Positions 1 to 64,000 of a DNA stretch of 64,000 bases are shown piece by piece (within the stretch, counting starts at the first letter, position 1; each line of letters begins with the position of its first letter). The notes beneath the pieces are model-generated. The model saw nothing but the letters and a program-made list of their open reading frames with translations. It made no database searches and was not told the DNA's origin. Made by a program: the position numbers and the translations under genes. The DNA lies in NCBI GenBank assembly GCA_017506865.1, contig JAFCMP010000129.1, positions 62,001 to 126,000 of the forward strand, given 5' to 3'. This stretch comes from Tribonema minus (lineage: Eukaryota > Sar > Xanthophyceae > Tribonematales > Tribonemataceae).

Positions 1-44
1 GTACGATAGAACACTGTTGTGCCATATGTTATGACCAGACTGAC

Positions 45-718
45 CAAGGGTGCCCTGTTGAATGTCCCCAGCGTTCACGCCCTCGATGAATAGTTGCGGG
101 GCTGAGCAAAGGTCAGTGGGGCGCAGCCACTGCGCTGGTACGTCGATGCCCGAGTTGGGCTTGTTCGCGTTGATGTAAAGACAGTCCGCGGGGTGGGACA
201 GCACTGGAAAAGAGGGATCTTGATACTTCTCGCCGCGCATCTTGCAATGTCTGACGATGACCTCGAACTCAATTTGGCTGCTCGAGCATAGATGGGACAA
301 CGAGGGGGAGCATCGTTCAGCCGCATTGTGATGGTGATGCAGCATAATTGTGATGGTGATGCAGCATGACAGCCTAAGGTCCTGTTTCGACTGTGCATGT
401 ATACTCCCGTCAAGCAGAGACGTTCCGCAGCCTCATCGAAGCCGACTTCCGCGCTGTACTTACCAGGCGGCGATGCAATCCTTGAGACCGTCGACAGCGC
501 CCAGGACAGCAGGGGCCTTCGCACGTTCAACAACAACTTGCTGGGATTTCCTGCCTTTGCTTCCCCTATGCGCTTTCTTCAGTAATGAGTACATCTTTGC
601 GGGCTGTTGGAAGCGCACACCTCTGCTGCTGTGGATTGTGCTGCTTTGATTTCTTTGCAGGGCTTCGCCGCTTCGGCGACACCCCGACAGACAGGATTGT
701 CGCAATTTCTAAAATTTT
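45..718 (-). CDS. Calpain-like cysteine protease, incomplete at the window edge
   Basis: Three exons on the minus strand (621-718, 464-550, 45-277) join with matching phases: donors GTGTGC and GTAAGT, phase-2 junctions. The third exon reads YQDPSFP, then QWLRP, LFIEG and DIQQGTLG, the order of conserved blocks leading into the calpain (peptidase C2) active site. The exon appears to end at a GTCAGT donor just after QGTL, so the catalytic Cys (family motif QGxLGDCW) should lie on the next exon, outside the window. The upstream exon is basic (KRRSPAKK). The start codon was not found: the frame is open only back to about 760 without a Met. The family role is Ca2+-dependent regulatory proteolysis in the cytosol; Ca2+ dependence cannot be judged here. 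The family call is fairly sure; the 5' end is not. Confidence 0.7.
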
Positions 719-996
719 CTGGCGGTGAGTCTCGTCTTTGTAGTGGTCTCGTCGCGTTCATGATTTCAACAGGCGTGCCAGCGCGCCAGCCGGACATGCA
801 GCCCGAGCAGCAGCAGCTGTAGCTGTACAGGTCAACAGGTCAACACACACACTTCAAGTCAAAAAAACTTCAAGTACTTGAAGTACTCTGAAAAAAATCG
901 AAAAAACAAACGCAGAGCAGCGCAGTGCACCGGTGTGACATGTGTGGCGTAAACGCCCTTGACCGCAGTAAAGCATCACCAGACTGTGACGACGCT
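719..996. promoter_or_regulatory. Candidate bidirectional promoter between calpain-like gene and sulfotransferase
   Basis: About 280 bp separate two divergent genes. The stretch holds A-rich runs and three closely spaced copies of the odd palindrome ACTTCAAGT/ACTTGAAGT near 850-890. No TATA box is evident. The promoter role is inferred from position only, and an unseen first calpain exon could lie inside. Confidence 0.35.
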
Positions 997-3900
997 ATGG
1001 GGGGGAACAGCAGAAACCTCCGATGGGTGTTGTGCGCATGCGGCCTAATGCTGGCGTTAGTGATGGTGCCTTCGGTCTATCGCAACAGCCGCCTGACCCA
1101 GGGAGCAGAGTTGATTGAGAAGGGCGCAGGCAGCAGGAGCGGCGAGTTCGACCCGATTCAGCGGGCGGCACTTTTTCACTCGCGAGAGTGCAGGAATTTC
1201 TGGCGCCACGACACCAGGCCGGAGTACGACCAGGAGCCCATGCTGGTGTGGGAGAACAGAATATATGCGATGATGCCGAAAGACAAGAGACCTGCCTCGC
1301 CGCCCCTCACAGACGTGGTGAGTGCGCTGGATGTTGCGTTTAAATGCTGCACGCTGACACTGTTTTCGTTCGCACTTGCTCTTTTTTTGCTACTTCATTC
1401 AAGGTCGGTCATGTATCCACGATCATGACCAGCATGTGCCGCGAAGGGCAAGAAACACACAGGCTCTATGAACAATTCCCCGCATCACGGTTATAAGCGT
1501 GCAGCATAGGGAAACATGCAGGCATGTGAATGTCCACAATGAGCTTCAGCATTTAGGCCGTCTTTTATGGGGCACAAAGGTCCCATTCAAAACGGATCGG
1601 GCGTCGCCGCATTGAGCCTGTGCCATGCAAACGTCGGCAGTTCTGCGCCTGTTCGTCTCGACGAGTCCGTGCCCGATTTGCGTGGCCGTTCTGTTTGCCT
1701 CATTTTCAAGCCCAAGTCCAGGTCACTGTTCTTCGAAGCTGGCGTGGATATAAAAGGGGCGTTTGGGCCCCGATCCTGGGCGCCCGAATTGATTGCCATA
1801 AAAGACGGCCTTAGTGGGCAATTAGCTGCCTTTTCCCTGAGTTGGCACAGTTTGGCCAAAAGTGCAGCAATTGCTCCTTACAACATGCTGTAGGCTTTGG
1901 TACTTTACCTTGAAAAGCCCGCTCTGCCGCGTCCTTATACCCAGGGATCATGTCATCCCACAGCTTAGTGACCTCCAGCAGCCACATGACCATGCATTGC
2001 GCTGCGTCGACTCCCTGTCGGTGTTGATGAAGGTTGCCACGTATCACGTGATGCGCCTGAGTCAAACAAACGCTGCACACCAATTGGCTTGGCCACCAGG
2101 CATCTTTCTCGCGTGACACAGCCATGTCACCACCTCCAGGCGTGACGAAGAACTGTGCTGGGTTTTTAAAAATAGAAGGGCAGGAAGTAAATTTCAGCAT
2201 CGAGAATCCTGTCAGATGGTTTATAACACCAGCTGGTATAGTGTTCTGCAAATTTGTGTTTGTGACCGTTCTTGTTATTGCAATAATGTGAGCACGGCGC
2301 TGCAGCCAGTGTGTCGTCTCTGGCTGCCCTCATAAGAGCGATCCTTGTCAGCGCCGACTGTGCGGCGGTTCTGGTTTTCAATGACCATACATGCCTTGAC
2401 TGTGAGTATGAAAACATGAGGAAACTAGCTAACTTAGGGCTAACCCTAACCCTAATTCTCCATAGTGCCTGTTGAACCACCTGGTGGGCACTGTTGCCCT
2501 ACCCGTAAACTGCCTGACCCCTGTTGCCACTCGTACTACCTATCAGCCCCTGACCTTGGTGAAGTTTGACTCAACGGTCAAGTGCATGTTGTGCACAGGC
2601 ATCTTCAACAGACTTGCGCATTGCATGCCAGCAAACAAGCGCATTGCACATGCCAGCAAACAAAAACATGGAGGTCACATGCAGGCACATGGTCAATGCT
2701 CAAAAGCATTACACTTTGAATTGACAGCAGTGTCTTGAAAGCCCTGTCCGCTATTGTTGTTGAAGCGCCGGTGTCATACCATGGAACCTGTGTCAACGCA
2801 CTTCCAACGCCAGGCCTCTGACCAGTACCGCCGCATGCGTCGTATCTCATCATCTCCCCCTCGGCTGCAGGTGTGGTGTCCGAAGCTGAACCTCGTGTAC
2901 GTGGACAATGTAAAGGTGAGACTGGATGCATCCCGCGCCATTCGCAAATCTAGCCTGCAGACAGCGCACAGAGGTCATCGCGCCGCGCAAGCGGTTGAAG
3001 CGCGTAAGCGTCACCATCCGCATCGCCTGCGCCCAAGCGCGCACACGCATCGCCTGCTGTCGACGTGCGTGTTTGGCTGCGATGGTAACCGCGATCGAAG
3101 CGACTCGTGCGGCTGCAGCGCATGCGCTGCCATCAATGTCCTTGGCGTATCTCCCGAAGCCAAGATCATCGGTTTCATCGCCGGCCGTGCGTCAACGAAG
3201 CGTGTGCGCAGCGCATCTGGCGCGAGCATCAATCTCGGACTGCAGCTTCTGCCAGTGGCGCTGCGCGGTGCCGCATGCACCGGGTTCTGCACACAGTGCA
3301 ACGTGCACCGCAGTGCAATGTGCACGGCTTGCAGTGCATGGCGACGGGCATGGTCTCGTGCGCGCGTGCACATGCGTGTCGCACCTGCCCACGCGCTTGC
3401 GCTGTTCGTCCAACCCTCTTCCCGCTTTCTGGCTTCCCGACACAATGTGGCAGGCAGCCCCTGAACGCTCCCCCCCCCCCCCTCCCCCCAGGCAGCCCCT
3501 GAATCCCCCCCCCCCCCCCCCCCAAGCTGCCCTCCCATGCCCAACTGCTTCACCAAAACGCTCCACCGGACAGCGCCTGAATCCCCCCCCCCCACACACA
3601 CACACGCAAACATCGACGCGCAGGCGGGCTCGACGACCATGATGGGCATCCTGTCGCGCGAGTACAACTGCACGTGGCACACGCACACGCGCTGGCCGCC
3701 CGCGCAGGCGCGCCTCGCGCGCGCGCAGTGCAAGGGCCTCAGCCACGACGAATGCCAGGATCGGCGGTCGCGCACGGACTGGCTCGACGACGCCGTGCTG
3801 TCGGGCGCCACCTTCTTCTCCATAGTGCGGGAGCCGATAGCGCGCTTCCAGTCCGGGTACAAGCAGGCGGTCACGATGGACGCGAAGCTGGCGAACCTGA

Positions 3901-5198
3901 CGATCGCGGAGTACGTGGAGGAGTACAAGTGAGTGCACGTGTACTGCGCTGCGTCGTGTTTGCGAGGGAGGTGCAGGGGCTCTCCTCCTGTCGAGTTGTT
4001 GAGCATCGGGGCTAGCTCGGCCCCCCCCCCCCTTGCGATAGTGAGCAGAAAAACGCAAGCAAGCACCAGTGAGCGTTTTTGGTTCAGCAGCGCTGTCACA
4101 AGCGCTTCCTGCACTCCTTCATCGTAACACCGTGCAGTGGGGAACGTCGCGGCATGCGCAGGTGACAATGTGGTTGACTGCCACTGCGCTGCTGTCGCCG
4201 CAACTTCAAGCCTTGAACGGCAGTTGGCCTGGACAAGTACATATGTGCACTTGAAGTATATCGATGCCAGCGTATTTATGCGCACAGCAACATCATCGCG
4301 TTGCCTGCATACACGCCACACGCCTTACGCCCCCCCCCCCACCTCCCCTCACCACACGTCGTTTGCGCACCCGCCGCAGGCTCAAGTACCTCAACGAGCA
4401 CACGCTCACGCAGTCACGGCGCCTCAGCGGGTGGGACGCGCACAACCGCCAGGTATGTGTGTATGCAGGACCTATCAGCTGAGCGCTGAGCTATGAGCGC
4501 GAGGGCGCAGTTCATGTCCACAACGGAGTGCCTCTCGCGAGCCTTCAGCGCTGCGACTAGCGCTGAGAGCGCTGAGAGCAGTGCGCGGTGAAGCCGCGTA
4601 AGAGCATGCATGCGCGCATGTCCGCACTTGTCGTCGGCGCCTGATTGCTGAGGGTGCATGCAACTGGCGCACCGATCGCGTCAGCTTCGGCAGGAGGCAG
4701 TGCCACGGAGGCGCGCGCGCGACTGCCGTCCATATCGCGCTCCAGCCCAGCGCGTCTTGCGCCTGCACAATTGCCCGAGCACACTGCGCCGCGTCGCTCA
4801 ACTGCTACGAGAAATGCCTGGGGCCCTACATTCTGCAACGCCCCAGCCCTCACAAACCGTGCGTACGCCTTTCCGCGTGCGCCTGCCGACCCCCCCCCCC
4901 CCCCCCCCCCTTTCGCTTTTCGACCCCCGGTTCTGTGTCTCCCGCGCCACCGCCGCCGCAGGTGCCGATGCACTTCATTGCGTCGCTCGAGAACCTCGAG
5001 CACGACATGGCGGCGCTGTGGGCGCGCCTCGGGCTCGCGCCGCTCGCGGCCTTCCCGCGCATGCGCGCCGCGGAGATGGACGCCTCCAAGGCAGCGCTCG
5101 ACACGCGCCTCACGCCCGTGCAGGTGCGCGTCCTGTGCGCGCACCTCGCGCAGGACTTTGTGTGCTTTGGCTACGCACTGCCGGAGGCGTGCCGGTGA
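997..5198 (+). CDS. Type II membrane sulfotransferase (Sulfotransfer_2-like, carbohydrate sulfotransferase), five exons
   Basis: Exons 997-1317, 2871-2915, 3624-3928, 4380-4452 and 4962-5198 join in phase to about 327 residues. Residues 9-26 form a signal anchor (hydrophobic stretch after NLRW), as expected for a Golgi type II enzyme. The PAPS 5'-phosphosulfate loop is split by intron 2: LVYVDNVK is followed by AGSTTMM, giving K-AGST. The 3'-phosphate motif follows as FFSIVREPIARFQSGYKQ (Arg and Ser conserved). The C-terminal exon has FIASLENLEHDM, typical of this family. It would transfer sulfate from PAPS to a glycan; the substrate is unknown. Met997 is preferred over the in-frame Met925 because it gives a short cytosolic tail. 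The stop codon overlaps a donor-like CCG|GTGAGC, so a further exon is possible. The introns carry long C-tracts before the acceptors. Confidence 0.8.
3466..3600 (+). repeat. Tandem C-tract units before an exon acceptor
   Basis: Three units of the form 'cagcccctgaa' or 'cagcgcctgaa' followed by 10-16 C residues lie directly upstream of the third sulfotransferase exon. They act as an expanded polypyrimidine region in the intron. Confidence 0.7.
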
Positions 5199-5252
5199 GC
5201 GCGCGCGCGCCGTGCGCTGCGCTGCGCGGCGCGCGTGCCCGCCGCGCGCATG

Positions 5253-5470
5253 AGCGGCGGCAGCGACGGCGGTGCAGCGGCGGCGGCGGTGCAGCGGCGG
5301 CGGCGGTGCAGTGGCGGCGGTGCAGCTGCTGCGGCGGTGTAGCGGCGGCGGCGGTGCAGCGGCGGTGGCGGTGCAGCAGTGGCGGCGGCGCAGCGCCGGC
5401 GGCAGTGCAGCGGCGGCGGCGGCGCAGCGGCGGCGGCGGTGCAGCTGCGGCTGCTGGCGGCAATGGCGGC
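5253..5470 (+). repeat. GGC/GCA trinucleotide minisatellite downstream of the sulfotransferase
   Basis: Imperfect units of (GGC)n-GGTGCAGC run for about 220 bp just after the stop codon. The long alanine- or proline-rich open frames on both strands here are composition artefacts. Confidence 0.85.
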
Positions 5471-7014
5471 GGCAGCGACAGCAGCTGCAGATGGCAACAC
5501 AGCAGCGCTGGCAGCAACGCAGCCGCTGCGCCGCCGTCGCCGCAGCACCGCGTGCGGACGGCGTCCTTCACAGGGGGCGAATGCGTGTGCAACGTGGCTG
5601 CACACGCCGCCCGCTGCGGCGCGTCGGCGCTGCGCTGAGCGGCGCTCGGCGCGCGGCGCGCGTGCGCCTCACACCGGGGGCGCATATTGTGGACGCAGCG
5701 CTGCCGACAGTGCGCGTAGCATTTACAGTGCAGCGGTCGCGGAGCGTGGCGCTGGTGAGCATCGCTGCACGCGGAGCCGACTCGACTGCACAGGGGGCGC
5801 AGCGCCCTGTGCAGGGTCATCCGAGGGTTAGTGATACCGCCCCGTGGCCAGATGCCACGCGGGGCGCGGCCGATTGGATCGGCCGACAAGTGCGTGAGTG
5901 CGCGCACGGACGGACTGCTCGTTGCGGCCGCTCGTTGAGCGTGCGCGCGCGCGCCGCTGCAGCACACGCCATGCTGGGGCTGGGGCGTGTCGCGCGTAAG
6001 CGTAGGATACGGCTCGCGTCTGCGCGACGGAGCACGTTCTGCTCGCGCGCAAGTTCACGCACTCGAATTCCTCCCAGTGGTCATGTAGGACTTCAAACCG
6101 CGCCTCACCTGCGGGCGGCCCTCACAGGGGTGGGAGGTGCGTGATGTCTATGAACTGGTGCGTGGGCGGCCCGGGGGGGGGGATGTCTATGAACTGGTGC
6201 GTCGGCGGCCCGGGGGGGGGGGGGGGGGGGGGGGGGGAGATACACCTTGCATCAATAATGGGGCCTTACAAGTAGGTGTTTCAAGTGATGTCGCTCGTTG
6301 GTTTAGGAGCACACTACACAATCGTAGTGCGCCGCTCCGGCGCCAGCAAGGGCGCCAACAGGTTTTTCCGTTGCGTAACGAGCTTGCCATATAATCGTCA
6401 CGCCAGGCTCCGTGCCTCGAGCTGAACGCACACGGGACGTGGGAGCACGCAGGCGCAGCAGTGCGTTCCAGCGCAGGCGACCTGCACGTTGAGCGCCCTG
6501 CCGCACGTAGCTGAATCATTTTTTCACTTTTATGCCCCGCATAGGCCCAGGCTTTTAGTACGTAGGTACGTGATCCCTTCCCGAGCCCCCACCCACCCAG
6601 CCTGGAAGGGAGCCTTCGAGAGGAAGTCTTGAGAGACAAGCCCTGCTTTTACGGAGTTTATTCAACGATAGGAGTTTTAATTATGACAGGTATATACTGT
6701 GTTTCTTGAAATCAGACAAGTGCTGTTTGGGCCACCTAGACTGACACTGTGGCTTTAGATTTTGCTATTTGCCCCGTCCCTTGCGCCATTTCGTTGAGCC
6801 TTTCGATCTTGCGCACATCCTTGCACTGCCTGTGCTTTCAATTTTAATTAAGGCGGCTGCAAGAGTCTGCGGAAGAGACATGATGCGTTAGCACGCAGGC
6901 ATTTGAGCCATCTGTACCATGCAGCAACATTTGATTTGCATTAAAGTGTGCAATGAGGTGTTTGTGATGCAGCGCGCCGCATCGGCAACACCTGCGCACA
7001 CCACAGTGGTGATT
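5471..7014. other. Intergenic, no gene recognised
   Basis: GC-rich up to about 6130, then AT-richer. It holds the duplicated block at 6145-6215 and nothing else convincing. Open frames on both strands are short and lack recognisable domains or exon borders. Confidence 0.5.
6140..6238 (+). repeat. Tandem duplication of a 44-bp block ending in a long G-run
   Basis: The block 'gatgtctatgaactggtgcg' followed by 'ggcggcccgggg' is present twice (from about 6140 and from 6182). The second copy runs into more than 20 consecutive G residues, a potential G-quadruplex and a likely site of length error. Confidence 0.85.
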
Positions 7015-7028
7015 GTGAAAACTTGTAC
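7015..7028. repeat. Target-site duplication, copy at the retrotransposon 3' end
   Basis: GTGAAAACTTGTAC occurs here and again at 9666-9679, exactly flanking the 3'-tail and the truncated 5' end of the minus-strand element. Confidence 0.85.
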
Positions 7029-9665
7029 GTATGGACTTGTATTTATAAAGGCCCAAGGGAGGCCGGGTTGCCTATGCAATCGAAAAGCTTGCGTCAACGC
7101 AGCAGCCTAGTCTGCGCTGTGCCCTAGGAGCTTGGATACCGGCGCCGCAACACAGCCCAGCATTCGCGCTCCACGTGTGTACGCCATGACGCGCTCCGCC
7201 AACTCCCGCGCCAGCGATATGCTCAGCTCAATGAGGATCTGACGCTTAGCTAACCCGGCCTTGCGTAACACATCTGCCTTCCCCCCCCCTGAGCACAGTG
7301 CTGAGTGCATTGCCAACTCCTTAACAAAAAGGCTTGTCTGCTTGCCCAGCCGTCCGTACGACTCCTGCACGAATGGCACAAAAGCCCAAGATGACGTCAA
7401 GGTGCCGGTGTGGTGCTTGACCTTCGCGTCCTCCCCCACCCCAGCAGCATAGCCGTCCGTGTTCGAGGCATTTGTTTTGCCTGTCAGGTACGAGCTCGCT
7501 GTGGGCGCGCGCACACTTGTGTCTAGCACTATTCCCTTGTTACGGTATGCACTGCTAAAGTGCAGCCACCCTGGGTCAATGACTGTGTCCGCCCGATACC
7601 CCGGTACCTTGAAGACGCTAGCGTCCTCATTGCGGACAATAGAGACATGGTGCTGTCTCAAGATGCGCTGCAGGCACCGCTTTTGGGCAGTGTGTGTCGC
7701 GTTGTGCCCCCGTATGTGCTGGCTGGGGCAGCTGATCGCATGCGTGGAGGTGGGGCTCACATCACTGCACCGCCATGGGCACACCTCGCCCTGTATGCCC
7801 CACCCGTCTATGAAGATCGCAATCAAAATCATCGTGGCTGCTGCCATACTGGACATGGGCGCCGCACCCGGGCGGTCATTGGCAGTGGGTGGCACGCTCA
7901 TCCACGCCATTGCCCCGGACGCACGCTGGCTGCGCAGCTGCGCCAGGACCCGTGCGCTAGCCTGTTGGCGGCGGCGGCTGGTGTCGCGCGAGTCACCAAT
8001 AGGTGCAGCCTGCGTCGGCTTGCCCACGGCACCAGCCGAGGCAGCCTCTAGGTCCTCCACCAGGCAATCCTCGTATTGACGTCGAAGAACATTTGAAAGG
8101 CCGGCTTGTAGTCCGTGCGTGAAGTGACCGCGCCGGCGGCGGGGCACTACCTTCCTGCAGATTTCATCAGCATAGGCCTCCCAGTCGTCGTCGTCGTCCT
8201 CCTGCCCGCCGCTGCAGCTGCTTTCTTCCGCGCTAGTTTGTGTTTTAGCGGGCGTGGAAGGGGCAGCCGCGGCAGCGGCTTGAGGGCCAGGTACGGTCGC
8301 CGCCGCAGCGGCCGCCTCGGCGCCAGGCACAATGCCGTGGGTGTGTGGGGCTGGCTCAGTGGTCACTGTCTCCGTGACGGCAGTTGCGGCGTAGATCGCT
8401 TGCACCGCAGTGGGGAGCGTCGACGCTGCGGCCGTCGTATCTGCTGCCCACCGTAGCAACGATGCTGGGAGCTGCTCGGCCACAGCTGTGCGTGATTTTT
8501 CGCCGCCATCAGCTGTCAGCGCTCGCGTAGAGCGTCGCACGGCCTCGATGATTGGCGGCAGTCCCTGGTCCTCGCGTATTGCGCATGAGTGCTGCGCGAA
8601 CCAGGTGACTGCGCCGTGTTCGTCAGTGCCGAGCCTCAGGGCCCCTGCTGCCACAGTGGCATGAATTATTGCCGGCCTCAGTGTTGTGCATGCCTGGGCC
8701 GTGTATGCGGCTGGTGCCAGTAGCCCCAAAAGCGGCATGCCCAGACCGCCTCGTCGCTCCGGCAACCGTGACGCCCGCAGTGGCACTGCGATGTCCATGA
8801 GTTCTGGCGGGCCCAAGCGCGGCAATACCAGCACGCTGCCACTGCTGGCTTCCTCATTGTCACCAGCAGTGCAGGCGGCCAGCAGGTGTGACTTCATGGC
8901 TGCCGCGGTAGAGCAGCCGTGCAGATGCAGCATGCGTTCGAGCGTCCATGCACAGAACCCGTCAAACGCGTGCAACCATGTCTCACTCAAAGCCGTGTCA
9001 ACGACCCGAGCTAAGAAGCCCATGCGCTTCGTCAGTGACCTGCGTAGAATGAACTGTGCTGCCTGTAGGTGATGCCGCGCCATTCCAGCTAGCTGCCACG
9101 ACAATCGCCATGTCCCTGCGTCGACAAGATGCTTGCTCATGGCAGCGTGCACATAGGCTGGGTGCCCTACCGGTACCCCGACCGACGTAAAGCCCTGACT
9201 GGATTCTGGCATGGTGGTGTCCACAAACGGTATGTCAAGGGCGCGCAGGCGTGCTCTGGCCGCTTCATCAAACACTGTGCCGCGCATGGCGATGGCCAGC
9301 GACTTGTCTGGTCGAACGCGTAGGCCCCCTGCCGCCAGCCGGCGGATCACCTCTGCCACCCCAGCGGCCGCTGCATCGTCGAAGTAGGCAGCTTGCAGCA
9401 CGTTGAGGTCATCCAGGAAAGCGCAGTGCGGGGCTGGCGGTTCCGCTGTGCTGTGGCCGTAGGCCGGCATACTGCCGGGCGTCGTATTCACTCCATCAGG
9501 GTAGAAGAGTAGGAAGGCCGCTGCCACTGCAAAGTACAGCGGCCCTAGAGGGTCCCCTTGCTGGCACCCTAGGTGGGAGCAGATAATGCGAGCTTCACCG
9601 TTCACCTCCACCCGCATCTCTGGGGCAGTGTCACCACAGTATACGGACTCAAAGTGCGGGAGCCC
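7029..9665 (-). mobile_element. 5'-truncated non-LTR retrotransposon (restriction-like-endonuclease type)
   Basis: The 2637-bp element lies on the minus strand between two identical 14-bp target-site duplications. The 5' end is cut inside the reverse transcriptase domain at 9665, and the coding region stays open to the last base before the duplication. The 3' end is a short tail of about 78 bp after the stop, ending TTTATAAATACAAGTCCATAC. Diverged copies of the tail occur at 15552-15675, 22181-22293 and 60994-61080. 5' truncation plus a target-site duplication is the signature of target-primed reverse transcription. The intact reading frame and perfect duplication suggest a recent insertion. 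Confidence 0.85.
7107..9665 (-). CDS. Reverse transcriptase with C-terminal zinc knuckle and restriction-like endonuclease, N-terminally truncated
   Basis: More than 836 residues are open. From the first in-frame Met (9617), the RT block GCQQGDPLGPLYF (residues about 17-29) is followed by the catalytic FLDD, where YADD is more usual. Then come an acidic linker (EDDDDD, about residue 480), a CCHH-like knuckle (C..H..C..H around HAISC), and a C-terminal block ADTVIDPGW ... GIVLDTSV. This last block fits the PD-(D/E)XK endonuclease of R2/CRE-like elements. The reading frame actually begins at the truncation point (GLPHFESVYCGD), so the Met is internal and not a true start. The protein copies element RNA at a nicked target, but this copy lacks the N-terminal half of the RT and cannot be autonomous. 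The endonuclease assignment is by motif order only. Confidence 0.8.
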   Translation of the reverse strand, partial: GLPHFESVYCGDTAPEMRVEVNGEARIICSHLGCQQGDPLGPLYFAVAAAFLLFYPDGVNTTPGSMPAYGHSTAEPPAPHCAFLDDLNVLQAAYFDDAAAAGVAEVIRRLAAGGLRVRPDKSLAIAMRGTVFDEAARARLRALDIPFVDTTMPESSQGFTSVGVPVGHPAYVHAAMSKHLVDAGTWRLSWQLAGMARHHLQAAQFILRRSLTKRMGFLARVVDTALSETWLHAFDGFCAWTLERMLHLHGCSTAAAMKSHLLAACTAGDNEEASSGSVLVLPRLGPPELMDIAVPLRASRLPERRGGLGMPLLGLLAPAAYTAQACTTLRPAIIHATVAAGALRLGTDEHGAVTWFAQHSCAIREDQGLPPIIEAVRRSTRALTADGGEKSRTAVAEQLPASLLRWAADTTAAASTLPTAVQAIYAATAVTETVTTEPAPHTHGIVPGAEAAAAAATVPGPQAAAAAAPSTPAKTQTSAEESSCSGGQEDDDDDWEAYADEICRKVVPRRRRGHFTHGLQAGLSNVLRRQYEDCLVEDLEAASAGAVGKPTQAAPIGDSRDTSRRRQQASARVLAQLRSQRASGAMAWMSVPPTANDRPGAAPMSSMAAATMILIAIFIDGWGIQGEVCPWRCSDVSPTSTHAISCPSQHIRGHNATHTAQKRCLQRILRQHHVSIVRNEDASVFKVPGYRADTVIDPGWLHFSSAYRNKGIVLDTSVRAPTASSYLTGKTNASNTDGYAAGVGEDAKVKHHTGTLTSSWAFVPFVQESYGRLGKQTSLFVKELAMHSALCSGGGKADVLRKAGLAKRQILIELSISLARELAERVMAYTRGARMLGCVAAPVSKLLGHSAD

Positions 9666-9679
9666 GTGAAAACTTGTAC
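9666..9679. repeat. Target-site duplication, copy at the retrotransposon 5' end
   Basis: Identical to 7015-7028 (GTGAAAACTTGTAC). Confidence 0.85.
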
Positions 9680-9730
9680 TCTCTTTGGATGTGCACTCAA
9701 TGCAACATATCTTCTCCGAAGAGAGTGTAG

Positions 9731-10140
9731 ATTGTACTTTTTATTAATTCTCGCTCAGGGCGCGAAAAAGCCCAGATGATTGGCATCTAGCTGTAAGGAA
9801 TCTACATGTCGTATGACAGTCTGTAGATTGTACTTTTTATTAATTCTCGCTCAGGGCGCGAAAAAGCCCAGATGATTGGCCTCTAGCTGTAAGGAATGTA
9901 CATGTCGTATGAGAGTCTGAAAGTGTTGCAACGACAACCACTCAAATTGTACTTTTTATTAATTCTCGCTCAGGGCGCGAAAAAGCCCAGATGATTGGCA
10001 TCTAGCTGTACGGAATCTACATGTCGTATGACAGTCTAAAAGTGTGGTAACGACAACCACTCAAACGCCGCCGCCGCCAAATGGCATCTCGGGACTGTAC
10101 TTTTTATTAACTCTCGCTCAGGGCGCGAAAAAGCCCAGAT
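9731..10140 (-). repeat. Tandem array of a hairpin-bearing repeat (four units)
   Basis: Units of about 97-150 bp begin TTGTACTTTTTATTAATTCT at about 9732, 9829, 9946 and 10096. Each holds CTCAGGGCGCGAAAAAGCCC, which can fold as a GGGC/GCCC stem. Read on the minus strand, the unit ends in a GAGAATTAATAAAAAGT tail like a retroelement 3' end. Dispersed relatives lie at 19124-19250 and 54969-55145. The family is not recognised; a SINE or LINE-tail derivative is the likeliest reading. Confidence 0.8.
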
Positions 10141-11998
10141 TGTATGTATGGACTTGTATTTATAAAGGCCCAAGCCCAGGTTGTATTCTTATAAATTCTC
10201 GCTCAGATTGTACATTTAAATACAAGTCCATACGTACGTGTACGTGGCTGCTTTCAGCAACTTTTTATGAGCCTCCTCTTGAACGACATTGCACCTGTAT
10301 CAATCACTGCAATCAGAGCACTGGGCGCTATTGACCTCCAGTGACTGTGGTGGGCGCAATTGACCTCAATCATTGACTGTGAAACACAAAGCATGACTTT
10401 ACTAATGCAAGCAAACTTCAAGTTAATCACCATGGAAAATCCTCAAGTTCTTGGCGGCCTTGTAGGAGTTGTGTATACACAAGTCATACTTCATTGTTCT
10501 TGAGTATTCACTTCAGGCAGTGGGGGAGTGGCAAACAGGATGACTGTTGATTTAAAAACCAGCAGGACGAGAGTCTTGGTCATGCTGGCAGCTGCGCTTC
10601 TTCAGACCAGCAGCTTAAATCCTGCATTTGACACGTGCAACAGGACCAGTAGTGCCGGTCAAGCACCAAACGCCGTTCCACGTGCGCATGGTACAATTGC
10701 TCTGCAGAACCAACACCATGGCCGTCATGCCCCCTGTAGGTTGTAAATATATATGATCGTCGCCGGCATGTGCCCAAGCGGGGAGGAGTCCGCCTGCGGC
10801 GCCGTTCCTGAAATGCTGATCAAACCCCTCGCATTAGAATCAAAACAGTGGTTTGGCTTGGCAGTTCCTGGGACACTTGAAATATGGTCACATTACTTTC
10901 CCCGATGTCTGATGATAATTTTCAAGCAGCGAGGCTGCAAGCGGGGGTCTCCCCCCGCCTTCCCGGAGGCAGGTGATTGTATCAGCGGCGGGGTAATACT
11001 ATGTGCCTGCCCCTTTCTCGTCCACCATCGTTGTGAGTGGGCACACTGATGTGCCCTCATGAGCAGCTGGGGGTGGCGGACAGCACTCAGGTGACGCTGT
11101 CGATGCCGGCCATCTCCGCCCCTGGCATGACGGCTTCCGCATTGGCCGCCGCGCCGTGCCCCCCCTCCCCGGCCTTCAAGTACGTCACTTACGTGCTGCT
11201 GTGTGTCTTTATACTTCAACTTTTTGGGGCTGCTGCGCCATGAGCTGGTGCAGCGAAGCCTGCACTACCACGAGGCACGGCCTGGCAGCCGTCATCCACC
11301 GAATGTCCAGGATGTATGCGGAAGCAGTGGCGCTGTCTGCCCCCAGCAGGGTCGACATATACAGCCTACGTCCTATGATTCGTATATACCGTATGAGCGT
11401 ACATATGAATCCCGCCAGGACGAATATACGGACAGCGCTTGCAGCAGCACGCCCGCAAGGGCAGGCGCAGCCGGGACACAGAGCACAGATGGCGGTGCAA
11501 TGACAGCATTGAGCAATTATATACGACATGAAGTGCGCAGCTCTTGCTCACAAACACCCTGAAAAAAGAAGTTCAACATGAAGTTAAATGTGAAGTTGAA
11601 GATGAAGTTAGCGGCGACTGTAAATTACGTACGTATTGGATTCCCAGGGCGGTTTATATATATTACGGACGTATGACATAGAACCGACCATATTTGTCAA
11701 TCCTGGCCCCCGGGAGCAGCCCGCAGCTGTGCCAATGGCTCTCTTCTCGCTCTCCGTCGCCTTGGCTGCTGCTCCTCGCGTACCTCGATCACTACATATG
11801 CTTGCATCTTGACTGGACGAATCCACACACACAAAACGGTGACACACACACACGCGCGCGCTCAATGGGCAAGCGCTCACTTCAAGTTGAACACGGAGAA
11901 ATGTGTTGTAAACGGTTTTTGTGAAACGGGAGAAGCCTGTGAAACGGGATTGCCAACCGAATGGCGCCAAGAAGAAGCTGAAAAGCACGCGGGCAAGC
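10141..11998. other. Intergenic region upstream of the fucosyltransferase, with two unassigned open frames
   Basis: 10141-10250 holds fragments of the retrotransposon tail in both orientations. At 11104-11243 (+) a small frame begins MPAISAPGM and has a hydrophobic segment (YVTYVLLCVFILQLF) before a stop. An overlapping frame (11203-11562) continues with an unremarkable polar sequence. Together they resemble a type II membrane tail broken by a +1 shift, but no domain supports this. Several ATATATA and TACGTA motifs and the ACTTCAAGT motif occur. No confident gene. Confidence 0.35.
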
Positions 11999-14900
11999 AT
12001 GATGCTGCGGGCGACTTATGTAATAGCTGCGTTGTGCGGAGGCACGCTGGCTGCTGCGTACAATCCTTGCTCAGGCCTAGCAGGACAAGCAGCTGTGATG
12101 TGCTGTGGGAGGGAAGCGCACAGCATTGTCACAACAGCAGAGCAAGAAGCGCTGGAGCTGGCGAGCAGGTACAGCAGGGCTCGTCAGCATGTCAGATGTT
12201 GATGTCACACAATGCCTTGATCTGTGTTTGTAGTGAAGTCGTGGCTGGCGCCAGCGCTTGCTGGCGTCTGCCAAAGCAAGGTCACACATGAGCTCCACGT
12301 CTCGAACAATCTGACAGTAGGCGTGTTCAAATCAGACCACACGCAATGTCAGAGAGCAACAGAACACGCAACGGCACGGATACTTGCGTCTGACGCCTTG
12401 AGAGCCTCTCGCAATCTGTGGGAACTGAGGAACTGCGAAGAGCACCTGGGTTTCTTGAAGTGCTGACAAACAACTTGGGGCCCAGCAGTCCTCTTGCCGA
12501 CGAAGCTGTTGCGGCACATACCTCTATGTATAGACCGCCAAAAAATCCAAGCACGGCAGCTCTGAGCCCATTGTGCCACAGCAGGGGCAGCAGCTGATGG
12601 TTCATGAATGACGAAACTCGGGGGGGTGCGATGGGTTTCCACATCACAGCGCACAGACCACAAGTGCACGCTGCCCTCAGTTATCGTGGCCCTCGTGCAG
12701 AGCGCCAGCGTATGAGTCTCATCCGCAGACTGGGTTAGTTTGCGGTGATTCAGACGCGCTCACGAGCGTCACCTGCTGAGGCAGGAATTGCATTCAAGCG
12801 CGGCTCTGGACAGACGCCACGGCAGCGGCTGATGGTCAGGATATCCCCATGCCGAGACGCCGATACAACCTCGGTGCTTCACATATGCATGTACACATGC
12901 CCGCCCGCCTCGGCGCGCCGCCGCACACACCGGAAAGCGTCGCCGGCGGACCTCCTGTACACCAACATCGCGGAGACATGCGTGGAGCGCAAGCGCGCGC
13001 TCGCCGAGGTGCAGACGCCAGTGCTATCTTTTGGCGGCGCCTCACATGTGCGTGCGCACAATCCCGCCTATCAACTGCAAAGGCCACATCTCGTGTAACA
13101 GCCGCGCCGCCGCCGCCGCCGCCGCCGCGCAGGAAAGCGTCGCCGGCGGACCTCCTGTACATCAACATTACGGAGGCGTGCGCGGACATCGATACTGTTT
13201 CGGTGCTTGACATGTCATACATACCCCCCCCCCCCCCGCCGCCGCGCAGGAAAGCGTCGCCGGCGGACCTCCTGTACACCAACATCACGGAGGCGTGCGT
13301 GGAGCGCAAGCGCGCGCTCGCGGGGACGGACGCGTGCGCCGCCGTCAGACGCCAGTACCGCCACTCCGAGAAGTACTGCACGGGGCACCCGTACACGGAC
13401 CTGAGCTTCCTGCTGAGCGCGGGGATACTGCCGCCGCCGCCGCAGCCCCCCCGAGAGAAGATTGAGGTACGCAGAGGGCTAGAGAAGAAAATGAAGTACG
13501 CGGAGAGCTGCCGGCCCTGTAGCGCGCACGGTTTTTTGAGATTCAAAAAGTGCGCACTTTGTTCCCTCAAGTACTTTTTGCTGCTGATTTCCCGTGAAGT
13601 TTGTGCTGAGCACTGGGATTCACTGGGATTCTGCCTCTGCCACAAGGGCCTCCAGCGGGGTCCCAGGAAGCAAGTACGGCGGGTGTAGCTGGAAATGAGG
13701 TGTGGGGCGCATTTTGGTCGTTCTGCTGTTGAAGTACTTGCGAGCCCTCTTTCACATGAGACATGTCCGTGGAGCTGGACATGCAAGTGGGTACTATGCT
13801 GTGGTGTACTGCAGATACGCTGCTCAAAACAACACCACTTGCGTGCCGGCGCTTGAAGTGATTGTGCGGTAGCAGTTGGCACATGTTCAGTTGCTGTAAC
13901 AGCAGGCGCTTCAGGGTCCGCGTTGTTTCAAGGCACTTTGACGCCGGGGGCTGAGTTTGAGGGGCCCACTTTGCAGGACGCGATTGAATGTGACTGCCTC
14001 TGTAAACGTGCTGCACGGCCGTTGTGGTCTACACGTGGCAGAACGGCAGGGGCTGTTGCGCGTGACGCAGTCACCGGACGAAGCGGGCACAGCGTTGCAA
14101 CTACAAGGTTGGATTGGATTCTGTCGAGGGAGCTCAGGTTGCTTTCACACTCATCGCGAACGCAGCTGGCGTGCTTTCACAGAAGAAACCTGAGCTGCTG
14201 CACTAGCCTTGGCTACGGCGCCTGATCTCATGCCCCATCAGTGCCAGGCTAGTGCAGCACTCGTGTTGCTGCCAGCACGGCACCTTAACGCCAACAGAAA
14301 CGTGGCAAGGCCGCCCCAGTCACAGGCGCACGCGCGTGCGGCACCGCTCAACCCCCTTGTGCTCCCCTCGTGCGTACGGCGCAGGAGTGTCGCGCGAAGC
14401 GCTACCTGCTCTGGACGCGCAACACGCTGGACTTCTTCGCCGGGCACCAGCACAAGTGGTGAGCACCCTGCCGATTCTTGCATGCGTCTACGCGGTGAGG
14501 CTGATTGTCTGCATGCAGGCAAGGCCATCCTGCTGCGCACACGCACAACAAGCGAGCTAACCTCAATCCCGGAGCTCCTTCACCAGATATCAGCTCCAAG
14601 GGTGGCGTGCTGTACGCGTGACTCAAGGGGCGCACGCAGTTATTCTGCTGGTTGCAGCACGTCCTCAAGCTGAGCTGCGCGCAGTTTTTGCTAGTCACGT
14701 GCACAGCTGTTGAGCGCCGACACATCACATGGTTGAGCACTGACGCATCACGCGCGTGGTCCCCCCCCCCCCCCCGGCAGGTTCTCGCTGAGCTGCGCGC
14801 TGTGGGAGGCGCACCGCAGTTGAGCACTGACGCATTGCATGGTTGAGCACTGACGCATTGCCTGCACGCCGCTTCGGCAGGTTCTCGCTGAGCTGCGCGC

Positions 14901-17900
14901 TGTGGGAGGCGCACCGCCTGGGCCGCACGCTGGTGCTGGACAGCTTCACCGGCATCGACAAGTGAGTCGAGTCGCCAGTCGAGTCGTGTCGTAGAGCCCT
15001 GGGGGAGTTGAGCGCTGACACACATGAGTGGTTGAGCCCAGCCGCGTGCGCTGCGAGCTGCACTGCACTGCCTTGGTGTGGCTCGTGCTTTCTGTGTGCA
15101 TTGTGCGGAGGACCGTTTCGTGCCGTCATGGCAAGTGATGTCCCTGTGTCACTGTTCGGGGTGTGCTGCACTGATCAACGAGAACGCCACGGGTATATGC
15201 AGTAGCACAGCGGAGTCAACCCTGTACGTGCTACTTGGCTGACATTGCAAAACGGCGAAGATTGGTGTGGCGGCACCTTCCTGGCATGCCTTACCATCAC
15301 ATGTACCTATGTGTCTGCTAACAATTACATGGGGTGCTCCAAATTTTTAAGCTTGTATGGCACACCACATCACTGCGCATGTGCGCAACCCAATTAGCAG
15401 CAGATAACGCACCTTACAGCAGCGCTGGTTTCACCGCACCATCGACGTGCACAAGCTCATGAGAAGCAGATCAGTTTGCTACCTTGCAGCACTCCTCGTA
15501 TCGCCATGATGCCGCGATCCACTTGAATGAGCTAATGGTCCGCACCTTATTGCTTACGCCCTTGTACTTGTAGACTTGGTTTCATAAAGCCCTCAAGGGA
15601 GGCCAGGTGTCCTATGCAATTGGGAAGTTTACTCCTATGCAGTAGCCTAGTCCGCACTGCGCCCTAAGAGCTTGTGCTTGTGAAGCGCAAATGCACGTCA
15701 CCACACAAATACGCACGTAAAATGCCGGTGTGCCCACTTTGACAATCAGCGCCACATTGCACACGCGCATGTACGTATGGCAGGACCCACATTGGCGGCG
15801 AATACCACGCAGACGTGCCCTTCACGGCCTGGTACAACAGCAACGCCATGGCGGGCCTGCCCCAGGGGGGCCTGTTCTGGCACGAGTTCGTGCAGGGGTG
15901 CGGGGCGCCGGGCATCCTGCAAGAGGTGACTCTCACACTTCAAACCTTCATTTGCATTGCTCCAGGGTAGCTTTCAATTAGCTTTTTGTATGGACAGTAC
16001 ACCAACATTTGAGCTTAAATATTGCTTGCAGCTGCCTGTGTAGGAGTGCTGCGCAGCCGCCAAACAGATCCCAAAACACGCCCCTCTTTGCAATGTCCGA
16101 TCCGCAAACTCCGTAGGATGTTGAATTCTCCCCGGTGATCACCTGCTCGCGGCGGCAACTCGGCGCAGGCCATTCTGACTCTAGCCAACTTGAACATTTG
16201 TGCACTCGGTGGAACCGACGCGCGCTTTTTCCTGCGCAAGCACTACATCTGGCAGACTGAGTGCAGTTTCATGCATGGAATGCCCACTGACGATCTTGCC
16301 CGCTCGCGCTGACGCTGCGCCGCAGGGCAGCGGCGACGTGGCGGTGGTGCCCCCCACCGCGTCACACGCGGACTCTAACCCTAACCGTAACCCTAACCTT
16401 ACCATAACCTAAGCGAATCCCCACTGGCGCTCTCTCCTGCTCGCGCTGAGGCTGCACCGCAGGGCACCGGTGGTGCCCCACCGCGTCACACGCGGACCCT
16501 ACCCCCTAACCCTAATCCTAACCTAACCCTAACCCTAAGCGCAATGCCCCAATAGAGTGTTTCCGCTGCTTGCGCTGACGCTGCGCCGCAGGGCACCGGC
16601 GACGTGGCGGTGGTGCCGCCCTCCGCGTCGCACGCGGACATGCTCGCGCACGCGGGCGTGCCCCTGCTGGTGCGCGAGTGGGACGCGTCAGCGCTCAGGC
16701 GCAGCGCCACCACCACCGCCTCGCTCACCGACTCGAGCGGCCGGCCGGACATGCGGTGAGTAGAGTACTTGAAATTTTGTAATGGGGAGTATGCCGGTTT
16801 GTGCAGTACACACTCCAAGTACGGTTTACTTAGGAAGTACGTACTTTTGGGAAGCAGTATTCATATTCAAGGCAGTGCTCAGGCGGAGCGCCACAGCCAC
16901 CACCTCGCTCACCGACTCCAGTGGCCGACCCGACATGCAGTGAGTAATGTGTTTCTGCGAGCAGAGTACGTCTGTATGTGCTGAGGGACACATCTCAGGC
17001 ACGGTTTACCCTCAACTGTATGCTTTTATGAACACAGTATACTTCTACATACTCAGTATGTCTCAAGGCAGTGCTCAGGAAGAACATCACCACCACCTAC
17101 CGCCTCGCTCACTGACTCCAGCGGCCGGCCCGACGGTGAGTGGTACGGATTACTTCAGTATGTGCTGAAGTGCACGTATCAAGTACGATTTACTTCTTAA
17201 GTATGTACCTTTGGCAGTACAACTGGTATGTCTAAAGGCAGTGCTCAGGGGAAGCGTCACCACCACCATGCCGCCTTCGCTCACCGACTCCAGCGGCCGG
17301 CCGGACGTGCGGTGAGCCCTTGCAATGCGCACGGTTTGTGCGCCGCAGCTAAAACTGTTGAGCATGCACTCGGTCCGAGCAATGTGCTTGACCCGAGTTG
17401 AGTCACGATCACAACTCTGAGTGTCACTCTGTGTCCATTGCCAAGCTTTTCCACAGGGGGTCACGACCCCTTCATCGATGGCCCCCGCCTCTTGTCACAG
17501 ATGCGGTGCCAGGTGCGCAGTTCCTTCAAAACTCATTCATTCATTCATTCATGCAGTCACTCATTCATACATCTTCATTAATTCATTTACTCATTCATTC
17601 ATTCATTCATTCCGTAATTCATCCATTCATTCATTCGTCCATTCATTCATTCATTCATTCATTCATCCATCCATCATTTCACTCATCTCCCGCCGCAGGT
17701 ACGGGTACCAGGTGTGCCACAGGCCCGACGTGCCGAGCGCGCGCTGGCCCAAGGTCGTCAGCGAGCCGGGCGTGGACTACTCCATGCCAGAGGGTCTCAA
17801 GTGAGTGCAACTGAACTTTTGACTCTGGAAATCCAAACTGAGACCTAAGTTATGCAAGGGTCTCTAAAACATCCAACATCAGCCTTCAATAGTGCCCAAG

Positions 17901-20464
17901 GGGCTCAAGCGAGTTCAACCAAACCTAAATTTTACCTTTGACCCTTATCAAATTCGCGCCCTGATCTAAACCCTAGTTGTGACGTCATCACTGCACCATT
18001 ATCGCTGAACCTTTGATTGTGATCCAATCCCAAGCCCTGATTAAACCCTAGTTGTGACCTGTTCGCTGCACCATCTCACTGAACACCGCGTGCTGCAGAG
18101 AGGGCCCCGCGCTCTCGTGTCATTGCAAGTGCACGCAGCGTCAACGACGTGTTTGCTGCTTCCGAGCGCTGCGGAGGGAAAACTTCTTAGTGAGCTGATG
18201 TTGTAAAAACAGCTGGTGCCCACAGATGGTGTTTGCTCTGCTCAACTTCAAAAACGTCGTACTCATCCTGAACTGCACAGCATGCCAGTTCTAGGAGCGC
18301 AGCGAGCAGCTGTGTAAACAGCGCAACACAGGCAATGCTTGTCTGCCTCGGCGGCGCTGAACCTCCGCCCAAACGCCAACCCTCGCTAAGAGGCCTCTAC
18401 CTGTTTATCCAGTTCTGCGCGTGGCGCGCCCATGCGCGAACCTTCGCGGACAAACAGCGTGGCGCAGGCAATGTTGCTTGGTCATGCAGTGTTCTACCTA
18501 CTCAGGCGCTGATCCTCGCTTGAATTTCGCGCCTACATTGTTTAAATTCTGCCTGTATGAGGACTGAGTGTGCGGCACGACGCCCAACGTTTTTGCCGGC
18601 AAACTCAACAGCGTTGGACATGCTCGAATACAATCAAAACCCTCGCTCGGATGCCGCCCTGCGCTGCACAGTCCGCGGCCGTACGCGGACTGGCTGCATG
18701 ACATGGGTGACGCTCAGCAATCCAACAGCGCTCCATGCACTCCTTGACTGCCGACCTCAGCTTGTATGCTACCCTGCGCTGCTGCAACGCCACCGCTGTG
18801 CTGCCACAGATCCCGCCCGTACGCGGACCGGGCTTACAGCACGACATAAGGTGACAATCACTATTCAACAGCGCTCAACGCGCTCATTAGATGCTGATCT
18901 CAGGTTGGATGCCACCGTGTGCTCACCCTGTACTGCGCAGGTCCCGCCCATACGCGGACTGGGTGTACAGCACGACGCGCGCGATGCTTGACGACCTCAA
19001 GGCCGAGGGCGCGGCGCTTGGCGCGCAGGTCGTCTGCGTGCACGTGCGGCGCGGCGACATGGTCAGGGCGCCCGGCATGCGCGCCAGGTGCGCTTCATCA
19101 AATCATCAAAATTATGCACGTACTTGTTATTAATTCTCGCTCTGGGCGCAAAGAAGCCCAGATGTCAGTGAATGGTATCTAAGCTTGCTGTGCGAAATCT
19201 ACATGTCATGGTGACAATATGAAAGTGTCTCAGTGACAACCACGCATGTACTTTGGGACATGTGCGGTGTATTGATGGCAGGGGGAATGTATGTATGTGC
19301 AGCCGCGCGAAGGTCGTCTGCATGCACGTACATGGTCAGGGCGCCCGGCATGCGCGCCAGGTGCGCATGATCACAAACACGTACATCGAGATGCATTGTA
19401 CTTCAAGAAACAGGCGGTGTATTAATGCCAGGGGCCATGTATGTATGTGCAGCTGCGCGGGCTGTCTGCGTGCGCGTAGCGGCGCGGCGGCATGTTCAGG
19501 GCGCCTGGCATGAGAGCCAGGTGCGTACATGCGACATCCAAGTAGCCCTCCTCCAAAAGCTAATTTGGTGCGCGAATCAACAAGTTGGCGCGGCGGCAGC
19601 AATAACGAGAACCCCCACCCAGCAGACTGAAAGCACGGCAAGTACAGCGGCACCCAACACACATAGCATGGAGCAGACTGAGAGCGCCTGGCATCGTCAG
19701 TCGCGGCAATGTCCTCTGTCGGTGCTGCCACAGGAGCCATCTGCTCCGAGCTAAGTGTGTTGGGTGCCGCTGTCCTTGCGGTCCCTTCAGTCTGCTGGCT
19801 GGGGGTTCTCGTTATTGCTGCCGCCTCGGCAGCATCATCAATGGGAGCCATCTGATGCTGAGGCCGTGGTGTTGGCCCTGCCATCACAGCCCCTCTGCAG
19901 TACGGTTGTAGCGGATGCTGCGGCCGCAGCTGACGATCCCCGGCGCCCCCCCTTCACCTCCCTTGCCCCCCCCTCAGGTACCCCTCGCTCGACCGCGACA
20001 CCTTCGCCGAGGCCATCTCAATCTGCAAGCACGGCGCTTGGTGCTTGAGCACACACGCACACAGGTGTGATACCCGCAACCAACCCCTGCCCCCCCCCCT
20101 TCACCCCCCCCCCCTCCCCCCCCTTCCCCCCCTCAGGTACCCCTCGCTCGACCGCGATACCTCCGCCGAGGCCATCCTCGCGACGCTCGCGCCGCGCGTC
20201 CCGCAGGGCACCATCCTCTACATTGCGACCAACGAGCGCGACCCAGCGGCGTACTTCGCGCCGCTCGCGGCGCGCTACGCGGTGCGCGCGCTCGGCGACT
20301 ACGTCGACCTCGCCGCGCCGCCGGGGCGCCTGCTGCTGCCGTCGTCGCTCGCGCTCTTCGACTACGCGATGCTCACGCGCTGCCCCGCGGTCATTCCGAC
20401 GTTCGCGTCGGAGGCCGCGAGCGGCGGCTTCGAGGGCCTGTCGCTGTCGCCGCTCACCAAATGA
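11999..20464 (+). CDS. GDP-fucose protein O-fucosyltransferase-like glycosyltransferase, nine exons
   Basis: Exons 11999-12168, 13250-13466, 14385-14458, 14881-14961, 15784-15925, 16592-16755, 17699-17800, 18940-19087 and 20137-20464 join with consistent phases at all eight junctions, giving about 475 residues. Exon 1 gives a signal peptide or anchor (MMLRATYVIAALCGGTLAAA). Exons 3-4 give CRAKRYLLW and HRLGRTLVLDSF, the N-terminal nucleotide-sugar fold. Exon 8 has VVCVHVRRGDM, matching the HxRxxD/E motif of O-fucosyltransferases. Exon 9 has TILYIATNERD and the LFDYAMLTRC ... FASEA block near the C-terminus. It would move fucose from GDP-fucose to a protein or glycan in the ER or Golgi; the acceptor is unknown. 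Coding exons are strongly GC-rich. The introns contain partial copies of exons 2, 4, 6, 8 and 9 with splice sites, so alternative exon borders are possible. Confidence 0.82.
12860..13249 (+). repeat. Two partial copies of fucosyltransferase exon 2 (acceptor edge) in intron 1
   Basis: The true exon starts at 13250. The start of the exon (GAAAGCGTCGCCGGCGGACC and onward) is repeated at 13133-13187 with its own CGCAG acceptor, and at 12933-13010 where the acceptor AG is lost (CACCG). The upstream intron stretch (gatac...tcggtgctt) is duplicated with them, so the unit spans the intron-exon border. Confidence 0.85.
14656..14880 (+). repeat. Partial copies of fucosyltransferase exon 4 (acceptor edge) in intron 3
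   Basis: The first 37 nt of exon 4 (14881-14917) are repeated without change at 14781-14817, again after GGCAG. A decayed copy lies near 14656-14690. Between them is a GTTGAGCACTGACGCAT unit repeated three times or more. Confidence 0.85.
15552..15675 (-). mobile_element. Diverged 3'-tail copy of the non-LTR retrotransposon, in an intron
   Basis: On the minus strand it reads from AAGCTCTTAGGGCGCAG through CCTGGCCTCCCTTGAGGGCTT to CCAAGTCTACAAG, matching the tail of the 7029-9665 element with many substitutions. It lies in fucosyltransferase intron 4. Confidence 0.75.
16298..16591 (+). repeat. Two partial copies of fucosyltransferase exon 6 (acceptor edge), each followed by telomere-like repeats
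   Basis: The first part of exon 6 (true start 16592) is repeated at 16325-16372 and 16462-16498, each behind an accepting CGCAG. Both copies break after the same base run (CACGCGGA) and pass straight into CCCTAA-type repeats (16371-16411 and 16497-16541) before the next unit. Unit length is about 136 bp. Confidence 0.9.
16756..17312 (+). repeat. Three partial copies of fucosyltransferase exon 6 (donor edge) in intron 6
   Basis: The last 65-75 nt of exon 6 recur at about 16875-16939, 17067-17134 and 17236-17311. Each ends at its own donor: GTGAGT, GTGAGT and GTGAGC. The intron spacer (tacggtttac..., agtatg...) repeats with them, giving a unit of about 180 bp. Confidence 0.9.
17528..17690 (+). 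repeat. ATTC tetranucleotide microsatellite before an exon
   Basis: (ATTC)n with interruptions fills the end of intron 6 up to the CGCCGCAG acceptor at 17698. Confidence 0.95.
17958..18085 (+). repeat. Tandem duplication in intron 7
   Basis: AAACCCTAGTTGTGAC followed by a CTGCACCAT...CTGAAC block occurs twice, about 75-80 bp apart. Confidence 0.75.
18305..18939 (+). repeat. Partial copies of fucosyltransferase exon 8 (acceptor edge) in intron 7
   Basis: The start of exon 8 (true start 18940, TCCCGCCCATACGCGGACTG) recurs at 18671-18702 and 18810-18850 behind CACAG acceptors. Their leading intron parts (gccaccctg...tgctg) recur too. More decayed relatives of the spacer lie around 18310-18530. 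Confidence 0.8.
19124..19250 (-). repeat. Dispersed copy of the hairpin-bearing repeat
   Basis: Matches the 9731-10140 unit from TTATTAATTCTCGCTCTGGG through the CTACATGTCATG block to GACAACCACGC, with substitutions in the hairpin. It sits in intron 8. Confidence 0.75.
19304..19533 (+). repeat. Two partial copies of fucosyltransferase exon 8 (donor edge) in intron 8
   Basis: The end of exon 8 recurs at 19304-19371 (ending CGCGCCAG|GTGCGC) and at 19454-19531 (ending GAGCCAG|GTGCGT). The first copy lacks about 10 bp within the HVRRGD segment. The spacer 'cggtgtattgatg(c)cagggg' is also repeated. Confidence 0.85.
19978..20022 (+). repeat. Partial copy of fucosyltransferase exon 9 (acceptor edge)
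   Basis: The first 45 nt or so of exon 9 (true start 20137) recur after CCCCTCAG at 19970-19977 with a few substitutions, then diverge. Both copies follow long C-tracts. Confidence 0.85.
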
Positions 20465-22757
20465 CGGCGCGGCAGCGGCGGCTGTAATGGCTGTGACGAT
20501 GTTCCACTTGCGCGGCGGCGCACGGCAGGCGTGTGAGCGCGCACGCGGCGCTGCAGCAGCCGTTATGTGCCGCCCCCAGGGCCTCCTCCACTGCTGCACT
20601 TTGATGCACTGGGTGGGATGGCATCGGACCGCTTCTGGTTTTTGATCGAGTCTCCTGGACCACTGCAAGTTGAACACGTGCAAGCGTGGCGGGTGCATCA
20701 ACCCCCTGACGTTGTCCCCTTCTCACAAAGCGCTGGGTCCTTCTAGGCCCGTGCTACGCGTTACCCACACTCTCGTTCGCCAGCGGAGGCTGCGCTTTTG
20801 CGGCGAGACGATTCTTATGTTGGGGGTCTCGCGCGTCGGCTGCCAAGCCGGCAGGCCTTTCTGTGTATACGTGGTCCAGTGTCAGTGTGAGGCGAGTGGC
20901 AGTCGCACACCTGCCATCCTTGTTGAAGCAGTAAGATCTGTGTCACATGGCCGCCGCACCAACTGTGGCGGCACGCCTCGTGGCGACGAGCTGCTGCTTG
21001 CCGAGCCGCGCTTGGTGACTCGTTGACTCGGGTCTATTCTATGTCTGAGTGTCTCAATTACGTAGCAGCGCCTTGCTGCCCCCATGGGACGCGCCACTGC
21101 CACCCAGGGAGATGATGTTGTTTGACATTACTGTCAAAGTAGTGCGTTGCTGCCTAGTCCTTCAAGTTGTTTACTACAAACTAGAGTGTCCCTTGGTGTC
21201 TGTATGGCAGTATGGCAGTGAAGTGTGCACAGTGGCTCCGAGTCCGAGCAGTCCATGTCGCTGATCAGTTGTTTCGTTTCGGTTTCAGCCCGCCCTCGCC
21301 AATGCCGCAGGCCTCAGCCTCGTTTCGTATCCCTCGTTCCTTGTATGGACTGACGGCCACAAAACCGATCAGCATAATGGTAATGCAACGTTCGCAACCA
21401 AGCCAATGACCATTCCTCTGCGTTCTGCTGCGTTTGCTGCTGAACGACGTGCACACAAGTGCATGCAAGGGCCCCCACATCATTGGGAATTTCAACATGC
21501 TGTTCGTCCGTGCTGTTGTGTGTCACAGTGACGCACCGTGCAACACATACGCATGTGGTCAGGCCTCAACCCGGCGGGTCCTCTCCGCAGTCCAGCGGCC
21601 GAAACCATGGCCGTTCTTACAAATGACGCCCATCAGGCGAACTCAATGGTGTTGATGCACCTCTCACTCAGTGACTGATTCTCAAGTATAGCGCAAACGC
21701 GCTCAGCCAGCCCTAGCTTAGAGCTCTCATCCTCACCGTCTGCCGTATTGCATTGCGTGGTGCTCATAGCGGCACGCATGCCACGCCCACTGGCAGGGGG
21801 GGGAGGCCCGCTGGCAGGGGTGGGAGGCCCCCGGCTGGTGCAAGGGGAAGGGGGGGCGGGCCGCGTGGTGCACAGCTAGTAGACGGCGGAAGGGGGAGGG
21901 CAGCGCGCAGTGCTGGCGGCAGAGGTGCAGATGTGGCAGGCGGCAGAGGTGCAGCCGCAGCGCGGACTCAGTCTGGTAGCGCAAGTTCAGGCACTACCCG
22001 CTGCAATACAGCAGCAGGTGCAACCAAGGCACTGCGGCAGCTGCTGCTGCTGCTTTTTTTGTGCAGAAAGGGCACCGGGGTTTCCACCGCAACCGGCACA
22101 CGCAAGTACTGCCGCGCCAGCCTCGGCGCGCATCCTGTTGTGCACCACCGTGTCATGCCCCAGGGACTAGTGGATTTGACAGTCCAAACTCCTAGGGCAC
22201 AGCGCAGGCTAGGCTGCTGCGTTGACGCAAGCTTTTCGATTGCATAGGCAACCCGGCCTCCCTTGGGCCTTTATAAATACAAGTCCATACGTGCCACTAC
22301 TCACCAGCCGTACCACTAGCAGCAACGGCATTTCACACAGCAACACAGGAAGTGCAGGAGACAGTAAAGCACACCAATGTGTGAACAACACCCTTGGGTC
22401 GGCTGACAACATGCGCTGTGTGTTTCAGTTATGGTTGTTGAAAAGAAACAATATTGCATATTAAGATGATCAACATATGTCACTCCTACAGCGACCCTGT
22501 TCTTCACAAAAGCTCTAGCCCCCCACTGCATGCCTCCGAGTCGGCTGCCGCACTATCACCAACGCGTGCGTCAAAGTGCAGCACACACATCCATGCCTTC
22601 ACCTCAATTCGTAGGTAGTTAATCAGCAAATTTGTACGAAGTATATGCATGAGCAGTAAAATGGCGGACCGAGGAGACCGGCACATCATGAGTATCATGT
22701 CCGTTCCTCAGGCTGCTTTGCCGACATCTACTGTAGTGGCACCCAGATGCCTGCATA
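20465..22757. other. Convergent intergenic region, no confident gene
   Basis: Between the fucosyltransferase stop and the transporter stop. It includes the 3' regions of both. A G-rich stretch at 21790-21910 and an open frame (21753-22247, +) with low-complexity Gly/Ala/Arg sequence lead into a retrotransposon tail at 22181. That frame may be remnant mobile-element sequence. Nothing else is recognised. Confidence 0.45.
22181..22293 (+). mobile_element. 3'-tail copy of the non-LTR retrotransposon
   Basis: Plus-strand copy of the element end: CTCCTAGGGCACAGCGCAGG, the stop region, GCTGCTGCGTTGACGCAAGC, and the TTTATAAATACAAGTCCATAC terminus. It is nearly identical to the tail of the 7029-9665 element, so it is young. 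No clear target-site duplication was seen. Confidence 0.85.
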
Positions 22758-24010
22758 CTAGGTTGCAACAGTCAAGCCGGGCCTATTGGACCGGGATTGC
22801 AAGTCCTGGCCGTGAAATTGTGCATACACGCCACCCGGCAGCATTGCCAGCAGGTCTGCGTGCGTGCCAACCTCATCCACAGTGCCATGCGAGAACACCG
22901 CGATGCGGTCTGCGCGCTGCGCCAAGTGCATGTTGTGCGTCACCGCCACTGTGGTGTGCCGCCTCGAGCGCTGCAGGTCGTCGAGCGCTGCCTGCACCAC
23001 GTGAGCGCTGTCGCTGTCCAGGGCACTGGTAGCCTCGTCTGCAGGGGTAGGGCGCAGAGGTGGCGCGCGGGGGCGCAGTAAGGCCAGGCACTCATCGCGG
23101 CGTCTCGTGCGTCATTCTGCTCAATGGCGTCTGTCAGCGATGTACTGCATGCCGCTTCATAGCCATGTCTGGGTTTGAGATTTATTTGTCTTAACAAGAC
23201 AATCGTAGGTACGACAGCAGCCAATGAGCAATCATGCACAAGAAAACAGCAAGTCCTGCTATTAGGTACAGCCCTGTGCAAGCACTGAGCAAGTCATGGA
23301 CTTAAGAGAATACTAGGCCGCCCTCACATTGTGAAGCGAGCGTTTCGTCGCCTGACTGGTGCTGCACAATTCTGCTACCGTTTATTCTAATGTTTGCTGC
23401 TGGGACAAAAAGAGAGTTTTGATTAGTGGCAACCATGCTTACCTAGCAGGAGAATAGTGGGGTTCTTGATGATGGCTTGTGCGATGGCAATGCGCTGCTT
23501 CTGCCCTCCGGACAGCAGAGCTGCTGTGCCTGCGCCGCCCACGAATGTATCGTACCCCAGCTCCAAAGCTGTGATAAAGTCATGAGCGTGCGCTGCACGT
23601 GCTGCGGCCTCTGCTTCTTCGTGAGTGGCGCAGGTATTACCGATGAGAATGTTCTCCATGATCGTTCCCGAGAACAGTATGGGCTCCTGCCCCACGTAGC
23701 CGATGCGGCTGCGCAGCCAGCGTAGGTTAATAGTCCTGACTGCTCCACACATGGTCCATATCCGGAGTAGATTGGAAGGAGAGCGCCATGACACCAGCAG
23801 AGTGTCAGGTCTCGTCTGCGAGTTACGTGTGCTTGGGTCAACAAGATTCACGTTCTTGACAGTCACGGTGCAGCATGCATTGGAGTCTCAAGCTTTGCGT
23901 TCCACGATAGTGAGCGGCAAAGGGCCCCTAAGAGCAGACACATTTCGTCCATTGATAAGCCTGCTTGCAACAACTGGGGATCTGAGACCCTGCGCCTGTT
24001 GCAACCATGA

Positions 24011-24180
24011 TGTAAGGACAGGTTCATGTGATGAGCACTCATTTGACGCATGCAAATGTGCCTATATGCTTGTGAAGTAGCTCGCCTGAGCCTGATGGTC
24101 TAAAAGACAGGCTCATGTGATCAGCACTTGTTCTACACATGCCAATATGCCAATGCTTTTGACACAGCTCACTAGAGCCG
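24011..24180 (+). repeat. Tandem duplication of about 95 bp in a transporter intron
   Basis: ACAGGTTCATGTGATGAGCA...CGCATGCAAATGTGCC recurs as ACAGGCTCATGTGATCAGCA...ACATGCCAATATGCC. Confidence 0.75.
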
Positions 24181-26254
24181 CAGCTGGCAGGGCGGCATAT
24201 AATACTGTTGGAGGGGGCGGCAACAACAGGCACTAGATTGCAGCCAGTGTTGGAAGAGCTGAGCATGACACGCACTGTGGGCAAATTGCTTCTGTTTTAT
24301 GCGTGTTTGCGGAAGCACCAGCGCTAGTCGGCAGGATGATGCTTTCTGCAATGTGCGCTTCAGATCTCGACTCCTCGGTGTTGACAACAATAGCCTCTGT
24401 GTTGTGCTCCTGGTAGTTTTGCAGTCAACGCAGCGATGTGCCATGGACAATTTGGCACCTCAGAAGATGCCATTGTGGTGGGAAATGCTGATGCAAAACA
24501 TATCACACGCAACATATTGCAGCTAAGTAGACCAAAGCTGCTGGTAGTGAAATACTCCTGCATGCCGGTTGATAGGATCGGGATTGGAGCGCTGCAGATG
24601 GATACCGTGAGATGTAGAGGGAACTCAATCATTGTCGGGCCCGTTAGAAACAACTGCAACTGCTATCGTAACAGATGCTGCATGTGTCGCATTTGTGCTC
24701 CTTTCAGGTTGAGTTGATGTTGGGGATACTGGCGCGTTTGCAGGTCGTTTAAGATGTTCGTTCAGGTCACGTGTACACGCCTATTTTTCAACTCTACAAG
24801 CCCATTATTCAACTCTGAAGCACTTATTACTGCTGTATGACACATCGTATACCGAAAGCCACGGCCGACTGGTAATGGTGCTCTTTGTCAGCAGCAAGCT
24901 TACACCCTGCAAGAAGCACAAAATCTGCATTTCCATCTTGCAGCAAATGAGAACGGCTCACCATCCCGCCCATCGAGGTGCACGCTGCCCGCACAAGGGT
25001 CATAGAAGCGCAGCAGCAACGCCAGGCACGTGGACTTGCCGCTGCCGGATGCGCCAACCTGCTTGCCAACATGCAGGCAGGTGCACATGCTTTTAAAAAA
25101 GCCAGGCACAGTGACGTCACTAGGTAGGCTGCACAAGTGCTTGTGATGACGCTTTCTTCATGGTTGAAGTGTCACAGTGATGAAGGGCAGGCCCCGTGAA
25201 GGCAAACTGGTGGACACTTGTCACGTGTGCGTCACTCATGCACATCGCCATTCAAGTTGGAATACTCAACTTCATGCTGATGTATGCGTCACATAGTGCT
25301 GCAAAAGCAGGCACAACTCAACAAATGGCTTGAAGTAGCCAACCGCAGGTTCCAATATGCACGGCTCGACACGTACTTGCTAAATGTTGTTACGTTACTG
25401 GTCTAAAAGACAAGCGTGCGCTGATTATCAAGATTTAGATTAATCATATTTGGTTTGAATATTTTACTGAACGTTGTTGTAGATCATTACTGAACGTTAT
25501 TAGTAGTTTTTAATGAATAGCTTAAAATATATTGATTTTGAACTAAAACATCCAAAAATTTACAGACTTTTTTGTTGGCTTTTACACTAATTTTTGGTTT
25601 ATTTGCTTTAAGTCCATTTCTTAAAAGACTAATTAAATTCGAGTTTGGATTTTCACCAATGGATTTTCACCAACACAGTAAGCCACATTAGAAAAATGAA
25701 GTATTAATTTCAATTCTCACCAGTGCCAGAGTCTCGCCAGCCTTCACCTCAAGCGAAAGGCCCTCCCCGTCGCCGCTGCCGCGGCCCAACACCAGCTGCT
25801 CCTGCCGCGCCGGATAGGCAAACCTCACGTCCTGGAAGCTGATGGCACCAGCGTGGGGGCCTTGCAGCGGCTTTGCGCCGACGTCAGCCAAAGGGTCGAT
25901 GGCGGATGGAGCGTCAACCAGGCTGAAGATACGAGCAGCGGCCTGCTGTCCCGCCTTCTGCACTGACCAGTCATCCGTGATGTGGCCGAGGCCCAGAGCC
26001 GCCATGAAGATTACATACTGCGTGCAGGTGCAGGGAAATAATGTGTTGAGCTCATTGTTAAGATCTAAGGGATACATAGCTCAAGTGATCAATTGGTTGC
26101 TGTAAATTTACAGGGTTACTTGCAGCAGCACCAAATGATCAATCGTGCCACGAACGTACAGATACACACTGAGTGCGGTTGAAGTACCGTAGGCGCCCAG
26201 TGCGCCCCCTGGGCCTGCAGTCTATCCTTAGCACAACGCACCCATGGACTTAGG

Positions 26255-26720
26255 GCGCGCTGGGGGGGGGGGGGCTGTAAAGGGGGGAGGGGGGTGGGGG
26301 GGGGCTCTCTGCTTCATTACTTATTGTCAAGTTGAAGAGGGGGCATTGCCACAGGGAGCTCGAGGCAGCAGTTGCAAAAGCCCGGGGAAGGGGTGGCGGG
26401 GGGGGGGGGGGGGGGTACACGGTGCCATATCGTGATGTTACTAATGGGCACCAGGTGGCAATGGCGGACACCTCTGACGGCTGCAGCGGCGGTGCTGGTC
26501 GGGCTGCTGCTGCTGCTGCAACAATGCTTGTTTCAGAGTGGGGCACTCAGACAAGGATGATCCGGTTAAGTTCTGCTTTATTGATGGGTGATCGGCGGTT
26601 CCGATGGGAGCAGCGTGCCGGCCTGCAGCCTAGGGGGTGTTTACAAGTGTGTGTGTGGGGGGGGGGTGCTAGGGGATGTTTACAACTGTGTGTGTGTGAA
26701 GGGGGGGGGCGCACCACATA
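26255..26720 (+). repeat. G-run-rich intron segment
   Basis: Several runs of 8-20 G occur (26262-26310, 26395-26415, 26655-26710). A duplicated 'gggg(a/t)tgtttacaa(g/c)tgtgtgtgtg' unit lies at 26636-26700. It could form G-quadruplexes on the plus strand. It lies in an intron of the ABC transporter. Confidence 0.8.
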
Positions 26721-28948
26721 CCATCAGATCCGTGCAAAGAGTCGCCCTTTAAATGGAAGCCAGGCAGTGCTCAGCACAAAGTGTAATCAAGGGGTAAACC
26801 CGGTGCTACCACACAGTGCATCGCATTCCCCATGTACTTCATTTTGTGCTTCTTCTTGAAAGCCATATACTTAAACTGCCAAGTACCCACCAAAGCCAAT
26901 ACAATTACCACAAAGGCATAAAGATGGCAAGCAAAGGTAACTCCAGCACTTCTTTGGCTTCTATTTGCCCACACCCTAGTCATGTGCGTTTCTCGCCAGC
27001 TTAGCAGCCTCCACAAGGGTCATTGGTTCCCAGCACGCAAGCCACATTTGTTTGCACTCAAGTACTAGTAGGCAACAATGGACAATAGGCTAGCTGCCTC
27101 ATTGTACCCGTTGCACTTCCAGTGTCTGGCAACCAGTTGTATGGGCTATCCTACCCATTGCACTTCCAGTGTCTAGCAAGCAGTTGTGTGGACTGTGGGT
27201 CTACGCATGATACTTCAACTTTGTTGTTTGCGACTGGCTCGCTCACCATGGCCACGAAGTAGTCCTGCGCACTCACGGACCCATTCCCGAGTACCAGCGA
27301 CCCCACCCAGAACAGCAGCGCGAACGACCACAGCATGGCCCCCTGCGAGTAGCCGTACACCGCCGCCTCCGCGGCAGCACGCTTCGGTCCATGTCGGGCC
27401 CCACTCGCTGCCGCCTCGCCGAACTTCTTCACCACTGCGACGTGCATGTTGTAGGCGTGCACGGTGCTGATGCCGGCAAGCGCGCTGCCGAGGATCGCGC
27501 TGGCGCGCACGTGAGCGGCCCCGGTGCGCCCGTCGCCGCCGCTGCCGGCGCGTGAGCTGGACGTGATGACGGCCTGTCGGATTATCATCCCCACGCCTGC
27601 AGAGTGCACCGTGGCGGTGTATGGTGCCAGTTGAGAGAGGGCATGCAATGTCCTCGCTTCTTAGAATCTGCTCGTTCATATCGGTGCTGTGCCTCGGAGG
27701 GCCATATGGGAACACGGCGGCTAGATCTGGGCAAAGTGGCGTTTGGCGATAATTACAGTCCGTGCAAACACTACAAACAGGCAAAGCCACCGGTCACATA
27801 CAGACCAGAATTGCATGGCTGATTCAGTAACCAACGTCTTGCCAAAGTGCCTTGAACTCACCTTTGAGCGGTATGGCGGCCATTGCTGCCAGTGCTACCT
27901 GCCATGCAAGCACCAATCCCAGCCCAATCCCCAGTCCAAGCGACACAAGCAGCTGCACTTTCAGCCCCAAAGCTGTGCCGGTTGCCCTGCTCATGGCCGC
28001 TATGTCAATCTCGAGCGCTGTGCTGATTGCGGCTGGAGAATGAGCTGGGGCATAAACCAGCCCACCTCTTTGCGCAGAACCTGCATGCAGAAGGCCAGAT
28101 GAGACACCAATATCAGCATCACCATGGAGATGCGTGAAAATCATGATCTGGTGGGTATACTGATCTACCCATATATATAGAAGTATGCATGTTTACACAA
28201 TGAGCACATGTTGGAAAATTATTCTGCTGCAAACGCACAGAGTTATGGTCCACAACGTGCTGATGTGTGTGTTAGGCGCTTCCTCTGCTTTGTGGGCAAG
28301 TGTCACCGTGAGGGATGAGTGAGGACCATTTTGGCTAAGTCAAGAGTTTCAGCCTACATCAAGCGAATACCACTTGCAGCACCCCGGCACACACAAGTGC
28401 ACAGGATGCAGCACCGCACACAAAGTACTTGACAACTAAGTCAGAAAACACCAGGATCTGCAGCCATGCAATTGGTGCCCACAACTTGAACAGAGCACCA
28501 CCGCACTGCTCATCACTCACCGATTGGAGCGCGATTCTCCTGAGCCTTCGCACCAGGCGCTCGCTGGCGACTGTAAAGCCCACCGCGAGCATCACATGTG
28601 CCACAACCGATGACAGAGCAAGGGCCACGAAGCTCAAGCTCCACTTGCGCGCCTCGTGGCGCATTGCATCATCGTCCGTGTTGAAGAGAGTGGACTTGTA
28701 GTATGCGGGCGCAGTGCGGTTGCAGAATGAGCAACGGTGAATCGGTCGATTCAGAAATGATGAGTAAGAGCAATAATATCTTATGATGTGCCATTCGAGC
28801 GGCAAATGCAGATATTGTGGCGAAAACCACATTCAAGTATGCCGCATCGATTAGCTCAAATGCAATGCTGAAGGCCCAAACGCAGCCGAGACCATTGTCC
28901 AGTAGTGCAGTCACCAGGGCAGACATATGTATATCATTGATCTATTTG

Positions 28949-29229
28949 CAGCCCTATCTCAGGGGCACCTACTGACTACTCACTTGTTGAAAAATAGATA
29001 AATGTCTTGATGTCACACTTCAATAGTGCCGATACGAGCTTCATTCTTGCTGAGTCAACATCCAGTGTCACAGCTCAACCTGCCTGAACTTCAATAAACA
29101 AATAGCTGGCCTGAGTCAGGCCAATACTTTACAAGTCAAGTTCAACGCCTGGCTTGTCTTGACAGGCCGCACTATAGCATCACTGCCTCAGTTTCTTCTT
29201 GGCTTTCTGGGTCAACTGGGTCGCAAGGA
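28949..29229 (+). repeat. Dispersed intron element, related to 39032-39333
   Basis: Starts AGCCCTATCTCAGGGGCACC, TACTGACTACTCACTTGTTGA and ends ACTATAGCAT...GGCTTTCTGGGTC. The same ends and a looser middle occur at 39032-39333. Family not recognised. Confidence 0.65.
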
Positions 29230-32200
29230 TCCCTGAGGGTACAAGCATGAGATTTTCATGAAAGCGGTGCTAACACCTCTTTGAGATGTGCACTAAGCAC
29301 ATGTCGGGCTTTCAGTGAAAGCGGGGTTTGTTCCTGAGCAAACAGCTACAACTTGACCAGTCTGAGAGCATCAGCTTAGAGCTGGCAGAATGGGTCATTC
29401 ACCTGGTTCCTACAAGCTACTGCTGTACATCAACTTGTCAAGCATCAGTGCATGCAAGCGTCAGCCTCAGCCTTGGCCCCAAACAGGACAGTGCCTGTAC
29501 ACTTGCATAGGAATTACAGGAGGGCTCATTACATGACACGTTCTGCACGTATCCTGAGCTCACTTGCAGCCTGCCCATGATGACGCCTTCCACTGGGTAC
29601 ACAGCTCCAGCCATTGCAGCGCCCACAGTGCCCAAGGCCAGCCATGGCCACTCATCTGTGTTGAGCGCCCATATGCGCCGCAACGTTGACTCTGTCCCTG
29701 CAGGCGTCCTGGTGGCCGTACCCATCTGCTGCTGCTGCTGGTCGTGCACATCGCTGCCAAGCCGCAGCCCACGCTGCTCAGCAGCGCCGCTGGCATGCCT
29801 AGCTGAAGTGTCACCGTCAGAAGCGCCGCTAGCACGCCTCCGCTCGGAGCGCACATGTTCGCAGTGCTGTAGCTTGAGCAGAGCAGCAAAGGCGCCAGAG
29901 GCGGCAGCGAGCTCGGCTGGCGTGCCTTGCTCGACCACGACGCCGCCGTCAATGACTGCCACGTGGTGCGCTCGCTGCGCGGCCACGAGGCGGTGAGCGA
30001 TGACTACGGTGGTGCGACGGTTGTTTCCGCCTGACGTAATCTCGTCCAGTGCGGACTGCACTTGCGCCTCGCTCTCCGCGTCGAGCGCACTCATAGGCTC
30101 ATCTATGCGCGCAGTGGTGAATCAGATGTGGGCGTGTCACTGAGAGGAAATTTCAAGGCCCCATTGTCGTTACCGATAGCCATTTTATGTCACATCTCAT
30201 GCAATGTGCCTGTGGTGTGCATGCACTCGTAGGGCAACACATCTGTGCACCGGCAACAATTTTGTATGCTGTGTACAGACGCTGACAGATGCCTTCATCA
30301 ACAGATTATTCAGGTATCAGCGTCAAAACGAGTGATGTCTAAGATGCCTGTTGTGCCAGCTACTGCTCAGAGTGCGACTCGCAGCAGACTGAATGTATTG
30401 TCAGGAGTCTCACCAAGTAAGAAGATGGCTGGATCCTTGATGATGGCACGAGCGATGGCAATGCGCTGCTTCTGACCACCAGAAAGCTGTGCGCCCCCCT
30501 CGCCAACGGACGTGTCGTAACCCCTCTCGAAGCTCAAGCTAAAGTCATGGGCGTGAGCCATCTGTGAGCATCACAACAACTTCAAGCACTCAGACAGGTG
30601 ACGACCCAGCATAGCTGAAGCCCAGTTCCAGCAGCTTCCATGCGAGGTGATTGTATTTGCATATACTACCAAGCAAAAGCAGACTACGTGTTGCTCAAGG
30701 TGCTGATGTGTTCCTGCCAACCACAAATGCGAAACAGAAGACTTCTGTATTGTGTATGTGACACAAGGACTCCAAAGCATCACGTTTAGTCAAGTTCTAT
30801 ATGTGTCTTTGCGTCGTGTAATGGGGCGCATGACAATTTGTTACACTTTTTGGCTGAACGCTTCGAGTTGTATAAAATAGGGCAAGTGTTGATGAAAATT
30901 GCTGACCGATTGAAGGACATGAGCTGCAGAGGGGGGAGCTCAGGCAGACTGGGGTGTGGGGGGGTGTCCAAATGGGGGTGCAGTCCCTGCGGGAGACTTT
31001 TAAGGTCCAGCCTGTCGCAAAGGTGAACTTCGTTGAACTCAAGGCACGTAGGATGTGCCTGAGACGCCTTGCATGAAGGTGTGCCTGGAGACATGACGCT
31101 GTGACCACAGGCAGGGGGTGCGGCTAGCATTACGGCATATTCATATGTTTGAGGCACTCTGCCGAATCAAGAGTAGTGCCACATGAGCTTCAGGCTCGAC
31201 CGCGTATGAAAATTCAGCAAGGCAGCCGTCACAGGTGCTGAGTCTCATGTAGTGCTGCCAGCAACTTGGTTTGACACCAATGTCACTGGATTGCAGTCAA
31301 TATTTGTTGTGACAGCCGAGGTGAGTAAACTCAATAGTCGGGCGGAGGTAAGCACCCAAAGTGAATCCTAGACTACCACAACCGCGCAATGGAGCGAGTA
31401 CATGTACTTCAATGCCATACATTAGTCCGTATAAAAGGTTGCACATGAAGGCGGTGTCACCAGAGGCAATGTACATGCGATTGAAGCTACACATAATCCT
31501 CAGTTATAAAAAAAGGCACTGTGACTTACAGCTGCTGATTCGATTGAGTGACGGTTTTCAGATTGGTGCTGCAATGGAGCAGTTCGATAACATCATCAGT
31601 GCCTAATGCAATTGACGCCGTTAGCAACCCTTTCAAGGGCCTGCATGCAGCCTATCATGTATCTGTCAAAGATGGAACAAAAGCTACGCATGGGCAGTGC
31701 CACAAGTGTAGGGTAACTGACAAACAGCCTAGCTTGCAAAGCTGTCCACCAGCGATTCCTGGCATTTCAGAGGTTGGGCATCGTTGAAGCTTGTACGTTG
31801 TTAGCGCAGTTCCAGCTAAGTTGCTGCATAGGATCAAAACCACAGGAACATGCACGATATCTGGCCTTCGCTTGCGGCGGCCTTTATACATGCCAGCCCA
31901 TGAATACATTGTTGACTTGGCGCACAACGATCGCTTCAGGCCTTTGGGGCCACAGCTCATCAACTTGCTCAAAACCAGGCACTTGGCTCAATGTCTCACA
32001 CACGGCCCAAATCTGACATAACCCTTACGCTACCACCGTGCTCGGATCACAACATAGGTCACTAGTGCAGCTGTTGCGTACTGTAGTACATCGTTTCTGT
32101 CGTGAAGTGCAAAAATCCTGATGCTGCAGTCGTGACAAATACAAGGCCGTGAGGACACTGTTTTGCGTTTCACGAAGTATTAAATTTTCAGCAGGTGTTG

Positions 32201-34007
32201 CAGCACCATTTATTCAATTGGGTCAGACGTTTTTTATCATGAAGTGTGAAATTCTACAACACCTTGCCTCTGCAGCGCGCTGTATGTCTTCGTCGCTGGC
32301 ACCAGGCCTGCCAGCTGAGATATTGTCCCTGACGGTGCCCGCAAAAGTACTGGCTCTTGGCCAATGTAGCCAATGCATTGGCGATACCAGGCCAAGTTCA
32401 ACTGCCGAATGTCAACTCCGTCCAAAGACACAGCACTGCCAGCAGTGCTTGGTCATACAGTCGAAGTAGCAGTTTAGCAATGGTGCTCTTGCCACCTCCA
32501 GAAGGTCCCACCTGTAAGTGAACCACCAGGCCAAGCACAGTTTGCAGTGTAGATGTGAGTTGACAGTGCTGTGAGTTCACAGCGTCAGCGCACTGCCAGG
32601 CTTTTTGCATACTGTTAGAATATGGACTTAACTCGTATCCTATGGTGTCTGATTCAGTATCAGCACTCATCAGTCGCATGTTATGTGATGACGTACTTGC
32701 GACTACCAGATGAGAATGGCCGTTACATTACGATTACTTTTCTCTCAATTCTCCTTGTATATATTAGTCTAAATACCACTGCACAAACAACTTCAAAAAA
32801 CAGCAAACTGTGATTTGACGACCTGCCATGTACATGCCGCAATGTCGGCCAGACACATGATTCTTGTAAGGTCTTGTCACTGCATTGCAGGAATATCAGG
32901 CTGCCAATCTACATATGGCAAGCCATATCGACCTTCATCATGCTCACCAGTGCCAGTGTCACGCCAGCTGCGACGCTTAAGCTAATCCCTTGCAGTACGG
33001 GCGATGCCATGCGCGTGGGATACGCAAATGTTACCCCTTCCAGTTTTAGCGCCCCTTGCACGCACTCATGTTTGTTCCCACCAGGGCTGCACGCATCAAT
33101 GCTGGGGCGTTCGGCAATGGTTGCAAACACGAGGGCTGCAGTGGCATGCGCGTGTCGAACCGCAGCGAGTGCTGGTGCAAGGCTCCCAAGCAGCCACGAT
33201 GCCACCAGAATGCTGAAGCCTGCAGTGAATACTGCACCTGCAGTGGCTATGTCATGTGAAACCTGCCAGGCGCCATACCTGCAGCACAGTCAGTGACCAG
33301 CAATAGCAGTTGTTCAAATAAGCGAGAGTGGTCACTGATGGGCTGGAGGTGGATGATAAGCAAAACAAGAGCATTATGCAGATCAAAGCAGGTATGCAGA
33401 TGCTAGCTAGGGAAAATTTGTGCGATGCAAGTAGGATCCACCTTGAAGATCCACCTTGAAATGTGGCTGACCCTATTCTACACCTCCGAGTCATACTAGC
33501 ACCGTGATGAACATGATGTGCACTCGTGCATCCATTATTGAAGTAGGTGGCTCATCAACATGAAAGTGGAGCACAACATTGTGTGTTGCTAACACTGAGT
33601 GTTGTGGTCCCTTGCTGTAAAAAACGATTCAAGTACATCAAGCGCTTTGATCAAATTACGAGACGGAGTTACATGCACGTCGGTACTTGGTCAGACACGT
33701 AGGACCAGGCTGTGCCACAATGTTGCATGGCTCAGAGGCTCACCAGGCATACAGTGCGCATGAGAGGTAGAGGAACAGGTGCATGAAGCCCTTGCCCAGG
33801 CCATGCCGCACTCCAGCATTGACGCCAGCGCGCTCAGAATTGACCAAATATTCCTCAAACTTTGATAGCAGAGCTGGTTCCGCTCACAGCGAGGCAACAG
33901 TGCGAATGCTCGCCACCGCCTGTTGGGACACACGTATAGCATGGCAGCACGCGGTTGGCAGCTAAAACAAGATGAGTTGTAAGGTGCTACTTATAAGACA
34001 CACCTCG

Positions 34008-34108
34008 TTGTGCACCCAGGTGGAGTTGTGCGTCGAAGCAACGGATCACGAATGTCATGCAGGTACCCATTTGCGTTTCATTGACAATGGTTACACCTGG
34101 GTGCACAA
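34008..34108. mobile_element. MITE-like element with short terminal inverted repeats
   Basis: TTGTGCACCCAGGTG at the left is mirrored by CACCTGGGTGCACAA at the right, about 100 bp overall. It shares its ends with the 41908-42020 element. No coding capacity. Confidence 0.6.
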
Positions 34109-35880
34109 ATTCAGCTGACAGCAAGCTGTCATCATCATGCGACATGGAGCAGCACTTGGCATGTCGGCCACTTCAACCTGCTACCTGGGGCCAGGCGGAC
34201 AAGGGAGGACTGACATGCAGAGGAAGTTATTTGTTGCCAGTGATAGATGCCAGCTGAAGTTGAAAAAAAATAAGGCGAATAAGAGCAACTTGGTAATCCC
34301 CATTAGCTCATAGGACCAAAAACTGCTCACCCTGCCACTGTTTCAGAAAGTTTCTGAGTGTTTAATGTTTTGTACTTTGATTGCAAATTCATGACGTCGT
34401 CGGCTGCCAGACCGTCAACAGACGGTGCCCTTCATCAGCAAAGGCCTTTCATGCATCGACAAGATAAAGTTTTCAGTAGGCAAGACACGCATACTCAATA
34501 TGCACCATATTGCCTGCTGGTCAGTACCGCATGGTTGTCGGTCCAATGTACGTATATACTGAGATGATGAGATTTATGTGTTTCACCCACCTCATACACA
34601 AGAGATCCGGTGCTACCGTAGGCACTTGTTGATTGAAGGGTCTTGTTTCCTGTCAGCTTTATTGCTTGTGCCATGCCTCCACCGATAAGTGGAAGACACA
34701 GAAGCAACAAAGCTGTGAGCACGGTGTCCACATAGAGCGCTACGGCTAGGCACCCGGCAATACCACAACACTTTTTGACCAGGTTGGGCACCATATGGCT
34801 AATCCCATGATGTATGACATCCATTTCGGATGCAACGAGCGCTGGCAGCTGGCCCACTGGGTGACTGTCAAACCAACTCGCATCCTGCACAATATGCGGT
34901 CAAGGAAAGCATCGCAGCCAACTTAGACAAGTGCCCATACCTTAGGATCGGCGGTATGATGTCAGAATTGTTGGGATTGGCGGCATGGTGCAGCATCACT
35001 ATTGTCGATATCAGCAACTGGAATAACCTTATATTGCGTACATCCCTGGGGGGGGCCTACCTCAAGAAAATTCAGCTGGCATCAAACACGCTGAACTAAT
35101 GTGAAGCTGAGAACCAAAATTTAAGGCTGACTGAGTAGATGCCCCACCCCTTAATGAATGACACTGTGTCAGTGCCTGCTGGGGCAGTGACTTGGGGTGC
35201 AAAGCGCAAGAACCGATAGGTACTATTAGTAGTACGTGCACTCAAAAGCCACATCACACGTTTCTTGATGTCACCCAGCCATTCACACAACAAGTGCCTG
35301 TAGCAGCTTCAACATGACAATCAATCAAAGTTCGAGAGGGGGGAGACTACGATTGAATGTGGGATGATCCTGGCACCCAGAAGGGGGCGGCTACCTTGCT
35401 ATGGGTTTGTATACACACTTTTTGGCTCAGTGGTAAAGCCAGGGTCATCACAACACAACATCCAATGGTGCAAGAAATTGATAGTGGGTGCATCCATCAT
35501 GGCCATTGGAATCATTATGGCACGCGGCGCATTGACAGAAGTTGCGGTAGTGTAAGGCAGCACATGCACGTGCTGGGCCATGTGCGGCACCAAATGCATC
35601 TTGTTCATGCGCTACTACTAACCTTGCGGAGGATGGCATCCACATATGACTGCTGCAGTCGGAAAACTTGCTTTTCCGCGACTACACTCCATGTCCAGAA
35701 GAAAGTGGTTGCCGCCCCAGCTGATATCACACCTAGCTCCAGAAACACAAGGCAATACCCACGCACAGTGGCTTCCGTATCTGCGGCACTGCCGAATGCA
35801 TCCACAGCCTTGCCGGTGCTGAATATTTTGGCAAAGAGTACCGCATTGATGTCACAGTGCACAGAGGCATCAGCAGCCCA

Positions 35881-36594
35881 CTGGCAGTCATAGCACGCAA
35901 GAGGCTCACAAAAGGCAGACATGCGCATCAGTGTGCACCAGACAACAAACTGACAACGACTGTATAAAATACTGGTCTGTTGTACAGCCTTGGAGAATCT
36001 GATGGTCACCATTGTCCAAATTCGACTTCGTCATAGCAGCAACATGACGGCACACACTATGCCAAAAGCAGATAGCATCTTCATATTGCGCCTGGATGGT
36101 AGACTCAGTTATACCTACTTACCTTGCTAGGGGCATAGGTACATGCAGGACATTGCTGCAGTGACGTTGGTAAAGTCAACTCAACCTCATGCCCTCGTAA
36201 TTTGCAAGACTACTGTGTAGTAGCATACACTTCGGAAGTACGGAAGTAGACAGTATCGCGCCTGGACGAATGGACTCAGTCACATCTTGAAAGGAGCATA
36301 GGTACAAGCAGGGCATTGCGGCCGCAGTGACGTCGGTAAAGTCATGTCAACCTCATGCCCTCAAAGCTTGCGTAGTGACACATGAAATATTCCATATGGA
36401 TATGCAACTTCAAGTTAGTGAACCAAGCAAAAATGCCACTGGCACTGGCAGGCAGTGGATGGTGTCTCCGCATACGTACCGGCGCAAACATGAAAGCACC
36501 CCCAACTAAAAATTATTTTTGGTTGAATACGAGAGCTAGTGCTGCCGGTGCCATGTGTATTTCTCATTGAATTGTTTTTACTCGCCGAGTGCAG
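35881..36594. promoter_or_regulatory. Divergent region between transporter and acyltransferase, with tandem duplication
   Basis: Both flanking genes point away from here. A block of about 120 bp (GACTCAGT...GCATAGGTACA...AGTGACGT(T/C)GGTAAAGTCA...CCTCATGCCCTC) occurs at about 36096-36215 and 36258-36375. First exons of one or both genes may still hide here. The promoter role is inferred from position. Confidence 0.3.
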
Positions 36595-39500
36595 ATGTAT
36601 TTCGACCACCCGACACATGGCCTGATCTCCTGGCATTTGGCATCGGGTTTCCTGCCGAAGGACAAACCAACGATACTCGTTCCTAATCACCACAATGCTG
36701 GGATAGGTACGTAACTTTGACGCAGTACTTGCCAAGTGAAACCAAAACGCAAAGTATATCGCATAGACATAGAAATCCATTTTTGATTTTGTTTTCAACT
36801 GACAGTTGTGAATGAACTCTACGACTTGTCCAACAGCCAGACTGACAGTGCCTTGACTACAGCTCTTCTGAATTACAAGCAGGTGAGCAGCTGACACAGG
36901 TCATGCTGGCAGGGGATGTGTTCCAAAGCAGGTTCTTGTATCAGAACCGTTAGCCTGGCTTAAGCCGTAATTTTGGTCAAATATCTCAAAGGTGCACGTT
37001 GTCCGATGGCATACTGTAACAGTCGCTGGTGGCCACCTTCAAGTTCAACTTGAAATTAATGATTTCAAAACTACTTCAAGACTTCACCGACTCAGAGGAC
37101 AGACTGACAGTGACTCTGTATGCATTCAAATCAATGAACACTAAAACTTGCAGTATTCTTCTTGACTAGTAGTAAATTTACCTCTGAGTCAGTCTAGCCG
37201 TGCTAGCAAACAAGGGAGTGCACGCTGTGTACATGGCTGTGAGGGCCATGATGCTCCCCCCTCGCTATCGTTTTCCTTGATCCATGATGATCTCGGTCCC
37301 GGTGGAGCAGTGATTGCCCGCGGGGGCGGCAGCTCGGCCGCGGCGCCATGAGGCGTAGTCGAGAAGAGGCGTGCTGCCGCACGCAGACGGTCGCGCCAGG
37401 TGGCGCGGTTGAAGCTGCGTTGTAGCGTAGAAGGTGACGCCTAAAGGTGTGGCGCCGTTGATCGCGCCGGGGGCGCGGTAGAAGTGGTTTCAAGTTGCCA
37501 TGGCGCGCGCTGGAGCGGCGCGCCACGCGCAGGTTAGACGAAGGACGAAGCATATATATTCAATAAGTTAGTGTAGTAGTTGGCGCCAGAAGGTGCGGCG
37601 CCATTGATGATCGCGCCGCAGGCGCTGTTGAAGTGATTGCCATGGCGCACTCTGGAGCGGCGCGCCACGTGCAAATGTAGACGAAGGACGAAGCTGACGG
37701 ACAGAAGTATGCAGAGTTGCCATGGCACCCATAACTTGGGGTGGTGTAGTGAGGCAACGCTAGGCGGAGCAGTAGTTGAAGTAGGGCTTGCATTGCGAAT
37801 GCCTTTTGTGCAGTAATCAGACACGACTTTAACCTTCAACATGGCACAGCTTCTTCTGCTTTTACCTGTTTAGCCACGCTTGCATATCACGGTGATATTG
37901 CACTTGGGGAGGGCGCTCCGGTCCACCTCCCACGGCACCAGGCAGTGGGCATTTCCGGCTGTTTCAAGCCAAGGTTGAGACTGGGTCTCACACACACTTT
38001 CACCCTCTGTGGTTGGCACACCACCACAATGGCGATCTTGGCAGATGCTGACCTGTCCAGTACTATTTCAGATGGTGCTCCACCACACGGGAGTGTTCGC
38101 TGTTTCCGTCGGCACCTTTTCTGCACGCAACCTGCGGCGGCTCGGGCTCGAGATTCTGCACCATCAGCTGTGCTGTCTACCGGCATCCTCGCAAGAGAGC
38201 CACTTACAGCACTCGTGAGTCCAGACTAGGAGGCCAGCCACACGGAGTTCCGGGCAGACAGCAGCTGTAAACGGCGACAGCAGAGTTTTCGGGATTTATT
38301 GACCACCTGCCAGTGGGCGCACAGTGGGAGCACTCTGATGGAGTCCGAGTCGCTTGGCAGAACCTTGATGGGCTGTCGAGGTCGAATCAGCACCTTGGAT
38401 GAAGACGCAGGATGCTGCTGTGAAGTCTGGCTATGTGTGCCAGCAGCAGGATCGCTGGGTTTGTCCCCCCTTTGCTGAATCGCAGAGCGGCGGCCATGTG
38501 ACCAGTATGGCAAATCCGCGGGTGGTCTGTTGAAGCGGCGGCTGAATTTGCGGGAATAGTGGTTCACTCTGAGAGTGATGCCACAAGCAAAGAGCGGCAG
38601 GCTTGCTGGCGTTCAGTCGAAGGTTGATAACTCGGGGGATTGCGGGATGCCACCAGCTGCAGCAGTAAACACGGGCCAGGACCAATGGCCGAATGCTGCT
38701 GGGTGGTGCAGCGCAGGGCTTCGTGATGGTGCGCTTGGCTAGGGCGCTTGTCGGGTTGAGTGGAGCAAGTAAGAGAAGCACAAGGTCGGAATGTGTCCGA
38801 GCGGTGCTCCAGGACCTGTTGCTGCAGGCTTCGTTGTTGATGATGAGGTGAACGCGCTTGGCGTTTGTTGCTTTCGCTGGAGGTGGTGCTGCTTGCCAAG
38901 CTGCAGCAGCTGCCGAATCGGATCCGCTCCGCTCATCCGCGACCCTGAAACTCAAAAAGCAACCGAGCACTTATGCTATAGTAAAGTATCCAGGGCAGAA
39001 CAGGTGTTGAAGTTGGGTAATGGCATGCTGTAGCCCTATGTCAGGGGCATCTGCTGACTACTCACTTGTTGAAGTTGATGTTGTTCCTGATGTGATATTG
39101 TACTTCAACGGTGATATTCATACTTCAACCTCATGCCAACTTCAACTGTCATATCACTGCTCAGCGTGCAATAGCACGGCTCCACCCGTCACAACTTCAA
39201 CAACCAACAGCTCTACTGGTGCGTCTAAGTGAGGCCAAGTATCTACCATTGTCAAACTTCAACAGTTTGAGTGTCTTGACTGACTTCACTATAGCATAAG
39301 TGCTCGGTTGCTTTTTGGGTTTCAGGGTCGCGGATGAGCGGAGCGGATCCTGGCCCGATGCTGCAGGTACTTGCTTAAAGGGTGGAGGTGGGGTGGTGGG
39401 CAGGCCAGTGCTGGCGTTGTCCTGCTGTCGATCCCGAAGACTCCAGACTGAGTAATGAAATGAGGCGGGGCGAGGCCTCAGACTCCTCCAATGTGGAATG

Positions 39501-42500
39501 GCGCGGCTTTACACCCCCGTGCACCTGGCGATGATCCCAGGCAGTAGAGTGGAAGCACGCGGTTCCGCAAGGTTGCACGCGGTTCCGCAAGGTTGACAAA
39601 CAACAAGCAAGGACACACGAGAGCAGTGTGCTGTTGCGAGCCGAGAGTGATTAGGATGCAGGCACGCAGACCATGCATGTTGCCCAGGCACAAGAGACTG
39701 CTCGCAGTCAGTAGCAACATGGTGCTGACTACCGTGGCCCTAGTTTGAGGGCCCTAGGTGCTGTGATAGGCTGACTGAGCACCAATCCAAGCCTACAAGC
39801 AACTGCTGAACTTGCGCTGAACAAAGATTTTTGAGCCGTTGCATCCTGAGCCCAAATCTGCCAAGAAAACTGCAGAATGTAGCAGTGGAAATACGCCAGA
39901 TTCCCACAATATAGTATGCAGCTATTATAGCATGCTGTCAGCTGCAGCAGCTGCATCGTGACCCCCATTCAATTTGACAATTTATACTTTTCGGACTGAA
40001 TTGGGGCTGCAGATCTGTGTTCTTTGGACGTGCAAACCAACAATGCAATTGGCTGACAGAACATCCACCTTACAGGATTTGCAGGCTACAATTCCATGAG
40101 TAGCATGTCAGTCACCAGGAGCAAAAACCTTCTACAGTATGCTTTGTACTTCAACTACTTCTATAGTATGTATTGACAAGATGAAATTCAAATAACTGGA
40201 ATGACTTCAATCCTGGGCGAATCAAGATCTTGTTTGACACACGAACACGCGTGCCAACTTGAACTTACCAAATTGAACAGTCAATTTGAGTTGAAGCAGA
40301 TCAATCAGCAGACTTCGACTGTGCTTGGGACAGGGTGACATTTACGTACTACTTAGTAAGCCTACACTTCAATTGCACCAGGTGTACATCGACCTGGATG
40401 CTGAAATTAAAAATGCTGAAAAGCAAATGCTGAAAAGCACAACAGGAAGTTCAAATCAGGCCTTTACATGTCACACATGTATAGTATAAACTGTAAGCTG
40501 TAAACTTCTTCACTATATTGACAGAAAACGCAAATTTCAAATGATTCATTGAGTGATTTCAATGAAGTCAAGTCCAAATTGAGGTTCAGCTATGCTGGCC
40601 AGCATTTTTTTATACTTCAAGTTGAACATGTTGACCTTCAGGTGGCAGATGCCCATCTACTGTAGTTCAAACCTTGAAGTCAGCTGAGTTCACCACTGTG
40701 AAATTGGTTTTTAATGAATAGGATCAAACTCAGCATCCTGACCTACATCATGCTACTAACATATATAGAGAAGTTCTGATGGCATTAACATTTTTTAATG
40801 ATTTGAAGATTTACTTACATACTTTGACTTCAGTAATGGCATTGCTTAGACTAGCAGTCTTGTACTTGAAGTAGGCTGTAAACCCAACTTCCAGGAAGAT
40901 GCAGGTCGTTTCGCGCCAACCCAGGCCATTGTCATCATCCAGCAAGGTGTCTTGACGGTCTGTTCCAGTTGTGAGTTCATGCATATGCCTGGACTCTCCA
41001 ACTAAACTTTAGTTATAACTGCCATGCAGTGCACATTGGCATCCGCTGCCCGTTCTTGACTCAGTCAACTTGAAGGGTACTTTGCTGTACGTGCCACAGA
41101 GACGCTGGCGATAAGCACATGCCCCGGCCCAGTGCCTGTTACATTCCTGGGCCACATCAAGGTGCAAACGTCGCGCGTTGCCAAGTTCTTGGGTCCAAAG
41201 GACGTGGTGACAGTACGAGGGAAAGTGACCCGCACTCTTGCTGATGCTGTTGAGGACTGGCGGGCACGGTTTGAAGGCAGCGCTCTGGTGGTATTTGCAC
41301 AGGGCACTACATCGTCTGAGAACGCCATCGTCAAGTTCCAGGAAAGGATTTTCGAGCTTGAGGGGCAGAGGTGAGACTTCAATGGTCCAATTTAGTACCA
41401 CTAATGCTACTGCGGAGCATCATACTGCCTTCAAGTTGGTTATTTTGCCGGAGCGGCAAAGTATCCTGCATGCTCCACGCATGAAACATGCAGCGCAGTC
41501 TGTGCAGCACTCTATTTTCACAAAGTATAACGTGGCTAATGCACCGTCAGTGGAGTTGCGACAATTTGAAAATGTTCATGTGCAAACCATGTTCGTACAG
41601 CATACATACTGGCGCATGTGCGTATAAATTGTCGTACATCCGTACATGCGGATGTATCATATGGGGGAGCGGTCTTGCCTGCATACATGCCACTGAGCAT
41701 GGCATCAGTTCAAGCATCACATCGTAGTGCACAGGTGGACGCATAGGGCGCCAACGGATGCAGTGCGCTGGACCTGGCGGTTGCGCGCAACTGCCGCATC
41801 TGGTGTGTGTCCAAATGTTGTTGACAAAAGTGCCAGACAAGTGTAAACGCACTACCATGATAACAGTGTATAAGTATCATGAGTCATTACCTGTATTATG
41901 TACAGGAGTGCGCCCAAGTGCTGTCGATGCAACGCATCTCGGCACCTGTTGTCGATACAACGCATATGATATTTCGGTACCTGTACCGAGCTGCGTTGTA
42001 TTGACAACACCTGGGCGCACACAGATAACAACCTTCATTAGACTGCGTCTTTCGGACATGTTGCAAAGGTCAAGTACCCAATTCGAAGCACATGCCACAG
42101 TATGCTGAAGCTGACATTTAATCCATCACTGGTCCGCCCGATGCATGCACCTCTCATCGGTTCTGCAGGTGTGCCATCTGCCCAGTTGCAATCGAGTACG
42201 ACCTCCCATTCAAGATCCACACGCGCACAGCTACCAGCAGCTTCTTTGCAGATGGACTGGCCGCCTTCTTTCAACCCTACATTCGGGTGACCATAACCGT
42301 GTGTGCACCACTGAGCACAAAACTCACACCAGTCGAAATGGCGCAAGCCTGCACTGATACAGTACTGAAGTACTGCAAGCGGCAAGAGCCATCAACCATG
42401 GTAAGATTTGCTGCACGCATTGAGCTTTTGGATGCCATCCCTCTGAGTTGCTCGGAGTATCCAGGAACACATATTGCATAGTGCTGCCCATACATACTCA

Positions 42501-42762
42501 CCGTGCAACTCAATAGCTGTCTTTGTCAGTTGTTTTGCTGTTTGGGGTGTGGGCCAAGTGCAGCAACAGTGCGTGGCATATCATTTTGCCTCCGCGGATC
42601 GTCATGTGCTCACATGCTCATGTCTTGCTGCAATTCGTGTGGTGTGCCATTGCAGTTACACTTTTCGAGAAGGATGAGTGGCGCAAGCAAGTTGCCAGCG
42701 GTCAGTACCCGAGCAAGTACGGCAACTGGCAGCAACTGCTGCGACTGTTGAAAGGTGCATGA
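36595..42762 (+). CDS. Tentative PlsC-type (LPCAT/AUP1-like) acyltransferase, at least six exons
   Basis: Probable exons: 36595-36706, 36806-36882, 40382-about 40459, 40895-40946, 41100-41370, 42169-42400 and a last one ending 42762. The junctions 36706/36806, 40946/41100 and 41370/42169 agree in phase. Exon 1 has TILVPNHHNAGI, weakly like the NHxxxxD acyl-transfer block but lacking the Asp. The central exon has ALVVFAQGTTSS then FQERIFELEGQR, resembling the FPEGTxxN substrate block of glycerolipid acyltransferases. It is followed by CPVAIEYDLPF, like the usual QPVAIxY. The last exon (FEKDEWRKQVASGQYP) is out of phase with 42400, so a small exon may be missing. If correct, it would acylate a lysophospholipid at the ER. 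Missing catalytic residues and the 3.5-kb intron filled with repeats make the function uncertain. Confidence 0.5.
37422..37692 (+). repeat. Tandem duplication of a GC-rich unit of about 150 bp
   Basis: GGTGNGGCGCCNTTGAT...GATCGCGCCG...GCCATGGCGC...CTGGAGCGGCGCGCCACG...GACGAAGGACGAAGC is present twice, at 37440-37552 and 37590-37692. It lies in the large acyltransferase intron. Confidence 0.8.
38920..39350. repeat. Inverted repeat with 63-bp arms
   Basis: The arm at 38920-38982 (GGATCCGCTCCGCTCATCCG...CTATAGT) is the reverse complement of 39288-39350 with a single mismatch. The 305-bp spacer contains the 39032 element. It can form a long cruciform or foldback, or may be a foldback transposon. 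Confidence 0.85.
41908..42020. mobile_element. MITE-like element with about 40-bp imperfect terminal inverted repeats
   Basis: The left end GTGCGCCCAAGTGCTGTCGA mirrors the right end (reverse complement GTGCGCCCAGGTGTTGTCAA). The similarity continues through CAACGCA and CTCGG. Total 113 bp, no coding capacity. Related ends occur at 34008-34108, and a single end at about 57215-57265. Confidence 0.7.
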
Positions 42763-44877
42763 GCTGCATTGCACAATGGAGTGACAATCTGTAAACCTTA
42801 TTGCAAGAGCGCTCCCTGACAAAAATAGTCGTACCAGTTGCCATCAGCAGTGCTGGCAGTCACAACACTTGTGACACATGCACCTGACACATGCATGACA
42901 CATGCACAGTGGGTGACTACCAAGAAACAGATCGCGCGATGAGTCTCTCATAAAGCGGCCGTTTGGCGAGTCGCTTTCATGAAGCGTTCAGTGGCATTTC
43001 AAGTTTGCCAAGTTTTCTTCCAGGTATTCTCGGTGCTCAGTATTCTTTGCTGCTGAAATTGACACAAGCCTTACAAAAAGAAGGCAATTACTGCCACCAA
43101 AGTCTAGTCTTATGCTTTGCCTTGTACCCCGCCGCTGTCGCATAGTAAACTATGCATACTTAATTAGCTGCCGATTCCATCTGCACACATTCATATACAC
43201 ATGTACTGGTGCAGACTTGCTGGAAACAAGCGTGTGTTCATAATCATTCGGAAGTCTAAGTACGTCCCTGGCAGCGCTTAGCCTACCCCTGTCACCCAGG
43301 GGCTCGTACTTCAGGAATTCCCATTAGCACCTAGAATTATGATACGCTACTGACCTTTTTGTTGCCTGACGTGAGCATCGCTCACTGTGCACGATGCCAT
43401 GTGGATATTCCTTGGTAAAAGATGAAATGCACATCTTGGACAACTGAGGATTTGGGGCAGGAGGCGGGGGGGGGGGGGGCACAGGGAGCACAATAAGGGA
43501 CTTGCACGGGACTCATGGAGTTGTATTGATGAAGGCCCCATCAGAGGCTGGGTATCCCGTGTGTGGGACCGTGAGCACAAGCAAGCATCTCAGGACACCG
43601 TGACTGTGGGCAGAACACAGACATGACAAGGGGCATCAGCGCATGGAATATGTAACATTGACTTCTTGCAGCCAGGTGGCGTCCTGCACGGCCGCCGTTA
43701 GTATTATGTCGTGTGTGCTGCCGCGCATCATATGGAAGCATCATGTATACGTGGTGCTTGAGTTACGTGCTTGCACCTCTTCTGCTATAGGCCGCTTACC
43801 CTGTCGCGCATGCTGCATTGGATGAAATTCTGTCAGTTGTGCTGACAAGATACATACTAAACATAAACATACTCGCTGCCATCAGCAGAAAACACTCCAC
43901 AGGCTGCCATCATGATGGGGCCAACGCATGTGTTTTGATAGGCGATGCAACTTTTCCACCATCTGACAAAGGGTTCACCTCAGACATGCTGTCTACATGA
44001 CGGTTGCAGGTGCAAATATTGGCCGCACATTGAGCAAGTGCTTATGAAGGTCCACATGAATGGTTGTATTTTGTCCTGAGGTCTCTCGTCGCACGTTTTG
44101 GTTCAATTGACTCTTTGCACGAGAACTACTTCCCGAGTGAAGCAACGTGAAGCTATTCAGCTGTACTACAGCTTGCCATGTCTCTTTCGCGAAGTTCAAG
44201 TTGGGTGTGAGAATTATCCGGGAATAAGGTGGGTGACAACGATAAGGGCAAGAGAGGCCTCTAAGTTGAGCAGCCCATACGCAGTCCCTTCTACAGGTTG
44301 TGAACAATTGCAACTGAGGTAGCAACTATAAGTGGGTGTTATGTGTACTGTTATGGGTGCTGGATGAGTTCTATGTAGCATGATACGCACCTTCTGCCAC
44401 TGTCACCCAAGTGGCAACATGCCGCCATTTTGAGGCTAGCTGCAGATGCAGTGGGTGCTGCTGCCATTGAAGTGTGCGACAGACATAGTGACAGCGAGGA
44501 CCAGATGCTGTGAGTTCTGCTAGTGGAGATGCAGTCACGGTCTGTGCAGCAGGAGATGACACAAAGAAGCGCCCTCCGGTCATCTCAGTTTCCGCAAAGA
44601 ATGTCGGTCTGCCTTGCACAAAAGTGCATTTGCTCTTGCGAAAGTGCAAAAAAGTACTCGTAAGCGATGTCATTTTTTCAAATGTAAATGCCATCAAGAT
44701 ATTTGTGGTATGATATCATACAATTGCCAATAGTGTGCATACTACAGCACCATGACCCTCACGTCATTGGAGCAACATAACAACATTCATTATTGAAATA
44801 ATCATCAGCTGAACTTCAAATTCGAGAGTGAGTGTGATATGCAGGTTTTTATTGTGTGCATTCAGTCTATTTGTCAT

Positions 44878-44972
44878 GGCATAAAAGTGTCAAAGCATGC
44901 AGACATCAGCAGCACTGTGCTATCATGGCATAAAATTATCAAAAGCATGCAGACATCAGCAGCACTGCCACT
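44878..44972 (+). repeat. Tandem direct repeat, about 44-bp unit
   Basis: GGCATAAAA...TCAAAGCATGCAGACATCAGCAGCACTG is present twice. Confidence 0.9.
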
Positions 44973-45447
44973 TGCAGCTGCATATACACCAACAACCTGT
45001 ACCACCCAGCCGCTTAAAACTTGATGCACGCCATATGATGTTGTTTTGCTATGGGAAAGAAGGTATTTAGTTGTCAGTGCTGCCGTACAATAATTTGTGT
45101 CTGCGCAGATTTTTGCGAGCCCTGCCTCCTCCTCACACACCTGCAGTGTTGATGAGCAATTGCAGCTTGTGGCGCAGCAGTGACGTTTGATGCAGCTTCC
45201 TTCCTCTTCACCTCCCATCAGTCGTCGCCGCAGCCTGTGCTTGGTGTAGTACGTGTCGTACACGTATATACCACATGTAGTGCGCATCGTACACGTACCA
45301 AGACACGTGCATGGCACTGGTGCCGACAGCACCTGGCCGCACAACAGCAAGCGTCATGAGCAGGCTCATGCTTGCACTGAGATTGTGTTGTGACATGTGA
45401 CCAATACCATTTGTGTTATTACGCCACTTTTCACAGGCATACAAAAG

Positions 45448-45563
45448 CTTTTAGGCACTTCTGCAGCGAAGCTGATCTTCCTTTAACAACGTAGTAAAGG
45501 CAGGAAAGAAAGAAGCCTTTAGGCACTTCTGCAGCGAAGCTAATCTTCCTTTAACAACGTAAA
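45448..45563 (+). repeat. Tandem direct repeat, about 44-bp unit
   Basis: TTTAGGCACTTCTGCAGCGAAGCT followed by ATCTTCCTTTAACAACGTA occurs at 45450-45492 and 45519-45561. Confidence 0.9.
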
Positions 45564-45643
45564 GGCATTCTGCAGCACGACATCCACTCTGGATCTGGCC
45601 ACGGTCTCAGAGAGGCCATGAAAAACGGCCGAGTGCCCACGTG

Positions 45644-48600
45644 TCATGCCTGCCCTTCTGCTCGTAGGATTGTGTTTCTTGCAACCGTGGACCCAACGTT
45701 CAGGGCCAGTACTAGGATGGGCAGCAGGAGCAGAAGCGGGACTGGAATGCCCGAAAGCTGCTCCAGCAGGCCTTTGACATCCTGCGACAGACAACAGTTT
45801 GAGCCAACTAGTTGGTCAGCCCCTGCCAACACTGCACTAGCTGATACATGTCTACATGCGCTGAAACCGTGCCCAAGACAGCGCAGCAGGTGTTGGTGGT
45901 GGCAGTTCGCGCTCGCTGGTGCGTGGTGTGCACCTTAATTACGGAGCGCGATTTGTTGTGTTTCTCGATGCGCTTTGACATCAGTTTGAAAGCAGCTGCA
46001 TGTACCGGCGCGTTTGCCGGCACTTTGCAGCACACATCGTTAAAGGAAGCCTGGATCGGATAGCTATGATGCTGCTTTGACACAATCAGCGAACATGTGT
46101 GATGGTGTGGTGTGCATTGCGAGAGTATGACATTCGTCATACTATGGCCAAGGACACAACTGTGATACTGTTTACTTGAAAGCAGCAAGCCTCGATAGAA
46201 TAATTGCTTAACATCATGCAAGTTTGTCAGCAACACGATGAGCGCACGCTATGCAATGTCATCAGCACCACGTGCTCACACAACATTGTTTCACAACCGG
46301 TGCCAGTACCGAGAAAGCTAGAGCATGAGGTCACAGCATACATAAACTAAAGTTTAAACTTTGATGCATGGTACAAGCCCCAAGACTCGCATTGCAGTGC
46401 AGGAAGCGATGGCAGTTGCCTGCGGAATCCCAGTGTAGCAACACTCAGCAAACTGCTGATGCAGCGCACCACTCTGATGTAGCAGCATGCTGACACCAAG
46501 CACTCCTGGCAACGCGGCAAACATGATTGCATGACGGCAACCGGAAGCATCAGCTGGCGCGTGCGCAGCACACGCACCGTGCCAGCGGCGTCCGCCACGA
46601 ACGGCAGCAGCGGAAGCCCCACGATCGCCGCCGCCGCCGTTGCGGTCGCCAGGAAGATGGGAGATCCGAAGAACAGCGCCGACGGCCACAGCGTGGACAG
46701 CGCCTCGCTGAGCGATACCTCTTCGAAGCCAGCGCTCAGGCACGCGTCAGCGAGCAGCCGCTGCTGCCGCAGCGACACCACGGCCCATCTGCGCAGAGGA
46801 TCGCGCGGTTTGCATCCGTGGAAAAAGCCCATGAATAAATTAATTACTTCTACAAAGAAATGCCCACAACTGATCAATATCATGTAGCACCAAGATCTGG
46901 GAAAAAAAGTTTGCGAGGGAATGCGGCTGGGGTCATATGGAGCTATGGATGGAACACGGAGAGTGCGTTGTTGATGTTTTGATGCGGGGAAAATGGGGAC
47001 ACCACGGCCCACCGGCGCAGAGGATGGACCGCGCCGTTTGCATCCGTGGGACTTCGTGAGCGCATGCTGCTGGGGTCAGGGTCATGTGGAAGTGTGCATG
47101 GAACGCCCGTATTTACGCACGGAGACTGAGTTGTCAATGTTAGGATGCGGGGGAAGGGGGGGGGTGTAGTGGCCTATACTGACCAGTACACGTCAAGTGC
47201 CTCGCTGCAACAATGCTTTATGGTAAGGCCGCGCTCAGTATCGAAAGTGAGTTGCCACTGCAGCTGCGGTTCTCTTACGGCTTGCCTACACACAAGAGCA
47301 CAGCAACAGTACCATCACAATTGACCTCCAGCATGGGGATTGCAATCTGCACGGAATGTTCATAGCACTCACACATCTATTGCAACAATGTGATGGCCAG
47401 CAAATTGCCGCCTGCCTCCCAGCTCATGTGAGCACATAAATATTGACTTAGCCGGTTTTAATCATCACCACTTTTGACAGTTTTGTCATCACTCGAGACG
47501 GTCTTGCATTCGTGAAGTTCACTGTAACCTAGCCTGGCTCTGTATGTGACTCTAAGACCAAAAGCCTTCCGCAGCAGCAGAGCAAGTGGAGTAGCAGCAG
47601 CAGTGACGGTATGCATTGAAAATGGCATGCATGCATGCAGCGCCGTCACAGCCAGAGCCGGAACTGGCAGCAGTAACACAAAACAAATCCCGCGTTAACC
47701 CTAACCCTAACCCTAATCCTAACCCTAAATCCCGCGTTAAGGCGACACCTGTACGCCAGCAACACGTATCTGCTCTTTGTAGCAAAAGACGCCACACACC
47801 AACTCACACGCTATTTTGACGCGGCACGACCGTCAGGATCGATGTGACGAGCTGCTGGTAGACGGCGTCATAGTCACCGCCGTCGCCGCCGAGGACTGCG
47901 CACTGTTTCAGCTCAAAGTCCTGCGGACAGAAAAGAAGTTGCAACAGGTCAGGGAGTGGCAACATTAGAAAGGTCCATTGATGTTGCTTTTTGATGAGCT
48001 TGACGATCTGAAATTGATCCAGAATTGCATGCGCGGAGGGTGCCTAGTCGCACTGCGCACTGGTGATTTTCAAAGCTGCAGAGCCAATTAACAGTAAATG
48101 GCCAGAGTGCACTTATCATGATGACCGAGGCACAGTACACATCACTGGTGTGCACCGCTCAGGTCAGACCATCACAAACAAAGAGACATCGAAAACTTGT
48201 ACAGCATCCCTACTACTGATTCATGCGCATCTCTCGCCCGTGTGTGTGTTGAGTCTGATGCTGTGCCCCACAAGCAAGATTATGGGTTGGTTGGCGTGAT
48301 CCGCTGACGGCGTACACTGAAATCTGCAGGGAGCGGCTCCGTGTGAAGTTGCCACACCAACAGATAAAGCAAAAGCGCCGCCGCCACCACCAGCTGCAAG
48401 CAAAAGGCGTACGTGGCGGCCTTGCCTCGAGCAGTGAGGATCATGCTTGAAATTCTGGTACTAGCGGATCAGTATGGTAGGTGGGATCCCCGTGATTGTA
48501 GGTGCCGGCTTATTGCTCTGCTCACCTTTTGCAAGTAGAGATAGCCGCTTCCGATCCTTGCCAGCTGTGCCATCCCCACTGCTCGTCCACCTTTCTCCTT

Positions 48601-48939
48601 GTCTTCGGCGAGTAAAATACATGGCGACGGCTGCAGCAATCCAAGGGCATTCCCCTTGACAGCTGATGTTGTGCCGATGAGATCCAAAAACTCAGTCACG
48701 AAAGAAGCGCTTCTAGTATCTGTCAACGTTCTTCGCACCGTAATGCCTGGTGGATTCGACGCTGCTGTGCGTCTGCCTACAGCCCCTCGCATCGACAAAG
48801 CTGTGGGTCTGACGGGTCCTGCTGCATGCCAGGCACTGCATGGTTGCAGGCAATACGAAACCTGCAACAGTGCGGCTACGGTAGCTGTACGCATCAGCAA
48901 CGCGAATGAAAAAACTAGAAGTTCAACTTTCACACCCAA
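45644..48939 (-). CDS. Multi-pass membrane protein with possible bipartite plastid leader, family not recognised
   Basis: Exons 48526-48939, 48316-48393, 47808-47920, about 46530-46788 and 45644-45781 join; the first three junctions are phase-consistent. Roughly 330 residues. Residues 1-36 look like an ER signal peptide (LLVFSFALLMRTATVAALL ... CSA). A Ser/Ala/Arg-rich, acid-poor stretch follows, like a transit peptide, the arrangement used for complex plastids. Next are a soluble block (FVTEFLDLIG ... CILLAED), a helix (LVVAAALLLYLLVWQL), a soluble loop (FELKQCAVLGG), a long hydrophobic region (ALFFGSPIFLATATAAAAIV) and a C-terminal helix (IPVPLLLLLPILVLALNV) before a short basic tail. No catalytic motif is recognised. 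Plastid location is inference. The donor of exon 4 is unsettled (two phase-0 choices). Confidence 0.6.
46780..47160 (-). repeat. Tandem duplication spanning the acceptor of the fourth exon of the membrane-protein gene
   Basis: The true acceptor and exon edge (plus-strand CACGGCCCATCTGCGCAGAG, 46778-46797) recur at 47003-47022 as CACGGCCCACCGGCGCAGAG. About 170 bp of adjacent intron recurs too (GTTTGCATCCGTGG...GGTCATNTGGA...GATGCGGGG). On the minus strand the copy lies upstream of the exon. Confidence 0.85.
47696..47729 (+). repeat. Interstitial telomere-like array
   Basis: TTAACCCTAACCCTAACCCT and further variants. It is bounded on both sides by CCCGCGTTAA, so it looks inserted or expanded within that word. 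It lies in an intron. Confidence 0.85.
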
Positions 48940-49356
48940 ACTTCAATTTCACCGAAGAATAAAAAAGAAGGGGGGGGGGGTGGGAGTTCTTGTTGTTGTC
49001 TAGGGAAAAAAAGCATGGCGTGCTATGTTTGCAGACCACCAACATGCATGGCCCACAGTCATGGCCGCCCTACTGTTGCACAGAGCATGGACCGGTCCAT
49101 GCATCCACCGATCCCTGAGTTGGGTCGCTGCAATACGCATCAATCCAGCACACGGACGGTGTACATGTGCACGGCGTTGATGAGCGACGGCAGCTTCTGC
49201 TGAGCACTGACAGGCACAAAAGCGCGCAGTAACGTTTGCCACATGCAAACCACAAAGAGAAAGAGGCAAGACATTTCAAGACCATAGCAGGTTTGGTTCA
49301 GACGCTGCCGATGGTCATGGTCATCACAACTGTGCAGTGCGCATTAACGGCCGCTC
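48940..49356. other. Spacer between two minus-strand genes
   Basis: About 420 bp holding a G10 run and an ACTTCAA motif near 48925-48985. The promoter of the membrane-protein gene and the 3' end of the dioxygenase must lie here. No gene seen. Confidence 0.4.
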
Positions 49357-50208
49357 TCAACGCGGCACCGTGCACGGCACCGCAAACGACAGCGGCGACC
49401 CCCCCGCCATGATGGGCGCCGCGCTGTACTGCGCGTAGAACGCGCGCCGCGCGCGCCGCGTCACATTCGGCCCGCTGCAGTGCCACAGATCCGACGTGAA
49501 GGCCACGGCGTCGCCCGCCCTTACGGGCAGCGCCACCGCCTCCGCGTCCGCCGCCGCGCCGTCCTGCTCCGGCGCCGCGTGAGCGCTGCTGCTCGCGGGC
49601 AGTACGACCAGGCAGCCGTTATCCGCAGCGGCATCATCGAGCGCCACCCATACGGAGTAGTAGTGGAGGGCGGGGGCTTGGTGAGGTGCGGTAGCGAGCA
49701 CCATGGCGAGCTGCTCGTCGGCGTCGCGGTGCCACCTGAAGTTGACGGCGCTGCGCGGCGGCTTGCAGATGTACTGCTCGTTGAAGAGGACGAGCTGCCG
49801 CTGCTGCGGCGCTGGTGCCTCGCGTGCAGCGGCGGCAGCGGGTGGCGCCTGATCATGATGCTGCTGCTGTGTGAGGCTCAGAAGCAACTCCGGCAGCTGC
49901 CGAAACAGCACGTCGGCGACCAAGCTCTTGTGCTCCCTGCCGAAGTCGACTCCACACCTAGACCACCTCAGATCCTGGTACTTGCTGGCGTTGACGCGCG
50001 CTGAGTGCGTATCTGGCAGGTCACACTCTGAAAAGAAGTCCAGAGCGCAGCTGCACGCTTCAAACTCTTCTGGTCTGTGCAAGGTGCTGAACAGGGTATC
50101 GCTTTCAAGCCTGAGAGCTGCCAGTGCAGCCTCATTGAGGACTGCTGGTATCACGACGTACCCTTGCTGCTCCAGGCTGGCACCCCTCTGCTGCAGCTGC
50201 TCCTGCAT
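49357..50208 (-). CDS. Phytanoyl-CoA dioxygenase (PhyH) family Fe(II)/2-oxoglutarate oxygenase, intronless
   Basis: A single open frame of 283 residues. The N-terminus (GASLEQQGYVVIPAVLNEAA) is the usual start of the PhyH fold. The iron ligands are His160 and Asp162 (FRWHRDAD) and His243 (DLWHCSGPN). Arg251 or Arg254 is the likely 2-oxoglutarate binder. YYSVWVALDDAAADNGCLVV between them is the typical 'WxALDD.....GCL' core. It would hydroxylate a small molecule or lipid; the substrate is unknown. A Gln/Ala-rich insert (113-138) is low complexity. It is the only intronless gene here and is strongly GC-rich, compatible with retroposition or transfer. No targeting signal is seen. Divergent from the CLAMP gene. 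Confidence 0.85.
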   Translation of the reverse strand: MQEQLQQRGASLEQQGYVVIPAVLNEAALAALRLESDTLFSTLHRPEEFEACSCALDFFSECDLPDTHSARVNASKYQDLRWSRCGVDFGREHKSLVADVLFRQLPELLLSLTQQQHHDQAPPAAAAAREAPAPQQRQLVLFNEQYICKPPRSAVNFRWHRDADEQLAMVLATAPHQAPALHYYSVWVALDDAAADNGCLVVLPASSSAHAAPEQDGAAADAEAVALPVRAGDAVAFTSDLWHCSGPNVTRRARRAFYAQYSAAPIMAGGSPLSFAVPCTVPR

Positions 50209-50664
50209 GTTTGCATTTCAGGCCTGCAGGGCGGTACAGGCTACAAGTGGCTCGATGCAATCAAGCGGCAGAGGCTCACGAAGATCACCAGGGGCGCGCG
50301 AGGATGAAAAACGGTGAACTTTAACTTCTCCGAATCTTGTTCTTGTCGTTCGACACCCTGTGCACGAGTGCGTGGCCAAGCGGGATGGGCGGTTTACATC
50401 GGCACCGACAGTGACCACTAAAGAAGTCTCTGCAGCCCGTGCAGTCGCGAGTTGCCTTCACACAGTGAACTGCCGATCGAAGGTGAACTGCCGCTGCCTT
50501 AGCAATCGAAATGCTGCGATGACCATGATGTCGGTGTCTGCAAGTCGTTACCACAGTGCGAACAAGCAGAATTTGTACATGCAATGCAAAGCTTGTGTGA
50601 GCTCTGTGTTGAAATATATCAGGTTTGCCCTTCTATGCTGGTGCTGACTTGCACGTGCACAGAT
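50209..50664. promoter_or_regulatory. Candidate bidirectional promoter between dioxygenase and CLAMP gene
   Basis: 456 bp between divergent start codons. Contains a duplicated 'gtgaactgccg' word (50466, 50483). No TATA box. An earlier in-frame Met at 50584 is possible for the CLAMP gene. Confidence 0.35.
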
Positions 50665-53600
50665 ATGGAGCCTGATGCATTGGAATGGAGAGTACCGACA
50701 ACGGAGCAGCTGGCAGAGGTAGCGGATGTGGAATCGGATGCGGACCGAATAGCTGCATTAGCAAAAGCGCTGGGAGTGGTATATCCAGGCAAGTGAACAC
50801 CGCGTGCAAACGCGGTGACCCTCATCGATTGGTGCACACATGGTGTCACTATAGGTACACCGATGATGCGAGCGACGCAGCATAGAAATACGCACGCGGG
50901 AAGCACCCAGTACGCATGTGCAACCGTCCGTGAGTATACTTGAAGCATCATTCAGACTATTGCAGGGGTACGTAACGTATGGTTTGCCTCTACATAAGAT
51001 GAAGCTACTCCAGCCTTCCTATGGCGGTATTAGACGACTGGACACACTGCATGACGTGCGCCGTGCAAGGTGCCGCCTGCCACGCCGCGTGCATGCAGCC
51101 ATAGCCGCCGCATTGCAACCATGGCAAGTTGTGCGTGGCCCTGCACGCTCTGCATGCGCGCTTCAATGCTTGTCGTATGGCGCTGCAGCGAGGCTCAGCC
51201 GTGGGGCACAGCTTCTGCAGATATGCTGTTTGTACCAGTGGATCTTGTACTCGTACTTCACCGCGCTTTGGTGCGCAGCAGTATGCCTGCCACCAGCATC
51301 ACGCACTAGATCAATAGACCAAACAAAAATTACCCATGTTCTGTATGGCGGAGCCTGCTGCCCGCCGAAGGGCACATCAGCGCGCCATGCACTGAGGTGA
51401 AGGATCAAATTCGGCTCACGAGCCCTCATGAGCCCTCTAGACATCTGCCAACGCCTTAATCGCACGGTACGCAGCCCAGCGGAGGACACAGGACACGGCG
51501 CAATGCGTCAGTGACGCACTCTCCATCCACGCACCCACATTGGTGCCCTCCTCTTCTCCGTTGCACGATCCACTTCAGCAGGTGTGGGCGGTCTGCGCAG
51601 TTCGTGCAGAGCGGGTGGCACAAGACTTGCGTGCCGCTGCACTGTCGGTAGGCAGCCACCAGCGGCAGCTAACAGCACTGCTGTGCGCTTTGTACCTCGG
51701 CGTTTCCCTGCACGACCCCGCTCCCTGCTGCGATCAAGTCAGTGCCGTCGCGTTAGAATCAGCTGATGGCGTCCTGCTGCTGCTTCTGCTACCTGTCATG
51801 TGTGCAGCCATTTGCGTCTATGCTGAGCACTGGTGTGCGCCTGCATGGTGCCCCGGGACCTCCAATGACATACTTCGAAATAACTGATCGCTGCTATCGT
51901 GGCATGGCTCTGCAACGTGCTGCCCTCTGCCGCAGGCGCCGACGGGCGCACCGCCATACACGTGGAGTTCCTGTTCACGAACATGGCGTATGCGGTGGAG
52001 GCGGGCTTCTCCAGCCAGCAAACGCACGAGTTCTTGAGGTAACCCCGCTGCTGCTGCTCTGTTTCATCCCCGAGAATCTGTTTGCCGAGAAGGCAAAGCT
52101 TCTGACATGACATCACGTGCTGGTGTGCTGCTGGCAGTCCTGTTGGGATCTGAATGTTGGCTGTGGCAGTGTTTTTGGCAGGGGCTCGTGTGGGAGCTGC
52201 AGTTGCTTGTGTGAAGAAGTTGTACAGGCATTGAGCTTTGCATAGGGGCCTCATCTGTGTCACAAGTGTGTGCTGCGCATTAAAAGCTGAGGCCGCAGTC
52301 ATGAGCCAAGCGCCAATTTGGATGGTGTTAAAGATGATAAACACCTCAATAAATGTAAACAACACTACCATCTTTTAGCATAAAAAGCAACAACCAACAA
52401 GAACTAGACCTGCTGGGACACTCGTCCTCTGTGTCGCTACTGGCTCTGGGCTGTCGCCGCATGATTCAAATTGCAGCAGCCGCGTTACGCAGAGATGCTG
52501 GAATGCGCACACGCTCCAGGCCTTGACCAGCAAATATATGGAGGCGCATTGAGCACTGGTGCATCGACGGCAATGACTCAATGGCCTAACAGCACAGTGA
52601 CGCGTCCACTCGTAGCCTTAGAGAATAATTCACCGCATGCTCAAGGAGCTTCAAGACATGCATTTCCAGCCTCTTTGAACCCTGGCCCTAACCCTTTGGT
52701 GGTAATGGGGGGGGGGGCGCACAGAGTGTGCGTGCAGCAGCAGGCTGAGAGTTTAGGACTGAAGCAAGGGTTAGCGTCAGTGCTAGGGCTGACTTGAAAG
52801 TTATCTGAGGCGGCGAGGCAGTAGAGCATCAACGGCTGTGGTCACTGTACGCCCAGGGGTGGAGGGTTAGGGGTAAACAGGCGTCCAACCCCAATTATTC
52901 TTTGAAGGTGACAATGCGCTGCTTTCACGCCGTTTCACATTCGCGGTCATTGCACGCCCAGGGGTAGGGTTAGGGGTGAAATAACGACCAACCCTGATTA
53001 TTTATGAACGCGACAATGCGCTCACACGCTGTTTCGCATTCCTCGCCCCCGCGCCCGCGCAGCATGACGGAGAACGTTCTTCAGGGAAGCATCCTGGCGC
53101 CGCTCTCCGAGGGCGCCCCGTGCCTCTCCCAGCACGACAGCTTTGCGCTGTTCAAGCGGGAGGTGCTCTCGCGGAGCACCGACGCGGCGGGCGGCCCCGG
53201 CGCCTTCGAGATGTCTGCCATTGCACAGGTGCGGAGCACACTTTTTTGCGCATTGAAGAACTGCGCTGCGCTGCGCGCGGCCTTCGGCACCTTTGAGACG
53301 TTGCGCCATTGCACAGGTACGGACCGTGTTATTTGCGCATTGCAGACTGCGACTGCTTTTCGCGAAGGGCCTTGACCGTGCCGCCTCCAATACCCCCGAG
53401 CGCGTTCCTTGTGCCTTGAAGAAGAAGCACTGCGCTGTGTCTCGCGGGCGTGTCTCGGTTCGAGCCAGTTAGTTGACCCGACTGTGTCAGCGCAAGTATA
53501 TACATAGCGGTGTGGTCACGCGCATCGTACGCAGCCGGGATGAGTACGAACGAGAATTCCCTAGAGTAGGTGCAAATAGCCTCTACGGTCGTTGTAGCCG

Positions 53601-55748
53601 TGCTGCCTCCAGCACCCCGTCTGTGTGCACTGCTCTCTGCCTTCGCGCCTTTGGCATGTCCACCATCGCACAGTTACGGCGCGTGCTTGTTGCGAGTTAG
53701 ATTCGGTGTAGCGGTCTTCGGCACCCTGGCTGCCCCCATCAGCAGCTCAGCACTGCTCAATCCTGCTGCGCACTGGGAGTTGCAGGAGAGAGGGAGGGAT
53801 TGTTCAAATTTTTCAAAAAAATGATGCTTCAAGTATCATTGAGAAGTTGAGGGGAATACTCAAACACAAGTTTGATAAGCGGGATTGATATTGTTCCAAT
53901 TCTATATAATTTTGAAATTTCCCTATTAGTTGTTGGTGTCTTGGAGCACTGACGCTGAGGACAGCCCGCCGCAGTGACACGCCAGCGCTTGTGCAGGTGT
54001 ACATGTGCACACCCGGGCGTCTTTGACACTTCCCACGTTGCATCGCATTGCTCCGTGGCAAAGCCATTGGCGTTTGATAGTACTGATCCGACCAGCGCGC
54101 TGCCTCCCTCTCTTTCTGTGGGAGCAGATGACGGACTTTGTGGCGCGGTCGTTCTACAGGTACTACCGGGCGTACGCGCTGACATTTGCGCACGTGCAGC
54201 CCGTGAAGACCGCGCAGCGCCTGCTTCAGGTGCGTGCACCCGCTGTGCTGTACATCAACACCACAACTTCAACTTCAACTCATTCAGGGAGCTGCCATGA
54301 CACCGCAGCCACCGTTAGAGACTCGGCAGTTCTAGGGTCCATAAACCGGCAGTAATACTCCAAAACTGAGCGAAGACACAACTTTAACTGCTCAGGGAGC
54401 TGCAATGACAATGCAGCCACTGTTAGAAACTCGTCAATTGTGCAGCAGAACCGGGCGTATTCAGCAGATAAGGTTGCGTTAGGGTTGGGGTAGACCTTGC
54501 AGCTGCCTACTGAGGTTTTGATGCTTTGGTATTGCGAACCGGGATGCCTATACATTGCATCTCACAAGCACTTCATATTGCGAGAATGTAAGCGACAAGA
54601 AGCATGCCCTGATATATGCCGCATTGCTGCATGCGTGTCCTGAGTGACACAGCGCCACAGCACGCTCTTGTGTGCTTGCTGGAGTCTTGCTTGCAAGACT
54701 GTTAGCAGGGGCCCAGATATTAGCCCTGAAGCCTCATCAGAATGCCAAGTAGTAGGGTATGTCCTACCGATGCCGGCTGTGGGGACATCCCACTTGTCTT
54801 ACCGAGCCGACCCATTCAGGATTGTCGCATGTACGCTATCACATCCTGCTTGCACTCTTTGCAGAATGGCCTCTGTTGTAGAATGGCATCCGTTGACGGA
54901 CAGACAGCACACGAGAATTGGGGGCAGTGCATTCGTGCATACTCTCACTCATCAGAGCGTCGCTTGCATGTACTTTTCATTAGTTCTTGCTCAGGGCGCG
55001 AAAAAGCCCAGATGAATGGCATCTAACTTGAAGCTTGCTGTACAAAATCTACATGTCGTGTGACAGTCTGAAAGTGTCTCAACGACAACCACTCAAACGC
55101 CGCCGTCGCCAAATGGCATCTGTACTTCTTTGATTTTTTGGGTAGGGCGCGAAACAGCCCTCTTTTCGTAATTTGCGCATGCACTCAACGCAGTCCTCCT
55201 TCTCCGAAGGCGAGACTCGATCGCAAACGGGCTTCCCCTCGCTCCACTCTACCACCAACTCGCCACATTCAAGCTGTATGTATGTCGGAGCGAATCATAC
55301 CCTGCTTGCGGTTCCTCGATGGACGGCTGCTCGAATTGAATCGCAAACGAGGGCAGGCCGGCCAAGTACTCAAACTTTACCGAGAGCTGTGCTTCACAGA
55401 CACAAATCCAACTGGTCATGTACTCTCACTGCTTCATGCACGCTGTCCATTGCAGGAGTCCCCAGCGTGCTTGATTATCTGCCGGTACATCAGGAGTAGA
55501 AATGTAGCACGATGTAGCACGATATGTTGACTGCTGCCGCATTGTGACGCGCATTCTTTCCGTCACTGGTCTCACGCCCTGTGCTTACACTGTTCACATC
55601 AGATCGCGCGGCTTGGGGATACCTGCACGCACTCATGCTGTTGAATGCTGAACCTTTGCTGCGTCCCCAGGTGGAGCTACCCCTCACCTTTCCCCCGCTG
55701 TCGGACGCGACGCAGGTCCCCTTCGTGCCGCCTCCAGACGACCGATAG
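50665..55748 (+). CDS. Flagellar C1a-32/CLAMP-domain protein (CFAP119/CABCOCO1-like), seven exons
   Basis: Exons 50665-50778, 50966-51026, 51582-51737, 51936-52038, 53063-53228, 54128-54229 and 55671-55748. The last four show the CLAMP (C1a-32) pattern: VEFLFTNMAYAVEAGFS, then DSFALFKREVLSRST, then AIAQMTDFVARSFYRYYRAY with FAHVQP, ending in ELPLTFPPLSDATQVPF. Family members sit in the C1a projection of the axonemal central pair, so a motile 9+2 flagellum is implied. Exons 4-7 join cleanly in phase. The exon 3 frame with helical Leu/Ala-rich sequence (ERVAQDLRAAALSVG) is out of phase with exons 2 and 4. An Arg-rich alternative frame would fit the phases, so exon 3 is unsettled. The first donor could be GTATAT (in phase) or GCAAGT ten bases on. 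The protein would be about 260 residues. Confidence 0.72.
52842..53048 (+). repeat. Tandem duplication with TTAGGG-like core before CLAMP exon 5
   Basis: A block of about 105 bp (GTCA...ACGCCCAGGGGT...GGGTTAGGGGT...CAACCC...GACAATGCGCT...TTTC(A/G)CATTC) is present twice, ending just before the exon acceptor at 53062. Confidence 0.85.
53275..53695 (+). repeat. Two decayed copies of the CLAMP exon 5 donor edge
   Basis: The exon end GCGCCTTCGAGATGTCTGCC-ATTGCACAG|GTGCGG recurs at about 53281-53322 (ending GCACAG|GTACGG) and 53641-53685 (ending GCACAG|TTACGG, donor lost). Confidence 0.7.
54969..55145 (-). repeat. Dispersed copy of the hairpin-bearing repeat
   Basis: Contains GCTCAGGGCGCGAAAAAGCC, CTACATGTCGTGTGACAGTC and CAACGACAACCACTCAAACG, matching the 9731-10140 array. 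A second hairpin core (GGGCGCGAAACAGCCC) follows at 55145-55160. Confidence 0.85.
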
Positions 55749-56871
55749 CGTCGCGCTTTTGGGGTGCTCACAAGCACCAGTCAATAAACGAATACTTGTT
55801 TACAAGTATGAGCACGGACGGCTGCTTTCCGGGAACATGAGCCACATGCTTTGCCCCAAGGAGCTGCATCGTACATAGCTGCTTGGTGTGCTCGCATGCG
55901 ATTTAGAAATTGAGCCTTGCTATCTATCTCCAGCTTGTGAATCTCACACTTGCACATTAACATGCATGTACTTGGAATCAGCTACTTGCCGTTGCGTCAG
56001 ACAGAAAGCCCCCAAGGCTGCTGGTGCACAGTCACATGCGGGCCGCTTCACTCATAGCCTACACACCACAGCCGGGACGATTCAAAGCCAGTTGTGAAGG
56101 CCCTTGCATGTGTGCCTTGTGTGACGTGTATCCCTGATATGATGTACTTGGCAGCATCTCGCATGTTGTGCACTCAGCATATGGTGGAAGGACAGTCACA
56201 GGAAAGATCACAATGCCATGGCTGGTCGCATGTGCAGTGCCCTTGGGCGCATTGAATTAAGCCTGCGTGGCTAGTTCCCGCGTGCTCCAAGCTGGTAGAG
56301 AAACATGGGCACAACATGCGCTGCGCAATCCACCTGCCAGTGGGAAATCCACCAAGACATGGCGTAGCCTGCTTCATCTTGTGCCCATCAACTTGAACTT
56401 GTTGTATCCAGCCGACATATACCCCCGCCACCACCCTTGCTGGTGCTTCCGTAGATCACGAATGGTAGTTTAGCAAGTCACTGGTGGGTGACCGCCCCTT
56501 CACCCCCATCGCGCACCTCCTTCTTCAGCAACGCCTGCCCGATCGATCCATGACACTGTGATCTCCGCAAGCGTCACGCATGTGCAGCGGAATGCCGGCC
56601 AAGCCAGCAGCCACAGTACACGTCACAAGTAAACCAAAACCGTAGGGCCCCCCATTTTCTCTGCCTTTCCGCACAATTCGCCCCTTGCCAAGCTTCCAGG
56701 GTGGCGTCCTTACGAATTGGTTGCCGTGGCAAGTGTGTCTGTGATGAGGCCCCTCAACTGCTAGAAAGTATAGGGGATTTGTGGAACTCCGCTAACTTAC
56801 AACTGAGGATTTGTACACCCCCCCTCCCCCCCCCCCTGCGCCCCGCCCCCGGCCGCTGCGATAACATGCGT
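55749..56871. other. Convergent intergenic region, no gene recognised
   Basis: Between the CLAMP and RGS gene ends. C-run at 56818-56836. Open frames lack domains or plausible exon borders. Confidence 0.5.
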
Positions 56872-59800
56872 TTACATTGTAGTATAAGCACGCACTCTGT
56901 CTTTGGGCGTTGACGCTGGCGACCACACAGCTGGCAGGGGCGTGTGCGTGCCGTCCTCCTGCGTCAGCAGGCACAGCGCAGAGGCATGAGCGGGGGGGGA
57001 GAATGGGTCACTGTCAGATGATGGGGGCGGGGGGGGCAAGGCCCTTTGCCAACAGTAAGTGCAGATGGTATCAATCCCCCTGCCCGCCTTCACAACTGGT
57101 TCACTCAGCGCTGCCTCTACGATACGTCGCCAGTGCGCATAGCAACCATCACAGCGGTGGACCTCTTGACTACTAGGCAGGCGCGTGGGGACACCCCGAG
57201 ACGGGGGCATAAGCCTACAAGTGTGCGCCCAGGTGAGGTCAATGCAGTGCATATCGGTACCTGTATGCCACAAGTATAGCATAGAAGTGCAATGCTCAGC
57301 ACATGTCTGGCAGAGAATGATGACTTACAGCGCCGCTGAGCGTTGCCTCTTCGTCGATCTGCCGCTGCTCCTCGAACGCTTTCCGGAAGCTGTCCGTGTT
57401 GTGGAAGCTGCAGGGGCGGAGCAGCAGGGACGCGATCGGTCAGGCGCATGCACGGGACCCGTCCGGACCCGCAGCGTGACGCAGGAAATGATATTGGCTA
57501 CGCAACACAGTTTGTCGTTGAAGCTCGCTCACGCCGAACCGCTGCTACTAGGTGGTCAGCAACAACATCGTGTCAACAAGGACAGGTGATGGAGCAGCAT
57601 GCACAAGTTGAGGTTGTGGGCCCGGCTGAGGCTGGAAATGTGCATGACGCACATGCAACACATTTGCACTCGTGCCCACAGTGACCACTTCTTGCAGCAC
57701 GTCATCATGGCACCTGGGGCATCCGTGGGAACCGGACACGTGCACACAGTCAACGTCTGATACAAGAACCTAGGAACAATTCCTAACCCTTGTTTCAACA
57801 TAATTATTATGAGTTGACGCTAACCCTGAATCAACTCCACGCCTGGCCCTCCACAATAGAGCCGTTGCTGGGTTAAGGTTAGGGTTAGGGTTAGAGTCAA
57901 GGCCAGTTACCTGAGCATCAGGTTCTGGTCCAACATTCTGCCGACTTCGGCTGCCTGGGTCTTGAAGACGCCACGCCGTTCATCGTCGTTGAGGCCATAG
58001 AACAACATGCGCTCGTGCTTCTTGAGTACCTGTGCATACAGTGATGAACGCGAAGCTGAGGTTGAGTGCGGGAATGGCGGTTTGTGTGGGTCTGCAACTA
58101 CAGTAGCATTCCGTCCTTCCTTTAGTCAATGATGGAACTTGGGGGCTTGGGCTGCCAGATTTAAGCCTGCTGATGTACTTTGCAGAGTCGTTGTGTATCG
58201 TGTGCTGCACTGTCTCAACTAGTAACATGAGGAGAGGATTACCAGCAAAAGCCAAGTATGCTTGACATCACTGCGACGTGCATCTTTTGTGTTTGTGCAT
58301 CACACACTACTATCGTATCTGCTATCCTTCAAGTTGACGTCATTGAGGGTCTCGCCCGTTGCACAGCAACGCACTCATTCCCAGCCTCCCGCCAGTCATT
58401 AAGTGCCACAGCAGTCAACACTTGCTTGCCTGGCGTGAAAATGCGTTTCATCCAAACTATGCACACAGCAATATTGCCCTGTGAAATGATCGTCTAAACT
58501 GTAAGTGAAATGATTCGTCTAAACTGTAAGTCATGCACGGCAATGGCCCTGTGAAATGATCATCTTCTTCATCACATTAAATTAGAATGCAGCCATCAAG
58601 GCCTGCACGGCGATCTGGGTGCGGCCCACAACGGCATCAGCACCCCAAGAAATGGCAGCTAGCAGCCTGAGTCATGAGCGTTAAGTGTCTTGACTCAGAG
58701 CTCCGAGTCACTTGCCTGGTTGCGCAGCGTGCTGCTGATGTTGACCTCAAAGCGGCCGCCAGGCAGGATGAAGTCCGTGACAATGGCGTCGAAGACATCG
58801 AACTGCGTGTACACAAACAGAGAGTGCGCACACCGGAATTAGGTTTACGTTGCCAGTGAAAATGTTGTGTGCAGCAGGTGCTGCTGCATTCCATGCACGG
58901 GGGGGGGGAGGAGCGGGAGGGTTGGGGGGTATGACACCCTCTGGCGAATACTGCAGTGGCAAGAGGGCTGCCTGCAACAGGGCCGCGGCCACGCAGTGAC
59001 GAGGTGCTGCTGCAACCTCCTAACCCTAACCCTACCCTAACCCTAATGCTAATCCTAACCCTACCCAGACCCTAACCCTCACCCTGCAACAGCTGCAGCT
59101 GCACGACTACCCGTGACCGCAAATGCATCATGATGCAGTGAATGCATTCCACTACATTTTGCAACCTGCTACAGTACTAGCAGTGAGCAGAAGTTTGCTG
59201 ACGTCCGCTTGAAAGAAGCGAAAACAAGTACTTATAAACTCAAATAGAAGTATGCCACTCTGCTTCACTTCAAGTGACTCGCCTGCTTGCCCATGTCCGC
59301 GTACGCATCGCGCGCGTACACCCTACTAGCCCCAAGCTTAACCCGATCCCTGAGCTGCATTCCACCCTACTGTGGTAGCTTTCAAGTAGTGAGTAGAAGC
59401 ACTTTGGGGTGACCTGTATGCCGCTCTATGTCACTTGCTTGCTGACGTCCGCTCAAAAGTAGTGTGAAGAAGTACTTCGACTTCAGTGTACCACGCTACT
59501 TCACTTCAAGTGACTCACCTGCTTGCCCATGTCCACGTACGCGTCGGACGCGCACACTCTACTACAGTAGAAGCACTTCGGGATGACCTATATACCACTC
59601 TACTTCACTTCAAGTGACGTGCCTGCTTGGCCATGTCCGCGTACGCGTCGGACGCGTACTGCACGACCGCCGCCAGGAACGCGAAGCTCTCAAAGCACAG
59701 CGCCTGCTGCACGTAGCGCCCGTACGCCTCCGTGAGCGTGGGGCTGTTGAGCAGCTGCAGCGTTGTGGCGTACTTCTGCCGCGCCTGCGCCCACTTGCTG

Positions 59801-62800
59801 AGCTCGCGCCCTGCGCAAACAGGATTGCAGCGGACAGAGAGGGGGTCGCAGAGGCTGGCCTGAGGCAAGGGCCACGGGAGCTCAGGTAAGGGCCGGGGGG
59901 GGGGGGGGGGGGGGGTGGACCTACCGCAAAGGTGAGGGCGGTGGGGGTGAGGGCATGGTGGTGGCTTGGGGGGGGGGGCAGTACATACATCAGGCTCAGA
60001 AGGAGCGGTACCGAATACACTTGTGGGGATCAGGCCCGCTATGCCAGAGGCGTGCGCACGTGTGCGTATGTGTGAAAATACCTGTGTAAGATTTGTGCAT
60101 GTTTTATTTTTTTTGAAACGACCTGTGTAAGGTTCATTGACAACATCCGCAGGATCCACCCCCTTGCGCGCCTGCAAGGAACGCCAGGGCCAGGGCCAGG
60201 GCAGCAGATAGGGTTGGCACACGGGCAGGTATGCCGACCAGGCCCTATCCTAACCCTAACCCCAGTCATGACTGCATTGCTGATGTTTATTAAGGCGCCA
60301 CACTCGCTGTGATCGTGCGATCAATACCTGGCGAATGCAACTCAGGCCCTTGAAGGAATGCTTTGTATCAAAAGTGGGTACGTGTGGGTCCTAGCACTGT
60401 CAGCATGTCAGTATTCTAGCTACACATGAGAGCATGTAGATACGTTTCAAGTACTTCCGTCAAACTTCAGGTGCCTTGATCATGGCAAAAGGCGCACCTT
60501 GACCGTCTGTAGTGCCGCCGCCGCAGGGCAGAACGGCGTAGCGTCGTGAGCCGAAGCATGCGCAGCCGAGTAGGGACCCCCAAAAACCCCTAGAGTTCAG
60601 CGCGCCGTTCGCCCAGAACCTCCGGGAGAAGACGAATATCTCGGCCTGCACAACGGCGGAGGCGAATACATGTTGTATTTATCAGGCAGTGCTCAACCGA
60701 GAGCTGTAGTATGTATGCACGGCCCTGGTGGTTGCAACCCTGGACAGCTGCTGTCGGACAGTGTTGCAGCAGGCCAACCGTTTACAGCAATTGCATGCTG
60801 CCGCAGGGCGTCACATGATTGCACTACTAGCAGATGCGGGAGCGTGAAAACTACGCTTTAGGGTCTAGACTAGGCTAGAGCCCGCTGGGACGGTCAGAGG
60901 CAGTGCACATGTTGTCATGTCACTGGGCGGTGTGATGCAACACCTGAATACTTGCCCTGCTTTGTGCGCGTCATCGTGCTTCGGCCAGCGTACGGTTCAG
61001 TGATTGACACAAACTTTTCAATCGCATAAGGCAACCCGGCCTCCCTTGGGCCTTTATATATAAATAAATACGAGTCCATAGGTACATGTAGTTTTTATTG
61101 ATGGTCGCTCAGGGCTCAACTAAACAAGCCAGACTGCCACATCATGCGCGCTGAGCACTGCTCTGTTGCTCACAGCCCACTGGTAGGCGTCCCGCTATGA
61201 AGCGAGGAGCGTCACCAGTGCAGGTGCCCCCGTGCTGCCCCGACGCACATTCTCTAGCTACCGTAGCGCAGTCAGCAACGATATGTACCGTCTACGCCAT
61301 GCCAGCATTTGCTTTAAACGCGCTCATCCTCTGCATGCATGCTCAACACACGGAAACCGAACTTCGAAAGAATCAAACTTCAACTTGTGCACGCATCACT
61401 GCGACGTCGCGCTCATCCACTGGCACAGGCACGCCACCGTGAGCTTTACCAAGACCAAACTTCAGCATTTAACTTCAACTTGTGCACAGAGCGCGCGTCT
61501 CTCGCCCACTGGTACAGGCACGCCGTCGTGAATAGCACTAGTGAACGCCGAACTTCAAGTGTTGAACTTCACATTGTGCACTGATTGCAACATCGCTCTC
61601 ACCCACTGGTACAGGCACGCCGTGGTGATGAGAACCGTGGGCCACGCGTTGGAGCTCATGATGCCGTGATCCATTAGCGCCAGGATGATCCAGTACGGTA
61701 TGAAGCAGCTGCGCATAGACGACGGGACGACGGCGGAGGCAGACACGGCTCGAGGTGCTCAAGTGGCGCTGAAGTTGCACATGCGATCAGCAAGGTTGAA
61801 GTTGAAAATCGAGGAGGCGGTGCCAGGCAGCGCGAGTCAGGGCGAGAGCAGTCAGTGTGAGAGTGTGTGCGGCTGGTGTGTCCCTTTCTGCAGTTGCAAC
61901 GCCCGTTTCTGCTGCACAGACGGGCCCGCAGACGCGCGTCGTCCGCTTGAGGGCCTGCGTCAGGGCTTGAAGAACTTCAATTTGCTTGTGTATTGTTATT
62001 ATCCTGTGCTGCCGCCTCGTGTGGTGCTGGCGCCTGATGTCAACAATTGAAATCAGTGGAGGGTGGGGGTGGGGAGGTGCTACCTGGCATAAGGCTACCC
62101 GGAACCAACGCTGGCTGGTGCCTGTCCGCTGCCGTTTAATTGAGACAACGGGCAGGACTGCAACATGTGCAGAGTCCCACGTAATACTTGATTCGGTCCT
62201 GCATGCATCACAACATGGCAAATGCAAGCTCCTGAGGTGCTGGTTCAACACTCAGCAGCCTAGCTCTTCAAGAGTACCTTCGAGTTGAACTAGCATAGTT
62301 TCGGCGCATGCGATCTGCACCAGGAGCACTTGATCTGGTTCCCCTCCCTGTCGTAGCCACTTTATGTAGAGCGCCGTACGTTTGAGGCCAGCTTCCTGTA
62401 ACCCCAACCATATCCCTAACCTTGACCCTCAAAGCTAGCCTGCCAGCTAGTTCTGCTGCAGCTCTGTGCTGCCTAGTCTGACCGGTCAATGCTGAGCAAG
62501 AAGCTTTGCACGCACAGTTGCCTTTCCCGGGCTCTACACAATGCCACGACACTCTGTCAAGCTGTTCCCTTCAGCTGAAGAGCCATACAGACAGACATAT
62601 ATACATACACACATACATACACAAATACATGCACACACACATACATATCCACACACAGCATCACACATACACGCCCCCCCTCACATGTACAGCGCCGTGT
62701 ACGTGCGCGTCAGCTCCACCCCGAGCCCGATCCTGTCGTCGATGCGGTGCATCATCCTCGCCTGCGCAAACATACATGCACACATACACACATACAACTT

Positions 62801-63197
62801 GCATACTTCCACATACCCACATACCTACCTACATACATACATACACACATACACACATATATACATACATACACGCCCCCCACTCACATGTACAGCGCCG
62901 TGTACGTGCGCATCAGCTCCACCCCGAGCCCGATCCTGTCGTCGATGCGGTGCATCATCCACGCCTGCGCAAACACGGCGGATGAGCCGCATGACAGGTA
63001 TCCCAGCCAGAACCACCACGGCACCCAGAACATGCAGTAGAAGTCGGTGTGCAGCGCGGCGCGCGTGGGCTGCACGATCGCGGGGAAGGCGGCCATGCCT
63101 AGCGCGGCGGCGACGATGGCGGCGCCCTGCGTCTTAGTGTCAAGCAGGAACATGAAGCGCGCGCGGTACGCCTTGGAGGTGATGATGATGACGCGCG
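56872..63197 (-). CDS. Multi-pass membrane protein with RGS domain, 5' end incomplete
   Basis: Exons 62888-63197, 61603-61708, 60498-60645, 60123-60171, 59623-59810, 58716-58802, 57911-58029, 57329-57407 and 56872-56958. All junctions agree in phase except 60498/60171. The first two exons give at least four membrane helices (AAIVAAALGMAAFPAIV, MFWVPWWFWLGYL, CFIPYWIILALM, WPTVLITTACLY). Exons 5-8 give an RGS box: LQLLNSPTLTEAYGRYVQQ, FESFAFLAAVVQYAS, FDVFDAIVTDFILPG, FEVNISSTLRNQ, MLFYGL and NTDSFRKAFEEQ. RGS domains speed GTP hydrolysis by G-alpha subunits. A receptor-like membrane part joined to RGS recalls plant AtRGS1. The C-terminal tail is Pro/Thr-rich. Two introns start with GC (GCAAGT at 58715, GCACGT at 59622). 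Further helix-coding exons may lie at 63457-63940 or outside the window. Confidence 0.75.
59022..59096 (+). repeat. Interstitial telomere-like array
   Basis: About ten CCCTAA-type units with variants (CCCTACCCTAA, AATGCTAATCC). In an RGS-gene intron. Confidence 0.85.
59283..59552 (-). repeat. Two copies of the RGS-domain exon donor edge, downstream of the true exon
   Basis: On the minus strand the exon end (TACGCGGACATGGCCAAGCAG, 59623 edge) recurs at 59519-59552 with donor GTGAGT and at 59283-59318 with donor GCGAGT. The spacer CACTTCAAGTGA...TAGAAGCACTT recurs as well. Confidence 0.85.
60994..61080 (+). mobile_element. 3'-tail copy of the non-LTR retrotransposon
   Basis: ACTTTTCAATCGCATAAGGC, AACCCGGCCTCCCTTGGGCC and ACGAGTCCATA match the tail of the 7029-9665 element. 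In an RGS-gene intron. Confidence 0.8.
61169..61530 (-). repeat. Copies of the RGS-gene second-exon donor edge, tandem downstream
   Basis: The plus-strand word CCCACTGGTACAGGCACGCC (true exon edge at 61603) recurs at 61504-61523, with a variant at 61417-61436 (TCCACTGGCACAGGCACGCC) and a shorter one at 61177-61187. The spacer AACTTCAACTTGTGCAC...G recurs between them. Donor GT is kept only weakly in the copies. Confidence 0.8.
62585..62880 (+). repeat. ACAT/ACAC microsatellite tracts
   Basis: (ACATACAC)n-like tracts at 62590-62675 and 62772-62875 flank the exon-edge copy at 62681-62770. Confidence 0.95.
62681..62773 (-). repeat. Copy of the RGS-gene membrane exon donor edge
   Basis: About 90 bp of the end of the exon at 62888-63197 (plus word ATGTACAGCGCCGTGTACGT onward) is repeated with two substitutions, and ends in a T-G-A-G context (GTGAGG) on the minus strand. 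On that strand it lies downstream of the true exon. Confidence 0.92.
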
Positions 63198-63940
63198 CTG
63201 AGCGTTGAGGCAGCGAGGGAGCGCACAGAGAGGTTGTGTAGAGAGCAGGTGAGGGAGAGCACGTGCACGTGCAAACTAGCAAGGGTTCGGACTGGTCGGC
63301 AGGATGCGGTGCGAAGCCGTGCTGCAGGGAAGCAGAAGATTCAGAGTTGTATTTGATGGGGGGAAAACAAGACATCCACACGGGGAACGCCATACATGCG
63401 GATGCGCGAGCCGCAGAGAGCGGCATCAGTTGCTGCAGTGCACGCGTGCAGTGTGATTACCTCACGCACTGAGGTGCTGAGACGCGAAAGCGCGGAAGCC
63501 TATAGCCGCAGTGGCGCATGAGCGCAAATGGCGAGGTTCGCAAAGTAGCAGGTGTGGTGCTGCGCGTTCCGTGCTGACAAGACGCCTTGCGGCTGTGTAA
63601 CATTGGTGGTTTTGGTCTATACGAACAGCAGTACGGGAGTGTCTGCCTGCACAAGTGCAAAAAGACGGCGCTTAACAGCACTGTGGCGCTGACGAGCCGG
63701 ACAAGTATAAGTACATCTGAGCGCACTAGCACCGATCACACACAGCGCGAGCGGTCACGGCACTTGAAAATTTGCGAGCGGGTACAGCGCCGTGTCTTGA
63801 TATCCAGCGGCGACACGTGTTGTCACCGCCAGTGCTCTTGACGTTGCATGTGATGCGATCATTATCAAGCACACTATGAAGGGGATGCGCAATACACAGC
63901 GGTAAGCTTCAGTGTGGTGTGTTGCTGTGCGTGTAAGCAC
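63198..63940 (-). other. Possible further membrane-helix exons of the RGS gene
   Basis: Minus-strand open stretches include a hydrophobic segment after a CGCTCAG acceptor (VLILVRLVSATVLLSAVFL, about 63660-63715) and another (CVLRIPFIVCLIMIASH, about 63850-63900). Either would supply extra helices, but splice joining to 63197 could not be shown. Confidence 0.3.
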
Positions 63941-64000
63941 GAAGTCTGTCCGTCGCTGCCATTTTGTGCAGCTGCCGTGAAGCTGAAGTTGGCGGTCAGC

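What the first reader, a model, noticed from the sequence alone, without database searches (positions are those of the whole stretch)
12860..62773. Introns built from tandem copies of exon edges, with splice sites, in several unrelated genes
At exons of the fucosyltransferase, RGS, CLAMP and membrane-protein genes, one end of the exon plus its splice site is repeated in the adjoining intron. Acceptor-edge copies are always upstream and donor-edge copies always downstream, on both strands. Copies range from identical to strongly decayed, so the process is recurrent. Direct observation: copy positions and splice motifs. Inference: tandem duplication across exon-intron borders is a main mode of intron growth here, and creates decoy or alternative splice sites. 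The result resembles the proposed intron gain by tandem duplication of AGGT-containing segments, but acting on existing borders.
Basis: partly seen in the sequence, partly recalled or inferred. Interest (0 to 1): 0.88.

Follow-up and report, generated by a model that had tools for sequence, protein, structure and literature searches.

The report
Introns grown from copied exon edges
In a yellow-green alga, many introns hold rows of tandem copies of the neighbouring exon's edge, splice site included, so genes carry decoy splice sites that splicing seems to ignore, which bears on how introns grow and how true splice sites are chosen.

Summary
In 314 kb (window plus 25 ten-kb samples) local direct repeats far outnumber inverted ones (sample 288 v 4, window 36 v 0). 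Of 126 repeat arrays 53 cross an edge of a strong predicted exon, 1 lies inside an exon. Copies lie mostly upstream of acceptors and downstream of donors, as any exon-sparing tandem duplication must. 42 of 47 acceptor and 42 of 53 donor copies keep the splice dinucleotide. A relative's transcript-derived protein fits the innermost site at all 7 duplicated edges of one gene; the T. minus database protein holds six copy-derived stretches. Arrays tested are private to their locus, so not introners. Identities fit neutral decay. Age-matched, edges show no excess over intron 50-150 bp away; simulation needs no hotspot if introns grew from about 300 bp. Unexpected: the copied exon piece is 77 nt or less at 50 of 52 edges; random breakpoints put 36-53% above that. 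I read this as iterated tandem duplication filtered by exon definition. No T. minus RNA was available.

The parts
11999..20461 (+). fucosyltransferase-like gene, 9 exons: 11999-12168, 13250-13466, 14385-14458, 14881-14961, 15784-15925, 16592-16755, 17699-17800, 18941-19087, 20137-20461
   Evidence: tblastn of the relative's transcript-derived protein P0030, splice contexts, gene finder (which fuses the copy at 13133 with exon 2 and does not list exon 1); Pfam Glyco_transf_11 E 4.4e-4, below cut-off
12905..13186 (+). two upstream copies of the acceptor edge of exon 13250-13466; decoy site at 13133 identical to the true site over 28 nt
14701..14817 (+). upstream copy of the acceptor edge of exon 14881-14961
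16278..16470 (+). upstream copies of the acceptor edge of exon 16592-16755 (decoys at 16326 and 16463)
16873..17316 (+). three downstream copies of the donor edge of exon 16592-16755
   Evidence: one decoy (16941) recovered
18657..18845 (+). upstream copies of the acceptor edge of exon 18941-19087
19305..19525 (+). two downstream copies of the donor edge of exon 18941-19087 (decoy at 19361)
19946..20017 (+). upstream copy of the acceptor edge of exon 20137-20461 (decoy at 19978)
46998..47049 (-). upstream (gene sense) copy of the acceptor edge of predicted exon 46578-46788
53269..53364 (+). downstream copy of the donor edge of predicted exon 53063-53228 (decoy near 53317)
61357..61538 (-). downstream copies of the donor edge of predicted exon 61603-61708 (score 10.7, so not among the strong exons counted)
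62607..62772 (-). downstream copy of the donor edge of the predicted exon ending near 62888 (start 63197)

Best explanation
These are local tandem duplications (period median 157 bp for the nearest copy at an edge, 214 bp over all pairs) that recur at high rate in introns of Tribonema minus. A duplication that crosses an exon edge leaves the coding exon intact: for an acceptor the extra copy stays upstream, for a donor downstream, and it is removed with the intron. Repeated rounds build arrays of exon-edge copies, lengthen the intron and leave rows of decoy splice sites that then decay neutrally (shown: structure, orientation, decay pattern; inferred: rate and rounds). The transcript keeps the innermost acceptor-donor pair, i.e. 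the shortest exon, although decoys can be identical in sequence; this is what exon definition would do (supported for one gene through a relative's protein; inferred otherwise). The copied exon piece stays at about 77 nt or less, probably because a longer piece would itself be recognised as an exon and be selected against (inferred). The DNA-level cause is most likely break repair by fill-in and end joining (inferred, not tested).
For: Direct v inverted local repeats 288 v 4 in the sample. 53 edge arrays and 1 exon-internal of 126. Partner on the intron side in 98 of 103 sample alignments. Exonic half 87.7% v intronic half 74.0% identical, n=101, about a 1:2 divergence ratio, as expected if the copy drifts against a conserved exon; the neutral simulation gave 86.3 v 78.6%, n=146. 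Dinucleotides kept in 84 of 100 copies, at about the rate of neighbouring exonic bases. Period mod 3 = 109:100:115 for remainders 0, 1, 2: no reading-frame bias. Four array regions occur at full length only at their own locus. Innermost site matched at 7 of 7 duplicated edges, of 16 internal edges, in one gene. Simulation with introns growing from about 300 bp and exonic part capped at 70 gives edge:intronic 1.65, 38% of edges spanned, exonic part median 44, against 53:30, 25-34% and 46 observed.
Against: The transcript protein is from a relative that may lack these decoys, and it is one isoform (i3). The T. minus database protein P0029 does include copies as exons. Simulated repeat coverage of introns (0.70) is above the observed 0.25-0.44. 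In fixed-intron nulls the edge excess is 4-6 fold, so a border preference is not excluded. Edges of the very strongest exons (score 20 or more) are spanned less often at acceptors (5/35; donors 10/34). Exons are mostly de novo predictions, and copies are sometimes called as exons. Selection as the cause of the cap is untested: the cap is already there in the youngest copies (15 of 16 edges with a copy at least 88% identical), which a mutational cause would also give.
Confidence: 0.68

Rival explanations
1. Border-targeted mutation: breaks or template switching tied to transcription or splicing occur at exon edges, with one breakpoint 30-60 nt inside the exon, so edges are true duplication hotspots.
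For: Repeat ends facing the exon pile up at +40 to +59 (21 acceptor ends, 17 donor ends, against 0-9 and 2-14 per 20-bp bin in the intron). Repeat coverage falls away from acceptors (25% at the edge, 12% at 450-600 bp) while a random null rises (15% to 25%). Edge:intronic arrays 53:30 v 0.30-0.47 in fixed-intron nulls.
Against: Age-matched rate at edges equals that of intron points 50-150 bp away (an imperfect control because the same arrays cover them); growth from short introns reproduces the ratio without a hotspot; 30 intron-only and 42 far arrays show the process also runs away from edges.
Confidence: 0.2
2. The copies are functional: alternative or regulatory splice sites kept by selection, as the database protein suggests by including them as exons.
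For: P0029 contains six copy-derived stretches in five insertions; two decoys (13133 and 19978) lie 117 and 159 nt from the true site in open frame; dinucleotides mostly intact.
Against: No 3n bias of periods; copies decay about as expected without constraint; the relative's protein lacks all of them; P0029 also has a different first exon, and P0001 carries an extra segment that the relative's P0002 lacks, so these gene models look unreliable.
Confidence: 0.08
3. Assembly or haplotype artefact.
For: One assembly only; no reads available.
Against: Copies mostly differ from each other by several to tens of percent, flanks are unique, arrays recur in 250 kb chosen without regard to content, and the four array regions queried are found once in 158 Mb.
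Confidence: 0.03

Closest known systems
Edge-spanning tandem duplication in potato RdRp (PMC4974935; passages and section 5 read)
   Same: A tandem duplication crosses an intron-exon border and carries the 3' splice site and the start of the exon
   Different: One event whose copy was exonised as a new intron/exon pair with RNA support; here arrays of many copies at many edges, on donor sides too, apparently skipped
Intron gain by tandem duplication of AGGT-containing exonic segments (Rogers 1989; Hellsten 2011; both only as described in PMC4974935)
   Same: Tandem duplication supplies splice sites without changing the peptide
   Different: There an exonic segment is duplicated and becomes a new intron; here existing introns lengthen and each copy carries one existing border
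Introner elements (recalled; no paper read)
   Same: Repeated sequence makes intron
   Different: Introners are dispersed families; the four array regions tested are locus-private
Small tandem duplications from break repair, CST-Pol alpha fill-in (PMC8355091; start of abstract and passages read)
   Same: Adjacent direct duplications formed at breaks
   Different: Described there as short (<100 bp) insertions and tested in mammalian cells; mechanism not tested here
Decoy splice-site model for exonic motifs, including Ectocarpus (PMC4476162; passages read)
   Same: Posits that decoy sites burden exon recognition; a brown alga with large introns shows extensive exon-end motifs
   Different: Here decoys are literal copies of the real exon ends

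Membership tests
Tandem genomic duplication crossing exon borders | local direct copies including a splice site and exon end | tested here: met
AGGT intron gain | duplicated exonic AGGT segment forms both ends of a new intron | tested here: not met
   in the three loci read base by base, donor-side copies derive from the upstream exon and acceptor-side copies from the downstream exon, each with existing intron; not scanned genome-wide
Introner elements | similar sequence in introns of unrelated genes | tested here: not met
   four array regions match at full length only themselves; the RGS query has 5 partial hits of 79 bases at 76-81%; the first query (20000-20500, coding exon plus C-rich tract) has 20 partial hits, taken as paralogues and C-rich matches. 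The tool scores best candidates only and skips common words
Tandem exon duplication / mutually exclusive exons | whole exon with both splice sites copied | tested here: not met
   exonic part 77 nt or less at 50 of 52 edges; predicted exon median 130 bp; 4 of 56 edges with longer extents were left out
Exon definition | nearest acceptor-donor pair across the exon is used | tested here: inconclusive
   7 of 7 edges in one gene, through a relative's protein
DSB-repair small tandem duplications | junction microhomology and fill-in signature | not tested
   old arrays blur junctions; 10 of 43 pairs at 88% identity or more are adjacent or overlapping (gap 10 bp or less), partly because non-neighbouring copies are paired too
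Functional alternative splice sites | RNA use of the copies | not testable with these tools
   no T. minus RNA held

The most novel reading that the evidence does not exclude
In this lineage introns are to a large extent self-made from their own exon ends, and splicing itself sets which duplications survive: a copy is invisible only while its exon piece is shorter than the smallest exon the cell can recognise, so the genome holds tens of thousands of natural decoy sites, some identical to real ones, that measure the exon-length threshold of exon definition.
Probability: 0.35. Interest if true: 0.88.

Novelty: new variant of a known kind. Interest (0 to 1): 0.77.

Why it matters
Where intron sequence comes from, and how splicing ignores matching decoys, are long-standing questions. 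Here the source of much intron sequence is visible, copies of graded age sit beside their template, and decoys that match the true site base for base occur naturally, so position rules can be tested without engineering. It also warns that gene models of this genome may contain false mini-exons.

Tried and rejected
Edge hotspot from raw rates: a 'young copy' filter on whole-alignment identity (85% or more, 50 bp or more) gave 11% at edges v 2-6% in introns; set aside as biased because the exon half is conserved, and replaced by intron-side age matching, which shows no excess over the adjoining intron. Random-breakpoint nulls were simulated in eleven runs, eight without and three with an exonic cap; the eight put 36-53% of exonic parts above 77 nt, the data 2 of 52. 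Codon-only exon calling drifted to few GC-rich exons and was replaced by a splice-aware model. A cryptic acceptor at the exonic breakpoint was looked for by eye and not seen consistently. Intron phase: phase 0 leads (48 of 101 acceptors) but was not tested against arrays. Haplotype comparison of copy number was not possible: the searches showed no second copy of these arrays. Papers: nine answered searches; none of the titles and abstract starts listed describes this pattern; only open-licence papers are held. PMC3488318 (passages) added nothing further.

Rows dropped: repeats with low-complexity score over 0.045 or over 35% simple repeat, which removed the 19946/20107 pair from the counts; the donor array at 16689-17316 was counted as intron-only because its alignment ends just past the edge; 4 of 56 edges with exonic extent longer than the exon were left out of the 52. 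One of the two exceptions above 77 nt (L011 5133) may be a miscalled donor, since a GTGACG site lies at about 5064. Some exon coordinates given to searches were 1 nt off those in the parts list.
Full report
WHAT THE WINDOW IS. The window is G000:C129:62001-126000, in a 158-Mb, 554-contig genome. A dioxygenase ORF matches a Tribonema minus protein at 100% (P0001), so this is the xanthophyte alga T. minus. Transcript-derived proteins of a close relative (source EukProt; species not shown) are also in the database (P0002, P0030).

IS IT THERE. Yes. Self-comparison finds near-tandem direct repeats at each place named, on both strands (sequences). It also finds repeats away from called exon edges (9726, 36123, 37423, 45445), so edges are not the only sites. 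To test it outside the window I fetched 25 ten-kb stretches chosen without regard to content (20 on C13, 3 on C490, 2 on C513) and trained a splice-aware gene finder on all 314 kb (donor mostly CAG|GTGMGT with 12% GC at the first two intron bases, acceptor GCAG|G). With simple repeats removed, local (1 kb) direct repeats outnumber inverted ones 288 to 4 in the sample and 36 to 0 in the window; coverage per 10-kb stretch runs from 0 to 41%. Edges of strong exons (score 12 or more) are spanned in the sample at 17 of 80 acceptors and 26 of 79 donors, in the window at 5 of 21 and 5 of 19; at score 20 or more the sample gives 5 of 35 and 10 of 34; exon-interior points 251 of 3057. Arrays: 53 edge, 30 intron-only within 600 bp, 42 further away, 1 exon-internal. 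Scaling the 44 sample edge arrays to 158 Mb gives roughly 28,000, a crude figure from three contigs.

WHAT IT LOOKS LIKE. In L019 an exon of 142 bp has, in the upstream intron stretch printed, five full copies of its first ~48 bp, each behind a GCAG acceptor, plus parts of others, and in the downstream intron six copies of its last ~57 bp, four of them with an intact GT donor; in L010 a donor edge is followed by four copies at about 119-bp spacing, 91-94% identical. Four array regions find themselves and nothing of comparable length elsewhere in the genome. In three genes with homology support, recognisable repeats cover 25% (fucosyltransferase-like), 44% (extended-synaptotagmin-like; SMP and C2 domains) and 41% (kinesin; only the motor exons are supported) of intron length.

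WHICH SITES ARE USED. P0030, from a relative's transcriptome, maps to nine exons of the fucosyltransferase-like gene and contains none of the copies; at all 7 edges with copies (of 16 internal edges) it corresponds to the innermost site. One decoy acceptor (13133) is identical to the true one (13250) over 28 nt. The T. minus database protein P0029 (596 aa against 474) contains six stretches, in five insertions, that derive from copies; I take these for gene-model errors but cannot show it. P0030 is another species and one isoform. The RGS-like exon is a case to watch: its predicted donor is a GC site while the first copy has a consensus GTGAGT; reading on into that copy meets a stop codon.

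DO THE COPIES MATTER TO THE CELL. The exonic half of edge-copy alignments is 87.7% identical, the intronic half 74.0% (n=101; exonic higher in 88). A ratio of divergence near 1:2 is what a freely drifting copy beside a conserved exon gives; my neutral simulation gave 86.3 and 78.6%. AG is kept in 42 of 47 and GT/GC in 42 of 53 copies, about the level of adjacent exonic bases, so decoys are neither clearly protected nor visibly purged. Periods show no 3n bias (109:100:115).

ARE EDGES SPECIAL. Sidedness follows from geometry. Whole-alignment identity filters suggest an edge excess, but they favour edges because the exon is conserved. Age-matched on intron sequence (40 bp at 75% or more), edges (12/101, 17/98) equal points 50-150 bp into the intron (50/475, 68/453), while points at 300-500 bp are lower (49/896, 97/864); the near points often lie in the same arrays, so this control is weak. 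Against the plain null, fixed-intron simulations predict fewer edge arrays than seen (ratio 0.30-0.47 v 53:30) and coverage rising away from the edge, where the data fall. Simulations in which introns grow from about 300 bp give 1.65 with and 2.48 without the cap; starting from 600 bp 0.33 and 0.75, from 150 bp 4.21 and 7.14. So border targeting is possible but not required.

THE EXONIC CAP. The copied exon piece has median 46 nt and is 77 nt or less at 50 of 52 edges; of 40 edges with exon at least 120 bp and period at least 100 bp, 2 exceed it; among 19 edges in homology-supported genes, 1 does. All eight simulation runs without a cap give 36-53% above 77. Internal exons in supported genes run 66-236 nt, n=18, so the copied pieces end about where real exons begin. 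I infer that pieces long enough to be taken for an exon are selected against; a mutational cause is not excluded, since young copies show the same cap (15 of 16 edges).

HOW IT PROBABLY WORKS. Recurrent local tandem duplication, probably by break repair, inserts copies in introns and over edges; exon-internal ones are lost; edge-spanning ones survive because splicing joins the innermost pair; arrays expand and decay. Shown: structure, privacy of the four tested, decay pattern, sidedness, cap. Inferred: repair pathway, exon definition as filter, rate.

COMPARISON. A potato gene has a single duplication over an intron-exon border whose copy became a new exon (PMC4974935, passages and section 5). 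The AGGT model makes a new intron from an exonic segment; introners are dispersed (recalled). Small tandem duplications from break repair are known (PMC8355091, passages). I found no report of arrays of exon edges as a source of intron sequence among the listings (open-licence papers only).

LIMITS. Exons are largely predicted; the sample comes from three contigs; simulation settings are mine; there is one assembly and no T. minus RNA.

Noticed in passing
whole sample and window, e.g. 16375-16538, 47696-47728, 59019-59085: Short interstitial TTAGGG-type repeats are scattered (9-mers 50-130 times over dinucleotide expectation), densest near exons and in repeats; possibly telomerase action at breaks.
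   Followed up: partly
introns in many sampled loci, e.g. 59260-59320, L010:5585-5635: A degenerate motif ACTTCAAGT / GTTGAAGTT is up to 49 times over expectation, 3 per kb in repeats near exons v 0.95 outside, often within 50 bp after donors; some copies could form short hairpins.
   Followed up: partly
59623 (-): The RGS-like exon appears to have a GC donor while its downstream copies carry GTGAGT and GCGAGT; about 12% of predicted donors are GC.
   Followed up: no
46542-50217 (-): Database protein P0001 joins the dioxygenase ORF to residues encoded near 46.6 kb; the relative's transcript-derived P0002 ends with the dioxygenase.
   Followed up: partly
7107-9740 (-): 877-aa open frame that looks by eye like a reverse-transcriptase element (not searched), next to a 96/119-bp tandem array at 9726-10140.
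   Followed up: no
strong exons; L025: Phase-0 introns lead (48 of 101 acceptors); all nine exons used for the synaptotagmin-like gene begin in phase 0.
   Followed up: no
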